Origin: Tetradesmus obliquus
Taxonomy: Eukaryota; Chlorophyta; Chlorophyceae; Sphaeropleales; Scenedesmaceae
Assembly (NCBI GenBank): GCA_030272155.1
Contig: CP126192.1
Coordinates: 7,784,501-7,848,500 of the forward strand
Reading direction: 5' to 3'
DNA: 64,000 bases
Shown here: positions 1-64,000 of the stretch, piece after piece
Numbering within the stretch: position 1 is the stretch's first letter
Layout of the letters: each line of letters begins with the position of its first letter
The notes under the pieces: generated by a model
Told to the model about the DNA's origin: nothing
The model's input: the letters and a program-made list of their open reading frames with translations, nothing else
Databases searched by the model: none
Program-made: the position numbers and the translations under genes

Positions 1-425
1 TGTGGTTTTCCACTTTCATCAGGTCGCGTGCGGGGTTGGCAGCATAGGCAGTGGGGCCGCCCAGGCCTGCGGGCAGCACAGAAGAGAGGGCAATGCAGCA
101 TGATGCGTGTTGTGGTTTTCCACTTTCATTAGATCACGAGCGGGGTTGGCAGCATAGGCAGTGGGACCACCCAGGCCTGCGGAACAGCATAGAAGAGAGG
201 GCAATGCAGCATGATGCTTGTTGTGGTTTTCCAGTTTCATCAGATCGCGTGCTGGGTTGGTTGCACAGGCAGTGGAACCACCCAGGCGTGCGGCGGCACA
301 GCGGAAAATATGCGGCGGAACATGATGCTGGTTGAGTGATGTTGTGGGTTTTCATTTGCGTCAGGTCGCGTGCTGGGTTGGCAGCATAGGCGGTGGGGCC
401 ACCCAGGCCTGTGAAGCAGCACAAC
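1..425 (-). repeat. Four echoes of the aquaglyceroporin NPARD exon 5' edge
   Basis: Four diverged copies, about 110-120 bp apart, each with an acceptor-like CAG followed by codons for GLGGPTAYAANPARDL and then unrelated sequence. None continues into the GPR-type sequence expected after NPARD, so they are read as upstream echoes of an exon beyond the window edge. The copy near 240-300 is the most decayed. Confidence 0.75.
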
Positions 426-3400
426 AAGACGGCATGCTGGTCAGATAGATAGATAGATGGAGGGCTTACACGGTGTGTTCATGCGGCATACGCCACCACA
501 GACACCTGGTAAAATGGGAAGCTGCAAGCAGCACAACAAGACGGCAGGCTGGTCAGGTGCTGTTGTCTGTCGCATTGAGTTGTCCGCAGAACAAGTGGGC
601 TTGCGCACGCCGCTTGTGCAGGCAGGAGCAGCAGCATAGTGCATCAGGGAGACTCACAGCACCAAGATATTGTATGTCAAGCCACATATGCAGCAACCAC
701 ATACTGTACGTCAAGCCACATCTGAACTGTCAGGCTCAGTTCCTTGCCTGCATCCAGCACCACAATGACGCCGCAGATGAGGGAAGAGCTGCAGCACACA
801 AGCATCAACACTGGTGCTGGTACCACGCAGGCCACATATGCTTGCGTCTAAGCCACATGTGTTGCACAAACGTTGCTCACCGGCAATCAGCACCACGACC
901 CCGGCAACATACTGCAGCCCTCATCTTTTCAGGCCCCAGCAACATGTTGAAGACACACAAAAGACAATGCATTGGGTGACTGCTCACCGGCAATCAGCAC
1001 CACGATGACCTGGCAGATGAGGAAGTACTGTATCCCGACCTCGTAGAACAGCTTCACGTCACTGCCCTCAGGGAAGCGGCGCGCCTGCAGCGGCAGCAGC
1101 AGCAGCGGCACAGATCAGCCTTATTAGCAGAGCTTGTGCTGCAAGTAGCAGCGGCACACTGCAGATACAAGCACCAAACCACAGCTCAGCCTTGGGGAGT
1201 TGATAAGCGGCACATACATACCACATTGATGTACATAACAATGATCAATGACAATAACAATAATAACTATAACATTAATAATGATGACAACAACAATAAT
1301 AACTATAACATTAATAATGATGATAAATACAAATGATGATGACAATGACAATAATAATAAGAAGAACAAAAGTAATAACAATAATATTTAGCGATATAAA
1401 GATAATAATAACAGTATTAACAACAACATTGCCGCACCTGCATCTCTATCAGCAGCACCAGCAGCAGCAGCGCCACGGTGCCCATGACCTCCGTGATGAA
1501 GTTGTACAGCGGGGAGTAGATGGCCGGGCGCGTGGCAAAGATGGACAGCTTGGCGTTCTGATCCGCCACCACGGCAGCCTGCACATTGCAGTCAGTTGAG
1601 GGACGCAGCAGGCACGGCAATGCACACGTGTGTTGGTGAGTGAATCACAGGCCGCGTGGCAAAGATGGACAGCTTGGCATTTTGGTCCGCCACCACGGTA
1701 GCCTGCAGATTGTGTTTTGCAGGGCAGCAGGCATTGAGATGCAGATGCTTCAGATTATATTATATTTGCAAAGCGCAGCAGGCACGGCAATGCAGAAACA
1801 GTATATTGGTGAGTAGATGGCCGGGCGCGTGGCAAAGATGGGCAGCTTGGCATTCTGGTCCGCCACCACGGCAGCCTGCAGATTGCAGTTGGTTGAAGGA
1901 CGCAGCAGGCACGGCAATGCAGATGCTGCGTAGTGGGGAGTAGATGGCTCAGCACACGGCAGAGATGATACTTGTGGCGCACTGGTCCACCACCAGTGCA
2001 GCCCGCAGATTTTGTTATTTTTGCAAAGCTCAGCATACACGGCAATGCAGACGCGGTGGTGTGGTGAGTAGATGGCGCGGCGTGTGGCAAAGATGGACAG
2101 CTTGGCATTCTGGTCAGCCACTGCAGCAGCCTGCAGATTGCAGTTGGTTGAAGGACGCAGCAGGCATGGCAATGCAGACGCGGTGGTGTGGTGAGTAGTT
2201 GGTGGGGAGTGTGGCAATGATGGACAGCTTGGCGTTCTGGTCCGCCACCACGGCCGCCTGCAGATTGTATGACATTTGCAAAGCTCAGCATACACGGCAA
2301 TGCAGACGCGGTGGTGTGGTAGGTCGATGGGGGGGCGCACGGCAAAGATGCTCCTTGTGGCGCGCTGGTCCACCACCACTGCAGCCCGCAGATTGATGAT
2401 TGCAAAGCGCAGCACACGGAAACACAGACGCTGTGCTGTGAGTAGATGGCGGGGCGCGTGGCGAAGATGGACAGCTTGGCATTTTTGTCAGCCACCACGG
2501 CAGCCTGCAGACTGTGTTTTGCAAGGCAGCAGGCGTTGCACTGCACATGCTGTGTAGTGGGGAGTAGTTGGCGGGGCGCGTGGCAAAGATGTCAGCTTGG
2601 CCTTCTCGTCCGCCACCACAGCAGCCTGCACATTGCAGCTGGTTGAAGGACGCAGCAAGCGTACAATGCCAACACAGTGTTGTGGTGAGCAAACAGCCAG
2701 GCGTGTGGCAAATATGGACAGCTTGGCATTCTGGTCCGCCACCACGCCGCCGTACGGCAGCCTGCAGATTGCAGTTGGTTGAAGGACGCAGCAGGCATGG
2801 CATTGCAGACGCGGTGTATTGGTGAGTACATGGCCGGGCGCGTGGCAAAGATGGATAGTTTGGCCTTCTCGTCCGCCACCGCGGCAGCCTGAAGCCGGCC
2901 GACCACACAGCAGACAATGCGCAGGGACACAACCATGAATCAATGACATGTGTGATGTGTGATGCGTGATGTGGGTGAGCAATGGAGTGCAAGTGACGCA
3001 TACGAGACGCTGCACGGCACGACATGCCTATGTTCCAGCTCCGGCTTGTTTCTGTTGCACCACAGAACTCTGGCACGCTGGACAGCACGGCGGCACCATG
3101 ACAGGCGCTTGCTGCCCACCGGCCGTGTGCACTTGCATCGGCTGCATCAGGCCAGGCCCCCACATCTGCATCAGGCCAGTCCCCCACATCTGCATCAGGC
3201 CAGGCCCCCACATCTGCATCAGGCCAGGCCCCCACATCTGCATCAGGCCAGGCCCCCACATCTGCATCAGGCCAGTCCCCCACATCTGCATCAGGCCAGT
3301 CCCCCACATCTGCATCAGGCCAGGCCCCCACATCTGCATCAGGCCAGGCCCCCACATCTGCATCAGGCCAGTCCCCCACATCTGCATCAGGCCAGGCCCC

Positions 3401-6400
3401 CACATCTGCATCAGGCCAGGCCCCCACATCTGCATCAGGCCAGTCCCCCACATCTGCATCAGGCCAGTCCCCCACATCTGCATCAGGCCAGTCCCCCACA
3501 TCTGCATCAGGCCAGGCCCCCACATCTGCATCAGGCCAGGCCCCCACATCTGCATCAGGCCAGGCCCCCACATCTGCATCAGGCCAGGCCCCCACATCTG
3601 CATCAGGCCAGGCCCCCACATCTGCATCAGGCCAGGCCCCCACATCTGCATCAGGCCAGTCCCCCACATCTGCATCAGGCCAGTCCCCCACATCTGCATC
3701 AGGCCAGTCCCCCACATCTGCATCAGGCCAGGCCCCCACATCTGCATCAGGCCAGGCCCCCACATCTGCATCAGGCCAGGCCCCCACATCTGCATCAGGC
3801 CAGGCCCCCACATCTGCATCAGGCCAGGCCCCCACATCTGCATCAGGCCAGGCCCCCACATCTGCATCAGGCCAGGCCCCCACATCTGCATCAGGCCAGG
3901 CCCCCACATCTGCATCAGGCCAGTCCCCCACATCTGCATCAGGCCAGGCCCCCACATCTGCATCAGGCCAGGCCCCCACATCTGCATCAGGCCAGGCCCC
4001 CACATCTGCATCAGGCCAGGCCCCCACATCTGCATCAGGCCAGGCCCCCACATCTGCATCAGGCCAGGCCCCCACATCTGCATCAGGCCAGGCCCCCACA
4101 TCTGCATCAGGCCAGGCCCCCACATCTGCATCAGGCCAGGCCCCCACATCTGCATCAGGCCAGGCCCCCACATCTGCATCAGGCCAGGCCCCCACATCTG
4201 CATCAGGCCAGGCCCCCACATCTGCATCAGGCCAGGCCCCCACATCTGCATCAGGCCAGGCCCCCACATCTGCATCAGGCCAGGCCCCCACATCTGCATC
4301 AGGCCAGGCCCCCACATCTGCATCAGGCCAGGCCCCCACATCTGCATCAGGCCAGGCCCCCACATCTGCATCAGGCCAGGCCCCCACATCTGCATCAGGC
4401 CAGGCCCCCACATCTGCAACCCACCTGGTAGAATGTGCTGGCGCGCTGCTTCTCTGCTGTGAATGCATGATGTTGTAACAAAAAAAAGTCTTTATGCCTG
4501 GCCATGATCCCACATCTGCTGCCTACCTGGTACAGGGCATTGGCTCGCTGCTTCTCAGCAGTGATGGTGTCGCTGTCAAAGTCGCTGTCAAAGCCATCTG
4601 CAAAACGCACGTCACGCTTGCTGTCATTCTGCGCCTCCCGGCTCCCGTGCCCCTGCAGGAACACGAATAAGCAGAACATGAGCGAAATGTATCAGCAAAG
4701 AAGTCTTAGAGTTGAGCGACTTGTGTTTTTGCCAGCAGAGAATGTTCTGCATGCACCTCAATTCGTCTTGCTAGTGCGGTTCCTGGGGATGTGTGCAACT
4801 TCAAAGCAGCAAAACCGCTGCCTTGTAGTGCGCAGCGCTGGCCAATTTGGAACAACCAGAATGTAACAAGCAATCTACTAACACAAGACAGTTACTCCTC
4901 ACCTGCAGGCCTGCCATCTGCACCACCATGCCCCCAGCACCCGCCCTATCCACATCTGCGCTGCTGCTACGCTCAAACGTAGCACAAACATATAACATAT
5001 GTAACAAAACAACTGATCCTCACCTGCAGGCCTGCCATTTCAACCACCATGCCTCCAGGCGCCCCAGCACCTGCTCTGTCCACGTCAGCGCTGCTACCAC
5101 CACTGAAAGTCACACATATGTAACACGCATGGAACAAAACAACTAAACCTCACCTGCAGGCATGCCAGCTCCACCACCATGCGCTCAAGTGCCCCAGCAC
5201 CGGCCCTATCCACGTCACGCTCCTGCTGTGACAAAAGGAAGTCACAGTAGATTAGACAAGATAACAGATCTGTGACACAATAACCATTTTTTTACCTGCA
5301 ATTCCGCCTTCTCCACCACCATGCCTCCAGCACCCGCCCTGTCAACATCTGCAGTGAAGCTGCACTCAAAATAACGTATAGTAACAATCAAGTGACGAAT
5401 ACGTCACAAAAAATGATCCTCACCTGCAGGCCCGCCATTTCCACCATGCGCTCAGGGGACCCAGCACCTGCTCTGTCCACGTCAGCGCTGCTACCACCAC
5501 CAAAAGTAACACATGTGTAACACATATGTAACAAAAAAAACTGATCCTCACCTGCAGGCCTGACATCTCCACCACCATGCGTTTGGGTGACGCAGCACCT
5601 GCCCTGTCTGCGCTGAAGCTGCGCCAAAAAAAACACTACTTAACGCAAAAGTAACTAGCTATGTATCTAAACAGCTGCTTCTCACCTGCAGGCCCGCCAT
5701 CTCCACCACCATGCCTGCAGGCGCCCCAGCACCTGCCCTGTCCACGTCAGCGCTGAAGCTGCGCCCAAAGCTGCCAACATGCTGCTGCCCGCCATCCGAA
5801 TGCACATGCGTGTCATCAACAGCAGTAGCAGCAGCAAAGTTGCCGCTGCTGCTGCCGGCGCCGCTGTGGCACTTGGGGCAGGTGCGCTGCCGCAGCACCT
5901 TTTCCACGTGAGCATCACGCAGGTGGCGCTGAAGGTCTGCAGCAGCAGTAGGCAGCAGAAAAGAATGTTCATTGCACAGGTGCATTGCGACAGCCAACAC
6001 CTCAAGTGCACTTTGTTTGTAAACACAGCAGCAACCCTGTCCATGTGCGTGTCGGCAGCAGCGGCAGCAGCAGCAGCAACAGCCACAAAGTTCTTTATGA
6101 GGCGCGTCGGCAGCAGCTGTGGCACTTGGGGCAGGTGCGCTGCCGCAGCACCTTCCCCACGTAGGCATCACGCCAGTAGCGCTGCAGGTCTGCAACAGTG
6201 GCAGCAGCAGCAGCAGGATTCGGCACAATTGTGATGCAGCAAAACAAGCAATGCCCTCACATATGTTTGGCATTGGATGGGCCATGAAGCAACAGCACTT
6301 CTCTTCTTCCGCAGTACTGAAAGGTAGCAGCAGCAGCAGTGCCAGCAGCAGCAGCAGCAGCGGCAGCAGCAGCAGCAGCAGGTTTACCGTTGCTCAGCTA

Positions 6401-9400
6401 CATCAGCATTGAATACACAGCACTGAAGTACGTGTTACCGGGCAGGAGGCCAGGCAGCTGCTGCTGCTACCACACAAGCACAAGCACCCCTCTGCGCCTG
6501 CGCAGATGTCACGCACTTCGACTGCAAGCAAACACAGTTCCCACATGCCCTGGATGGTCTTGCGGGCCAGAGGCTGAACATGTGCATGTGTCTCACATCC
6601 CCATGGCCCTGTGATGCTGGCACACCGGTGCAGGGCTGCTGCCACTACCACACACCAAAGCACCCTGCCTCTTCTACAGTACATACAAGAAAACACAAAA
6701 GCCCCACCTGCCACCTGGATGGTCTTGCGTGCCAGCGGCTGAACATGTGTCTCGCTGCCTGGAGGGCCTGTTATGCTGGCTCGCCGGTGCAGCGGGTCCC
6801 GCATGTGGTAGTACTCTGAGAGCACTTGTGATGGTGTCTCCTCATGAATGACGTCGCTGCTGCGCAGGTAGTACAGCGTGTGGCGCAGGGGATTCAAGGG
6901 ATTGCTTGTGACCTGAGAACAGCAAGCAGCAGCAGCAGCAGCAGCAACATCACATGCTAAGGGTCGAGGGGGTTGCTTGTGATTTGGGAACAGGGAGCGG
7001 CAGCAGCAAAAGTAGATGACTTTGCTGTTACAGCACAGTTTTACAGCGAGCTGCGCAGCACCTGCGGACGTGCCGCTAAAGAAAGCCGAGCTGAGGTGCA
7101 GCGAATGCCAAACCGAAGTAGGGCCACAGGCCCACCCACAAAGGAGCCAGACAAGGCTCATGGGTCAATGAAATGCACCAGCTGAGCGGCACTGCTGCGC
7201 CGCTCCTGTCCCTAGCCTGCCTCGACATCAGCAGCACTCACCAGTCTGTCGGGCCGCGTGGCATAGGATGTGATCTGCAGCTCGCTTTCTTTCAACCCGT
7301 CTCCACACCCTCGCAAACCCAGCCCCCTACCCTCCTACAGTGCGCAACAGCAAGCACCCAGCTACAATGCACACCTTTCTGTCTGGCCGTGTTGCATACG
7401 ATGCGATCTGCACCGTGCTCTCTGTCACTATGTCTTATAAACCCCTAAACCTAGGCCTCTAGCCGCCTACAGCGCGCAAAAGCACACACCCCACCCTACT
7501 ATCCACACCTTCCTGTCCGGCCGCTTGAGTATGACGCGATCTGCAGTGCGCTTTCTTTCATCACGTCCCTCCCACCCTATAAACCGAGGACCCTAGCCAC
7601 CTACAGTGCGCAACAGCAAGCATCCTACTACAATGCACACCATTCTGTCTGGCCGTGTTGCATATGATGCGATCTGCACCGCGCTCTCTGTCACTATGTC
7701 TTATAAACCCCTAAACCTAGGCCTCCAGCCGCCTACAGCGCGCAACAGCACGCACCCTGCCATACCCTACTACAATGCACACCTTTCTGTCCGGCCGTGT
7801 TGCATACGATGCGATCTGCAGCGCGCTTTCTTTCATCACGTCCCGCCTGCGCAGCAGGTTGTCATCCTTGTCCAATGGGGCAGGCTCCGGCAGGGTCTTG
7901 TAGTGCGGCAGGAAGTGTATCCAGTGCAGCACAGCTCCTGTTTGGATAAGCAGAAGCAGCACACATGCTATTGCTCATTATGATACACAAAATGATGCAA
8001 AACTAGTGCTCATCGTTTAGCAGCAGGAGCTGCAGAGACTGCCGCTGGGCACCTCTCCACAACATGTGAATACAGAGTCAACACCGCAGGGCAGCCGCCA
8101 CCCTACACCCTCCTGTTAAAATGCATGTAACAGCTTGCGCCGGCACACGCACGCCCCGGCAAATTCTGCCACCGAGAGTCACAAAAATTCAATGTTGCTG
8201 ATGCTGCCAGCGGTGTTGGTACGAATTCCAAGAAAGGCGAAGCAAATCATCAAATTGAGCATCTTGAAAACAACAGTTCAACATCAGCACCTGCTCACCT
8301 GCGAATGCGCCTGCAAACTCTGCCAGCGACATTCAACAATGTCCACACCGCTGCTGTTGCCACCTGTGGCGGTTCACGCAACCCATTACAAGTCAAACCA
8401 GGTCCTCAACGCTACTTAGCTAAGAAGACGCCTGCAAACTCTGCCAGCGACACGCACACAAAGTCAGCGCCCCCGTGAGGTTCCTAGTGATGTTCATACA
8501 TCAACACTACAACACGGTAAACTTGCTCACCTACGAATGCGCCTGCAAATTCCTCCAGCGACAGGCACACAAAGTCCACGCGTGTCAGGTTGCCCCACAC
8601 CCACTGCGCCAGGCACACAGAAACAAAGACCTCCAAACTCACCTGCAGGTGCCCCCGCAAACTCTGCCAGGGAGAGACACACAAAGTCCACCCCAGTGAG
8701 GTTGCTAACCTGCACTTTGCAAAATCAGGCTGTTAGGGATGACGTCCATACTCACCTACAAATGCGCCTGCAAACTCTGCCAGGGAGAGGCACACAAAGT
8801 CCACGCCTGTCAGGTTGCCCCACACCCACTGCGCCAGGCACATGGCCGGGTTGAGTTTGGCGCTGACCTTGCCAAAAATGTGCAGCGGCGCCAGGAAGGC
8901 AAAGCCGAAAGTAAACACAGTCCAGCCCCTGCAGCAAAGGTGGCATGCAGCAGACAGGGACAAATTTAAAGTTACGGCCGCAATGCTGCTGTGTGAAGAT
9001 CTGCTTAGCAAAACCTGCGGCCACTGTGCAGCCCCTGCAGCTGTGGGATGGTGGGAGGCGCACAGGACCAGGTGAGGGGCAGTGGCAGTGATCCCATGTG
9101 GCGCCAGGCACATGGCGGGGTTGAGCTTTGCGCTGACCTTGCCGAAAATGTGCAGCGGCGCTAGGAAGGCAAAGCCGAAAATAAACACAGTCCAGCCCCT
9201 GCGGCAGTTGCATGTGGAGACAAGGCACAGAAGATGGGGCAGCGTCAATTGCCTGATGCTGTTGCGGGATGCGCTTTGCGCTGACTTTGCTGAAAATGTT
9301 CAGCGGGGCCAGGAAGGCAAAGCCAAAAGTAAACACAGTCCGGCCCCTGCAAAGACGTGGCATTGCAGCAGACGGGCATACCATCAAATTGAGGGCTGCA

Positions 9401-10132
9401 GTGCTATAGTTGCAAGCCCTGCTTTGCAGCAGAGGGGGCCAGCGACCAGCCCCTGCAGCTGGTGGGATGGTAGGAGGCAAACAGGACAGTGAGGCTGCGG
9501 CAGTAATCTGATGCGATTGCAGGTTGATATTGGCGCTTACTGTGGCGTGGCAGGTGTCTCCATATCATCTGTTGTTGCTCAGCTGGCAGATGACGGCATA
9601 CACGGAACATGCAAGTGAAGGAGAGAGGCTAAGCATGTGCTCGGTTGCTTCCCAATGCGCCAAATGTACACGGTCCTCATGCACATAGCAGTTTCAATTG
9701 ACGGCAATTGTGCCCCCGTCTGAAGCAATGCTGGCAGCTGCATGAAGGCTGCATCCTAGAACGTTGATGACAGTCAGTGCAAAGATACATGCAGCTCAAG
9801 CATCAGCACATTGCTGCTGCTGTTGCTGCTCGTTCTGCTGCTGCTGCTGCTCATGGAAATGATAGCTTTGTATGCAGCCCATGCTGCGAGAGCTGTCAGT
9901 GGCAGCAGCACGCACCAACCCATAGCATGGCCCTGCACGATGAGAGCAGCAAAGACAGCAGCAGCAGCAGCAGCAGCAGCGGCAGCAGCAGCAGCCAAAG
10001 TGACCAGCAGTAAAAGCAGCACCTGCGCAGTGTGCACATTGGCCTCCCACCTTCAACCGCAGTCAACAGCAGCACCAGTTCTGGCACTTGCTGCTTGATT
10101 GACTTCAATCACGCTGCTGCAGGCTTATGGGA

Positions 10133-10169
<37 letters not shown>

Positions 10170-10376
10170 AAGCTATCTTTTCAGGCTTGACACATGCATA
10201 ACCTGCAGTGCAAATGCTGCTGTGGCAGAGCCTGCCAGCCTGCTGCAGCCTGACATTTGAGAACACACCTTGGTGCTTGGCAGCAGCTCATTAGCCAGTG
10301 CTGCCTCTCCGGTATATATGACAATCATCATGCCAAGAAACTCAGCCAGGCAGCGGATGCCCAGAGAGTACGCCAT
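1..10376 (-). CDS. Aquaglyceroporin (MIP family), 3' end outside window
   Basis: Membrane channel for glycerol, water or small solutes, by family. Exons in transcript order: 10376-10269, 9932-9916 (17 bp), 8928-8756, 7937-7783, 6912-6708, 5936-5686, 4652-4527, 1578-1438, 1084-988; phases join without a break over 424 residues. Residues 11-15 (AEFLG) begin TM1; the first NPA box (NPAM) is at 68-71; residues 373-392 (TEVMGTVALLLLVL) match TM4/5 of GlpF-like channels. The second box (GPTAYAANPARD) is seen only in four truncated copies at 10-420, so the real exon lies left of base 1. Oddities: loop C carries roughly 240 extra residues with a CPKC motif and acidic FDSDFDSD stretch; exon 2 is only 17 bp. 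Start: first ATG in frame; an earlier exon is possible because CAACAG lies just upstream. Function inferred from boxes and topology; substrate unknown. Confidence 0.85.
1240..1437. repeat. AT-rich low-complexity intron segment
   Basis: A stretch made of AATAACAATA/ATTAATAATGATGACAAC-like words lies in the intron just downstream of the aquaglyceroporin exon 1438-1578. It contains a near-duplicate 40-bp block (about 1255-1325). No gene is seen in it. Confidence 0.7.
1650..2891 (-). repeat. Ten tandem echoes of aquaglyceroporin exon 8, 5' edge
   Basis: Ten copies (near 1650, 1818, 1944, 2072, 2198, 2326, 2442, 2566, 2694 and 2829) of an acceptor (CTGCAG) plus the first ~70 bp of exon 1578-1438 (AAVVADQNAKLSIFATRP), spaced about 115-130 bp. 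Two subtypes can be told apart: one close to the exon and one reading VVVDQRATRSIFAVRP (1944, 2326). Some have frameshifting indels (2566) or lost bases. None contains the TM-encoding 3' half of the exon. They lie upstream of it in the transcript. Confidence 0.9.
3145..4416. repeat. 24-bp minisatellite, 53 copies
   Basis: Exactly 53 units of CATCAGGCCAGGCCCCCACATCTG in two variants (GGCC or GTCC at one site), interspersed. The array lies within an intron of the aquaglyceroporin gene. Because the unit is a multiple of three, five of six frames are open, producing long but meaningless open frames. The unit resembles the intron segment directly after the donors at about 4420 and 4520, so it probably grew from donor-side echo sequence. 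Confidence 0.95.
4417..4475 (-). repeat. Echo of aquaglyceroporin exon 7, 3' edge
   Basis: A copy of the last ~35 bp of exon 4652-4527 (encoding TAEKQRA..YQ) plus a donor (GGTGGGT) lies between that exon and the 24-bp array. Confidence 0.75.
4897..5625 (-). repeat. Six tandem echoes of aquaglyceroporin exon 6, 3' edge
   Basis: Six copies (near 4900, 5020, 5150, 5293, 5422, 5549) of the last ~75 bp of exon 5936-5686 (ADVDRAGAG...MVVEMAGLQ) followed by a donor-like GTGAGG. Period about 125-130 bp. They lie downstream of the exon in the transcript; each retains a usable-looking donor except the one at 5293, which has changed bases at the junction. Confidence 0.9.
6100..6189 (-). repeat. Echo or alternative copy of aquaglyceroporin exon 6, 5' edge
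   Basis: An acceptor (TTGCAG) at 6190-6195 is followed by a copy of the 5' part of exon 6, reading DLQRYWRDAYVGKVLRQRTC, against DLQRHLRDAHVEKVLRQRTC in the assigned exon. It keeps the frame through the CPKC motif, then degrades. It is most simply an upstream echo, but an alternative exon cannot be excluded. Confidence 0.65.
6435..6632 (-). repeat. Echo of aquaglyceroporin exon 5, 3' edge
   Basis: Copy of the end of exon 6912-6708 (SITGP..ETH..QPLARKTIQ), downstream in the transcript. The donor GT is changed, so this copy is probably not spliceable. Confidence 0.7.
7241..7700 (-). repeat. Four echoes of aquaglyceroporin exon 4, 3' edge
   Basis: Copies near 7241, 7370, 7505 and 7640 of the last ~55 bp of exon 7937-7783 (ESALQIASYATRPDRK) with donor GTG. 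Spacing about 130 bp, downstream of the exon in the transcript. Confidence 0.8.
8130..8715 (-). repeat. Echoes of aquaglyceroporin exon 3, 3' edge
   Basis: At least four copies (near 8135, 8298, 8528, 8640) of the last ~60 bp of exon 8928-8756 (DFVCLSLAEFAGAFVG) with GTGAG donors, in the intron after that exon. The one near 8420 is much decayed. Confidence 0.8.
9080..9480 (-). repeat. Echoes of aquaglyceroporin exon 3, 5' edge
   Basis: Two clear copies (9110-9205 and 9265-9355) and a weak third (about 9430) of CTGCAGGGG plus the exon start encoding GWTVFTFGFAFLAPLHIFGK. They lie upstream of the exon in the transcript. The copy at 9110 even retains the NPAM codons. Confidence 0.85.
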
Positions 10377-11775
10377 TGCGTCCTGCTGTTGCTGCTGCTG
10401 CTGCTACTGCTGCTGCTGCCGGTGCTATGCTGGTCAGCTGCACCTGGTAACCGATAAACAGCGCTAGTCACAGCACTACGTTGATGTCAAACTGTTTAAG
10501 GCGCACTCGCATGCCCTGCAGGCTTCGGCAATCAGCCAGCAGGCGCTGTTCGACGAACCAAACAGGCAGCGGGCCGGGCTTGGGCTGCTGTGGTGCAAGT
10601 GCAAAGCCTCAAGGCGCTTTGGTATTTATATATGGTATTAAAAGCAAACGGTGTGTGTGGTAAGAGATCCTGCAGACGTAGCGCTGCAAGTGTGTCGAGA
10701 GACAAAGCGAATCATGCCAGGCACAAATCCAACGTAGCATCTGCCAGTGTTACGTCTTCTCCAGCAACTTATAACGTTGTTTGACGTCCCACAAGTGGTC
10801 CTGAGGCACAATGCAAACCCTGGATGACTCAGTCGCTTGTCACCTTGGTGTTTGAATTGCTGCTTGTCCTTGCAGTGTTGTTTCGCTGCCTTTACGGCTG
10901 CATACTGAACCAGAAAGGATTTTTTTTGCAGGCATCTCCTGGTCACCACAGACGTGCCATGTCTACTGTACAGCGTGAGTTGTCCTAAGGACTCCAAGTG
11001 CAATTTGGAGTGCTCGGCAGTGCCAGGCACCTGGTCACAAACACAAACGCAACACACTATTGTGCAGTTTCTCCAGAAGCACAGCGACCATCACTGCTGC
11101 AGGGCGATGCGGCGCACAGTCGCTATGTCAACTTGTTTCTGTCAAACGCACCCGGTGCCAGGGCCTGCCAGCCTGGCTGAGCCTGAGGCTGGCCAGGCTT
11201 GCCCTTAGATTTACTGTCTGCAAGAGGCACATGGAAAGCATGCGGTCAAAACAGCCATATGCAAACTCTCTGTCAACATCGTCCGCGGATGTGGGAAGTG
11301 AGCAGTGCAGGCTGCGCAGCGCGCAGCAGCACAGCAGCCGTGCGGCACCGTGCCGTGACGGCAGCACAGCAGCACGGCAGTGCCTGCTGGAAGGAAAGGT
11401 GGGAAGCTTGCTGCAGCCCTACACCAAGAAAGTAAATTTATGAATCAGGCAATGTCTGCAGTTTCGATTATGTTCAGGTCCAATCACGACTTCGTTGCGA
11501 AAGTTGGAGTGCACTTGGGGCCCCGGGTATACCGCCATTGTGGTTTCACCAGAGAGGCACAGCGTGATGTTTTTGTAATTAAGGTATTGATCCTGTCGAA
11601 ACCTTGCGCGAAGTCGTAGGTGATGCCGCTGCGTCACTGGTCAGTTAGCTTCAAAACAGTGACACCTGCTCATCTCCTGCCCACCATATCGCCATGCACA
11701 TTGTCAGCAGAAATCCTCATCTCATTCGTCTGTCTCCTTGGTCTTACATCACGCAGTTTACTTGAATCCATCACG
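10377..11775. other. Intergenic region between divergent aquaglyceroporin and CP12 genes
   Basis: No supported gene. It must contain both upstream regions. A TATATA-like stretch at about 10622-10637, read on the minus strand, lies roughly 250 bp before the aquaglyceroporin ATG and is the only promoter-like element I can point to. Confidence 0.5.
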
Positions 11776-13022
11776 ATGCAGTCGATCACCCTCCGCAAGT
11801 CGTGCATGGCATGCAAGGCAGTGCCGATTCCGCGCAGGCACGCGAGAATTGTCGTCCGCAGTGGCAATACCGGCCACTCACAGACTGAAATCGCCGAGGT
11901 GTGCAACGCCCTGAACAAATGTGCAGGACGTTTCGCGGGGTGTAGACTCAGCGCCTGATCTGCTCATACTGCAGGCAGAGAGGAGGCTAGAGGAAGCAAG
12001 GAAGGAGGCGAAGGCTGTGGAGGCAAAGGGAGATGCGCAGCACAAGGCCGCTGCGTGAGTGACGAGACAATGTCGGAAGCAGCTGAGCAGAACACCATGG
12101 CAGCAGCATATTGATGTGAAATTGCTGCACAATAGCATCTTATAATGCCAATTACCGTGCCTGCAGCACGATCACAGCCTGCACAAAAGGGCTGATGTCC
12201 AGACGGAAGTGAATAGTTGCGCATTGAGGGCAAGCACTGTTAGCGTATCATGTGGCATTCTAGTCGCTTTACCGGCAGTCTTCTGTCTCGGTGCGTTCAT
12301 ACACCACTTCCGAGACAGCTTGCCTGCCTGTGCAGAGCGGCAAACCTCCCGTTCCCAGCGTTGCTGCACTTGTTCGTTCAGTTCAAAACGTCCCAAGAAG
12401 CTAATTCTTGCATCAACGTAGGTCAGAGACGCCACCGGATGAGCAGGCGACAACAACATCCACACCAATGCTCAGTGTACAGCACCAGGGAACCCCCTCA
12501 GGGCCTGCTGCTCAGCTGCCTGCTGCATAACTGCACAGCAGTTTATCGCTGCAATTGAAAATCTAACACCCTACGCTCTGCATGCTGCTACTCGTTGGTA
12601 TTGCCGTGTGTTTGAATTTCAAACTGCAGCTGGGACAATGTTGAGGAGCTGGCTGCTGCTGTGTCTCACATGAAAGCTGCTGCCAAGGCTGACCTGCTGT
12701 CTGACCCCCTGGAGCAGTTCTGCGACGACAACCCAGATGCCGACGAGTGCAGGTAACAACATGTTACAAAACATCATATGGCCTTGGCAAGAAATGAGCA
12801 GCAGTAGTGCTGGTGCAACATGCAGTGGCAGGCCGTGGTACAGTTGGCGTCAAGTGATGCAAAGTTCCAGCATGCGTCATCTGCTGCTACAATTGCTGAC
12901 AAGGGAGGCACCACCACATGCTCACTGAGCAGGCTGTTTTCAGTGGCAAGTGACAGCTGCTAATGTAAGCAGTCCTGTGCTTTGATGCAATGCAGTGCCC
13001 GACACGATGCCGTAAAGGGTCG

Positions 13023-13069
<47 letters not shown>

Positions 13070-13093
13070 CCCTGCAGGGTCTACGATGACTAA
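11776..13093 (+). CDS. CP12: CP12, chloroplast Calvin-cycle regulator
   Basis: Small disordered chloroplast protein that, in its family, scaffolds GAPDH and phosphoribulokinase in the dark under thioredoxin control. Exons 11776-11898, 11975-12054, 12630-12752, 13078-13093 join to 113 codons. Residues 1-30 are basic and Ser/Arg-rich, as in a transit peptide. The core AWDNVEEL, the C-terminal Cys pair (C99 and C108 in FCDDNPDADEC) and the terminal VYDD are diagnostic. The usual N-terminal Cys pair before AWD is absent: the segment reads AEAERRLEEARKEAKA and contains no cysteine. The last exon is only 16 bp, preceded by a (CTG)n tract ending CTGCAG. Identification is firm; the exact transit-peptide start is the first good ATG. 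Confidence 0.93.
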
Positions 13094-14065
13094 GCTGGCA
13101 GGATGCTGCAGCGCACCTCTTGGCCACTGCTGCCTGAATCAGCAGAACAAAATTCTTTCAGAAACTAGTACTACTAGTTTCAGTAGTACTGTTAAACATA
13201 CAGATTGAAGGCTTGCAGGAAAATGCAGCATGACTGAGGAGCAGCAGTAGCTGAGGGAACTTGAAACTGCGAAGCAGCGTCGCTGACCGTTCTGCAACAG
13301 CATCAAGTTCAAACGTGGTATGCTGTTACACTGTTACTTTTTTTGCCGCCACACTGTGGCTGATAACTTCAACAACACGCACTGCATTTGCGGGGTTTTA
13401 TTTCACAAACAGTGGTGTATGCTTGCCCAGCTTCAAGTGCTGCAGTGTGCAGGGCCAACCATTTCTTTCAGAGATTCCTGCGCGCTTTTGTCAACAGCAT
13501 TGACACAAAGCCTATGATATGGCAACGTTGCTATGGCTTAAATGGTAACATGATGATGATGAAAGCCTATGATATGCTGTTTTTCTGTGCATGCGCGGCC
13601 CCAGCGGCTGACAGTATGCTGGTTGACTGTGGCATGGCATCAGCATACTTGTCATTACTGCTGTAACAGGTGACATGCACTAGCACTGCTGCATGCAAAG
13701 GCATTGCAGGATACATGCTGTGGGGACCTAACTGCTGCAGCTGTCGTAATGCAGTGGACGTGTTTTTTTGGAGATCTCTTACACTGTAACTGAGCTATGT
13801 CTCCGCAAGGACACCAACGCGCCACGGCGCAAAAAACGCGCCACGGCTGCACTTGGCGGCTGCTTGCCCAAAAACGTCTCGCGCGTTGCCAACGCTCAGT
13901 GAGCACCACAACTGCCAACCCAAACTGTGTGCCACATGATGGAAGACCCTTGGTGCGCAATCAAATTAGACACATGCATCACTGATGGGCTTCCAGTGTC
14001 GAATAGTATGAATAAGATTGTACACAGCAAATGCAAGGCTGCACACATTCAAACAAAGCTAGTGT
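13094..14065. other. Convergent 3' intergenic region with two-way poly(A) word
   Basis: No gene is supported here. It lies between the convergent ends of CP12 and the glycosyltransferase. At 13779-13789 TTACACTGTAA places the chlorophyte poly(A) word TGTAA on both strands. Another TGTAA occurs near 13664. Confidence 0.5.
13161..13181. other. Perfect palindrome in CP12 3' flank
   Basis: GAAACTAGTA-C-TACTAGTTTC, 10-bp arms with one central base, 68 bases after the CP12 stop. As RNA it could form a hairpin only with loss of central pairs. No known motif is recognised. Confidence 0.6.
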
Positions 14066-14293
14066 TTACTCCTGCTTGCGCCTGCTGCTGCCTGCACTAG
14101 TCCCTGCAGCTACAGTGCGGCAGCCGCCCCTTGCTGCGCACCAGCCAGCAAGTAACGCATTCATCCCTCGTGCTAGCGCTGCCACAGCCAGTGCTGCAGC
14201 GGCAGCATATACTGCCAGCACATCCAGCAGCAGCACCTGGATCCAGGGCATGTCTTGGCCCTGCGTGTGCAGGAAGCTGCCAGCACCTGCGGA

Positions 14294-14324
<31 letters not shown>

Positions 14325-14672
14325 GGCAGTGCAGCAGCAGCGACGGCAGCAGCAGCAGCAGCAGCAGCAGTAATAACATTAGCAGTGATTAGCACTGTGC
14401 ACGCCAGGCCTTGTTGCTAAATCACTCATCGCCGGCACAGCACACAGATGTGGCACGACATGCTGCATATGCACTTTTACAGTGCAGACACACATTAGTG
14501 TCGTGGTTTGAGCCTCAAATACCCCTAACTCAAGTTAAAGGTTGGCGTTATGCATGACAGTCTATACATACCTGGAGATGCCGCCAGTGCGTAAGCCACC
14601 CAGTCTGCTGCTTGCTGCCCTGGGCTCACTGGGTGCGCCATCAGTCTTGCTGCCGTCACCGCAGCCTGCAGC

Positions 14673-14707
<35 letters not shown>

Positions 14708-15124
14708 CACACAGGGGTCGAGAGTTTGCAGTATGCATGGGGATGACTGGGTGCGCTTTCAGGCTTGCTGCCATCAGAAGGGCCTGCAGCACGGCAGGGG
14801 CGGCAGAGGCGTTAAAAACAGACATTTGCAGCAAGCGCAGGGCTGACTGGGTGCGCCTTCAGCCTTGCTGCCGTCACCACAGCCTGCAGCACAAGCACCC
14901 AAACAGCAGATACACAGGGGTTGAAAGCTTGCAACGTGCGCGGGCTGACTGGGTGCGCAGTAGCCTTGCTGCTGCCAACAGGGCCAGCAGCAGCACAGCA
15001 GCAGCAGCAGCAGCAGCAGGGGCAGCAGCAGCAACAGCAGCAGCAGCAGGGGTCCAGAGTTTGCAGCGTGCGTGGGGCTGACTGGCTGCGCCGTAGCCTT
15101 ACTGCTGCCAACAGAGGCTGCAGC

Positions 15125-15198
<74 letters not shown>

Positions 15199-15949
15199 GA
15201 CTATGAGGCTAGCGGGGCCCAAGACGGCAGGGGCCATGCTGCATGCGCCTGCTGCTTCAAAATTTATGACAACAACCCACTTTGCCCCACACACAGCACA
15301 CTGCCCAACACGCTCCACAGCACACCTCCCAGCACCGCCTGCCCAGATGCAACTGCTCAACCGTTTTGCACTTACCTGCTGCTTGAAGCTGCTGTTGCTG
15401 ACAATCTGCTGCAGTGCAGCCGTCAGTGGGCCAGCGTCACCAGCCAGCAGCGACTTCTTTGTGACCAACAGCCCCCTGCCATGGTCCCTGGCTTGGGCCA
15501 CAGGCCTCAAAAGCGGGTGCAATGTGCCGCTGAGCAACTTCACCCGCTTTCTCAACCTCAACAACAGATTATTCGTGCGAGGCAGGTGCAGAAATGCCAT
15601 CACGCTGCACCCACCTGCTGCCTGAAGCTGCTGTTGCTGACGATCTGCGTCAGTGCAGCTGTCAGTGGGCCGGCATCACCAGACAATAGGGACTCCTTGG
15701 TTACTAACAGCCCCCTGCCATGATCCCTGGCGTGCGTAACGAGCTCTGTGTGTCCGATCATGAGGGGAACGCCAATGACTGGCACACCGTGATATGCAGC
15801 TTCCTGCAAACTCAGCAGCAGCAGCAGCTGAATGTGTCACGAGGTCTGTGTGTCCAATCGTGAGTGGGACTCAAATAACTGGCACGCCATGATATGCAGC
15901 CTCGTGCAAATGCAGAAGCATCAGCAGCAGCAGCACACGCACCATTACC

Positions 15950-15987
<38 letters not shown>

Positions 15988-17082
15988 CATCAGCAGCAGC
16001 AGGACCACTTACCAAAGGCGCTTGCTTATGAGTTACTTGGGCAGTAGCGGAATGTGCATGTGTGCAGCAATAGAACACCGCAACAGCCGCACCTGCATGC
16101 TCAAGTAGCCCCCCTGTGTCACAAACGCAGCAACCGCCGGGTGGCCCAGCAAATCATTCTGCGGCACAGCCGGCAGCACCAGCAGCTCATCCGCTGACAC
16201 CACCACACCCAATTCCTCCAAAGCTTCCTGCAGCTGCTGCTGCTCGCTGTGCCTTAGCCTCAGCAGAAAGCGCATGCTGCCTCGTGTGGCTGCCAGTGCA
16301 GCAGCAAGCGCTGGCATTGCGGCCTGTGGCGCGAGGAATGAAGCACCAAAGCTGATGAACACAACTGGCAGAGCTGCTGCAGTGGCTGTGCCTTGCGCTG
16401 CTGCATCCGTGTCGCATGATGCTGCTGCACCAGCTATGCCTGGCGCTACTGCATCGCCTGCTGCCGCTGCTGCTGCTGCTGCAGCAGCAGGCCTGCCTTC
16501 CAGCCATGCCATGATGCTTGCAGGAAGTGCTGCTGCTGGCCGAGGCATCAGGGCCCCTAGGTACTTGGTGTTGGGTGCAACGGGCCGAGGTGGTTCCAGT
16601 GACCAGTCAAAGTTGACCAGCAGCAGCAGCGGCCGTGTGGGGCCTGCAGGAGAAAGTCAACGCAGGACGCAGTCATGTTTAGCTGTACTTGGTGTTGGGT
16701 GCAATGGGCTGAGGTGGTTCCAGTGACCAGTCAAAGTTGACAAACAGCAGCAGCGGCCGCGTGGGGCCTGCAAGAAAAAGTCAACGCAGAGCACAGTCAT
16801 TGGTCAACGCAGTCAATAATGGCCAGGCAGCAGTGCTCGTTTGTCATAATTCTGGGTGCTGCATGCCACTGGCAAGTCACAAGCGTGATGCTGGCTGAGT
16901 ACACAGCTGCAATGGCTTGCAAGCAGCGGCGCGGCAGACCGCTGATGCACGCATCAAACAACGACCACACCGCAGCAGCCAAGGCGCTAATTGACTGCGG
17001 CGCAGCAGCATCATGTGCAGCAGCTGTACAGTCCTTCACCTTGTCCGGGCAGATTGGGCACGCCATGCTTGCGGGCAAGCCT

Positions 17083-17167
<85 letters not shown>

Positions 17168-18797
17168 TCACAACATTGTCAGCAACCAGCAGACACCAGC
17201 GAAAACTCGGGCCCTGCCCCTCCGCCTCACAGAGGCACACCACCAAAACACCACAGCAGTTGATTTCCATTTGTTGCAGTTGTTTTGGGTGTGCTCCTCT
17301 GACCTGAAACGTGCATGCACAGTTGGCGCTTGTGCCACTTGTTGCAGGTTTGAACATCATACTGATGCCAAATTATGTGCAGCTGCCGCCAGCTGCTGAC
17401 CTGCGGATGGGCCCATACTCTCTGTGCGCATGAGCCATGGCTTTGGTGAGGGCCGTAGCACCCAGGTTGTAGCAGCGCTGCCAGAAGCTCATCCCAGTGC
17501 TTGGGTAGAAGGTGCCTGGTGGGTTGTGACAAGTGTAGTCGTGCTATTTGATTTGGCAATTTATGGGTTTGTTAGGCTCATTCTGGCATGTATAGCTTGT
17601 GTAACAGCTTCAACCTGCTGCAGGCCGCCAGAAGCTCAGGCCAGTGCTGGAGTAGAAGGTGCCTGGTGGGTCTTATCACAAAAGACATGCCGGTAAGATT
17701 AGGGCAGCGTGTTGTACGAATTCGGATGACATTTTGTTATGCCAACATGCAGTTGCAAGTTGCACTGTTCAGGTCGTACTCTGGCGGTGTCCCTGCCCAC
17801 ACCCTGGCGTGACTGCAGCATCTAACACAGCACCTGCCTGCACAGCCATTATACAAGCGCACCTGAGGCAGGAATGTATGCAGGGTTGACCTGACCTCCA
17901 AATGTTGAGTGCAGCAGTCCGCTACTGGTTCCCACATCAAAATCGATACTAGGCACACCCAGCAGAGCAGTGAGCACATCTTTAATCAAAAGCAACATGC
18001 AACTCACATATGTTGTTCCACAGCCATTCTACAAGCGCACCTGACGCAGGGATGTACGCAGGGTTGACCTGCCCTCCAAAAGTGGAGTGCAGCAGGCCGC
18101 TGCTAGTCCCCACATCAAACTCGATACTAGGGATACCCAGCAGAGCAGTGAGCCAGTGCCCGAAGCTGGCAGTGGCATCTCCGATGATCAGGTCAGGTTT
18201 TAGGTCCTTAAAGTGCTGCATCAGGGTTGCATCGCTGAGGACGTTGTCTGTCATTGCTGCGAGGATGCGGTAGCCATACGTCATTGCCATTACGGGGTTT
18301 GCTGTTGCTATCTTCTTCATGTCGTCTGCAAACACCTCAAACCTGCAGCAGCGCAGCAAGCAGCTAGTAACTGCATGCGACGCAAAGAATGGTACAAGCA
18401 TTCTTTCAACCAGCGGGAAAGCATGGTTCATCACATTACGGGGTCAACCAGCGCACATGCCTAGGCCTGCGCAAGTGTAGTGCTGTGCACGCATGTGCAC
18501 CAGACAGCATTGCAGTCGCCTGTGGTGTGCCAACCTGAAGGGGTAGGTGATGTAGCTGTGCCTGTGCTGGGGGTTGCGTGCTGCTGCCATTGACTGCGCT
18601 GCTTCCTGCAAGTTGTCTGAGACCACCTGCGTGGTAGGTAGTGAGCAGATGTGGTGCACAGGGCAAGGCAGGAGCGCTGTTAGGCAGATGTCAAGTCGGA
18701 ATTGACACCCTGTGCAATTGTGATGATGGGCTGGTGCACCTGTGTTCTGTGCTTGCGGCATTTCTGTTATGGAGTGACCACACAAGCAACAGCAAGT

Positions 18798-18848
<51 letters not shown>

Positions 18849-18849
18849 G

Positions 18850-18897
<48 letters not shown>

Positions 18898-19097
18898 GGG
18901 TGGCTGACACCCACCATGTACACCTCATGACCACCCAGCTTTTCGAGCGCAATTGTGAGGGCTGTGGCTGCAGCAATGTGGCTGTCAGAAGCCAAAGGAA
19001 CGACTAGCAGGCGAGCTGCTCTGGATTGTCCGAGGTGTGCTAGCAGCAGCAGCAGCAGCGCCAGACACTGCTGCGACGTTTGTGACCCACGCTGCAT
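14066..19097 (-). CDS. UDP-glycosyltransferase (GT1 family) with C-terminal membrane anchor
   Basis: Transfers sugar from a UDP-sugar to a lipophilic acceptor, by family. Exons: 19097-18915, 18626-18535, 18342-18041, 17515-17401, 17080-17040, 16643-16093, 15803-15615, 14665-14572, 14286-14066; they join to 595 residues. Residues 1-29 form a signal peptide (LALLLLLLAHLG). The donor-binding motif spans exons 6 and 7: FVTQGGYLSMQ then EAAYHGVPVIGVPL, matching the HGG..S..EA...GVP pattern of UGTs. The last exon has a hydrophobic segment (VLLLDVLAVYAAAAALAVAAL) and a basic tail, as in ER-anchored UGTs. VNFDWSLEPPRP in exon 6 is typical of protist/animal-like UGTs. The alanine run near residue 270 comes from GCT/GCA triplets. 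The catalytic histidine was not placed with certainty. Confidence 0.88.
14715..15125 (-). repeat. Four echoes of UGT exon 8, 5' edge
   Basis: Copies near 14725, 14830, 14935 and 15060 of CTGCAG plus the start of exon 14665-14572 (AAVTAARLMAHPVSP), each preceded in the transcript by (CTG)n. They lie upstream of the exon. Confidence 0.8.
15128..15196. repeat. (CAG)n tract
   Basis: About 22 CAG triplets on the plus strand, (CTG)n in the sense of the UGT transcript, directly upstream of an echo acceptor. Confidence 0.95.
15373..15530 (-). repeat. Echo of UGT exon 7, 3' edge
   Basis: A long copy (about 120 bp) of the end of exon 15803-15615, reading ARDHGRGLLVTKKSLLAGDA..., with a donor-like GTAAGT after codons for FKQQ. 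It lies downstream of the exon in the transcript. Its frame is intact, so it is a young copy. Confidence 0.8.
15840..15906 (-). repeat. Echo of UGT exon 7, 5' edge
   Basis: Diverged copy of the start of exon 7 (EAAYHGVPVIGVPL region) upstream of the exon; ends toward a CAG-rich acceptor. Confidence 0.65.
16680..16775 (-). repeat. Echo of UGT exon 6, 5' edge
   Basis: Near-identical copy of the acceptor and first ~85 bp of exon 16643-16093 (VNFDWSLEPP..PNTKY), upstream in the transcript. Confidence 0.85.
17082..17165. repeat. (CAG)n tract forming an intron acceptor
   Basis: About 28 triplets; in the UGT sense this is (CTG)27-CAG directly abutting exon 17080-17040. Confidence 0.95.
17620..17676 (-). 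repeat. Echo of UGT exon 4, 5' edge
   Basis: Copy of the first ~45 bp of exon 17515-17401 (GTFYPSTGMSFWQR region) with its CACCAG acceptor, upstream in the transcript. Confidence 0.75.
17860..17962 (-). repeat. Echo of UGT exon 3, 3' edge
   Basis: Copy of the last ~95 bp of exon 18342-18041 (SIEFDVGTSSGLLHSTFGG region) with the donor GTGCGC, downstream in the transcript. Confidence 0.8.
18800..18896. repeat. (CAG)n tract in UGT intron 1
   Basis: Two runs of CAG triplets, interrupted by one CAA and AGGACAG, close to the donor of UGT exon 1. Confidence 0.95.
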
Positions 19098-19989
19098 TTT
19101 CAAAGAACTTCTCTGCGTATCAATTGGGTATTACGGCCTGTGAAAAAGCAACACAGGCGCCTATGAGACAGGGCGCTGGCAGACAGCTTTCGCACCAGAC
19201 TGATCTCGAGAAAAGGAGCACCGTGATGACTAGTTCCAGATTCGCAGCGATACTAGTACGGCACAAAGCAATTCAATGTACGTTGTTTCCCTGAACGGTA
19301 GCTCCAAAACAGAAAGGACGCATGGCTAGGGCTTTGCCCTGGGTAACAGGTAATTGCAACATCTGACAATGGCACGCTGCAACCTCGCCACAATCGCTGC
19401 ATGCAACTCAATAACAAGGCAGTGATGACCTGCACAGGCAGAGTTTCAAGGAGTTTGATCAGCCAGGTCTGTCGTAATTCCTTCGAAGCCCATGCCCCGA
19501 AGCTGCTGCGCATACCCCAAAACTGCTGCATGGATGCTGGTGCGCACCACAACAAAAATGAGTACGAGCTTCAATGAGCGTCAATTACCCCACATTTCGG
19601 CCCACTGTACACCGCCAGAACCACAAGCCCCAATGCATAGCACCAGACCAGGACGGGAGGTCGATGCATCGTCCGTTAACGGAACGTTGCGTGCACTTGC
19701 TTTCTGATGGAAGCCACCTGCAGCAACCTGCTCACAACCATGCAACATGACACTGCCGACAGAGCACATCATGTGCATTAACTGTGCCTAAAACTGTCAT
19801 ATTACATGACGCTTGCACCTATAGGTACGTATCGTATACGTAGCTACGTATGAGACACGAGCTTGGGCTCCTGCAGCGCTGCAGCTGTTGGACTGACATG
19901 GTAGCACGATTTGAAATACACGTGATAAGGTGAGCACTGATGATGTGGATGCTGCCACTTTGTAGAGTCGCACTCTCAAGTCAGCCGCC

Positions 19990-20383
19990 CACCCGGCGAA
20001 GATTGCGCAACTCCCACAACAAGCCTGCTTGTTGCAACCGCAGCAGGTGGATTCAAAAACCTGCAATGCAACACAGGCCAGCTCAACCCTCACTCGTCGC
20101 AAGATTCTGGCTGTTTGCAGCCGCGCGCCGTGGCACCTGCTCACCCTCAATGAGCTGCAGTTGAGCAACAAGTCAGCAGCACACAGCCGATGCAGTACAC
20201 CTCAAGAAATCACGGGCATATCAGGGAGGCGAGCCGCACTCATGGCATGCACTGATGATGTGATACTGTGTGCAAGTCTTGCCAGCATTGATGTTGCTGC
20301 ACACGGCAGCCCAGCAGTGGGGCGGCAAGCAAGCACACTATGACGACGGTTGCCAGCAGAAAAGGGCCAACAACACGGGACAT
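19990..20383 (-). CDS. Possible small secreted Cys-rich protein
   Basis: Doubtful gene. An ATG at 20383 opens a clear signal-peptide-like sequence (VGPFLLATVVIVCLLAAPLLG) that runs 43 codons to a stop near 20252. Further left on the same strand, after TTGCAG near 20063, a frame reads FESTCCGCNKQACCGSC, which is Cys-rich. The intervening splicing (possible donor after LGC, possible exon after CTGCAG at 20161) could not be fixed, so the span is approximate. No family is recognised. Chance hydrophobic ORFs are common in GC-rich DNA, hence the low confidence. Confidence 0.25.
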
Positions 20384-21753
20384 GAGAATTGTGTAAACAG
20401 TATGCGGCTGCTCAGAACCGGAAATGACCTTTGGCGTTAGGTGCAATACTGTTCCTGAAAGGCACTCTCAGATCCTATGTGTAACACTACTGCAAAGCAG
20501 CAGCAGCGCAGCACCAACAAATGCAACCCAGGCCCTGTTGCACTGCTCTCCCACAACGACGAAGGAGAGAACAACGTCACCTCAGCACACTGCTCAACAC
20601 AGCCGCACGTAAACACACAAATGGAGATGGTCACGGGCGCCTGACATTCAGCGTGTCATGAAGTTGGCATCTGGCAGCCCACACTCAACAGCCGTGAAGA
20701 TGCCATGTTTGTGTGCTGTTTCCCTTGCCTGAACGGTGGCAGTGGCATCAAAGCAGCCAGTCTGCCAGTGTGCTGGTCACACAGCAGCACCACAGCACAG
20801 TCAAAGCCTCTCTGTAACAGCAGAAGCTCCAGCCAGCTTGACCTACATGGGTAACCGTGCGCATGTAGGCTTGCAACACATGTTTGAAGACTCTCCTCTC
20901 GTAGCAGAGTCCAGGCCGAGATGATGTATCACATTGAAGGTAACATGCAAGATGCAAATAGGCGCAAGACACACTTTGCTCGCAAGATTGGCGCTTCCCA
21001 TAACTCTTCTGGCAGACACACAAATGCCAATGCACATTGAGGCAGGTGTGATCCCAAACCCACTCCCACAAGACACCTCGCACTAGCTGCTTCGCTCATG
21101 CAGTAACAGTACACACGCAATGTTTATGACGTGGGAGGTTCCTGTGCCCAATGCTACATACATAGTCAGCAACGCTCGCACGTGACGGTCACACACACTG
21201 ACATGCTCCACAAACTATGTCGTCAGCAGGCCATCTGCAGACCACTGTAACATACAACATGGTAAATCAAAGCAGGGGCTCAAGCCATGCTCAAAGTGCT
21301 GTAGCAAGTGCGCCAACGCCATTGAAAACTGTGCCCCACATAGTAAACGGCAGTTATACTGCGCCGCGTCCGTCTCGCCTCTTGTCAACAGCAAAACCGG
21401 GCGCATGCACAGCAGCGCAACAACACCTGGCCATACAGAAAAGGCAAGCAGCCCAGAGCAGCAAGTCCCTGATAATCCTTTGCAAGACAGTTGGTCTTCT
21501 GCTGCTGCAGGCAGCACCCGTACGCTCCTCTGGGGACCACATGAGCACCAGCTAACCGTACTAGCAACACAGGCAGTGTTGAAAACAGCACGTTCACATC
21601 TCAAATCCGCATCCCGAACACCACTCATATTGTTGGCATCCCTGCACTGCATGCCGCTGCCGCTGCCAATGCCACGGCACAGCATAGCATGCACACACTG
21701 GCGTGTGACAGCAACAAACAGTGGCATACACACACTGGCACTCGACATGTGCT
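20384..21753. other. Gene-poor region downstream of the thioredoxin
   Basis: No reading frame with recognisable domains, no strong repeat and no RNA gene were found on either strand. It should include the thioredoxin 3' UTR. The stretch 19098-19989 is likewise empty apart from the UGT upstream region. Confidence 0.5.
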
Positions 21754-23134
21754 TCACCACTTCATGCAGCCAGCCAGGTCATTGCCCATGAAGGCAGCCT
21801 TGTGCTGCACCATGTCCAGCAGCACAGACTCCTTCACCAGGCCCTGCACCTGCACCGCACCCTTGCCTTCGCTTGGGCCTGCAGCAGCAGCAGCAGCAGC
21901 CGCAGCAGCAGCAGCGCCACGGTCAGCATGCAGGGACTGCCATCATGCAGCTTCTGCTAATGCTGACGCTACACAGTCCTGTCCGCCACAGCACAGCGCG
22001 GCGTACATGACAACAGCTGACCCAACGTGAAGCTGTGCTGAAACAAAGCAGTAACATGCTTGCAGGAGACGAGGGTCATCCTCCTTACCGCAGAACATCA
22101 GGGTGGGCAGCTTGTAAATGCCCAGCTCGGAAGCCAGCTCAGAGCCACCTTCGCTCTCGTCTGTGGGCGTCCAAATGCCGGCCCAAAGCATCGCACGCAA
22201 CAGCAGCAGCAACAGCAACAGGAGCAGCAACAGCAGCAGCAGCGCAGATGAAGGCACAGTGGCACAGACTGAAGATGCTGGGAGTTGAGGGCTAGCCCTG
22301 TGCGCTGTGCAGCTGGAGTGTGGTTGCATGTTTCTCTGGTCTGACGGGGAGGGCAAAGGACAGCATGCAACGGCAGCTGACAAGCGTACAGATGCAACTG
22401 TTCCGATGCGCTGCTGATGTGTCCACAACACACCGCACATGCAAGGGCAGCCCCTGCAGCTGCAGTGACTACTGCAACTTGTCACAACCAGCACGCCGCT
22501 GATGTGACATCAGCGCAGCTGCTGGAAGGCCTGACAAGGCTCTGGCATGTTCCTGCAAGCCTTGAACCACTCTTGCAGCCGACTTCACAGTCACACATAA
22601 CTCCTGGAAACATTTAGACAAGAGAGAAGCGCGATGAAGTTTAGGTCTTGTGCATGGCTGCTGTCGCTGCCCACCTGTGTCAATCTTGACCACCTTGACT
22701 CCACGCGGGCCCAGCTGCTTCGCGATGTTCTCCATCCGCTGCATCATGACCTTGCAAGGGCCACACCACGTGGCACTAAAAACAACAACCAGCGGGGCTT
22801 GGCTGCAGGACCCCGCTGCAGCAGCTGGGGCAGTTTGTGCTTGCAGGAGAAGCTCCAGCTCTGCCCTGCTCATGGTTGGAATCAGCGGCTCTCTTTGCTT
22901 GCGGCTAAACGGCAGCAAGGACTTCAGCCATCCTGAGGATGTGGTGGCTGTGGATATTGTAGCGTCTGTGGCGACTGCTTGGGCGGCGATGGCCCTGCTG
23001 CTGCGTTGTTGTTGCTGCTGTGTGTGCTGCGGCTGCGGGGCTGGCTGGCGCTGCTGCTGCTTGGCGTGCACAGCCACAGCTGCCCGCCTGCTGCCTGGAA
23101 GGGCGGCTGCGGTACAAAAAGATGTAGATTTCAT
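21754..23134 (-). CDS. Thioredoxin-like protein, probably chloroplastic
   Basis: Dithiol-disulfide oxidoreductase of the thioredoxin fold. Exons 23134-22675, 22160-22089, 21878-21754 join exactly to 218 residues. Residues 1-25 are Ser/Ala/Arg-rich, fitting a plastid transit peptide, followed by a Gln-rich linker (26-43). The active site is WCGPCK (123-128), and the conserved cis-Pro lies in KLPTLMF (P172). The domain ends with a helix-like LLDMVQHKAAF. The long N-terminal extension and the insert GKGAVQVQGLVKES differ from short m/f-type thioredoxins, so it is best called thioredoxin-like. A farther upstream in-frame extension exists, but the ATG at 23134 begins the transit-like sequence. The neighbouring CP12 gene is a known class of thioredoxin target, but no direct link is shown. 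Confidence 0.88.
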
Positions 23135-23177
23135 AAATTCACCTGGACCAGCACGACACGCTTGAGAGGCACAGGCA

Positions 23178-23420
23178 TCAGCACCCACAAGCAGCTGTGA
23201 CCCAGTGCTGCTGAGGAGGTTGCTTGCCAGACCATGCCATCAGCACCCTGGCTACACAACACACCGAATAATGCAAGACTGAAGGTATATTGTTCTTGAT
23301 TTCTTTCAGACGTGATATGATGCCTTGTGGAGCTACAAGAGCACTGAGCCCACCTTTCGGCACTTGTCGTGCAGCACTCCTGCTCACACACCGCGCACTA
23401 TCTTGCTGCACCGTTTTCAT
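23178..23420 (-). CDS. Small hypothetical open frame upstream of thioredoxin
   Basis: ATG-started frame of 80 codons, basic, with an amphipathic segment (GIISRLKEIKNNI). A GTGTGT donor follows codons for VLHYS, so the true exon may be shorter (52 codons). It ends 44 bp before the thioredoxin ATG on the same strand, so it may simply be 5' UTR or promoter. No family recognised. Confidence 0.2.
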   Translation of the reverse strand: MKTVQQDSARCVSRSAARQVPKGGLSALVAPQGIISRLKEIKNNIPSVLHYSVCCVARVLMAWSGKQPPQQHWVTAACGC

Positions 23421-24079
23421 TGTCGCTGATTTTAACTCAGCAGCGCTGCACAGGCATGCGGTTGGCTGAACGCGAGTGTCAATTCCCTGCCGAGACCGCG
23501 CAGGGTGTGCACGGAAGCTTTTGAATCAGAATGCAAAAACCTACAGTTGCACGCTGCCCTGCATAAGATACGCTTCAACTTGTCATCGCGCCAAAAGAAC
23601 AACGTGATCAACGAGTCAACTTACTCTGTCAAGTTCGCATGCAGCCAGAACCCGGACAGGACTGGAGAAATGTCTTCGAAAACAGGTTTGTTCTGGTCTC
23701 CTGATTCCGGGCGTTCGCCCCGATCTGCCCACCCGGTAACCCTGGACATGCAGCCCTGATGTGAACCCGCAGTGCAGCCAGGCCACAGAAAAACCCCTTG
23801 CAGCCTGATCTTGCACATATAAAGAAAGTTGCCGATTGCATTCATTGCACAACAACTGCAACACTGTCGAGCACCAATACATCTGTGGACAGGTACAGTG
23901 CTGCACAGCGCAGCGCACACACAGTGGCACCATGTGCAATGCGGTAGGGAGCGCTCCCTAGCTAGCATAAAAGCAATTGTGCACTGCTTTAGGACAGCAG
24001 TTCACGTTGCTTACCAACACACTGTGTGATGTTCAGGCACTGCGCAGTTTCCAGCAGAACCAGTTACCGCATAACAGGG

Positions 24080-24599
24080 TTATAACCGCATAAGGTTACC
24101 CGGCGTCAGCAAGACAATGCCAATCACAATCAGCACCGCAGAATGAGCAGCAGGTACAAGTCTTGCAACCGGCGCTATCCACTGGAACAGCATTTGATAA
24201 CGAAGAAACGGGATTGCCGTGACGCCAGGCTAGTCATCCTTCGGTAAGAGCCAACAAAACAAACAATCTTCCTTAACATTCACAGCTACATCCGCCCCTA
24301 CAAAATGCTGTCAAGCAAGATACAATACAAATGTGTCAACCGCGCAGGAAAAATCGTCTCGGTGAGTGCTGCCAGTGCAGCTTGCCGAGTGCTGCACCAA
24401 AGCAGGAGACAAGCAAGCTGCTGGCGCGGTCGCAATGCACACATGGGGCAAGTAGTGTGACGACCAGTGCTGCCAGGTACACAAAGACAATGCGTCCCGG
24501 CAACATGTGATGTTTCCCAGGCGCCGGAAAAGGGGCCGACCAAAAGGAAGCCAAAACTGCAATCCCTGCAATCAACACCGCAAACCGCAAACCAACACA
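24080..24599 (-). CDS. Possible membrane-protein exons
   Basis: Two hydrophobic open stretches on the minus strand: one at about 24599-24340 (LIAGIAVLASFW ... RIVFVYLAALVVTLLAPC) without an ATG, and one at 24193-24080 (ATG, then PVARLVPAAHSAVLIVIGIV and stop). A possible acceptor (GCTTGACAG) lies near 24306. Exon joins were not resolved and no family is recognised. The opposite strand has an RRRKRGRPKG-like open frame that I judge to be accidental. Confidence 0.2.
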
Positions 24600-24973
24600 C
24601 AAACTGTCTTACACACAAGGTGCAATGATACACTCAACCCTAGCTGTACAACTGCAGCACACCCTGCAAGGTGCTCCAGCCCCTGCTGCCTGCTGCTGCC
24701 TACACCTTCATACCAAGCACCGCAGCCCAAGCAACCATCTACAGTTCACCGCCCATGCAGCGCAGCGGCACCCTGCGCAGCTCAGCAAGTCACAAGCCGC
24801 AGCCAAGCCACATGCATAGCTGCACTCCACCACTGTCCACTGCCGCAATAACAGCAGACAAGCATGACCGCAGGCATGCGCTGCTACATCGCACCCGTGC
24901 ATGACAGTCGCTAGCAGGTGCCCAAACAAAGTGGAGCCCAGCGGCCGCTGTTTCTCCTGCTGCACATTCACAT

Positions 24974-25165
24974 TCACATCCAGTTGTCGCCCGCCACGCG
25001 CCGCCGGTAAGCATTGCCCGACGGCGCGATAACAGGCTTCTCAGCCGTCTGCGCAGGCTTGCCGGTGAACGCGATGCCTGCTGGGGCCGCCTGGCTGCGC
25101 TGGTTCATTGGGGCAAAGTGGCGCAGCCACACGCCACGGTAGTCCTGCTGCGGCCGCACTCCTGC
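24974..25165 (-). repeat. Echo of the citrate synthase terminal exon, including stop codon
   Basis: Copy of the last ~165 bp of the coding sequence ([15 protein letters not shown] ... [10 protein letters not shown]-stop), 75 bp past the true stop, with few substitutions (AAPAGI for AAAAGI, APSG for ARPG). It lies in the 3' flank. Unlike other echoes it carries a stop rather than a splice site. Confidence 0.9.
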
Positions 25166-25239
25166 AACCCCCTGCTGCTCTGAAGGCCTGCAGCTGCAGC
25201 CCGCCATTGCCGCACCCCCTGCTGCACATCACATCACAT

Positions 25240-28200
25240 TCACATCCAGTTGTCGCCCGCCACGCGCCGCCGGTACGCATTGCCCGGCCGCGCGATAACG
25301 GGCTTTTCAGCCGTCTGCGCAGGCTTGCCAGTGAATGCGATGCCGGCTGCGGCCGCCTGGCTGCGCTGGTTCATTGGCGCAAAGTGGCGCAGCCACACGC
25401 CGCGGTAGTCCTGCTGTGGCCGCAGGATCTTGGTGTCTGGATCGGCCAGTGACTCGCGCCAGTGTGCGCAGTAGCCCACGATGCTGCAGGAAACACAATG
25501 ACAATATAACAATAACACAAGTGAGTGCGCCTGATTGGATGCACAAGCACCAATACACCGATAAGCGCGGGCATGCGCTGACGATGCCACCGGGGTAGGA
25601 ATATGAAGCAGAGGGCAGAGTGCAGGGAAGCAGACATGCGTCAGCGACAGCCCACAAACTGTCACATGAAAAGGCCGCAGGATCTTGGTGTATGGGCCTG
25701 CCAGTGACTCGCACCAGTGTGCGCAGTAGCCCACGATGCTGCAAGGTGAAACACACATAGCGAAAGGGGTTGAGTGAGTGGTGTGCGCTTGGTTCATTGA
25801 TCGAGTGAGATGCAGCAGCCAGCAATGCCATGACGAGTAGAAGAACGTTGCAGTACAGGCAAGCCGGCGAAAGCCCATGGCCCTGTGCCGGTGCCGTGCC
25901 GACAAAAGTTCAAACCGACAACAAACTTCAAACTTCACGCTGTGAACTCACCGTGGGATGGCGAAGAGCACTGTGAAGAAGGCAGGAGGGAAGCCCATGG
26001 CCCTGTACACCACAACTTCAGCATCACCACCATGAAAGTTCACACCAAAGTTCAAACTTCATGCTGTGAACTCACCGTGGGATGGCGAAGAGCACCGTGA
26101 AGAAGGCAGGCGGGAAGCCCATGGCCCTGTACACCAGCCCGCTGTAAAAGTCCACGTTGGGGTACAGCTTGCGACTCACAAAGTACTCGTCGCTCAGCGC
26201 AGCGTCCTGCAAGCATACAGACAGACACATAGAGAGTGGCTGGAGCATTGCAACATAGGTCCACAATGGGGTACAGCTTGCGCGACACCAAGTACTCGTC
26301 ACTCAGCGCAGCGTCCTGCAAGCATGCACAGTTGGCAGAACAGACAGGTGGTATTGTGCACTGCATCGTCCGAGCACGGGGAGCGGCCTGCGCAAAGCAA
26401 AGACCTCGTCATTGCCAGGGCGCCATGAAATGATACGCACGGATATGCAGCAGGGCAGCATGAAGGCAGTGCATTGTCTCGGCTACAAACGACCACAGCT
26501 CCACATGGTTTCAGGGTTTTGTAGCCAAGCAACCCTGCCCTCACCTACTGCGCAATGGCCACCTCAATCAGTGGGTCCCTGCCAGCCATCTTAAACACGT
26601 CCTCCGCCACGCATGTCCAAGCAGTGCAAGGGTTTTGTCACAATAACAAACCTTAAAACACCAAAACCCACCTGCAGCGCAATGGCCACCTCAATGAGCG
26701 GGTCCCTGCCGGCAATCTTGAACACGTCCTCAGCCACCCCGCGGATGATCTTGGCGCGCGGGTCAAAGTTCTTGTACACGCGGTGGCCAAAGCCAAACAG
26801 CTTCTCGCGCTTGGCCTTCACACCTGCAGTAGCCAATGCAGCAGCAGCAGCAGCAGTGAATAAAGCCCACGGGTCACCCTACACCCAAAAGGTGTTTGTA
26901 CACGCAGTGCCCAAAGCCAAACAGCTTCTCGCATTTGGCCTTCACACCTAAGGCAGCGGCAGCGACAGCGGCCGCAGCAGCAAGAGTTTGCAGCAGCAGT
27001 GAGTAAAGGGTGCGGGTCAAAGGTCTTGTACACGCAATGCCCAAAGCCAAACAGCTTCTTGCGCGTGGCCTTGACGCTTGATGAAACACAAAGCGGTACA
27101 GCAGTAGCAGCCGTCATGTTCCGATGTTAGTCCGCGCTGTCGATGCGCTGCAGCATGAAGCAGTATCAAACTATCAGCAAGATCATGGTGTTAGTGCTTG
27201 TGACATTACTACCTGACCTGTGATGAGTGTCGGGATGCGCTCCACGCTGCCGATGCGCTCCAGCATAAACTGTTATCATTCTACCAGCAATATTGTCAAT
27301 GCTTATAAAGAGGTTGTCACTGACCTGCGATGAATGCGGGGATGTTCTCCACGCTGCCGATGCGCTCCAGCATGCGCAGCACCGCCTCGTTGGCGCCGCC
27401 GTGCAGCGGGCCGTACAGCGCACCCACCGCACCAGCCACAGCAGTGTACACGTCCACGCCACTGCAAGCAGAGCAGCACAGTGCACAACAACACAAACCC
27501 AGCGTCAGCTAAATCCGTATGGGGCCGTACAGCGCACCCACTGCGCCTGCCACGGCAGTGTACACGTCCACGCCGCTGCAAGACAACAGAACATAAGCCA
27601 GCGGATTGGTTCAACCAAAATGGCGAGGAAGCTGTTGCAGCGCGCCGTACAGCGCACCCACCGCGCCTGCCACGGCAGTGTACACGTCCACGCCGCTGCA
27701 GCACAAAACAACAGGGGAGGTGAGTGATGTAAAAAACTTAGCGCGTAGCGCGCTGCCTTTGTGAAGCAAATATAACGGGCTCCTGGTGCAGGATGAAGAT
27801 TATATCCAGGGCACCACCCAACCAGCATGGTCAGCCACAACGCAGAGCACCATTCAAACATGGAGGCCAGGTGGCGTGCTGCTGCTGTGGAGCACTTCAT
27901 CTCGTGCTCCTGGTGCGCCACACAGCAACAGCCGACTGAAAGGCAACCCCACCAAAGGCACACACTGTGAGGCCAGGTGGCGTGCTGCTGCTGTGGAGCA
28001 GTTCAGCTCATGCTCCTGGTGCAGCAAGCACTGATACACATAGGCATGCTGTTCTCAAACCTACAGCGTACTGCTCACCTTGAGGCCAGGTGGCGTGCTG
28101 CTGCTGTGGAGCAGTTCACCTCATGCTCCTGGTGCAGCAAGCACTGATACACATAGGCATGCTGTTGTCAAACCTACAGCGTACTGCTCACCTTGAGGCC

Positions 28201-31200
28201 AAGTGGCGTGCTGCTGCTGTGGAGCAGTTCATCTCGTGCTCCTGGTGCAGGATGAACATGATCTCCAGGGCACGCGCCAGGCGGGGGTTGGGCTTGTAGC
28301 TGGGGCTGCCGTTGCTGTCCAGCATGTACAGGAAGTTCTCTGCGAGCAAATACACCATATGACAGTTCATGAATTTGTTTGCAAGTGAAAGCGGCATGCT
28401 TACAGCCAGACACAGTTATGAGACGACACGGGGGCTGCCGTTACTGTCCAGCATGTACAGGAAATTCCTTTCCCGCAGGGAAGATAACAGAGCAGCAGGC
28501 CGAGTGTGTATGAGGTTTGCAGGAAAAAGGGGGCAGCGGTGCAATCTCCGTGCACGGCACTGCAGGACATTGCAGGACACCCGCCATGAGACATAAGCTG
28601 CAAATCAGCTGCACAGGCCCTGCACCGACTGCAGTTGGGTGCGCGCCTGCTGACCCTTCTGTTGCATGTCACGTCACTGCATCCACATTTGCATGCGCAT
28701 TTGCATGGCTGCTGCATGGTGGCGGCTGTGCTGCTGCTGCTGCTGCTGCCGCGCACGCACAAAAGCCATTTCAAGGTGAACACACTGCTGCTGCTGCCGC
28801 ACACCTGCGAAGCCCATGCGCTGGTTGGGGCGTGCTGCTGTGCGGCCGGTGGACTTGTGGTAGGCCAGCGCCGCAAGCGTGGAGATCTGCAGCAGCAGCA
28901 ACAGCAGCAGCAGCACCTCAGAGCATGTTGGAAAGGGAAGAGCATGTTGTAGACAAAAAGTGCATGTTCCGCCTCATCAACAGAAAGCTGCCCTTGGACT
29001 GCTTCGCACATAACAATGTAACAATGTTACAACCAAGATGACATGAAAATAATGGTTACGTAACATATAACACACCTTGCCGATGAGGCGCGCAATCTGC
29101 TGGTCCTGCACCGCCCGGCTCTTGTACACGTTCTGCCCTGCAAGCGCAGGGTTCTGCTCTGGGTGGCAGCCGCTTAAAGCGCAAAGCCCTGTCAGGATGA
29201 TGGCCATGGGGTGAGCATCATGGGGCATGGCGTGGATTACATCCTCCACTGCGCGTGGCACACCGGCGTGCATCATCACGGACTCACTGAAAGCAGTCAG
29301 CTCAGGCCTGCGACATCATGCAGCAGGGAAACAGGAGCGGCAGCAGCAGGGAAAAGAGAGCAGCAGGCAAGAGCAGGGGGTCAGGGGCTGCATTTTGCAT
29401 GTGCTGTGCAGTAAGAACAAGGATTCCTGATGCAGCATGCGCCATGCATCATGGGGCATGGCGTGGATTACATCCTCCACTGCGCGTGGCACACCAGCAT
29501 GCATCATCACAGACTCACTGAACGCAGTCAGCTCAGGCCTGCGACATCATGCAGCAGGGAAAAGAGAGCAGCAGACAAGAGGGAGGTCAGGCGCTGCATT
29601 TTGCGTGTGCTGTGCAGTGGCAAGGCTTCCCTGGCCAGTAGGGTTTGGTCCCCCCGGTTCAAACAAAATAAAAGGAAGAAGGCTTCCTGATGAAGTGTAT
29701 ACTGGAAGTGAAGCAGCAGCCCGGGTAACAGGGTGTGTCAGAGGCTGCAAGGTACGACTATTGTGCAGTAACACAGGGTACATGCTTGCAGGACGTGTCC
29801 TGCTCCAGCAGTTCTCTTGTCCATCTGGCTGTGCAGGTTGCTGTACCGCGCCAGGATCGCGGTGTTCAATTGCAAGGACCCGTGAGCTGTGTGAGCTACT
29901 CAAACACACCCAACTCAACTTGACTACTGTACATGTGGACAATTCAAACGGCCGAATCGCGCATGAACTGTACATTTGAGCATTGAATTGACTCACCGGC
30001 TGGGCAGGTTGCCGTACAGCACCAGAAATGCGCTCTCCAAAGAGAATGCTTCAGTGAGCTCCTCAACTTGCTGCAATGTACATTTCTAATGGCCTTGAAT
30101 CAGACATGATGTCTGCTCACCGGCTGGGCAGATTGCCGTACAATACCAGAAAGGCACTCTCCAGGTAGCTGGCTTCAGTGAGCTCCTCTATCCAATTACA
30201 TTCAAATTTGAACGTAGAATTTACACTGATATGCAATAACTTGACTCACCGGCTGGGCAGGTTGCCGTACAGCACCAGGAATGCACTCTCCAGGTAGCTC
30301 GCCTCAGTCAGCTGCTCGATGGGGTAGCCCCTGTAGCGCAGGATGCCCTTGTCGCCATCGATGAAGCTGATGTGGCTGATGACTGCTGAGGTATTGGTGT
30401 AGCTGCGGTTTCAGATGACAAGTGAGGAAAGAATGAAATGCGGCAGGCAGGGGCAGCACACTGTGCTCGCTTGGCAAGTGAGCAACGCTCAGCCAGCAAC
30501 GCAGTGCAATGCAGGGAATGAAGATTGCAGGAGGGATTGACAGAAGAACGTGTACGAAGGCGCCAGTGCATGTACTGAAATAGCAACACATGCGTGTTGT
30601 TTGTGGCCTGCAGGCATTGACAGGGCGGATGGACAGCTGCTGCACAATGCAGTGAAGCAGCAGCATGAGCAGCCCAGACACCTTCGTTCTGGCTAGCTGC
30701 GCATGATGGTGCTCTACACAACAAGAACAGCTTGTAAAGAGTATGTTGAAACCCTAGGGCTACAGCACGTGGCAAGCTGGCTACTGGCTCACCCAGGGTC
30801 ATACGTCCTGAGCCCAACACCATCTCCTCCTGCAGTGATCTGCTTCAGGGCCTGTGCGCTGATGGTGCCGCCCTCGGACACCTCGAGCTGTTGCAGTGAA
30901 AACAATTGAATAATCAGATGGATACTGAGGCAGTTGCTGTGCTCGGCATGCTCATTCTGTTCGACACCGGACTGCAGGTCCGAGCAAACAAAGCAAGCAG
31001 GCAGTGTGTGCCCGCGATAGCTTACCGTGTACTTCTTGCCAGTGCGGTTGTCCAGCACTGTTAGCGTGCCCTTGCCACCACCCGGCGCTGGGCGCACAGA
31101 GTCATCAGCAGCAGCTGCTGTGTCCTGTCTGGCCAGGCAGGGTGCCTCCTCCCCAGCCCCTAGGTGGTGCGATAGTACAGAAAGCCGGCTGACAGCACTG

Positions 31201-31211
31201 TTGTAAGCCAT
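25240..31211 (-). CDS. Citrate synthase, peroxisomal (glyoxysomal) type
   Basis: Condenses acetyl-CoA and oxaloacetate to citrate. Exons: 31211-31026, 30887-30793, 30402-30250, 29307-29076, 28886-28805, 28339-28192, 27461-27325, 26823-26672, 26206-26076, 25483-25240; they sum to 1560 bp, 519 residues plus stop. Catalytic residues are in place: H319 ([10 protein letters not shown]), H358 (FGFGHRVYK), D414 (YPNVDFYSG); the 39-residue spacing of the histidines matches glyoxysomal enzymes. A PTS2 peroxisome signal, R9-L10-x5-H16-L17 (RLSVLSHHL), precedes a short linker and the family start [14 protein letters not shown]. All introns keep GT-AG and almost all contain exon-edge echoes. It diverges from the acylphosphatase gene over about 300 bp, which must hold both promoters. 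Confidence 0.97.
25680..25745 (-). repeat. Echo of citrate synthase exon 10, 5' edge
   Basis: Copy of IVGYCAHW(R/C)ESLA with the CAG acceptor, upstream of exon 25483-25240. Confidence 0.85.
25885..26012 (-). repeat. Echo of citrate synthase exon 9, 3' edge
   Basis: Copy of the end of exon 26206-26076 ([17 protein letters not shown] region) with GTGAG donor at 25947-26005, and a shorter fragment near 25870. Confidence 0.8.
26250..26325 (-). repeat. Echo of citrate synthase exon 9, 5' edge
   Basis: Copy of GCAG + [16 protein letters not shown] region, upstream of exon 26206-26076. One residue change (F to L). Confidence 0.85.
26541..26612 (-). repeat. Echo of citrate synthase exon 8, 3' edge
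   Basis: Copy of the end of exon 26823-26672 ([15 protein letters not shown] region) with GTGAG donor after a shortened end. Confidence 0.8.
26878..27085 (-). repeat. Two echoes of citrate synthase exon 8, 5' edge
   Basis: Copies at 26885-26952 and 27015-27075 reading [17 protein letters not shown] and a [17 protein letters not shown]-like sequence. The catalytic-site Arg after His is Cys in both copies, which supports the view that they are not used. Confidence 0.85.
27125..27290 (-). repeat. Echoes of citrate synthase exon 7, 3' edge
   Basis: Copies near 27205-27262 and 27128-27160 of ML(E/Q)RIGSVE..P with GTCAG donor-like ends, downstream of exon 27461-27325. Confidence 0.75.
27515..27705 (-). 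repeat. Two echoes of citrate synthase exon 7, 5' edge
   Basis: Copies at 27520-27582 and 27640-27702 of GCAG + [18 protein letters not shown], about 120 bp apart, upstream of the exon. Confidence 0.85.
27780..28191 (-). repeat. Echoes of citrate synthase exon 6, 3' edge
   Basis: At least three copies (27866-27925, 27962-28025, 28074-28135) of EHE(M/L)[12 protein letters not shown] plus GTGAG-type donors, and a shorter trace near 27785. The two nearest the exon share a 118-bp period. Confidence 0.9.
28424..28485 (-). repeat. Echo of citrate synthase exon 6, 5' edge
   Basis: Copy of GCGGG + [12 protein letters not shown] region upstream of exon 28339-28192. Confidence 0.75.
29440..29570 (-). 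repeat. Echo of citrate synthase exon 4, 5' edge
   Basis: Nearly exact copy of acceptor + [19 protein letters not shown] region, about 245 bp upstream of the exon. Confidence 0.9.
29815..30190 (-). repeat. Echoes of citrate synthase exon 3, 3' edge
   Basis: Copies near 29992-30062 and 30116-30188, and a decayed one near 29815-29865, of [14 protein letters not shown] with GTGAG donor. Spacing about 125 bp. Confidence 0.85.
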
Positions 31212-31506
31212 GTTGCCGCTGACGCTGCAGCGATCGCAGCACGTGCAGGCAGCAAGCGGAGGACTCCGAGAGTGCAGCGGCAGTGACGAGCAAACAATAG
31301 CCAAAGCTCAGCAACATACAGCCGATCAAGCCTGTGACTGCATAGGCTGATAGATATGGTGCCTTCAATATCACGGTTGTGCAGGCTGACGCACCATTGT
31401 CATTTGCCAACTGTCAGTAAGATTGCATAATGCACCCCTGCGCCTGCCCGAATGCCCATTCGGGCGCTCAATTGCTCGAAATCCGCAATGTTACTTGAAT
31501 GTGGCG
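31212..31506. promoter_or_regulatory. Shared upstream region of citrate synthase and acylphosphatase
   Basis: The two genes diverge with 295 bp between their chosen start codons. No TATA box or named element was identified; the role as a bidirectional promoter is inferred only from layout. Confidence 0.4.
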
Positions 31507-32615
31507 ATGTTCAAGTCTAGACAAGGGCACTCGTCAACGAAAGACACGAGGATCGGGCCTAATGCCATGCCACATCAGCATGCACGTTTGATGCTTGCAG
31601 CTGCATGTGGAGTTTGTAGCGTTGCTCTGATCTTCAACTTTCCTGTGCTTCAACGGGCCCTGTTGTCAAGCCCTAGTCTTGGATTGCCAGGCGCTGCAGC
31701 AGCAGCAGTAGCAGGACCAGCTCAACCTGCAGCACAGGAAGCCTGTGCTGCCAGTGAGGCAGCTATGGGGTCGCTTGGAGCATTCCACTTTGAGGTTTCA
31801 GGGCGGGTGGGTTTCTGCTTCGACAGTATGCCCTGTGAAATTGCAGTGCATGCTGACAGCAGCAGCGGCAGCGCTTCCAGCAGCAGCATGCACTTGCTGA
31901 CACATCACATTGCACCCACATGTGCCAAAACATCATTACAAACCTCAAGGATTGTGTTCATGAGCGAAAGACCACTCAGTGCAATGAGAGCGCGCGCGTC
32001 ACTGCCCACAGCCGCAGCAGCGCAACGCCAGTGCCAGCAACACATGCAGCAGGCTTGCCATGCATACGGTGCCACCAGTGCTGAAGCCATCATCAGCAGT
32101 GCAACTGCATCCAGCCGTCTGCTGTCCTGTGTGTTTGCGCTGCTGTTGGTTTGCCGCTTATTCGCAAGTCAACCGCAGGTTCAGGGTGTATACTTCAGGA
32201 AGTTCACTGTGCAGAAAGCCACTGCTCTGAAGCTGGTGGGGTGGGTGGCCAACACATTGCGCGGCACAGTCGGTGAGCAGCAGCAGCAGCAGCAGCAGCA
32301 GCACCTCGAAAGCGACAGCGCGGTTGTTGGAGAATTGCATACTGCAGCTGCCCTGATGCGATTGGCAATGGCTGCTGCAATGCTGCCGTGACTGCGGGCA
32401 CTGTCAGTGCTGCTACAAGTAGTGCTGCTGCTGCTGCTGCCGCTGCTGCAGTGGGCGAGTGCCAAGGGCCTGAGCAGCAGCTGCAGGAGATGAAGCAGTG
32501 GCTGTGCACAGAGGGAAGTCCCTACAGCCACATTGACGATTGCAGGATCAGCAATGAGCGGCAGCTGCAGCAGCTTGAGTTTGAGGTGTTTGAACGCCGG
32601 AAAAATGTGCCGTAG
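31507..32615 (+). CDS. Acylphosphatase with N-terminal membrane-like extension
   Basis: Hydrolyses acyl phosphates. Exons 31507-31806, 32179-32272 and 32452-32615 join to 185 residues. The C-terminal ~90 residues form the acylphosphatase fold: VSGRVQGVYFRKFT holds the phosphate-binding loop and catalytic Arg, and VGWVANTLRGTV holds the catalytic Asn. CQGPEQQLQEMKQWL and SPYSHID complete the family pattern. The first ~85 residues are an extension with a hydrophobic stretch (LMLAAACGVCSVALIFNF), which may be an organellar or membrane-targeting sequence. The start is the first in-frame ATG; the next, at 31567, is equally possible. The second intron ends in (CTG)n-CAG. No echoes were noticed in this gene, in contrast to its neighbours. 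Confidence 0.9.
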
Positions 32616-33156
32616 CAGCGGGGCGAGATGCCTTGGTTGTGTTGCCGGTGCAAAGCCCTCGGCTTGCTGGGAAGTGTGTGCTGCTTTCTGCAGAGAAAAA
32701 TTGGACCAAGGCAGGCCTCGCCAAGAGTTTAAATCACGTAGCTGTTCACCGTTTGTATCACAACAGCAGTGTCTTTGTGTCAGCAAGTAGGACAGGCGTG
32801 CGTTCTTGGGTGCAGCGCAGGGCTGCATCACTGTTTCATATTATTCAGATATTCATGCGCAGTTCAGCCACATCAGCCCTGCTGCTTCAAAGGTGGCTAG
32901 CACGGCATGCACGCATGTGCATAGCTTAGTGCTCTTCGGCACCCTGGAGAATCATCATTGCAGCATGATGCATCATTGCATACCATGTAAGCAGTGCCTG
33001 GGCACGGCGCCGCTGAGCTTCAGCTTGCTTCAGCAGTTTCTGAGGAGGCCCGAGCAGAATGGGAGGTGGCCACATGTGCCGCTGTTCTTGCAGGAGCACA
33101 GAAGGAATACTATGTTATCAGGTCATACGTGATTTTCCAGGCTTGTGTCGTGCTTC
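32616..33156. other. Region between convergent gene ends
   Basis: No gene or strong repeat is supported. It should hold the acylphosphatase 3' UTR and that of the unrecognised minus-strand gene. Confidence 0.4.
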
Positions 33157-33560
33157 TCAAGTGGTAGACCCCTGCAGGGCCTGGTGTAGGGTTGCTTCTA
33201 GATGCAGATCCGCTGTGTGCAGGTGCAGGAAAGGATGCAGTGCTTCCCACATGACCGTGTTTGCAGTGGGGCCAAGTTGCTGCAGTTTTTCCAAGTAGCA
33301 AGCCACAACAAGTTCTAGCAGTGTTTTGAGAGCTGTGGAGCGTGCTGCCAAAAAGATATATTATGAGTCATCAAGATTTGTGCCCGTACTCAGGTGTCAG
33401 GCTTCAGGCGGCACATCAGACCCGGCCGCGCTCGCCCACTCACCCAGGAGTGCCTGTTGTTCGGAAACTACTTTCTCAAGCTTTATAGCACGGGTTTCAC
33501 AAGCAGCAGCAGAGCCACTTGAGAGGCAGCCACGTGCTGAGCGGACAGAAGGACAGCGCT
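33157..33560 (-). CDS. Unrecognised gene, C-terminal exons
   Basis: Two exons on the minus strand fit GT-AG rules: an exon ending at 33444 (from about 33560; ...ETRAIKLEKVVSEQQALLG) and 33344-33157 (ARSTALKTLLELVVACYLEK ... HQALQGSTT-stop). The predicted protein is helical, with leucine spacing suggestive of a coiled coil. No ATG was found in the first exon and an in-frame stop lies just upstream, so another 5' exon or a different start is needed; space is limited by the kinase start at 33709 on the other strand. I do not recognise the family. Confidence 0.4.
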
Positions 33561-33708
33561 CTGCTACAATCCCTTTCGATTCTCGGGGTTCTTAGTCAAA
33601 GGTATAACATTAAAACGTTTAGAACCAGCAAAAGGGGGAGATCGAGGGCCCCGCGACCCAAGCGCTGTTCGATGCATGTGATCGAATTTGCTCGTCTTTA
33701 GCGAGGTG

Positions 33709-36700
33709 ATGGGGGGCTGCCTGTCTAAAACTAGCGAAAGGGACGCCCAAAATGGCAACGGGGCTCCAGCAGGGCACCAGCTGTCACCAGCAGGACAGCA
33801 GGAGCAGGGGGTGACACCACAGGCCAGGGCAGCAGCAGCTGCTGCTGACAGCTCAACAGCACAGGATGCCGCAGTAACACCAGCTGATTCTGCGAAGACG
33901 GCAACATCGCAGTGTCTGACGGCATCATCACAGTGCTCAGCAGCCGTGGAAGCGGCAGCTGCACCATCAGGGACTGCTGCAGTGCACTCCGCGGGCACGG
34001 CCGTGCCTGCAGGAGCAGCGTTCTCATCAGCAGATGTCGCGTCTACGCCGGTGTTTGAGGCGCAGGTCATGCGACGGGTAAGATGCTGTCCATTGCTGCA
34101 GCATGTGCAGCTGCCGCTGCTTTCTTGCAATGCTGGCATGTGGGCATTTCATACGGCCACCATGATTGCGGCGCATGTTTACTGTATGCGACAGGCCAGG
34201 TGTGCATACCGCGGCGGCACTGCACAGCACAGCACTGGCATCAATACAGCAGAAGCACCAGCAGCAGCAGCAGCAGCAGCAGCGCCGCTGCTGGCCCTCC
34301 AGCTCCTTCAAGCGGTGCTGCTGCAAACTGGCGGTGTGTCCGCTGCATTCGTATGTGTGCAGGGCCTGCAGGGCCTCTCCTTTACTGCTGCTTCTGACTG
34401 AACCTGTTGCCGCTGCCTGACATCTGTTACAGGTGCGTGCGGTGCTGCAGGACTTGTCCTCCATTGCTGATGGGCCACTAAGCGGCACTAGCACTGGGTG
34501 CTCTGAACTCACCATACGCCTGCTGCTTCATTCCTTAATATTCCTCAAACAACTGCGGCAGGTGCTGCAGGGCTTGTCCTCCACAGCTGCTTCGGACTGA
34601 TCGTGTTTCTGCTGCATTGTATGGCTGCTCCATGACAACTGCCGCAGGTGCGTGCTGTGCTGCCGGGCTTGTCATCCATTGCTGCTTCATACTGATTATG
34701 TTTCTGCTGCATCGTATGGCTGCTGCATGGCACTTGCCGCACGTGCGTGCGGTGCTGCAGGGCTTGTCCTCCATTGCTGATGGGCCACTAAGCGGGACTA
34801 GCACTTGGTGCTCTGCACTCGCCTTGCGCCTGCTGCTTTCTCAAACAACTGCCGCAGGTGCGTGCCGTGCTCCAGGCCTTGTCTTCCATTGCTGCTGATG
34901 GCTCGCGGGGCTCGCTGGGCCAGGCAGCTGCTGTGCTGCTGCGCGAACTGAGCGAGTGTGGCGCAGACTGCGTGATGTGAGTGGCGCTGGTGTGTCTCGT
35001 GTGCATGGTTTGTTTTGAGGCATGTGGCCGGTCCAGGCGGCTGCCGTGCTGCTGCGGCAGCTGAGCGAGTGTGGCACAGACTGCGTGATGTGAGTGTTTT
35101 TGATGCCTCACTTATGTGTTTGATGACCTGTATGTCCAAAGTGTTTGTTCTGGAAAGCAGCTGTTGTGGGAATTGAGTATGCTAGCGGCACAATATTGAC
35201 ATGCAACACGAGGTGTCTGGATATCCTTGCTTGTAGCAGTACTGACCGAAGATTTGCGTGTGTGTTGCCTGCTGCAGCCTGACTGCCGCTGCTGCTGGCT
35301 CCTCAGTGTGTGTAATGGCAGGCTGTGCTGGAGTGGGTGCAAGCAGCTTGCAGAAGCAGCAGCAGCAGCTGCTGCAGACAGACCCGCGCCTCTCTGCTGC
35401 GCTGTGCTGCACACAAGGGGAGCAGCAGCCGTACCTGTACCAGACAGCAGCTACTGATGAGTTGGCTCCGGTGAGTGGGCGCTGCTGTTGGCATCAGTGC
35501 CAAAGTGTGTGTGTGAGTGTGTGAGTGAACAGTGATGCGAGCAACGTGTACAGCGGTCATCACTGCCTTTTTGAGTTGCTTCTGCGCTGTTGTCTTGGCA
35601 GCTTGCAGGGACGGGCTGTTGACTCTGCAGCGCCTTGCTCCCGCAGCTTGCAGGATCGGGCTGTGCAGCACGGCCTGAGCTCCCTTCCTTCTATGACAGC
35701 TGCATGCTAACAGCCGTGCTTGACTCTGCAATGCCTTGTTTCGCTGCTGCTTGCAGGACTGTGCTGTGCTACACGCACAGCACGCAGTGAAGTTGTAGTG
35801 TGGCGTATCCTGCAATGCGATGCTGACAACTGCTGTGGTATGTGCTACCCATGCCTTTGCTGCTTGCAGGACTGTGCTGTGCTGCACCAGCAGCACTTTC
35901 TGGGCCCCTTTTCGGCGATGCCAGCTTCTTTCTTGCTATGCCAGCTGCATGCCAACAGCTGTGCTTGACTCTGCAACGCCTTGCTTTGCTGCTGCTTGCA
36001 GGACTGGGCTGTGCTGCACGCGCAGCATGGCCTGAGCGCCCTTTCGGCGATGCCAGCTCCTTTCTAGCTACTGCAGCTGCATGCTAACAGCTGTAGCTGA
36101 CTCTGCAACGCCTTGCTTTGCTGCTGCTTGCAGGACTGGGCTATGCTGCACGCGCAGCACTTCCTGGGCCCCTTTTCGGCGATGCCAGCTTCTTTCTTGC
36201 TATGCCAGCTGCATGCTAACAGCTGTGCTTGACTGTGCAACGCCTGTGGCTTTGCCGCTGCTTGCAGGACTGGGCTGTGCTGCACCACTGCAGCACAGCC
36301 TGAGCTCCTTTCTTGCTATGCCAGCTGCATGCTAACAGCCGTGCTTGACTCTGCAACCCCTTGCTTCGCTTTTGCGCTGCACGCACAGCACGCTGTGAAG
36401 ATGTAGTGTGGTGTATCCTGCAAATCGCAGCTGACAACTGCTGTGGTATGTGTTACCCATGCCTTTGCTGCTTGCAGGACTGGGCTGTGCTGCACGCACA
36501 ACATGGCCTGAGCTCCTTTCCTGCTATGCCAGCTGCATGTCAACAGCTGTAGTTGACTATGTGCAACGACTTGCTTTGCCGCTGCTTGCAGGACTGGGCT
36601 GTGCTGCACGCGCAGCATGGCCTGAGCGCTTTCCTGGCAATGAAGGTGGGCGAGCCGGGAGAGTCGGCTGGAGTGGTGACGCTGGCCTCGCTGCGGCCGG

Positions 36701-39700
36701 CAGCGTTCATGGAGCTGTGGTGAGCGCGCATGTTTTATTCAACGTGTTATTTAATGCGAGCTGTGGCTGGTGTGGTGACGCTGGCCTCGCTGCGGCCGGC
36801 AGCCTTCATGGAGCTGCGGTGAGCGCGCTCGTGTTATACAACGTGTTATTCATCGTGAGCTGTGGCTGGCGTGGTGACGCTAGCCTCGCTGCGGCCGGCA
36901 GCGTTCATGGAGCTGTGGTGAGCGCTCGGCGCGTGTGCGTTGCTGGGCGCTTTGCTGCCTTCGTGTTGTGCGACCAGCTGTGCTGTGCGGCTGGCCTCAC
37001 TGCGGCCGGCAGCTTCCATGGAGCTGTGGTGAGCGCGCTCGTGTTACACAACGTGTTATTTATCGTGAGCTGTGGCTGGCGTGGTGACGCTAGCCTTGCT
37101 GCGGCCGGCAGCGTTCATGGAGCTGTGGTGAGCGCGTGGCGCGCGTGCGTTTGCTGGGCGCTTTGCTGCCTATATGTGTTGTGTGACCAGCTGTGCTGTG
37201 CGGCTGGCCTCGCTGCGGCCGGCAGCGTTCGTGGGGCTGTAGTGAGCGCGCGTGTTATTTATCACGTTATTTATCATGAGCTGCGGCTGGCGTGGTGACG
37301 CTTGCCTCGCTGCGCCAGCAGCGTTCATGGAGTCATGGTGAGCGCGCGGCGCGTGTGCGTTGCTGGGCAACTTGCTGCCTATGTGTGTTGCGCGACTAGC
37401 TGTGCTGTGCGGCTGGCCTCACTGCGGCCGGCAGCGTTCATGGAGCTGTGGTGAGCGCGTTTTTTCGTGTGTTGTTTATCGTGAGCTGTGGCTGGCGTGG
37501 TAACGCTAGCCTTGCTGTGGCCGGCAGCGTCCATGCCACGAACTTCATGGAGCTGTGGTGAGCGCGCAGTGTTATTTAACGTGTTATTCTTTGTGAGCTG
37601 TGGCTGGCGTGGTGACGCTAGCCTCGCTGAGATTGGCAGCGTTCATGGAGCTGCGGTGAGCGCGCGGCTTGACATGTTGAATGTAGGGGAATGTAGTTTG
37701 TAGGAGCGCAAACTGTTTTGTGTGTTTTTGATGAAGTCACACGCACTGCAATCAAGTTCCACCTTCACTGTTGCAGGATGACAGTACGTTGTTGTCAGCA
37801 TGTTGATTGTTGCTTGTGCCGCTGCCAGGTGAGATCTGCTGCTCAACATGCTGTCATCAGGGCTGCAGCGGCTGCTGGGCCACCCGCTCATGGCCGGCAT
37901 GTGCTTCAAATACTTTGTTAACACGTTACGTTTTGTTGCTTGTGCCACTGCCAGGTGGGACTCGCTGCTCAACATGCTGTCATCAGGGCTGCAGCGGCTG
38001 CTGGGCCACCCACTCATGGCCAGCACAAGCAGGCTGTTTGGACCTTTGTAACATGTTACTTTCTTTGCTTGTGCCGCTGCCAGGTGGGACCCGCTGCTCA
38101 ACATGCTGTCATCAGGCCTGCAGCGGCTGCTGGGCCACCCGCTCATGGCTGGCATGTGCAGGATTGCACACGAGCTGCAGCGGATGCACACAGACGATTA
38201 TAGGGCCTACACGATGCTGATGCTGCAGGTGCGCTCCTTGTGCTGGTGTAACAGGCTTCTGGCTTGACCCCATCGTCCTTGTAATGTAGTTGACTTGGCT
38301 TAGTAAGCAGGCAGCACTCTGCTGCTGCACAGCATCCTATGCCCCATGCATGCCAGGCCTTTCGAATCCTCTGAGCTGCACAGAAGCTTGCTTCGTGTTT
38401 TGTGCCTCCAGTTGGAACACGCCAGCTCTGGCGGGTGAGCAGCAATGGGTATGCTGCTGGGTGTAAGCATAATGCTTGTTACATCTCGTGTAAAGCAATT
38501 TGTTACATCTCTGTAAAGCAAAGGCATTTGCAAAGTGCAATGCAAGGCCGCCACATACAGAAAAGGATGTCGAGCGACTGCAATAATCGAAGCTCCTGGA
38601 GTCCCGACGCGATGCACATGAAGGATGGTACTGGAGAACGCAGAACAGCTCTGCAGTGGCCCTTGTCATGACGGCTGCTGCTTTTGTGGCCTGCACCCTG
38701 TGCTGCAATGTTGCCTGCCGCAGCGCTCCACGACGCTGCTAGAGGCCATCACTGGCATGACGCTTGCTGTGCGGCTGCTGCTCTTGTGACCTGCACACCT
38801 TTCCGCAACTTAACGAGGATGGTTACATTGCGATGTGTTGCCTGCCCGCAGCGCTTCACAACGCTGCTAGAGGCCACTACTGTCATGCCGCTTGCTGTGC
38901 GGCTGGGCTTGCTGGTGACCTGCAAATCATCATGAACTCCAATCTGCTATACTCTGCTTGCACCTGCAGCGCTCCACGACGCTGCTGGAGGCCATCACTG
39001 GCATGACGCTTGCTGTGCGGCTGGGCTTGCTCAGCAGCGATGGCCAGCAGCTGGTGGTGCAGCACCTTGCAGGAGCTGGCGGCACAGCAGCAGCAGACGA
39101 AGCAACAGCAGGTCCAGGTAAGGCCATAGGCTGGGAAGTTGCTTGAGTTTCTTTGCAGCTGCTGCTCAGCAGCGATGGCCAGCAGCTGGTGGTGCAGCAC
39201 CTTGCAGGAGCTGGCGGCACAGCAGAAGCAGACGAAGCAACAGCAGGTCCAGGTAAGGCCATAGGCTGGGAAGTTGCTTGAGTTTCTTTGCAGCTGCTGC
39301 TGAGCAGTGTTGTCCAGCAGCTGGTGGTGCAGCACCTTGCAGGAGCTGGCGGCACAGCAGCAGACGAAGCAACAGCAGGTCCAGGTGAGGCGATAGGGAG
39401 AAGCGGTTGGTGTGTTGCTCCTGCCTGCTGCTGCTGCTGAGCAGCCAGTAGCTGCTGGTGCAGCATCCTGCAGGAGCTGGCGGCACTGCAGCAGTAGACG
39501 GTGGTTTGTGTCATGCCCAACACGGAAAAATTGAATCTGATTGGGTGACAGCTGTCGCTGTGGCTGCTGCTTGGGTGGATGCAATGGGTTTGCACTTGTT
39601 AATGGTTACGGCCTGGTGTGAAGTAGACCAGGTGGAAGCTTCCCGCTCTAATAGTTGCCCTGTCACATTGGTCATTGCCGGGGGCCTTTGATTACACTGG

Positions 39701-42700
39701 GAACAGATCACGATACGGACAGATCAACAGCACTTCTTGGCGGCAGCGTATGCCTGCCTCAAACTCACTCCCTGTACGCAGAAAGCAGTCAGGGTTCAAC
39801 ACCAACATGCTCATACAGGCGGCTCAACATCCAACGAATCTTGCCTGCTGTTCATTTGCTGCTGCAGCGTGCGTGCCTGCCGCTGCTGCTGCTGCGCTGC
39901 CTGCTGCAGCCGCAGCTGAGCTGTTGCAGCTCAAGCTGGCTGCGCGGGACACCATCTTTTCCGAGGCCATCACAGCAAATGCAGTACGGCGTGTAGCTGA
40001 CACAAGTCTGTATGGCCAGGTGTGTGTGTGTGTGTGTGTGTGTGTGTTGTGAAACATTTGTAATGTGGCAGTCGTGGTTGCATAACTTGCCACACTCAGC
40101 TGCACTCAAAAAAGTTACAAGTTTCTTGTGTACTGCTCAAGGTTGCACACGTGGCAATACACTTATCTATTAAGCTTTTGCACGGCATGCATTGGATGGA
40201 AGATGGCAGTTTGTTTGTCGCTGCGCAATGCCTCTGCTTGGTCAGATGCCTGCCTTGTTGCTGATGCAGTGCTCTGTGCTGAACTTTGCTTCTGCTGTTC
40301 ACGTCTTTTGATACTTGCAGACGCGGGCACGCCCTGGCGCTGACGTGTTCCTAGGAGGAGATACAGAAGCAAGCCTTGTGGTGGTCCCCTTGCAGCTAGG
40401 TCCTGGGGTGCCTCACAAGGCAGCGTTATATGTGTTACATAACAAGCCGGGCAACTTTGCGACTGCCAAGCGGCCGATCTGCGTGCTGGCGTCCATGCTG
40501 CAGCTGCTGCTGCACAAGCAGCTGCAGGAGGGAGGGCTGCTGACAGGGGTGTGGCGGGATGCTGAAGTGCCGGCGCAGGACTTGCAGGAGGTGAGATTTA
40601 CAGATGGTTGAGGTGTCATGTTGGCTGCTTGCACAGCATGTAACAGGCATGTTGTAACGGAATGGCTCTTATCAGCTGCGTGGAAGCAGGCGAACGACGC
40701 ATCCTACTATAGTTTAAATGGCGGGTTTGTGTGACGTTAGGAGGGAGGGCTGCTGACAGGGGTGTGGCGGGATGCTGAAGTGCCAGCGCAGGATTCGCAG
40801 GAGGTGAGATGCTGTGAGGCGTTTCAGGTGGTTTAGGTATTACCTTGGTTGCATGCGCTGCGGGATGCGGCGGGATGCGCAGATGTTGGCGCATGCTGTG
40901 CAACATGCGCTCTGGTGTGAGGTGTTACAGGTGTCCACGTGCCACATCCACTTTGTGCTTTGCATCTGATGCACATCTGCGTAAGGCAGTGCATCAGCTG
41001 TGGCCTGGTGCTTCTGGGAACCTTTGCATATAACAAGGAGTCGAATGCTGCTCAGTTTGCCGAGTTGCCTTGTGTTGTGCGGGGCGGCACCTGGGGATGG
41101 CCTGCTGCTGTGTGCAGCACAGCTATCTCTCCTTATATGTATATATTATATATTGGTGTCCTCCAATTTCAAAGTAAAGAAAAACAGTAAAGAAAATAGA
41201 AGAGAAGCGTGCTTGCCTGCTTGCGCGTCAAGTATCTGCAGGAGCAGCAGCGCAGTGCGGCCTGCCACAGCAGTGCGCGGCAGCTGCTGTTACGTGCCAC
41301 CTCTCAATGCGTCTTATGTGTGTCTTATCTGCGTGCTGCTGCTGCTGCTGCTGCTGCTGCAGCATGCTGTTGTGGTGCGTGCTCCGCCTGCGGAGCCTGC
41401 GGAGAGGCAGAACTCAGGCACGCATGCATCAGCAAGCAATTCGCAGCCTTCAACAGCATCAGCGCTGGTGCAGGTGCGGCCTGCTGCAGCTTGCCTTTTT
41501 GTAGCACACATTGGGTTCGTTGTGCATGCCAGCCATGCAGCTTTGTCACAGGGCGCTGACGTCGGCCTGAGCATCTGAGATCTGTGTGATTGGTACGCAC
41601 AGCTCATAATGAGGCTCAGAATGAGGCATGCTGGCAGCCATAGTTGACGCCTGTGAGATCAGCACATGTTCGCCTCACCCTATTGCATGCTTTGTGCTGT
41701 AGTTGCATTTGCAAAGTAGCCCAGCTCGCTGCTAGCCCTATTGGACCCTCGGGTACGGTAGGGATGGTAGGAGGCGTGGAGGCGCATGATGTATCCTCAT
41801 CGCCACACACGTCCCCCTCCTTAACTAACGCGCGTGTCAAGTGTGAACACACCACGAATAGTTCGTTCATTCATTCATTCATTCATTCATTCATTCATTC
41901 ATTCATTCATTCATTCATTCATTCATTCATTCATTCATTCATTCATTCATTCATTCATTCATTCATTCATTCATTCGCTGCTAGCCTCACCCCTGTGCTG
42001 CACTGCTTGTGCTGCGGTGTCTGGTTTGCGCTGCAGATGCTGCAGCAGCAGGTGCGCAACAACCTGCAGGCTTCTCAGGTCAAGGTGAGGCCAGTGGCAG
42101 CTGCTGCACTCAGTGTGTATCTGCGCATGCAGGCTTGCGAAGTTGCAGCGGTTGCGGTTGGTGCAGCCCGTCAGCTTTTCGCATTTCATCGGCGCACATG
42201 TAAGGAATGTCACCATGCTCAGCAGTCCATCACACCACAGCAGTGTACTTTGACAAGCAACAGTGCAAGAACAGGCGCTGCACCTTCACCAGCAATGCAC
42301 TTTTGCATGAGTCAAGTAGCTTGCTTGCGAGTTGCCTGATTCTTGCACTTTTCAAACATGCAGTCTAAACACACACGCTTGTCTTGCTTGATGCTGTGGC
42401 CAACGGGGTGTGCTTTTGCTGATGGTGTTGCTGCTGTTGCAGCTCCTACAGGCAGCACGGAAAGGAGGGTACCTGCAAGGTACGCTGCAGCAGCAGCAGC
42501 AGCAGCAGCAGCAGCTTCATGTGCTGGCTGCAGGTGTAGCAACAGCTGTGCCTTGCTGTCATGGTCCACCATCTCAGCCGTAGGTGATGTCCATTCTCAG
42601 CTTTGAAAGCAGCAATTTATCCAGAACCGCCTTCTGCGCCACTGCTGTCTATGCAGCTATTCTTGCCTGTGAGCTGCCTTCCCGCATCTTGTCCTTCGTG

Positions 42701-45700
42701 CTGTCTGTCTCTTTCCGCTCCGCCTCTGACACCTGTTTCTGAGATTATCCTTGCACCTCGCTGGCTGTCTCTGCTGCGCACCCTGCACCCTGCTGTCATT
42801 TCTACCCTTGCATGGCAATATCAGAACTGGAGCTGAAGCGGGTGCTGGGCAAAGGAGGCTTTGGTGAGCAGCAGCAACAGCAGCAGCAGCAGTAATATAG
42901 CAGCGGTCTCACTGGCAGCAGTAGCAGCTGCGACGTTGGCTGCACGAACTTGCAGCTAGGGGATTGGTCGTGGCAGTGCTGCCAGTCACTGTTCTGCAAG
43001 AACTGCTGCTTGCGGCACATCACACAGTGTGATCTACAGCAACAGCAGCTGCTTAGGCGGCGATTTCAGAAACATGTGTTGACAGGTGCATCACAGAACA
43101 TGGATTCAACAGGTGCATGTACTCATGCTGCAAGTGCATCACATCATGTGGCGGTTCAATCTACGTAACGTTAGCCATCTGCCAGCCTAGTCGGTGAAAG
43201 CCCCGATCCCGTAAGGGGGAAGGATGTTATAACATGGGGGTGCTGGAAACATGATCCCAGGCATCCACGGCGCAGCTGCGCACATTATCTTTTGCCTTAA
43301 GTGTATGTCTGTACAGTCGTGACACCAAAGGCCAACGTTGCTGCTGCCTGTGGCTGCGCACGTTTGTCCCATTACCTCTGCAGGCATAGTATATGCTGGA
43401 ACCTGGAAGGGCTGCCCAGCAGCAGTGAAGGTAAGGGGCTTGCTGTATGCAATACAATACAACACAATACACTTACGGGACTGAACCCGCCCCAGGCACC
43501 AGCCCAGCGAGCCGCTACTCAGCTCGTGGGGGGAGATAGTTATGGTACTGTATGCAATGCACAGCAAGCAGGTTGTGGGTGGAGCATGTTTGCACTGGAT
43601 TGCGTCCTCTGACGGGCGTTGCAGCGCAGTGCTGCGCACTTTGACGAAGCAAAATAACACACATGGGTGCTGCCCGCATGGCCTGGCTATCTTTTGATGC
43701 TGCTGTTCCCAGAGTGCAACAGGCAACAGGCATTCTTACCGCTCCCTGAACTGCCTGTCATGCTGCGCCATGCGTATGTTGTTGTCGCGTTGCTGCTGCT
43801 GCTGCTGCTGCTGCGCTCAGGTGATGATGGTGCCCAAGCAGCAGCGGCGCGTGATGAAGGGCGCCATGGAGATGGCCGTGCAGGAGTCGCTGAGCCATCC
43901 AAACATCGTGCGGTGCGGCAAACGACTTTCCGCTGGCATGTTAGTTGTTAGATGTCTGCGCAGGAGTCATGGACCCACGCAAACAGTGTCAGGAGCAGCG
44001 GCTCATACGGTGTGGACAGCAGACAGCAGCAGCTCACTGCAGCAGCACCAGCAGTCACCGTTAGTGTGCTGATGGCAGCTGCTGCTGGAAGCAGCTGATG
44101 CAGCAGCAGACACTCCCTGCTCTCTCTGAACCACGTGTTGTTTGGCTGTAAGAGTGCTTGTGCTGTTCGACAGATGCTTCCACTGCTGTTGTTGGCCAGG
44201 CTCTACACATGACATTCACTTGTATACTAAGAGGCGGGATTTTGATGTTGATGCTGTGGTGGTGGTGCTGCTGCTGCTGCTGCTGCAGGGTGTTTGCGTG
44301 CCTGTTTGACATGGTGGAGGAAGCAGGTGCGCAGCTGGATGCAGTTCAAGTGGTCGAAAAGCAGCAGCAGCAGCAGCAGCAGGCAGACTGCGGTGTGTTG
44401 CCGTGACGCCCTAAGCGCTGCATATGCCTGTGCTGACATGCTGTGTGCGCACCGAGCATTGCTTTGCGCAGCTGCGCTTGCCAGCAGGCTGTGCTAATAC
44501 TAGTTCCATTCCATGCTCGACCATATAGTTCAACATCTGCCGTGGCTGGCCCTTCTGCTGCTGCCGCTGCTGCTGCTGCTGCAGTGTCGGTGGGCAGCAG
44601 CTCAGGCTTTGCGCCGGGCACGCTCATGTTCAACCCTGCCTGGCTGCGGTTCAGGCCGGCCGGCCCAGAAGATATGGAGGCGGGCGCGATCAGCAACATC
44701 ATGGTACGGCATGTTTCTCTTCATGTTTTGTTTCTGGGGGGGTTGTTGAATGCTTATTTTGGCGTTGTTGCTTTATTGAGAGGTGCGCGATCAGCAACAC
44801 CATGGTGCGTGATGTGTTGTACACAGCAGTGTGCCAGCTTGGGCACTGCGGGGTGCGTTTGGTTGTGCGCTGCGCTTCAGGCCGGCCAGCCCAGAAGATG
44901 TGGAGGCGGGCGCGATCAGCAACATCATGGTGTGTGGTGTGTTTGTCTGTTGATTGTTATGTTGTGTGTGTGTTGCGCAGCAGTGTGTGCGTGTGTGCGT
45001 GCGCGCGTGGGTGCGTGCGTGCATGCGTGTGTTGAGCAGCAGTGTGTTGGCCTGTGCAGGGTGCATGTTGGGTTGCGTACTGCGGAAGGTGTGGAGGCGG
45101 GTGCCATCAGCAACATCATGGTGCGCTGCACTCCCAGCTGTGACTGCTATGCATGTTTGGTGAATAGCGTACTGCGTGTTGGCACTGATCATTTCTGCTG
45201 TTTTGTGCGTGGCTGCAGGTGATGGAGTACTGTGAGGGAGGGACGCTGGCCTCCGCTGTGCGCGCGGGACTGTGGCACGAAGTATACATTCATGCGCAAA
45301 CGACACTGATGAAACCTGCTGTTCCATGCATGAATGCAGATAAAGGAGTACTGTGAGGGAGGCACGCTGGCCTCTGGCAGCATCTGGATACAGCCAGGAA
45401 CAACTCATTTATGAGTTTCCCCGTGTCCTCTTTGCTGCCGCAGATAATGGAGTACTGCGAGGGGGGCACACTGGCGTCCGCTGTGCGCGCGGGGCTGGTG
45501 CACAAGACCGAGCACATCAACGGGCGCAACTGCGCCAGCGTGACCATGTGGAAGCTGCTGACGGTGCGTGACAGCCGGTCAAACATCTGGTCAAACATCT
45601 GGTCAAACATCTGGTCAAACCTTTAAAGCATGCTGAGCCTCTCACCAGCAACCATGATAACATGCATGCTGCAGATGTCTTTTGTGCCGGCCACAAGCTG

Positions 45701-47241
45701 CCGGCCAGGCATATATGCGCTGCTGCTCTGCGACTTGCGCTGTTCCACACCTGTGTTAGCGTGACCATGTGGAAGCTGCTGACGGTGCGTGACAGCCGGT
45801 CAAACCTCTGGTCACACATGGTCAAACTTTGAGGCGTGCTGCGCCTCCCGCCAGCAAAACTTGCAGCTTGCGATGCTCCGGGTGCTGTTTTGTGCCGGCC
45901 AGATATGCATGTGCTGCTGCTGAGGGTCTCCTGCTGTTGCATCCATGCAGCCACCCATAACAATTGCTTGTTTCCTTCCTGTTCTCCTGCGTGCTGTGTG
46001 CTGTGCTGGTAGGTGCTGCTGGATGTGGCGCGTAGCCTGGAGCATGTGCACAGGCTGTCGCTGCTGCACTGCGACCTGAAGCCAGCCAACGTGAGCATGT
46101 GCTGTGTTACGTTATGTTATGTATGCTACATCCTTTAAACTGTGTGCGCATGGAAAAGCGGATGAGCTGCTGCCGCGCATTGCGTGTCCCCGGCGCTTGC
46201 ATCGCCAAAGCTTGCACGGCTGCAGAATGGCCTGCTGGTCAGCATTCGCGGCGTGGCTGCAAGCCTTGCTTGCTGCTTGGAAATTTAGTGCAGCTGGCGC
46301 TGCATCAAACAGCTGCAGCTGCCTCCTGCTGCTTGGCGTGCTACGCCTGGACACTCACATGATACAACGAGAGCTTGTGTGTCGTTTAATGTTATAACGT
46401 ATGTTATTTTCTGTGGCTGCCTCAGGTGCTGCTGAAGACCAGCCCTGACAGCTCACTGGGCCTGGTGGCAAAGCTGGCAGATTTTGGGTGAGCCGGCAGC
46501 AGCTTTTATTGTTGTAGTATATTCTTCGTTATCTTATATTCATGAGGCAGCAGCAGCGCACACAGGCACAGCAGCTGCATGTTGGACAGCTGATGACACT
46601 GCTTTGCGAAAGACGGTTGAAGCTTTGGAGTGAAGATATAGTGTCATGTGTGTCCTGGCACTATCAAACCATTAGCTGTGTATGCCTTAGCAGCAGCTGT
46701 GACTGTGTGACCTGCTTTGTCTGCGACCTATGCTTGCCGACCCAACATCAGGTGGCTGTGCCGCCTGTTGCTGCTGCAGTCAAAGCAGGGTTCAGTATAA
46801 CAAACCCCCCTTGCTGTTCTGTCTGGCTTTGTAGAGTCTGCGCGTGTGCGTCTGCGACTGCGTATGCTGATGGGTTCGCTGCTGCTGCTGCTGCTGCTGC
46901 TGCATCACTGTGCAGTCTGGTGAAGATGATGACCAACGACCGCATGTACATCCGCAACAACTCGGTCAGCGGTGAGCCTCGCTGACAGTGCTAGCTGTAG
47001 CAGCTGGCAGCAGCAGCAGCAGCACGTAGCAGCAGCACAAAGGCAGTAGTGCGAGCCGTCAGTACATCAGGTTCACGGCATGGAGAGTTGCATCGATTGG
47101 CAGTTTGACAGGCCTACTGTCATCAAGATCCTGCACAGCCGTCGGTAGTCAGCATGCGCAGGTCAGCACCTGTGGAGCTGCAACAACTGGTGCGCATCCT
47201 TTCGCTGCATCAACGCTGCTTGGACGCTGACATGTGCATCA

Positions 47242-47294
<53 letters not shown>

Positions 47295-47953
47295 AGCAGG
47301 CACCATCACGCACCTTGCGCCGGAGCGCTTTGAGACCGGCAGCCGGCTCACACCCGCAGTGGACATCTACGCGTTTGGTGAGGCAGCCTCTAATGAACGA
47401 TGCGTTTTGTGTTTGGAGTATATCGTGCCGTGCAGTCGTCTCTTCCTGCTCCTTGAGCTGCCGCTTGATGTCCCTGGTGCTCTTGGATCATTACCACTGC
47501 CTGGCCTCAGTGCTGCTGCTGCTGCTCCTGCTGCTGCTGCTGCTGCTGCTGCAGGCATGCTGATGTTTGAGGCCTACACTCGCCACCGGCCCTTTGCCAA
47601 CCTGCACCCAGCAGGCATCCTGCAGGCGTGAGTGCATATGCTCCCAGCTTCACAGCTACAGGCATGCTGCAATAGTAACAGCAATATCAGGCGTGAGTGC
47701 AATGCATTCCAGGTTTACAGCTTGTTGCATGCAGCAATATGATCAGTAATGTATCATATGCTGTCCAGTTGGTACCCAGCAGGCATCCTGCAGGCGTTAG
47801 TCCCTCTGTTTCCCAGCTTTGCAGCTATAGGCATGCAGCGGTAGTAAGCAGTAATGCGGCCCGTGCTGTCCAGTTTCTTTGCTTTAACCTCTGGCGTTGT
47901 CGCAAATGCACGAGCTGCGCAGCTTGCCTCTGCATGCCCCCTGCGCATGCCTC

Positions 47954-47988
<35 letters not shown>

Positions 47989-48061
47989 AGTTTGGGGCAT
48001 GGCAACAGGCCGGAATTGCCCTGGGGCATGACACCAAGCTGGCTCTGTAGTCTCACGGCTA

Positions 48062-48101
<40 letters not shown>

Positions 48102-49129
48102 AGTGTGGCGCGTGGCAGCCGGCCGGAGTTCCCCCCGGGCACGCCGCCCCCCTACCAGGCCCTGGCAGAGGCGTGCTGGGCACAGCAATCGGAGCAGCGG
48201 CCAACAGCCAACATAGTGGTGCAGCAGCTGCAGGTATGTATGTATGTATGCATGGGTGCTTTTGTGTTATCATGCAGCTGCTACATTCTAGGTTGCGAGG
48301 CGCTGGCAGAGGGGTGCTGGGCACAGCAGGCGGAGCAGCGGCCGCCTGCAAGCGTGGTGGTGCAGCAGCTGCAGGTGAGCGTTGCTGTTTGGTGCAGACA
48401 GCTGCTGGCAGTAGGATGGAAGCGCAGTGATGTGTTTGTTTGTGGTTATCTAAGGCAGCTGCACGTATGTATGTATGCTTGCGGGTGTTTGTTCACACGG
48501 CTGCCAACCCACTGCCAGGCCCTGGCAGAGGCGTGCTGGGCGCAGCAATCGGAGCAGCGGCCGCCTGCGAGCGTGGTGGTGCAGCAGCTGCAGGTACGAA
48601 CTTGAATGAAAGGGCACTCATATGGATCTGCTGCTGTATGTGCTTGGTTGCGTACGGGTGTTTACGGCGGCGATGCAGTGGCCGCTACCCAGCGTGGTGG
48701 CGCAGCAGCTGCAGGTGAAAACATGCATTCACATGCATGAGTCCATGTGCAGCAGCTGCTGCTTGTTTGCTTCAGGGTTTGCATGTAGGCACAGCAGCGA
48801 CTGCCACATGCATTTGATCTTCCGCCACTTGCGTTATTTGAATGTAGATTTCTTAAATTTTTTATTTTTTCTAAAAAAAATGCTTACATATTTAATCAAA
48901 AACATAGTTTAAAAATCCAGTTCTAAAAAACAAATATATCTTTTTTTTACAAAAGGTAATAATCAAAGAACCCGAAGACGAGCGACCTAGGCCTGAGCAG
49001 GTTGAAGTTTCACTTCCCTCACACTTTGTCTCAGCTGACTGCTCGGCAACTGTTGTGTGTCTGCGCCTGCAGGACATGCTGGCGCGTACCAACTGCCCAT
49101 CCGTGTTTGCCAAGCGGCACTACGTGTAG
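33709..49129 (+). CDS. Acylated GAF-like/TKL protein kinase, about 866 residues
   Basis: Exons: 33709-34077, 34858-34976, 35278-35470, 36592-36719, 38084-38228, a linker near 38384-38434 (uncertain), 38970-39117, 39916-40019, 40321-40590, 42037-42084, 42443-42479, 42825-42863, 43384-43430, 43821-43912, 44289-44326, 44585-44703, 45444-45563, 46013-46090, 46426-46487, 46916-46971, 47300-47377, 47555-47627, 48104-48233, 49073-49129. The start MGGCLSK (G2, C4) suits myristoylation and palmitoylation, hence membrane attachment. Residues ~120-510 form a GAF-like sensory region (LVVVPLQLG.GVPHKAALYVLHN). The kinase domain has GKGGFG, AAVK, MEYCEGGTL, the catalytic loop HCDLKPAN (Cys replaces the usual Arg, a non-RD kinase), ADFG and APERF. 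The ligand is unknown. All phases agree except around the linker exon. Confidence 0.88.
34436..34800 (+). repeat. Four echoes of kinase exon 2, 5' edge
   Basis: Copies near 34434, 34558, 34646 and 34742 of GCAG + GTGCGTGCGGTGCTGCAGG..TTGTCCTCCATTGC (VRAVLQ.LSSIA), upstream of exon 34858-34976; period about 90-120 bp. Confidence 0.9.
35027..35100 (+). repeat. Echo of kinase exon 2, 3' edge
   Basis: Copy of QAAAVLLR(E/Q)LSECG(A/T)DCVM with donor GTGAGT, 50 bp after the exon. Confidence 0.9.
35595..36590 (+). repeat. About nine echoes of kinase exon 4, 5' edge
   Basis: Copies near 35598, 35641, 35744, 35858, 35990, 36120, 36255, 36365 (partial) and 36465 of GCTTGCAG + GACTGGGCTGTGCTGCACGC (DWAVLHAQHGLS). 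Most keep a good acceptor. Period mostly 110-135 bp. All lie upstream of exon 36592-36719 and none has the exon's second half. Confidence 0.93.
36720..37670 (+). repeat. Nine echoes of kinase exon 4, 3' edge
   Basis: Copies near 36767, 36858, 36974, 37070, 37190, 37280, 37400, 37484 and 37598 of GGTGACGCT.GCCTCGCTGCGG..CAGCGTTCATGG plus donor GTGAGCGC (VVTLASLRPAAFMELW). Two alternating sublengths suggest duplication of a dimer. None has the exon's first half. Confidence 0.93.
37824..38040 (+). repeat. Two echoes of kinase exon 5, 5' edge
   Basis: Copies near 37826 and 37952 of GCCAG + LLNMLSSGLQRLLGHPLMA upstream of exon 38084-38228; period about 127 bp. Confidence 0.9.
38715..38900 (+). 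repeat. Two echoes of kinase exon 38970-39117, 5' edge
   Basis: Copies near 38718 and 38848 of GCAG + CGCT(C/T)CACGACGCTGCT (STTLLEAITGMTLAVRL), upstream of the exon. Confidence 0.85.
39158..39500 (+). repeat. Three echoes of kinase exon 38970-39117, 3' edge
   Basis: Copies near 39161, 39297 and 39425 of LLSSDGQQLVVQHLAGAGG plus donor GTAAGG/GTGAGG; the first two share a ~135-bp unit that also repeats the following intron. Confidence 0.9.
40020..40049 (+). repeat. (GT)n microsatellite at an intron donor
   Basis: About 14 GT repeats begin exactly at the donor of exon 39916-40019, so many alternative GT dinucleotides follow the exon. Confidence 0.9.
40738..40808 (+). repeat. Echo of kinase exon 40321-40590, 3' edge
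   Basis: Copy of EGGLLTGVWRDAEVPAQD..QE with GTGAGA donor, about 150 bp past the exon. Confidence 0.9.
41866..41976 (+). repeat. (TTCA)n microsatellite
   Basis: About 28 perfect tetranucleotide repeats in a kinase intron. No coding role. Confidence 0.97.
44779..45125 (+). repeat. Three echoes of kinase exon 44585-44703, 3' edge
   Basis: Copies near 44779, 44877 and 45083 of GPEDMEAGAISNIM with GTGCGT/GTGTGT donors, downstream of the exon. Confidence 0.85.
45212..45395 (+). repeat. Two echoes of kinase exon 45444-45563, 5' edge
   Basis: Copies near 45218 and 45338 of GCAG + (V/I)MEYCEGGTLAS; the second has lost the Met codon (ATAAAG). Confidence 0.88.
45755..45835 (+). repeat. Echo of kinase exon 45444-45563, 3' edge
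   Basis: Copy of SVTMWKLLT with donor GTGCGT and following intron (GGTCAAAC). A shorter 12-bp repeat (AACATCTGGTCA) occurs three times near 45585-45615. Confidence 0.85.
47680..47805 (+). repeat. Echoes of kinase exon 47555-47627, 3' edge
   Basis: Copies near 47690 (very short) and 47772 of PAGILQA with GTGAGT/GTTAGT, downstream of the exon. Confidence 0.75.
47955..48050 (+). repeat. Echo of kinase exon 48104-48233, 5' edge
   Basis: (CTG)n-CAG followed by a decayed copy of the exon's first ~55 bp (TGGGGCATGGCAACAGGCCGG against the exon), ending in an in-frame stop. Confidence 0.7.
48290..48717 (+). repeat. Three echoes of kinase exon 48104-48233, 3' edge
   Basis: Copies at 48297-48375, 48518-48596 and 48689-48717 of ALAEACWAQQSEQRP..VVQQLQ with donors GTGAGC, GTACGA and GTGAAA. 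The first two are longer and in frame, reading PPASVVVQQLQ rather than PTANIVVQQLQ. Confidence 0.9.
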
Positions 49130-51260
49130 CGCAGGCAGCAGCAGCAGCAGCAGCAGCAATAATTGGGTTTCTGTGCACTTGCCGCATGAGGGCTGCCGCT
49201 TTGCGGATGCAGCACATGTGATAGCGGCAAAGCTACAGCCCAGTCTGCTAAGCGGCAGTACGTGCATGGTCTGCTCTGCATGTGGCAGCAGCAGCAGCAG
49301 CTGCGGTTGGGTGCGGCATGCCTGCTGCATGGCACTTCAGAGCCTGGGGAATATATCGTTTGCGGTAGCTGCAGCACTGCAGGGGGCAGCAGCAGCGCTG
49401 GGCGGCGGCATTGCTGCAAGGGCCTCCCGGCTGTATTGCGGCTGCAAAACCACCTACTAGCGGCTATCACAGGTACATATGAGTGGTTGCGCAGGCTGTT
49501 GTGTGTCGTGTGTTGTGTGGGGTTTTTGCAAATGCGCGCATATGTTTCCAATTGTGCACTGCCGGTCATGTTCTTTTCATATTGTTGGTATGTGCAGTGC
49601 CTGCTGGGGACCCCTCAAGCGCGCTGTGTCTGCTTTGGCTGATGAGCATGGCAGGTGGGGGTGTGTGGTCTGTCTTTATCTGGTGCCCAAGCACATGTGT
49701 GGCACATGTGTGTGTTTGTGCTCATCTGGTGCCTGGGCACATGAATGCTTTCTGCATTTGGACAGCATGTGCTAGCGGCAGCCCTGCGCCAGGGTTATAT
49801 TCTTTTGAAACTTGTCGAGATGCGCAGGGGCCTGTTGGGAGGGCTGTGTTGTGGACACTGCCAGGTGCAGTGCTGCGGCAAAGAATGCTGCAGAATGCGG
49901 CAGAGGATGTTGCTGAAGAGCTGCAAACCATTTTTTACATGTGCACCTGTGCATGCCACGCACAGCTGATGCTGGCATGCGTTGTTTGTAAAGAGTGTGT
50001 GTTCTGATTGCGCAGTGAGGCTTCCTTGTGTACTGCCAGGCGCGTTGTTGTTGCAAAGAGAGCTGCAGAATGCGCAGAGGACGATGCTGAAGAGCTGCAA
50101 ACCACTTTTTAATACCTGTGCATGCCATGCACAGGATGTTGCCTATTGCGCCGTGAGGCTTGATGATTGTGTACTGCCAGGCGCGCTGCTTGCAAAAGCT
50201 TGCTGCGGCACAGGATGACATTGAAGTGCTGCAACTAATTGTTCAAACCATTTTGCATGCCGCCACGGGATGAATACCCAGGTGTGCGGTGTGCGCGGTG
50301 TTCAGCTCGAGGGTTTGGGTGGTATGTTATTTTTCGATATGCTGAAGAGCTTCAAAGCATTTTTGTGACATGTGTGCATGCCACGCAGAGGAAGATGCTG
50401 GGCATGCGTAATGTGCGCTGTCGTTTTCATGTTTGCTTCTTCTGTCAATGGCTGGGTTTTGCCTGCGCTGACAGGCTGTGGGGTCGATTTGCAAAAAAAC
50501 TGGAGACCAGCTGCTTGTTTCTGCGGCATGCAGTCCTTTTATGATGTGAGGATGAGACAAAGGGCTTTGTTTACAAGCTGCGTTGGACTCGGAGCTTTGT
50601 GTGCAGCGCCTGGCATCAACCGCAACCGTGTGCTTGATGGCATTGCGGCATTCAGGTGGTGCAATGTCCAATGCAAACTGCAAGTTGTGGGCCTGCCATT
50701 GTCAACAGCAGCACCGTGTGTTGTGACTCAAACTGATCACTGTGACCAGGACTCCAGTCCTGTAAAGTGCCAGACAATGTTATATGCACACTGAGTATTC
50801 ACTACCCTGCTCCTTCCGATGTTCAAGGAATGTGAAGGTTGCCTGGCTGCAATTGTGCATCTTTACTTTTCAGCAATCTCTTTGTTTGCTGCAGGTTAGC
50901 GTGAGCTGCAGTGCATGGAGTGCATGTGTGACGGCGACGGTCTATAACTCACTCCGCATGCTCTGTGATTGATTTGGTGTGTGCATGAGTGCCTGTATGT
51001 ATGTGCCAGAAAGTGCTGCAAAATATTCATTGTGCTCGGGGGGGGGAGAATGGGGTGGTTTTTAGTCAAATCTGACCATATATGCTCTAGCTGGCCAGCC
51101 ATGGCTGATGCAGCAAGGCTTTGGCAGTAGTTTGTCAGCTGTGCTTGGGTGGGTGGGAGGTTGAGACTGGGTGTTCTCGTGTTCAATTATTACATTACAT
51201 TACATTACATGCTCCACTGAACGAGGAGTGGGAACCCCAGTCAGGAGCCAACGAGAGGCT
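49130..51260 (+). other. Kinase 3' flank with diverged ~130-bp repeats
   Basis: No gene is supported. Three or four diverged copies of a ~130-bp unit (49850-49980, 50035-50135, 50170-50245, and a trace at 50335-50410) share TGCTGAAGAGCTGCAAACCA, GCATGCCACGCA and CTGCCAGGCGCG words. They resemble echo arrays, but I cannot name the parent exon. A (TTACA)4 run lies at about 51189-51209. Confidence 0.5.
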
Positions 51261-51263
51261 CAT

Positions 51264-52701
51264 CACTGTGAGCTGACCCCCCCTGTTTCAGCAACTTTCA
51301 GCCACTGGCAGCTGGTAAATTCAGCAACATTCACTGCTGAATCCTCGAAGTTAATGTTGCTGAATGTTGCTTAAAACGCTGAATTTGCCTAACAGCGTAG
51401 CTTGTTCAGTGCTCTTTCAGTGCTTTTCGGCATCATTCACTCGCTGCTGCTGAAAATTTCACCGCGAGTAGCGCGCGATAATTCAGCGGCGTGTTTCAGC
51501 AGCGAAAGACGCTGAATAATCGAGTTTCAAGTAATGATTCATCTCTTTTCAACCGCAGTTAGGCAGCAGCAGCAGCAGCATACAGCCTCGCCAAGCTGGT
51601 ACAGCTTGCTACTGCATGCATCGTGGTCTGTTGCAGGTCTAACACCAGCAGGCAGCCATCAGGAAAAAGCCAGAGCGTTTGCTGGGATGCAGGTCACTAC
51701 CTGCGGCAACAAACAGCAGGAGCAGCAGCAGTTGCAGTAGAAGCAGCAGCAGCAGCCTTGCTCATCAGCCAGTTGAAGACACAACACAAACCAGCAGCCA
51801 ATAGGACACCAGATTGACTCAAACCTCTTCACAGCTGCACCCTGCAAGTCTTACTTCTTGTGCATGCCACGCAACATGCTTGGATGGCATGATTTGTAGA
51901 GGTACCCAAGTGCACTGCAACCCGTTGACCAGCTCTGTCACGTCCCTTTCTCCAACTGGCAGCAGCAGAGGGAGGCTGGATGTGCTTGCCGTTGTGTTTC
52001 GCTAGGCCTGTGTTGCCTGTGCCTAGCAGAACTTGCAGCACTCGCACGCTACTGACAGATGGTCAAGGCCGGTAGTTGACAGCAGGTTGGCCTGTGTGCC
52101 TGCTAGATGTCTCGTGCACATCGAAATGAAGGATACGATGACTATCAAAACTGTTCAGCGCATTAAACGTGACCAGCAAGAGACCCGACGCCTGAGAGCA
52201 ATTGCGTCTCCACTTGCTCTCAGTGCCGGACGGTCGCAGGGAACTGAAACCAAGCTCTTATAAGCCATTATACTGGTATAGAATCGCCTTACTTGCACGG
52301 CGTGTGCGTTGCGTGAGAGCTTGGGGCTTAACATATGCTCCCAGGGATTTGAACCTACCTGTCTCGGTCGATGACTGCAAGGCTCTCCATATTCGCGACA
52401 ATCAGCCTAATTTTTCTTATACTACATCATAGAGTAGACACAGAGAGCTTGAGAGCGAGCTTGAGAGCGAGCCAGGACTAGAAACACTGAAAAATCAGGC
52501 AGGTGATGACAAATTCAGGGATACTCAGCAGTGAAATGCGGAAAGTGTGCGCCTAAAAATCTACTTATTTTCACCAGACTTCAGAGGCCAGGTGAAAAGT
52601 TCACCGCAGTCAGCAAATTCCAGTGGTGCAGGCGCTGAATTCTGCCTAATTCTGCCTAATGTCTGCTGAAACAGGGGGCGGGGGGGGGTCAGCTCACAGT
52701 G
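51264..52701. mobile_element. Non-autonomous CACTA (EnSpm)-like DNA transposon, copy 1
   Basis: 1438 bp with inverted ends CACTGTGAGCTGACC.../...GGTCAGCTCACAGTG, flanked by a 3-bp direct repeat CAT (51261-51263 and 52702-52704). CACTG ends plus a 3-bp target duplication are the hallmarks of the CACTA superfamily. Many TTCAGC/GCTGAA words near both ends look like subterminal repeats. The inside holds no transposase-like frame, so it is non-autonomous. It shares about 1 kb of internal sequence with copy 2. Confidence 0.85.
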
Positions 52702-53248
52702 CATAGGGGGAGGAAACATCGAAGAACAACTCATCATCGTCCAAACCGCCAGAAGAAAACGCAGAAAAGAACTCATCAGCATCATCAATAGCTTGAGCAA
52801 TAGCCTGACAGGACAGAAGGACCTCAGGATCAGTGTCCGGGTGACTCCGCATCAGATAGCAGCAGTGCACAAAAGCAGCCACCAAAGCAGGTGCCTGCTT
52901 CATAAAAGTGATCATGTCATCGCCTGCTGGGTGGCAATCAGCAATAGTAGCCCATGTTTGTGACCAGTCCCCGAATAAATTATGTGTATGTATCATCGGC
53001 TGGCTGGCCTGCAAGCCCCTGACGGCAGTTTGGCGGCAGAACACGGTTTTGCAAGAGGATAAGACTCCGGAGCGACCGGATGCTTTGTGTATGGGGCGTG
53101 TCCCTCTCGTGACAACACGGCTCCCGGGGGGCTCGTGTGCCCAGCTGCGCACAAGCGGGCCCTTTGGATGGGTGGCCGGCTGGTGGCAGAGATCAGGGTT
53201 CAATCTGCTGCTGCTCTGGCTGGCTGATACACTAACGCTTGGCAGCAC
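52694..53248 (-). pseudogene. Open frame truncated by CACTA-like copy 1
   Basis: An open minus-strand frame (184 codons, first ATG at 52996) with a helical middle (DPEVLLSCQAIAQAIDDADE) and an acidic tail (GLDDDELFFD). Its stop is supplied by the transposon end: the last codons read into CACTGTGA of the element at 52701, so the original protein continued further. No family is recognised. The opposite strand is also partly open, but the 52700-52920 part reads poorly there. Upstream it runs toward copy 2, which may have cut it a second time. Confidence 0.4.
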
Positions 53249-53313
53249 TCAGGTGCCTTCCAAAGCTTGTGTGTGCATCATGCAGCAAGGCTGTACTGAT
53301 GCATGTATCACCA

Positions 53314-53400
53314 CCGGTACCGTCACTGTGAGCTGACCCCCCCCCCCCCCCCACCCCCCACCCCCCCACCGGTACCGTCACTGTGAGCTGACCCCCCCTG
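53314..53400. repeat. Duplicated transposon end with poly-C expansion
   Basis: ACCGGTACCGTCACTGTGAG, running on through CTGACC, occurs twice (53314 and 53367) separated by a C-rich run of about 30 bases. It looks like slippage or repair at the terminal inverted repeat of copy 2. Confidence 0.8.
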
Positions 53401-54241
53401 TTTCAGCAACTTTCAGCCACTGCCAGCTTATGAATTCAGCAACATTTAGTGCTGAATCCTGTGCAGTTAATGCTGCTGAAAACGCTGAAAGCGCGTAATA
53501 GCGACGCGTTTTACGTGCTTTTCAGCAATACCGTAATCGCACTAATTGTAAGTAGCGGTAATTTAAGTATCCTCACGAAGTAGCACTGCACACAGCGCTA
53601 AATATAAGCATATCAACGGCCTGAAACGTGCTAACGCGGGAAAGATAAGTATGACACAGCCACTCACATACCGTTTTTCGCCGCTTTTCAGGAGTAAGAT
53701 TGGTTAATGGGCGTCTAAGACATTGCTGCTTGCGCTGACATTGCCACCAGCACAGCTGTTGCATGCTGCTGCCAGCAGCAGTGATGCTGGGGCATGTACC
53801 CTCCACGGCAAATATAGGTATCCCCCGCTGTCGAACCTGTGCGATCGCACTGAAATAGCTATAAAATTCTTGCTATAAGTACATTACTTCTACTTACAAT
53901 CAGTGCGATTACGGTATTCGCTCGCTGCAGCGCCAGCTGGCGCTGAAAAATCACCGCGAGTAAAAGCGCGCGATAATTCAGCGGCGTGTTTCAGCAGTGA
54001 AAGACGCTGAATAATCGAGTTTCAAGTAATGATTCAACTCTTTTCAACCGCAGTTAGGCAGCACTGTTGTAGCAGCAGCAGACAGCCTTGCCAAGCTGGT
54101 ACAGCTTGCTACTGCATGCATCGTGGTCTGTTGCAGGTTGGACACCAGCAGGCAGCCATCAGAAAACAGTCAGAGCGCTTGCTGAGATGCAGGGCACTAC
54201 CTGCGGCAACGAAAAGCAGAAGCAGCAGCAGTTGCAGTAGA

Positions 54242-54276
<35 letters not shown>

Positions 54277-55202
54277 TGCTTATCAGCCAGTTGAAGGCAC
54301 AACCATCAGCCATTGGGACACCAGATTGACTCAAACCTCTTCACAGCTGCATCCTGCAAGTCTTGCTTCTTGTGCATGCCACGCAACATGCCTGGATGGC
54401 ATGATGTGCAGAGGTACCCAAGTGCACTGCAACCCGTTGACCAGCTCTGTCACGTCCCTTTCTCCAACGGCCAGCAGCAGAGGCTGGATGTGCTTGCCGT
54501 TGTGTTTCGCTAGGCCTGTGTTGCCTGTGCCCAGCAGCACTCGCAGCACTCGCACGCTGCTGACCGACGGTCAAGGCCGGTAGTTGAGAGCAGGTTGGCC
54601 TGTGTGCCTGCTAGATGTGTCGTGAACTTCAAATTCAAGTATAAGATGACTATCAAAACTGTTCAGTGCAAGAACGGCGGCCAGCAAGAGACCCGACGCC
54701 TGAGAGCACTTGCGTTTGCAATTGCTCTCAGTGCCGGACGGTCACAGACGACTGAGTTCAAGCTCTTATAAGCCATTATACTGGTATATAATCTCCTTAA
54801 TTGCACGCCATGTGCGTTGCGTGAGCGCTTGGGGCTTAACATATGCTCCCAGGTATTTGAACCTACCTGTCTCGGTCGATGACTGCAAGGCTCTCCATAA
54901 TCGCGACTATTCAACCTAACATTCTTACAATGCATCATAGTGTTGACAAGGAGATCTTGAGAGAGGTCTTGAGAGCTAGCCAGGACTAGAAACACTGGAA
55001 AAACTATAGTTGTAGCTAGGCGGGTGATGAGAAATTCAGGGATACTCAGCAGTAAGAAATGCTGAAAGTGTGCACCTAAAAATCAACTTGTTTTCACCCG
55101 ACTTCAGAGGCCAGCTGAAAAGTTCACCGCAATCAGCAAAATTCAGTGGTGCAGGCGCTGAATTCTGCCTAAGGTCTGGTGTAACAGGGGGTCAGCTCAC
55201 AG
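53379..55202. mobile_element. Non-autonomous CACTA-like transposon, copy 2
   Basis: About 1.82 kb. Same left end as copy 1 (CACTGTGAGCTGACCCCCCC) and an inverted right end (GGGGGTCAGCTCACAG) that lacks the final TG. The block 53960-54980 aligns with 51470-52460 of copy 1 with many substitutions. About 380 bp near 53560-53940 are unique to this copy. No clear target duplication is visible. The two copies diverge enough that they are not a recent duplication. Confidence 0.8.
54840..54870 (-). other. Pol III B-box-like word in both CACTA-like copies
   Basis: On the minus strand both copies contain GGTTCAAAT followed by CC or a variant (52340-52360 and 54850-54870), close to the tRNA B-box. No cloverleaf could be folded by eye and no A-box was seen, so this may be accidental. 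Confidence 0.25.
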
Positions 55203-56675
55203 GTCAGGTACCTGACCTGCGCAGGTCACACCGTGTGATGCATCCCTGTCACTTGGGTGTGGGCCGTCTGCTGGACGATGCTTGCACTGCTTCAAAGCGC
55301 TTGGCACATCTTGAGGCTTTGGCGGCTTCAACTGCTGCAGACGTGCGGAACATATGGGTTGTGTGCTGTTGTACGAGGGGAGGTTTGACATTTGTAGGCG
55401 TTCCGCACCCGGCATATGCGGTCATGCCACATCTGTCTGATCCGACGTTGCGTATGGTGTTGCCAAATGTGACGCATAGGATGGCTTGCAAGGCGGGAGT
55501 TGAGATAAGTTTGCGAGTGCTGGCAGCAGCTGCTTCACCAGTTTGCATTGGTGTATGTTCTGCCAGTTGCTGTCTTCTTTGGTGGCCAGGTGGTTGAGCT
55601 GTTGACTTGAGGTATAGTTCTGTCAGCTGCACCACCTGAGGCGGCTTTGGGTGCTGCGTTGGCGATGTTCGTATCAATTAGCACCGGCGAGTTCATTGCC
55701 AGCATCTTAACACCATAATAATGCCGCTGTTTGCGCACAGTCGCAGTTTAGAAAGGGTGGCACTTGCGTCCCGGGCAGCTAACCGCTGCACAGCGCTAGC
55801 GCTAGCGCACTGGCAGCAGGCAAACTGTGCATTTGAGAGCTGTGTGTTGCACGAGCAGGGCCCAGCTGCCTTGCCTGCCTGCCGCACGTTCCCGCTGAAT
55901 TGACGGCTGCGGCAAAGCGCAGAATGAGTATAATATGGCCTTACCTGAGCTCCGATTTTTGGCTGTGTGCAGTGTGATCTTTGTCACGCTGTGGAGGTGC
56001 ATGCATGGCAGCGTGCTACTGGCCCGTTGATGTTGCCACTGTGTTTTGAAATTAAACAGCCGTTTCATCAGGCCAAGTATGGGGCGCACAGCTCTGTGGC
56101 TGCTGATTTCTGCAAGCTGTTCTTGCCATTCTCTGCACTCAAAAAGGCTGCAGTGCACTTACACTGCGCGCTGCCTCAGCCCTTGCTGGTTTAGCTTTCA
56201 GGCATGAGCGAAATCTGTTGTGTGCGGTTGTGCTTGGCTGCAGCAGCAGAGCAGATGCATATGTGTCAACAGAGTGATTACATACTGATGCATGCGTGCA
56301 GCTGCACACATGCAGCCCAGCAACATATATTGTGTGCAATGGTGCTTGGCTGGTGCTGCAGCGCAGATAGGCATGGCCAACAAGCTGAACACGAGCCGGG
56401 CACTCTGTCGCGCTGTTATATGCTGTATGCGCAGCAGTGCTCGGCAGTATGTGGGCCTGGTGGAGGTTCCTGAGGCAGTATGTTGGCCTGGGGGGGGTGC
56501 CTGAGGCAGTATGTTGGCCTGGTGGAAGTGCCTGAGGCAGTATGTTGGCCTGGTGGAGGTGCCTGAGGCGCAGCAAGTCTCGCTGTGTCATTGCTGTTCA
56601 GGATTTCATTTGTTGCAGGTCAAAAACTTGGATATCTTGATGGCTGCCACTGCACTGCTTGGATCTGTCTGCTGA
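55203..56675 (+). CDS. Unrecognised gene or remnant
   Basis: Open stretches on the plus strand: to 55609 (LLDDACTASKRLAHLEALAA ... GVEISLRVLAAA), about 55616-55690 (PPEAALGAALAMFVSISTGEF), about 55970-56190, then two exons that fit well: 56362-56465 (QIGMANKLNTSRALCRAVIC ... RQYVGLVE) and 56619-56675 (VKNLDILMAATALLGSVC-stop). The last two join in phase with GT-AG junctions and have echo-like flanks, so a real gene end is likely here. The connection to the earlier stretches is not resolved. The C-terminus is hydrophobic. I do not recognise the family. Confidence 0.35.
56466..56580 (+). repeat. Tandem 32-33-bp echoes of exon 56362-56465, 3' edge
   Basis: Three further copies of GCAGTATGTTGGCCTGGTGG followed by AGGTGCCTGA, i.e. 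the end of the exon (QYVGLVE) with a GTGCCT donor. This is a shorter period than in other arrays. Confidence 0.8.
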
Positions 56676-57754
56676 CCAAGCAAGAGCAGTGCCGACTGCA
56701 GCGGCTGCACTAGTCCATCCGAATGTGACATACCTCAGTTGCATGTCTTGTTTGCCAATCATCTGTTGACGAGCTATTGTGCAGCAGCAGCAGCAGCAGC
56801 AGCACATCATGTTGTATGTTGACAAAATGGTTACATTCTGAAGTACGCATGCAGGACAGCAGCATATCCTGTGTGATGTCTTGTGATGGGCACTATGTGC
56901 ACCATTACTACGGTCCAAGCTGATCAATCAGCAACGCAGCTTGCCTATCACTGGCTTGTTCAAGCTTGGGAGGGCTTGTAAACAAGGATCATGAGTGCTT
57001 GTGACACTACTTTCCTCCTCACATTGCTCAGATCAGATGGGACAGGAGTCAACAATGTGCATGCCACAACCCGTCAATTGCAACCTTACTGCTCATTAGC
57101 ATGCTAATGTAGTACACCACCACACGAAACCGTTTTGTGAGTCACTGCTCCTAACAATAAACGCATCGCCACCTGTCACACATGCCTGAGGGCAACCATA
57201 CACGCAATGGACCATACAAAGGGCATTCAGCTGCATTGTGCAGCCATCCATCGCGGATATGCATGCTGAACAATCAACGCAGCACAGCAGCACGGCTGCT
57301 GCACACCCAGTTGCTGCACTGCAGCTTGAAGGCGCTCGATTGTGCTGAGTGTAGCGAGCCGGTACATTCTGTTCCCCCTGGTAACAAAAAAACGGCGCTC
57401 ATGATGTTGCTGATCAGCACCCAAAGCCCTTGAATGGTATGCCACAAGCTGCCAGCGTCACTCTGTGGAAGTTTATGGCGTCAGTGTTGCCTGTCTTCAC
57501 CAAGCCATCCCACCACTCAGAGCAGTAGCCTGCGCGCAGCCAGTAGAACCACAACAGTCACATTTCACAGACACCGCTCAGGTAGGATGGCTATTCTCGG
57601 CGCCCACTTCCGTGGAATGCTGCCATCTGCTGTACATGCTAAGAACTCTGCAAACTCCCTGTAAGCATAACAAGAACTCGAGATCAGCCAACACCACCCG
57701 CAATGTGACATCCGTGTTCAAGTGTGGGTGTGGATCATATCTAGCATTCAAGGC
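56676..57754. other. No gene supported
   Basis: Short open frames on both strands show no domain, signal or splice logic that I trust. One (CAG)6 run lies near 56785. Confidence 0.4.
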
Positions 57755-58525
57755 CTAATCCGGACAGCCCTGCAAATATTGATGCAAGCCCTGCTGTGCA
57801 AGCCTGCTGGAGCAATAGTGACAGGAGGCCACTGCCATTGTGCACTTACATGAGGCGAAGGTCTGCATGAAGTTGCAGCAGCCCTTGGGGGTGCTGCATG
57901 CAGCTTTGCCTTCCGAATTGATCTGCTCCTGGGACTTGCCCTTGCCAGCCTGCAGGAAGCGCATGCATTCAGGCGCACCACAGTTGCAAAGAGTTGCCAG
58001 CCTGCAGGAAACGCATGCATGCGCACCAGAGTGGCCAAGAGTTGCCAGCCTGCAGGAAACGCATGCATGCATGCATGCGCACCAGAGTGGCCAAGAGTTG
58101 CCAGCCTGCAGGAATCGCATGCATGCATGCATGCGTGCATGCATGCATGCGCAACAGAGTTGCGCAGTAAACAAAGTTCGTGCTGGCCGCTGCAGTACAC
58201 GATATTTGTGCACATCCAAGCAATCATTGCTAAATGATTTAGGGCAGCGAATGGTTGGCAATCGAGCCTATAATGCACTGGATGCGCTCTGATCACTTGC
58301 CTGTAGGCACCTCAAAAAGGCATCTGACACTTGGCCCTGCTGCAGCAGCAGCCTCAGAGGCCTAGGCACAGCGGCGCCTGGTGCAGAGGGTGCAACTGCA
58401 TCTGTAGAAAGCAGTCTCACCCTGCCCTGTTGGTTAGTGACATCAGGATCTGCTGGTGCTGCCAGCAGCACTAGCATAATCAGCAGCGCTGCCAGCATCG
58501 CTAAAAAGAGAGAGAGGTGGGGCAT
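57755..58525 (-). CDS. Small secreted cysteine-rich protein
   Basis: ATG at 58525 opens a strong signal peptide (LFLAMLAALLIMLVLLAAPA). Exon 1 is 58525-58301 and ends FLRCLQ before GCAAGT, a GC-type donor that keeps phase; exon 2 starts at 57949 after CTGCAG (AGKGKSQEQINSEGK...). The mature part is Cys-rich (CSTPKGCC, then ASCKC and ASCHYC). If there is no further intron it ends at 57755, giving 139 residues; a strong GTAAGT donor at 57849 after FAS may instead lead to an unseen exon. The alternative donor GTGCCT in exon 1 would shift the frame away from the cysteine pattern. Family unknown; probably secreted or cell-wall related. Confidence 0.5.
57950..58170 (-). repeat. Echoes of exon 57949 acceptor with (GCAT)n
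   Basis: Four copies (near 57955, 57995, 58043, 58100) of GCTTCCTGCAGGCTGGCAA-like sequence, the acceptor and first bases of exon 2, separated by GCATGCATGC runs that form long alternating purine-pyrimidine palindromes (58060-58080 and 58118-58152). Confidence 0.8.
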
Positions 58526-59528
58526 GGTGTCGTCCAATGTTCAGTGCGACGGGTCAACGGCACGTGCTCAGCCAGTTGAATGTGTCGTTGATGATTTGAT
58601 GACATTGAAGGTCTGTTCAGAAACTCCGTAACGGAGTTGCGTGCGACCGGGCTTGTGCTGACTTGGCAGTGGTGCTGACCGAGCAAAGTTTGCAAGGATG
58701 TGCACGTGTGTTGAGCGCGATGACACGCCGAAGATGTGAGGTTCAACTAATCTGACATGGACGTTCTGCATGCTCATCATGTGCTTAGCAGCATGTCAAA
58801 AGTTTGAGCGTGTTACTTGCCGGCGGTTTCGTTTGAACGCATGACCCGACATGCGGCGTGTACAGGAGCAGAAACCGAATACTGATCAAGTTCCAAGTCA
58901 GGTTGACTCAGCACCATTGTACTCACAGCCTTAGGGCAAGGATGATGTTGCTGTTTGCTGAAGGCAGCTGATGATCATCTCTGCAGGAATCTGTATGTAC
59001 TGCCGGCAGTACAGTTAACGCTGCCAGCTTGGCCCGTTCTGCACCTTCCAAGCATGGTACCATGCGGCATCTGCAGACACGTTTGCATTGTCGATGGTGT
59101 TTGGAACAGCACGTTAACAGTGACAGTATACCACGGCAATGCATGCCCCACTGCAGGTACGTGCACAGTGGCAGCAGCAGCTGCGACACAATGCATGCAC
59201 GGCGCGCACCATAACACCATGTGCCATCACACCAACTTCAAGAGCAGGTGCCAATTTCTGCAGAAAGGGAAGCGCGCGCACTGACAAAGCATTTTTGTTC
59301 TCAGGACCCCCTTGGAGCCTCTGAGAGGGCAACATGCAATGCACAATGTGGTGCAGTCACTGCAGCTTTGGACTCTGCACCGTCAAGCAACACATGTGTG
59401 CACCCAAACGCGTGACCCATAAACGTTCCAGCCCTTCCTCATAGTCAAACAACACAGGTGTCCACACAACCAACGCGATGCGCACGTGTAGCACCTTTCC
59501 GACGCTTCCCGGTGTACCCGACCCTTCC
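58526..59528. other. Intergenic region
   Basis: Upstream of the secreted-protein gene and downstream of the transporter. No gene or strong repeat is seen. Confidence 0.5.
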
Positions 59529-62500
59529 TCAAGCCGCATAGCTCATGCAGGATCCAATGAGGTACAGGTATGTTGCGCTGCACAGCGGCAGCGACACAAT
59601 GCACGCCAGGTACTCCCAGAACAGCAGCGCAGACACCTCGTCTTCACCGTGCCGGTGCACGGACGCCAGCGAGTGCACCAGGATGGCTGGGGTCAGCAGC
59701 AGCAGCAGCAGCAGTCCGCACGTGGGCAGCAGTGCAGGGGTCAGTGCGCTGCCGGCTCAGCCGTGGAAAGCTAGATCTTTTGACAATGCGACAGGCATGT
59801 ATGTAGCACACACTGCTGCCGTCACATGCACCAGCCGCAGCTACGCAGCAAGATATCAGCGTCTACACCCGCACACATAAACATGCATATGCAGCATCAA
59901 CGCCAGGCACACTGTATCATGAGATGCAGTGCAGACCGCAGCGCCGTGCATCCTGCACCTATCACACCACAAGCTAGCACCAACATCTGTGCAACAGCTG
60001 CGCAACAACAGCACCCACCTGTGGGTGTGCTCCACGCCACCATCATCACCACCAGTGCCAGCGGGTCTTGCACATCAATCAGCCCAGAGCCCTGCACGCC
60101 CAGCAACACTTTGGTTAAACAGCAATTTGTGTAAAAAGCAAAGCAAAGAGTGGCTTGGCTACAGCAATGGCATCAGCAGGGTTGGCAGAGACAGCAACAG
60201 TGCTCCAAGACGTTGCTGGCAGCTATTGAAGGCAGGACTCAAAGCAGAATTCACAGCAGGGCAGAGTTGTGCTGGCTGGCCTGCAAAGAATCATTACCTA
60301 CGCGCCCAGCACCACGCCGCAGCCCAGCAGCGGCAGCAGCACCAGCCGCATGGCCACCACAGCAAGCACCGAATGCAGCGGCAGGTGCCCCGGCCCGGGG
60401 CCTGCCGCCAGGTTTGCGCCCAGCACCAGCAGCAGCAGCGGAATGAGCGGCTGCCCCATCATGTCCAGCACATCCCCTGCGATTGATAGCTTGCCTCCAG
60501 GCAGAAACAGCGCGTCCTGCAATGCAAGAGGGGTGCAAGGGGGGACCCAAATAGGACGTCAGGTAAAGCAGCATGCCAGCAGCAGTGCCAGCAGCATGCC
60601 AGCACCAGCAGCAGCAGCGGGATGAGCGGCTGCCCCATCATGTCCAGCACGTCCCCTGCGATTGACAGCTTGCCTCCAGGCAGGAACAGCGCATCCTGCG
60701 GAGCAACAGGGGCGACAAGAGCTTGTTGAGATGTTCAGCAGCAGCAGGATCGGGGGCCGCCAAGCATGTCAAGGACGTCGCCATAAATGGAGAGGAACAG
60801 CGCGTCCTGCAAAGAAGAGAGCATACATATCAGTGCCATGCAAGCCCTGTCAATTCACCCATGTGAGGCACACACCCAGGCGCGCCACGAGTATGCAGAT
60901 TGCATGCTTGGCATGCCGGCCGCCTGCGCCACCAACAGCCAAGCTCACCCGCAGAGGAGGGCAGCTGCCGATGGCAATAGCTGCAAAGTCAGCTATGAGC
61001 GGTGCTGACACCACGCCCTTCAGCAGGGGCGCATATTCTACTGACCACTGCTGCAGCTGTGCCAGCTGCTGCGCCGACAGCACGCCTGCGTCCATTAATC
61101 GCCTGCATAAGCTGATTGCGCTGTCACCACTGCTGTTGCTGCCACTGTTTTCGCCGGCAGCAACAGCAGCCAATTGCCCGCTGCCGCCAACACTGTTTGT
61201 ATTGCTGGGCAGCAGTGGTTTAAGAGCTGCTGCTCATGCTGAGGGGATGGGTGATGCTGCAGCGACTGCCACAGTTGTTCCAACTGCTGCCGCTGCTGCT
61301 GCAGTGACTGAGGAGTGCCTGTTGCTTGTGAGGGGGGGCAGCACTGCTGTAATACCTACTGAGGACAGGCTGGCTGCTGCTTCACGAGCTACTGGTAAGT
61401 GTGACTCTGCTGTTGCTGCTGCTACAAATGGCGGTTTGCCACTGCTGAGCAGTGGTACTGTTGATACTGATGCTGCTGTATTTGCTGCTGTTGCCAGGGC
61501 TAGTGGCGCTGCTGCTGCTGCTGCTGCTGCTGTGGTAGGTTGGGGACAAGCCATGTTCATTTCTGCGGCAACTGCGGCGATAGTCACAGTCATTGTTGCT
61601 GCTTCACTGCTGCTGCTGCTGCTGGCTGCCAGTGGTGCTGCTGTCGGCTGGCTGTCCTTGTGCAGCAGCCAGTGACCTGCAGCTCAGTAAGGCAAGCAAC
61701 ACAGTTAACCTCAACTCACACAGCAAATGACATGGAACAGAACGTGCTGTGTCAGCATCAGCGGGTGCACAGCAGACAGTGCCTGATTGGCAACTTGACA
61801 TAAGAAGTCAGCTGTGCAAAACACTCCTGCAAGGCAAATATAGTAAGTACTGCTGCACCACAATACAAGCCAGCTCACCCAGCGGCATCTGCACCATGGT
61901 AGCTTATATCCAAACCAGCATCACAAAGACTGCACAGCAGAACAGTAGTGGAGGAAGCAGTGTCACTTACCCAGTGGCATCTGCACCATGGTCGCGTAGA
62001 ACCAGCCCAGCATGACATAGCTGACCGCCAGCTCAGCCTCACTTACTCAGTAACATCAAACACATCAGAGAATTGTCCACTTCATGTCACTCACCTAATG
62101 GCATCTGCACCATGGTGGCGTAGAACCAGCACAGCATGACATAACTGACCGCCAGCTCAGCCTCAGCAGCCGTATTGAACGGCAGGTTGGGGTTTTTCAC
62201 AAATGACATGACCATGACCAGCGGCAGGTTGCCGGTGTTGCTGATGGCAGTTGACACACGGATGATGTTGACTAGGCGCTCCGGCGTGGGCAGCAGTTTC
62301 GTGTGCACCCAGCCGAGAAACAGACCCGTGAGGTGGCTGTGTAAGGGAGGGCGGCGGCGGTGCAGCAGCTGTTAAGATCACACATTGTTGCAGGTTGTAC
62401 TGCTGCTGCCGCTGCCGCGCTGGCAGCAAGAGCCATGGCTGCAGCAAAAGCATGTCTGTGTGCAGCTTGTCAGCCAAGTGGCAGCATATGTCATGTACAA

Positions 62501-63579
62501 GCGCAGATATGCTGTCCTGCAAGTGCAGCGGCGCCTCAGGTGTGGACCTTAGCCCTGGTGGAAGTTGGCCACTGCTGCTTCCTAAAACCTGATCCTGACA
62601 GCTCCACGCCACAACAACAGAACCTTCAGCGCTGCTGACACCGGCACAAAAGGACTGTCACTTACGCGAGGATGACGTTGGCGCCGATGGGCCACAGCGC
62701 CAGCGCCTGACCCGCGTCGATGTGCAGCCCCAGCTTGCTGACCATGAGCGCTGGCGTGAACACGTCGATGGCCAGCCGCGACAGCGAGCGGCGCGCCTGC
62801 ACGTCAATCAGGCCCTGGTGCAGCAGCAGAGACAGCAGCGGCATTGGCAGCACGGAACTTTACCAGTTGGTTGATGGCCAGCCGCGACAGGGAGCGCGCG
62901 CCTGCACATCAATGAGGGCCTGCAGGAAGGTGGTGCGGCGGCGACAGCAGCATTGGCATGAGCATGTTGTGGATGCAGGCTGAAGGCTGGCATGCCCTGC
63001 AGGTTTGACTGGACAAGCGGCAAAGCAGCGGTGGTTGTGGCTGGTCTAGTGATGCTGTGGAGATTGCGCTGCTTGCCCAGACACACCTACAGGCACACTG
63101 AACTCGAGCCTGCGTTGCATTGTATGAACAGCTGCTGTTGGTTATGTTGCGTATCTGCTGCTCACAGCGCACAGTGCATGCGCGTTGGGTGTGAGACTGG
63201 AAGCGCTCCATCATGGCATACACAACATGCTGGCTGCTGTGCATGCTGCCCACAGCAGACGCCCCACCTGCTTGGCACACAGCGCGCCAACACTGCAGCA
63301 CAGCACTATCTTGATGATGGGCACAGATGAGTCTGCCAGCAGCTGTTCTGCTCCGCCAGGCAGCAACACATTTGCTTGTACGGTTCTGCCGCGCTGCCGC
63401 CGTAGCTGCTGCCGTTGCGGTACATGTTTGGTATGAAAACATCCCGAGTATCGTGCTGCTGCTGTTGGCCAGGCCCCTTTATGAATTGCCAGACCAACAG
63501 GCTTTCTGATGCGTGTTGCATGCACTGCTGCCAGCAGGCACAGCTGGCTCTGACAGCCATGCGCTGGCAGCAGCTGCAT
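59529..63579 (-). CDS. Auxin-efflux-carrier-family (PILS/PIN-like) membrane transporter
   Basis: Likely ER or plasma-membrane carrier for auxin-like or other organic anions, by family. Exons: 63579-63268, 62814-62666, 62336-62095, 61676 to about 60949 (central loop; an in-frame TGA at 61236 shows an unresolved intron), 60516-60302, 60091-60019, 59686-59529. Motifs: FTPALMVSKLG in the second helix, AISNTGNLPLVMV (family NTGNLP signature), a Ser/Ala-rich central loop, GQPLIPLLLLVLGANL, and DEVSALLFWEYLACI near the C-terminus. The stop is after CMSYAA. Phase between exons 60516-60302 and 60091-60019 does not match with the junctions I chose, so one boundary is wrong. The start is an in-frame ATG with a basic N-terminus and could lie further in. 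Confidence 0.8.
60600..60815 (-). repeat. Two echoes of transporter exon 60516-60302, 5' edge
   Basis: Copies at 60605-60697 and 60755-60808 of GCAG + DALFLPGGKLSIAGDVLDMMGQ, upstream of the exon. The first also copies the following LIPLLLLVL codons. Confidence 0.85.
61870..62060 (-). repeat. Echoes of transporter exon 62336-62095, 3' edge
   Basis: Copies at 61968-62040 (AVSYVMLGWFYATMVQMPLG-like) and 61875-61905 (short), each with GTAAG/GTGAG donor, downstream of the exon. Confidence 0.85.
62858..62928 (-). repeat. Echo of transporter exon 62814-62666, 5' edge
   Basis: Copy of GCAG + LIDVQARSLSRLAIN region, with two small deletions, upstream of the exon. Confidence 0.8.
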
Positions 63580-64000
63580 GGCGCTGATAGGGGAGCCTGC
63601 TGCTCAACAAGCCTTTTTATTGTGTGATAGGAGTCATCATTGTGAGAAAGCTGCGAAACAACTTGTGTTTGACACAGGGCAACTGTACAACCTACAACTA
63701 TATACAAGTACACCGCACATGTACAAGCCTACATACTGCCTAAACTATCATTTTGGTTATATATAGTATTGAAGAGTCATGATTGCGTTGTGGTTCACAG
63801 CAGTGTGGGCTCGCACTGTCACTTGTCATGGCGGGAAAGCTACGCTGCAGGACCAGTGCTTCTATTGAGCTGTATGATTGAAGCTAGGGCAACGATATCA
63901 CAGTTGTACTTACTAAAGGCGGCATCATCGTCTATCGTGCCGTGAACGCTTTTGAAATATCGCTCGCCACACTTGAAAGCTTGCAAGGCATACTGCATAA
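63580..64000. other. Upstream region of the transporter gene
   Basis: No gene is supported. A TATATA-like run lies at 63698-63705 and again at 63759-63766. Confidence 0.4.

Follow-up and report, generated by a model that had tools for sequence, protein, structure and literature searches.

The window, meaning the whole stretch of 64,000 nucleotides of Tetradesmus obliquus DNA that was analysed, holds a citrate synthase gene (CS), a gene with a terminal protein kinase domain (KIN), a Mem_trans (PIN-like) gene (PIN), two genes with weak exon models (UDPGT and CH) and a sixth gene at 57.9-58.1 kb on the minus strand. The term echo is used for an intronic copy of a neighbouring exon edge with its splice site. 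CS is the best-supported gene of the window: its exon lengths sum to 1560 nt, which gives 519 amino acids, a draft model still holding echo pieces matched PDB entry 9x0i (E 3e-149), and Pfam PF00285 matches its C-terminal piece. The kinase part of KIN matches PF07714 (1.4e-41) and PF00069 (4.7e-38). The genes and their copied edges are as follows.

25240..31211, minus strand: CS, 10 exons in one uninterrupted ORF, with a PDB citrate synthase match and a Pfam match
31026-31211, 30793-30887, 30250-30402, 29076-29307, 28805-28886, minus strand: first five CS exons
28192-28339, 27325-27461, 26672-26823, 26076-26206, 25240-25483, minus strand: last five CS exons
29980..30191, minus strand: two donor-side echoes of CS exon 3, the exon end being followed by GTGAG
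29446..29584, minus strand: acceptor-side echo of CS exon 4 (blastn 92%, 139 nt)
28431..28467, minus strand: acceptor-side echo of CS exon 6 that has 37 nt of exon and no longer an AG
27745..28137, minus strand: four donor-side echoes of CS exon 6, some ending before the donor
27522..27700, minus strand: two acceptor-side echoes of CS exon 7, their spacers (about 60 nt) unlike each other
27213..27266, minus strand: donor-side echo of CS exon 7 (blastn)
26896..27114, minus strand: two acceptor-side echoes of CS exon 8
26542..26610, minus strand: donor-side echo of CS exon 8 (blastn)
26259..26328, minus strand: acceptor-side echo of CS exon 9 (blastn)
25918..26012, minus strand: donor-side echo of CS exon 9 (blastn 95%, 95 nt)
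25673..25755, minus strand: acceptor-side echo of CS exon 10 (blastn)
24956..25158, minus strand: end of the last CS exon copied across the stop codon into the 3' flank, without a splice site
33709..49129, plus strand: KIN, some of its exons being calls of an ad hoc gene finder
34430..34782, plus strand: acceptor-side echoes of KIN exon 34858-34979
35027..35096, plus strand: donor-side echo of KIN exon 34858-34979
35618..36523, plus strand: acceptor-side echo array of KIN exon 36592-36719
36765..37665, plus strand: donor-side echo array of KIN exon 36592-36719, 9 units
37810..38033, plus strand: two acceptor-side echoes of KIN exon 38084-38228 (blastn)
38720..39445, plus strand: acceptor- and donor-side echoes around KIN exon 38970-39117
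40739..40810, plus strand: donor-side echo of KIN exon 40321-40590
44774..45827, plus strand: donor-side echoes of KIN exon 44585-44703 and both-side echoes of exon 45444-45563 (kinase domain)
47774..47855, plus strand: donor-side echo of kinase exon 47555-47627
47955..48716, plus strand: acceptor- and donor-side echoes of kinase exon 48104-48233 (blastn)
59529..62844, minus strand: PIN, PF03547 match (4.1e-32), mid exon model uncertain
61874-62041 and 60599-60819, minus strand: PIN echoes, donor side and acceptor side respectively
62870..62958, minus strand: copy of the first PIN exon 5' of the start codon, 77%, without a splice site

Each exon of CS, KIN and PIN, with ±60 nt, was searched by blastn against its own gene region. 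The copies that reach the exon edge obey a side rule, whereby upstream copies carry the acceptor and exon start and downstream copies the exon end and donor. The exceptions are short repeat-like matches at CS exon 5 and KIN exons 8 and 10 (that of exon 10 on the wrong side), and some copies end a few nt before the edge. For a wider survey we used 272 exons from the window, four 50-kb blocks and five CCT genes. Dropping opposite-strand overlaps and low complexity reduced 402 candidate exons to 301, and 272 were left after removal of shorter look-alikes of a longer neighbouring exon, since these are probably echoes miscalled as exons. It may be noted that exon calls in the random blocks come from an ad hoc gene finder and are weak. 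The self-trained gene finder was relied on only for single genes with known strand, and the CCT genes were placed by Pfam with exon limits from the gene finder. A search of the proteasome family gave matches too few and too short to judge echoes.

In this sample copies lie upstream of 66 of 266 acceptor edges and downstream of 64 of 268 donor edges, wrong-side copies occurring at one edge of each kind, against 0/798 acceptor and 0/804 donor matches in unrelated control flanks. The pattern first described in the sequence-only reading is thus real, and it withstood the unrelated and reverse-complement flanks that were run to see if echoes are no commoner than chance. On dividing the edges by gene, CS and the five CCT genes (the six-gene edge count) showed echoes on 33 of 60 acceptor and 29 of 62 donor edges, KIN and PIN together on 6 of 27 and 9 of 27 (KIN 5/22 and 8/22, PIN 1/5 and 1/5), and the ad hoc exons of the random blocks on 9-23% of edges. 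For CS alone, copies were found upstream at 6 of 9 acceptor edges and downstream at 5 of 9 donor edges, and 7 of 10 exons have a copy on at least one side. The claim that most exons are affected therefore holds per exon for CS and most CCT genes, but per edge it comes to about half there and to fewer in KIN, PIN and the random blocks. Similarly, five of the at least six genes claimed could be counted (CS 16 echoes, KIN 29, PIN 3, UDPGT 4, CH 20), two of them on weak models, while the sixth, read by eye, has an array that touches an acceptor and in which exon makes up only about 8 nt. That a whole exon is never copied is nearly true, as 1 of 247 copies covers at least 95% of its exon. The largest series at one edge has nine echo units, mutually different and with unlike spacers, and repeat pairs confined to intron or flank are 10 of 127. 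Two copies lie at gene ends. Among 18 ad hoc first or last exons the PIN case was the only one found; the CS stop-codon copy was missed because the ad hoc CS model included it as an exon, and it stays a single case, aligned by hand, for which 'end of coding constraint' fits better than 'splice site'.

The arrays are also detected by TRF as tandem repeats. For the 195 spacings below 170 nt, to which the figure is limited, the median unit length is 121 bp (quartiles 113-133), exon-part and spacer lengths are anticorrelated (r=-0.68) and the period shows no bias to multiples of three (61/195 divisible by 3). The copied exon part scales with exon length, being about 0.39-0.45 of it for exons below 200 nt, and there is a weak signal (148/5000 shuffles) that the two copied parts together tile the exon exactly. 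At the inner end of the echo, strong partner splice sites occur in 1-5% of cases, against 6-13% in random windows and 71-87% in real exons. Similarity is 0.91-0.93 over the first 20 nt of exon and drops at the splice site, being 0.66-0.71 beyond 6 nt into the intron against 0.58-0.63 in controls. Of 247 echoes, 100 have a detectably alike spacer and 147 do not; 27 of the 68 junctions with at least three copies show at least three unlike spacer families, and the array at 36765..37665 has two unrelated spacer types, mostly alternating. Duplication with fresh filler is disfavoured by the constant total unit length. Two CS spacers were each found once in the 104.7 Mb genome by a DNA search that skips very common words, and two exon queries and one KIN query matched only their own locus and its echoes, so that for these queries no paralogue was found at the DNA level as an echo source.

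The splice sites of the echoes are mostly intact (AG in 105 of 117 acceptor echoes, GT in 118 of 130 donor echoes), and hence the claim that copies always carry acceptor or donor stands for the side rule but not for the approximately 10% that have lost GT/AG nor for the two gene-end copies without a splice site. In the neutral-decay test AG was kept in 98/110 (0.891) and GT in 110/122 (0.902), where 0.891 and 0.899 are expected without selection; the dinucleotides are lost at the rate of first and second codon positions. For echoes with an intact dinucleotide, intron-side consensus scores are far above background (donors 1.80 vs 2.04 in real sites, acceptors 2.51 vs 2.90).

With 15 of the 247 echoes set aside for lack of a usable frame, the exon parts diverge from the real exon by 17.9% at third codon positions, and by 5.6% and 5.1% at the first and second. 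Gapped exon parts were skipped in the three tests that follow. In three-way branches at 45 junctions, third-position change is 0.087 for the real exon and 0.084 per echo, while first-and-second-position change is 0.010 and 0.031, so that the ratio of the latter to the former is 0.37 (0.28-0.50) for echoes and 0.12 for the real exon, against a neutral expectation of about 1.03. Third-position mismatches cluster in the 177 echoes used (144 adjacent pairs vs 102 ± 8 permuted, 0/2000), for which uneven synonymous constraint could also account, the first 10 nt differing by 0.12 vs 0.19. Replacements are not conservative (mean BLOSUM62 -0.70 vs -0.48 random, 27 echoes skipped). CpG or base composition was rejected as a cause of the codon pattern, as was third-position saturation (0.175 vs 0.39). 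In the homology-supported set of 127 echoes (CS, five CCT genes, KIN and PIN, wider than the six-gene count), third-position divergence fits a single level of 0.175 (chi2/df 1.20), with a lower value of 0.089 in CCT9, and first-and-second-position mismatch is about 2.4% with a fully alike spacer and about 5% otherwise. Third-position divergence of the exon part is nearly independent of spacer likeness. Where the spacer aligns, it differs by 13.8%, third positions by 17.0% and first and second by 4.2%, whereas dead copies would give 13.8% and 6.9% at these positions. The echoes have thus diverged from the present exon mostly under coding constraint, which is impossible for copies dead from birth, and therefore it would seem that exchange and retirement of edges have occurred.

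We lean halfway towards an explanation in which the echoes once served as functional exon edges and were retired, in arrays that recombine and whose master copy is the constrained exon. Units some 120 bp long that span a single exon edge would have been duplicated, their tandem anatomy being directly visible, and the geometry suggests that the surviving duplications had one breakpoint in the exon and the other in the intron, because splicing at the outermost site then restores the old mRNA. From such survival it would follow that the true exon is last upstream and first downstream and that no whole exon is copied. Unequal crossing-over or gene conversion within the exon part may then go on passing sequence between the copies and the functional exon or its alleles. 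The functional exon would be the only constrained copy and hence the master, and spacers, having none, would drift past recognition. A present echo would be a retired edge without kept function, most of its divergence having accrued under coding constraint, and arithmetic from the branch ratios puts its silent period at roughly a quarter (28%) of the divergence time. Several results do not sit easily with this. Steady exchange or allelic coalescence should spread third-position divergence wider than the uniform level found, strong exchange should lower it and 17% is high, first-and-second-position mismatch tracks spacer likeness as simple ageing would give, and where the spacer aligns the departure from plain neutrality is milder. 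More tentatively, and with somewhat less confidence, we suggest that exon edges turn over, the current junction being the latest holder of a post earlier held by array copies. Recombination would move edge copies in and out of the functional place with the protein unchanged, and splice sites, synonymous sites and adjoining intron sequence would be renewed. The sequence-only reading had proposed a running process that shifts or creates introns; divergence mostly under coding constraint, with the apparent exchange and retirement of edges, bears out in part that something is still running, yet the two-sided order itself would need no special one, because any junction-straddling tandem duplication that leaves the protein intact gives it.

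Alternatively, fragments may have been joined in one period from at least two diverged lineages (a hybrid, or very diverse alleles), each echo being a functional edge of another haplotype when joined, an idea that overlaps with the retired-edge explanation. The uniform third-position divergence of about 17% across genes and series orders (CCT9 apart), coding-like change on both branches, and a divergence of spacers and splice flanks like that of orthologues all agree with it. But more than two spacer families occur at 27/68 junctions with at least three copies, and therefore two parents are insufficient; the spacers in our judgement also look too different for a synonymous distance of about 10%, no second haplotype came to light, and we regard such joining as unlikely. 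Random tandem duplications surviving at exon edges, with copies dead from birth, neutral and without exchange, would account for the side rule, the half-exon limit, the anticorrelation of exon part and spacer, the neutral GT/AG decay, the non-conservative replacements and the lower first-and-second-position mismatch beside still-alike spacers. Such copies cap the ratio of third to first-and-second-position divergence at 2, which the observed values exceed, and the echo-branch ratio should be about 1; moreover, by our estimate intron-only arrays should be about as common, and the spacer should match as well as the exon part, which mostly it does not. This makes dead copies improbable. Decidedly improbable, too, is copying aimed at splice junctions and tied to transcription or splicing, covering about 60 nt on each side (for example pre-mRNA-templated repair, or breaks at the junction). 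It is favoured by the near confinement of arrays to exon edges, and by units centred near the junction with similarity stopping close to it, yet the CS stop-codon and PIN pre-start-codon copies have no splice site, the copied part has no fixed footprint, and the coding-like divergence of echo lineages is left unexplained. Decoy sites kept by selection, e.g. to hold U1/U2 or tune splicing, would suit the nearly equal scores of intact echo sites, but selection on splice sites would not yield a codon-phased pattern, and the neutral decay of GT/AG makes this 'buffer of decoy splice sites' very unlikely. True alternative exons, to which codon-like divergence could point, or an assembly artefact, suggested by the narrow unit length, are scarcely credible: the inner ends without partner sites, by which separate exons were rejected, and periods unbiased to multiples of three oppose the former, and up to nine differing units with unlike spacers in a 17-contig assembly, as we judge, the latter.

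If edges do turn over, much of the growth of introns in this lineage would come from the retired edges of their own exons, a new source of intron sequence, and splice sites would be replaceable without protein change. The question arises how the spliceosome bypasses several near-perfect acceptor or donor copies to reach the right one, for which the 130 echo-bearing edges of the sample are natural test cases. Annotation of such genomes likely inserts echoes as false exons, as a simple gene finder did here.

No report of such arrays was found in the literature searched, which covers few preprints and few of the subscription journals. Hellsten 2011 and Gao & Lynch 2009 reportedly deal with the gain of introns by tandem genomic duplication. 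In this AGGT model (reviewed in PMC3443670) a tandem duplicate beside or inside an exon is likewise tolerated because splicing can restore the mRNA, and the unit holds donor as well as acceptor and gives rise to a new intron. Echo units, on the other hand, have one splice site, lie inside an existing intron in frequent, two-sided arrays and make no new intron; judging by the missing inner partner site, they do not supply its donor and acceptor. Introners (PMC9860276) are dispersed copies of one element and likewise a systematic genome-wide change of introns. Unlike them, the two CS spacers searched each turned up once in the genome. In tandem exon duplication and mutually exclusive exons, repeated exon sequence also adjoins the exon, but whole exons with both splice sites are repeated, whereas echoes are half exons with inner ends that have no sites. 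Minisatellites under concerted evolution are tandem units of about 100 bp with higher-order units and homogenised repeats, and echoes resemble them in their nearly constant head-to-tail units, in the KIN pairs of about 210 bp that look like higher-order units, and in repeats more alike than flanks or age allow, although first-and-second-position mismatch falls with spacer likeness. Echoes differ in that the whole unit is not repeated where the spacer is unlike (147/247): mostly only the coding half stays alike, spacers vary within an array, and the array is anchored to its exon.

The clearest gene in the window is that of citrate synthase (CS), which lies on the minus strand and has ten exons and an ORF without interruption. 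Its draft model, with echo pieces (intronic tandem copies of one exon edge plus its splice site) still inside, matched citrate synthases of the PDB in three stretches (best match 9x0i, 'Citrate synthase 3, peroxisomal', E 3e-149), and this alignment was used to tell real exons from echoes. All CS echoes could be placed against the ten-exon structure. Acceptor-side copies consist of the intron's last nucleotides, AG and the exon's first 30-100 nt and lie in the upstream intron, while donor-side copies consist of the exon's last 30-100 nt and GT and lie in the downstream intron. This two-sided rule, claimed by the sequence-only reading, holds in CS; it is generally obeyed in KIN (a gene ending in a protein kinase domain) and in the PIN gene Mem_trans, but a few short repeat-like matches there deviate. 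If a unit spanning an intron-exon border is duplicated head to tail, the original mRNA is kept only via the copy adjoining the exon remainder. The echo must then sit beyond the true edge, towards the intron, and by the same survival condition cannot be a whole exon. We infer that the two-sided rule is how surviving ordinary tandem duplications would appear. It may be noted that a copy of the last CS exon's end runs over the stop codon (92% over 207 nt) and that the first Mem_trans exon has a copy 5′ of the start codon, both without a splice site.

The window (C2:7784501-7848500) belongs to a genome of 104.66 Mb in 17 contigs and has ~55% GC vs 57-59% in four random blocks; its introns are long and its sequence is CAG-rich, which would fit a green alga of Scenedesmaceae type. 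PMC5966456 gives 57% GC, a mean intron of 462 bp and 7.8 introns per gene for Tetradesmus obliquus. The features located in the window include:

3142-4418, 24-bp minisatellite of 53 copies (99% matches) with several open frames on both strands, taken as coding by a simple gene finder
36592-36719, KIN exon followed by the largest array, of nine donor-side units
41862-41976, near-perfect TTCA tetranucleotide repeat of 29 copies, intronic in the KIN gene model
51266-52699 and 53326-55201, TIR-like element with inverted ends, starting CTGTGAGCTGACCCCCC, in two related copies (~87% over 1.25 kb)
57942-58135, echo-like array of ~50-56 bp units, much shorter than the usual echo unit, with the acceptor and only ~8 nt of the next exon

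The TIR-like element resembles a non-autonomous TIR DNA transposon, and a 149-base query from one of its ends gave 42 genome matches. Elsewhere, a proteasome-subunit gene (C4:1127951-1128499) has its Pfam match (3-189 of 189) inside one open frame and is possibly a retrocopy; other proteasome matches in the genome cover the family only partially.

Frequency was assessed on 272 exons from the window, four 50-kb blocks and five CCT genes located by Pfam PF00118, an edge being counted as echo-bearing if at least one edge-including copy lay no more than 700 nt away, on the side that the rule predicts. Echo-bearing edges numbered 66 of 266 for acceptors and 64 of 268 for donors, and wrong-side echoes occurred at only 1 edge of each type. 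Flanks of unrelated exons gave 0/798 and 0/804 edge copies, and reverse-complement flanks 1 and 0. Genewise, CS and the five CCT genes had echoes at 33 of 60 acceptor and 29 of 62 donor edges, KIN at 5/22 and 8/22, Mem_trans at 1/5 and 1/5, and two further window genes, UDPGT and CH, at 2/5 and 1/5 and at 3/7 and 3/7, respectively. The random blocks, where many exon calls are doubtful, had echoes at 9-23% of edges per type. Exon models are ad hoc except for CS, the kinase domain and parts of the CCT and Mem_trans genes, all from one assembly, and echo counts are non-independent since copies within an array are related. Counting a unit as exon part plus 60 nt, echoes make up 8-39% of the span in each of the eight homology-supported genes (CS, CCT, KIN and PIN).

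The edge-to-edge spacing has a median of 121 nt (quartiles 113-133, n=195) after exclusion of spacings >170 nt, which are likely multiples. Because exon part and spacer are anticorrelated in length (r=-0.68), unit length is the constant quantity. For exons <200 nt the copied part is ~0.39-0.45 of the exon, and no partner splice site was found at the inner end of the copies. Copied parts from both exon sides tend to converge near the exon middle (gap mean 9 nt, sd 28), with 148 of 5000 shuffles equally tight (29 exons of the 272-exon sample). A count of local repeat pairs at 70-180 nt offset in the eight spans (n=127) gave 109 echoes, 8 exon-overlapping pairs and 10 in intron or flank only, several of the last being, as read by eye, echo-array pieces or shorter minisatellites; from intron lengths we estimate that random placement would make intron-only arrays at least as frequent as edge-straddling ones.

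Gapped alignment anchored at the splice junction gave an echo identity of 0.91-0.93 in the first 20 nt of exon, and of 0.66-0.71 beyond 6 nt into the intron vs 0.58-0.63 at unrelated junctions. The spacer is detectably similar in 100 of 247 echoes, and at least 3 spacer families exist at 27 of the 68 junctions having at least 3 copies. Exon-part identity is 0.910 with spacers alike and 0.901 with spacers unlike, echo-echo third-position divergence is 0.185 and 0.175, respectively, and spacer likeness is weakly linked to exon-part divergence (Spearman -0.18, 232 echoes). In the homology-supported set, first- and second-position mismatch is ~2.4% for echoes with fully alike spacers vs ~5% otherwise.

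Mismatches to the real exon amount to 5.6, 5.1 and 17.9% at first, second and third positions (232 of 247 echoes), or 4.3, 4.3 and 17.5% in the homology-supported set (127 echoes), and between echoes to 7.0, 6.9 and 18.6%. Compared with the exon, a copy that was never functional can show no more than a twofold third-position excess, and echoes compared with each other should show none. We split the differences over real exon, echo 1 and echo 2 (45 junctions, one pair each, bootstrap over junctions). Branch lengths of the real exon and of each echo are 0.087 and 0.084 at third positions and 0.010 and 0.031 at first plus second positions, giving ratios of 0.12 (0.06-0.20) and 0.37 (0.28-0.50). 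Base composition and CpG, with calibration on alignable spacers, predict a neutral ratio of 1.03, so echo lineages were coding-constrained for most of the branch; our own arithmetic leaves roughly 28% of it free. Echoes whose spacer still aligns depart more mildly from neutrality (spacer 13.8%, third 17.0%, first plus second 4.2%). Echo replacements are non-conservative (BLOSUM62 mean -0.70 vs -0.48 random), 3 stop codons occur vs 6.4 expected, and the intact share of splice dinucleotides is 0.891 for AG and 0.902 for GT where first and second positions predict 0.891 and 0.899; on these features, the recent silence of the echoes is real. Adjacent third-position mismatch pairs number 144 vs 102 ± 8, to which uneven constraint may contribute.

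These patterns suggest that each echo was once a functional exon edge and has since been retired. For several edges of one gene lacking a visible paralogue, the simplest route from functional to silent would be exchange within arrays, between sister or homologous chromosomes, by crossing-over or conversion located in the exon part, the sole part staying homologous; selection at the functional place would then make the exon the master copy. It is proposed that such exchange explains the sharp border, the dissimilar spacers, the scarcity of intron-only arrays, the clustered third-position mismatches and the lack of another source, a visible paralogue having been sought in the genome and not found for the queries tried. 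Counting against exchange, third-position divergence is uniform over the 127 echoes, one level fitting better than an age spread (first and second positions are overdispersed, chi2/df 1.77), and this keeps alive the alternative of edges contributed by diverged lineages during a single period. Plain neutral duplication does not suffice, given the similarity border at the junction, the codon pattern and the recent silence.

Within a literature coverage mostly outside subscription journals, we found no published description of half-exon arrays. The two echo spacers tested each occurred once in the genome, unlike introners, which are dispersed copies of one element. Among the published ideas that we found, the closest has introns gained through tandem genomic duplication (PMC3443670); its defining unit carries both splice sites and becomes a new intron, unlike the echoes, which do not have both sites in each unit.
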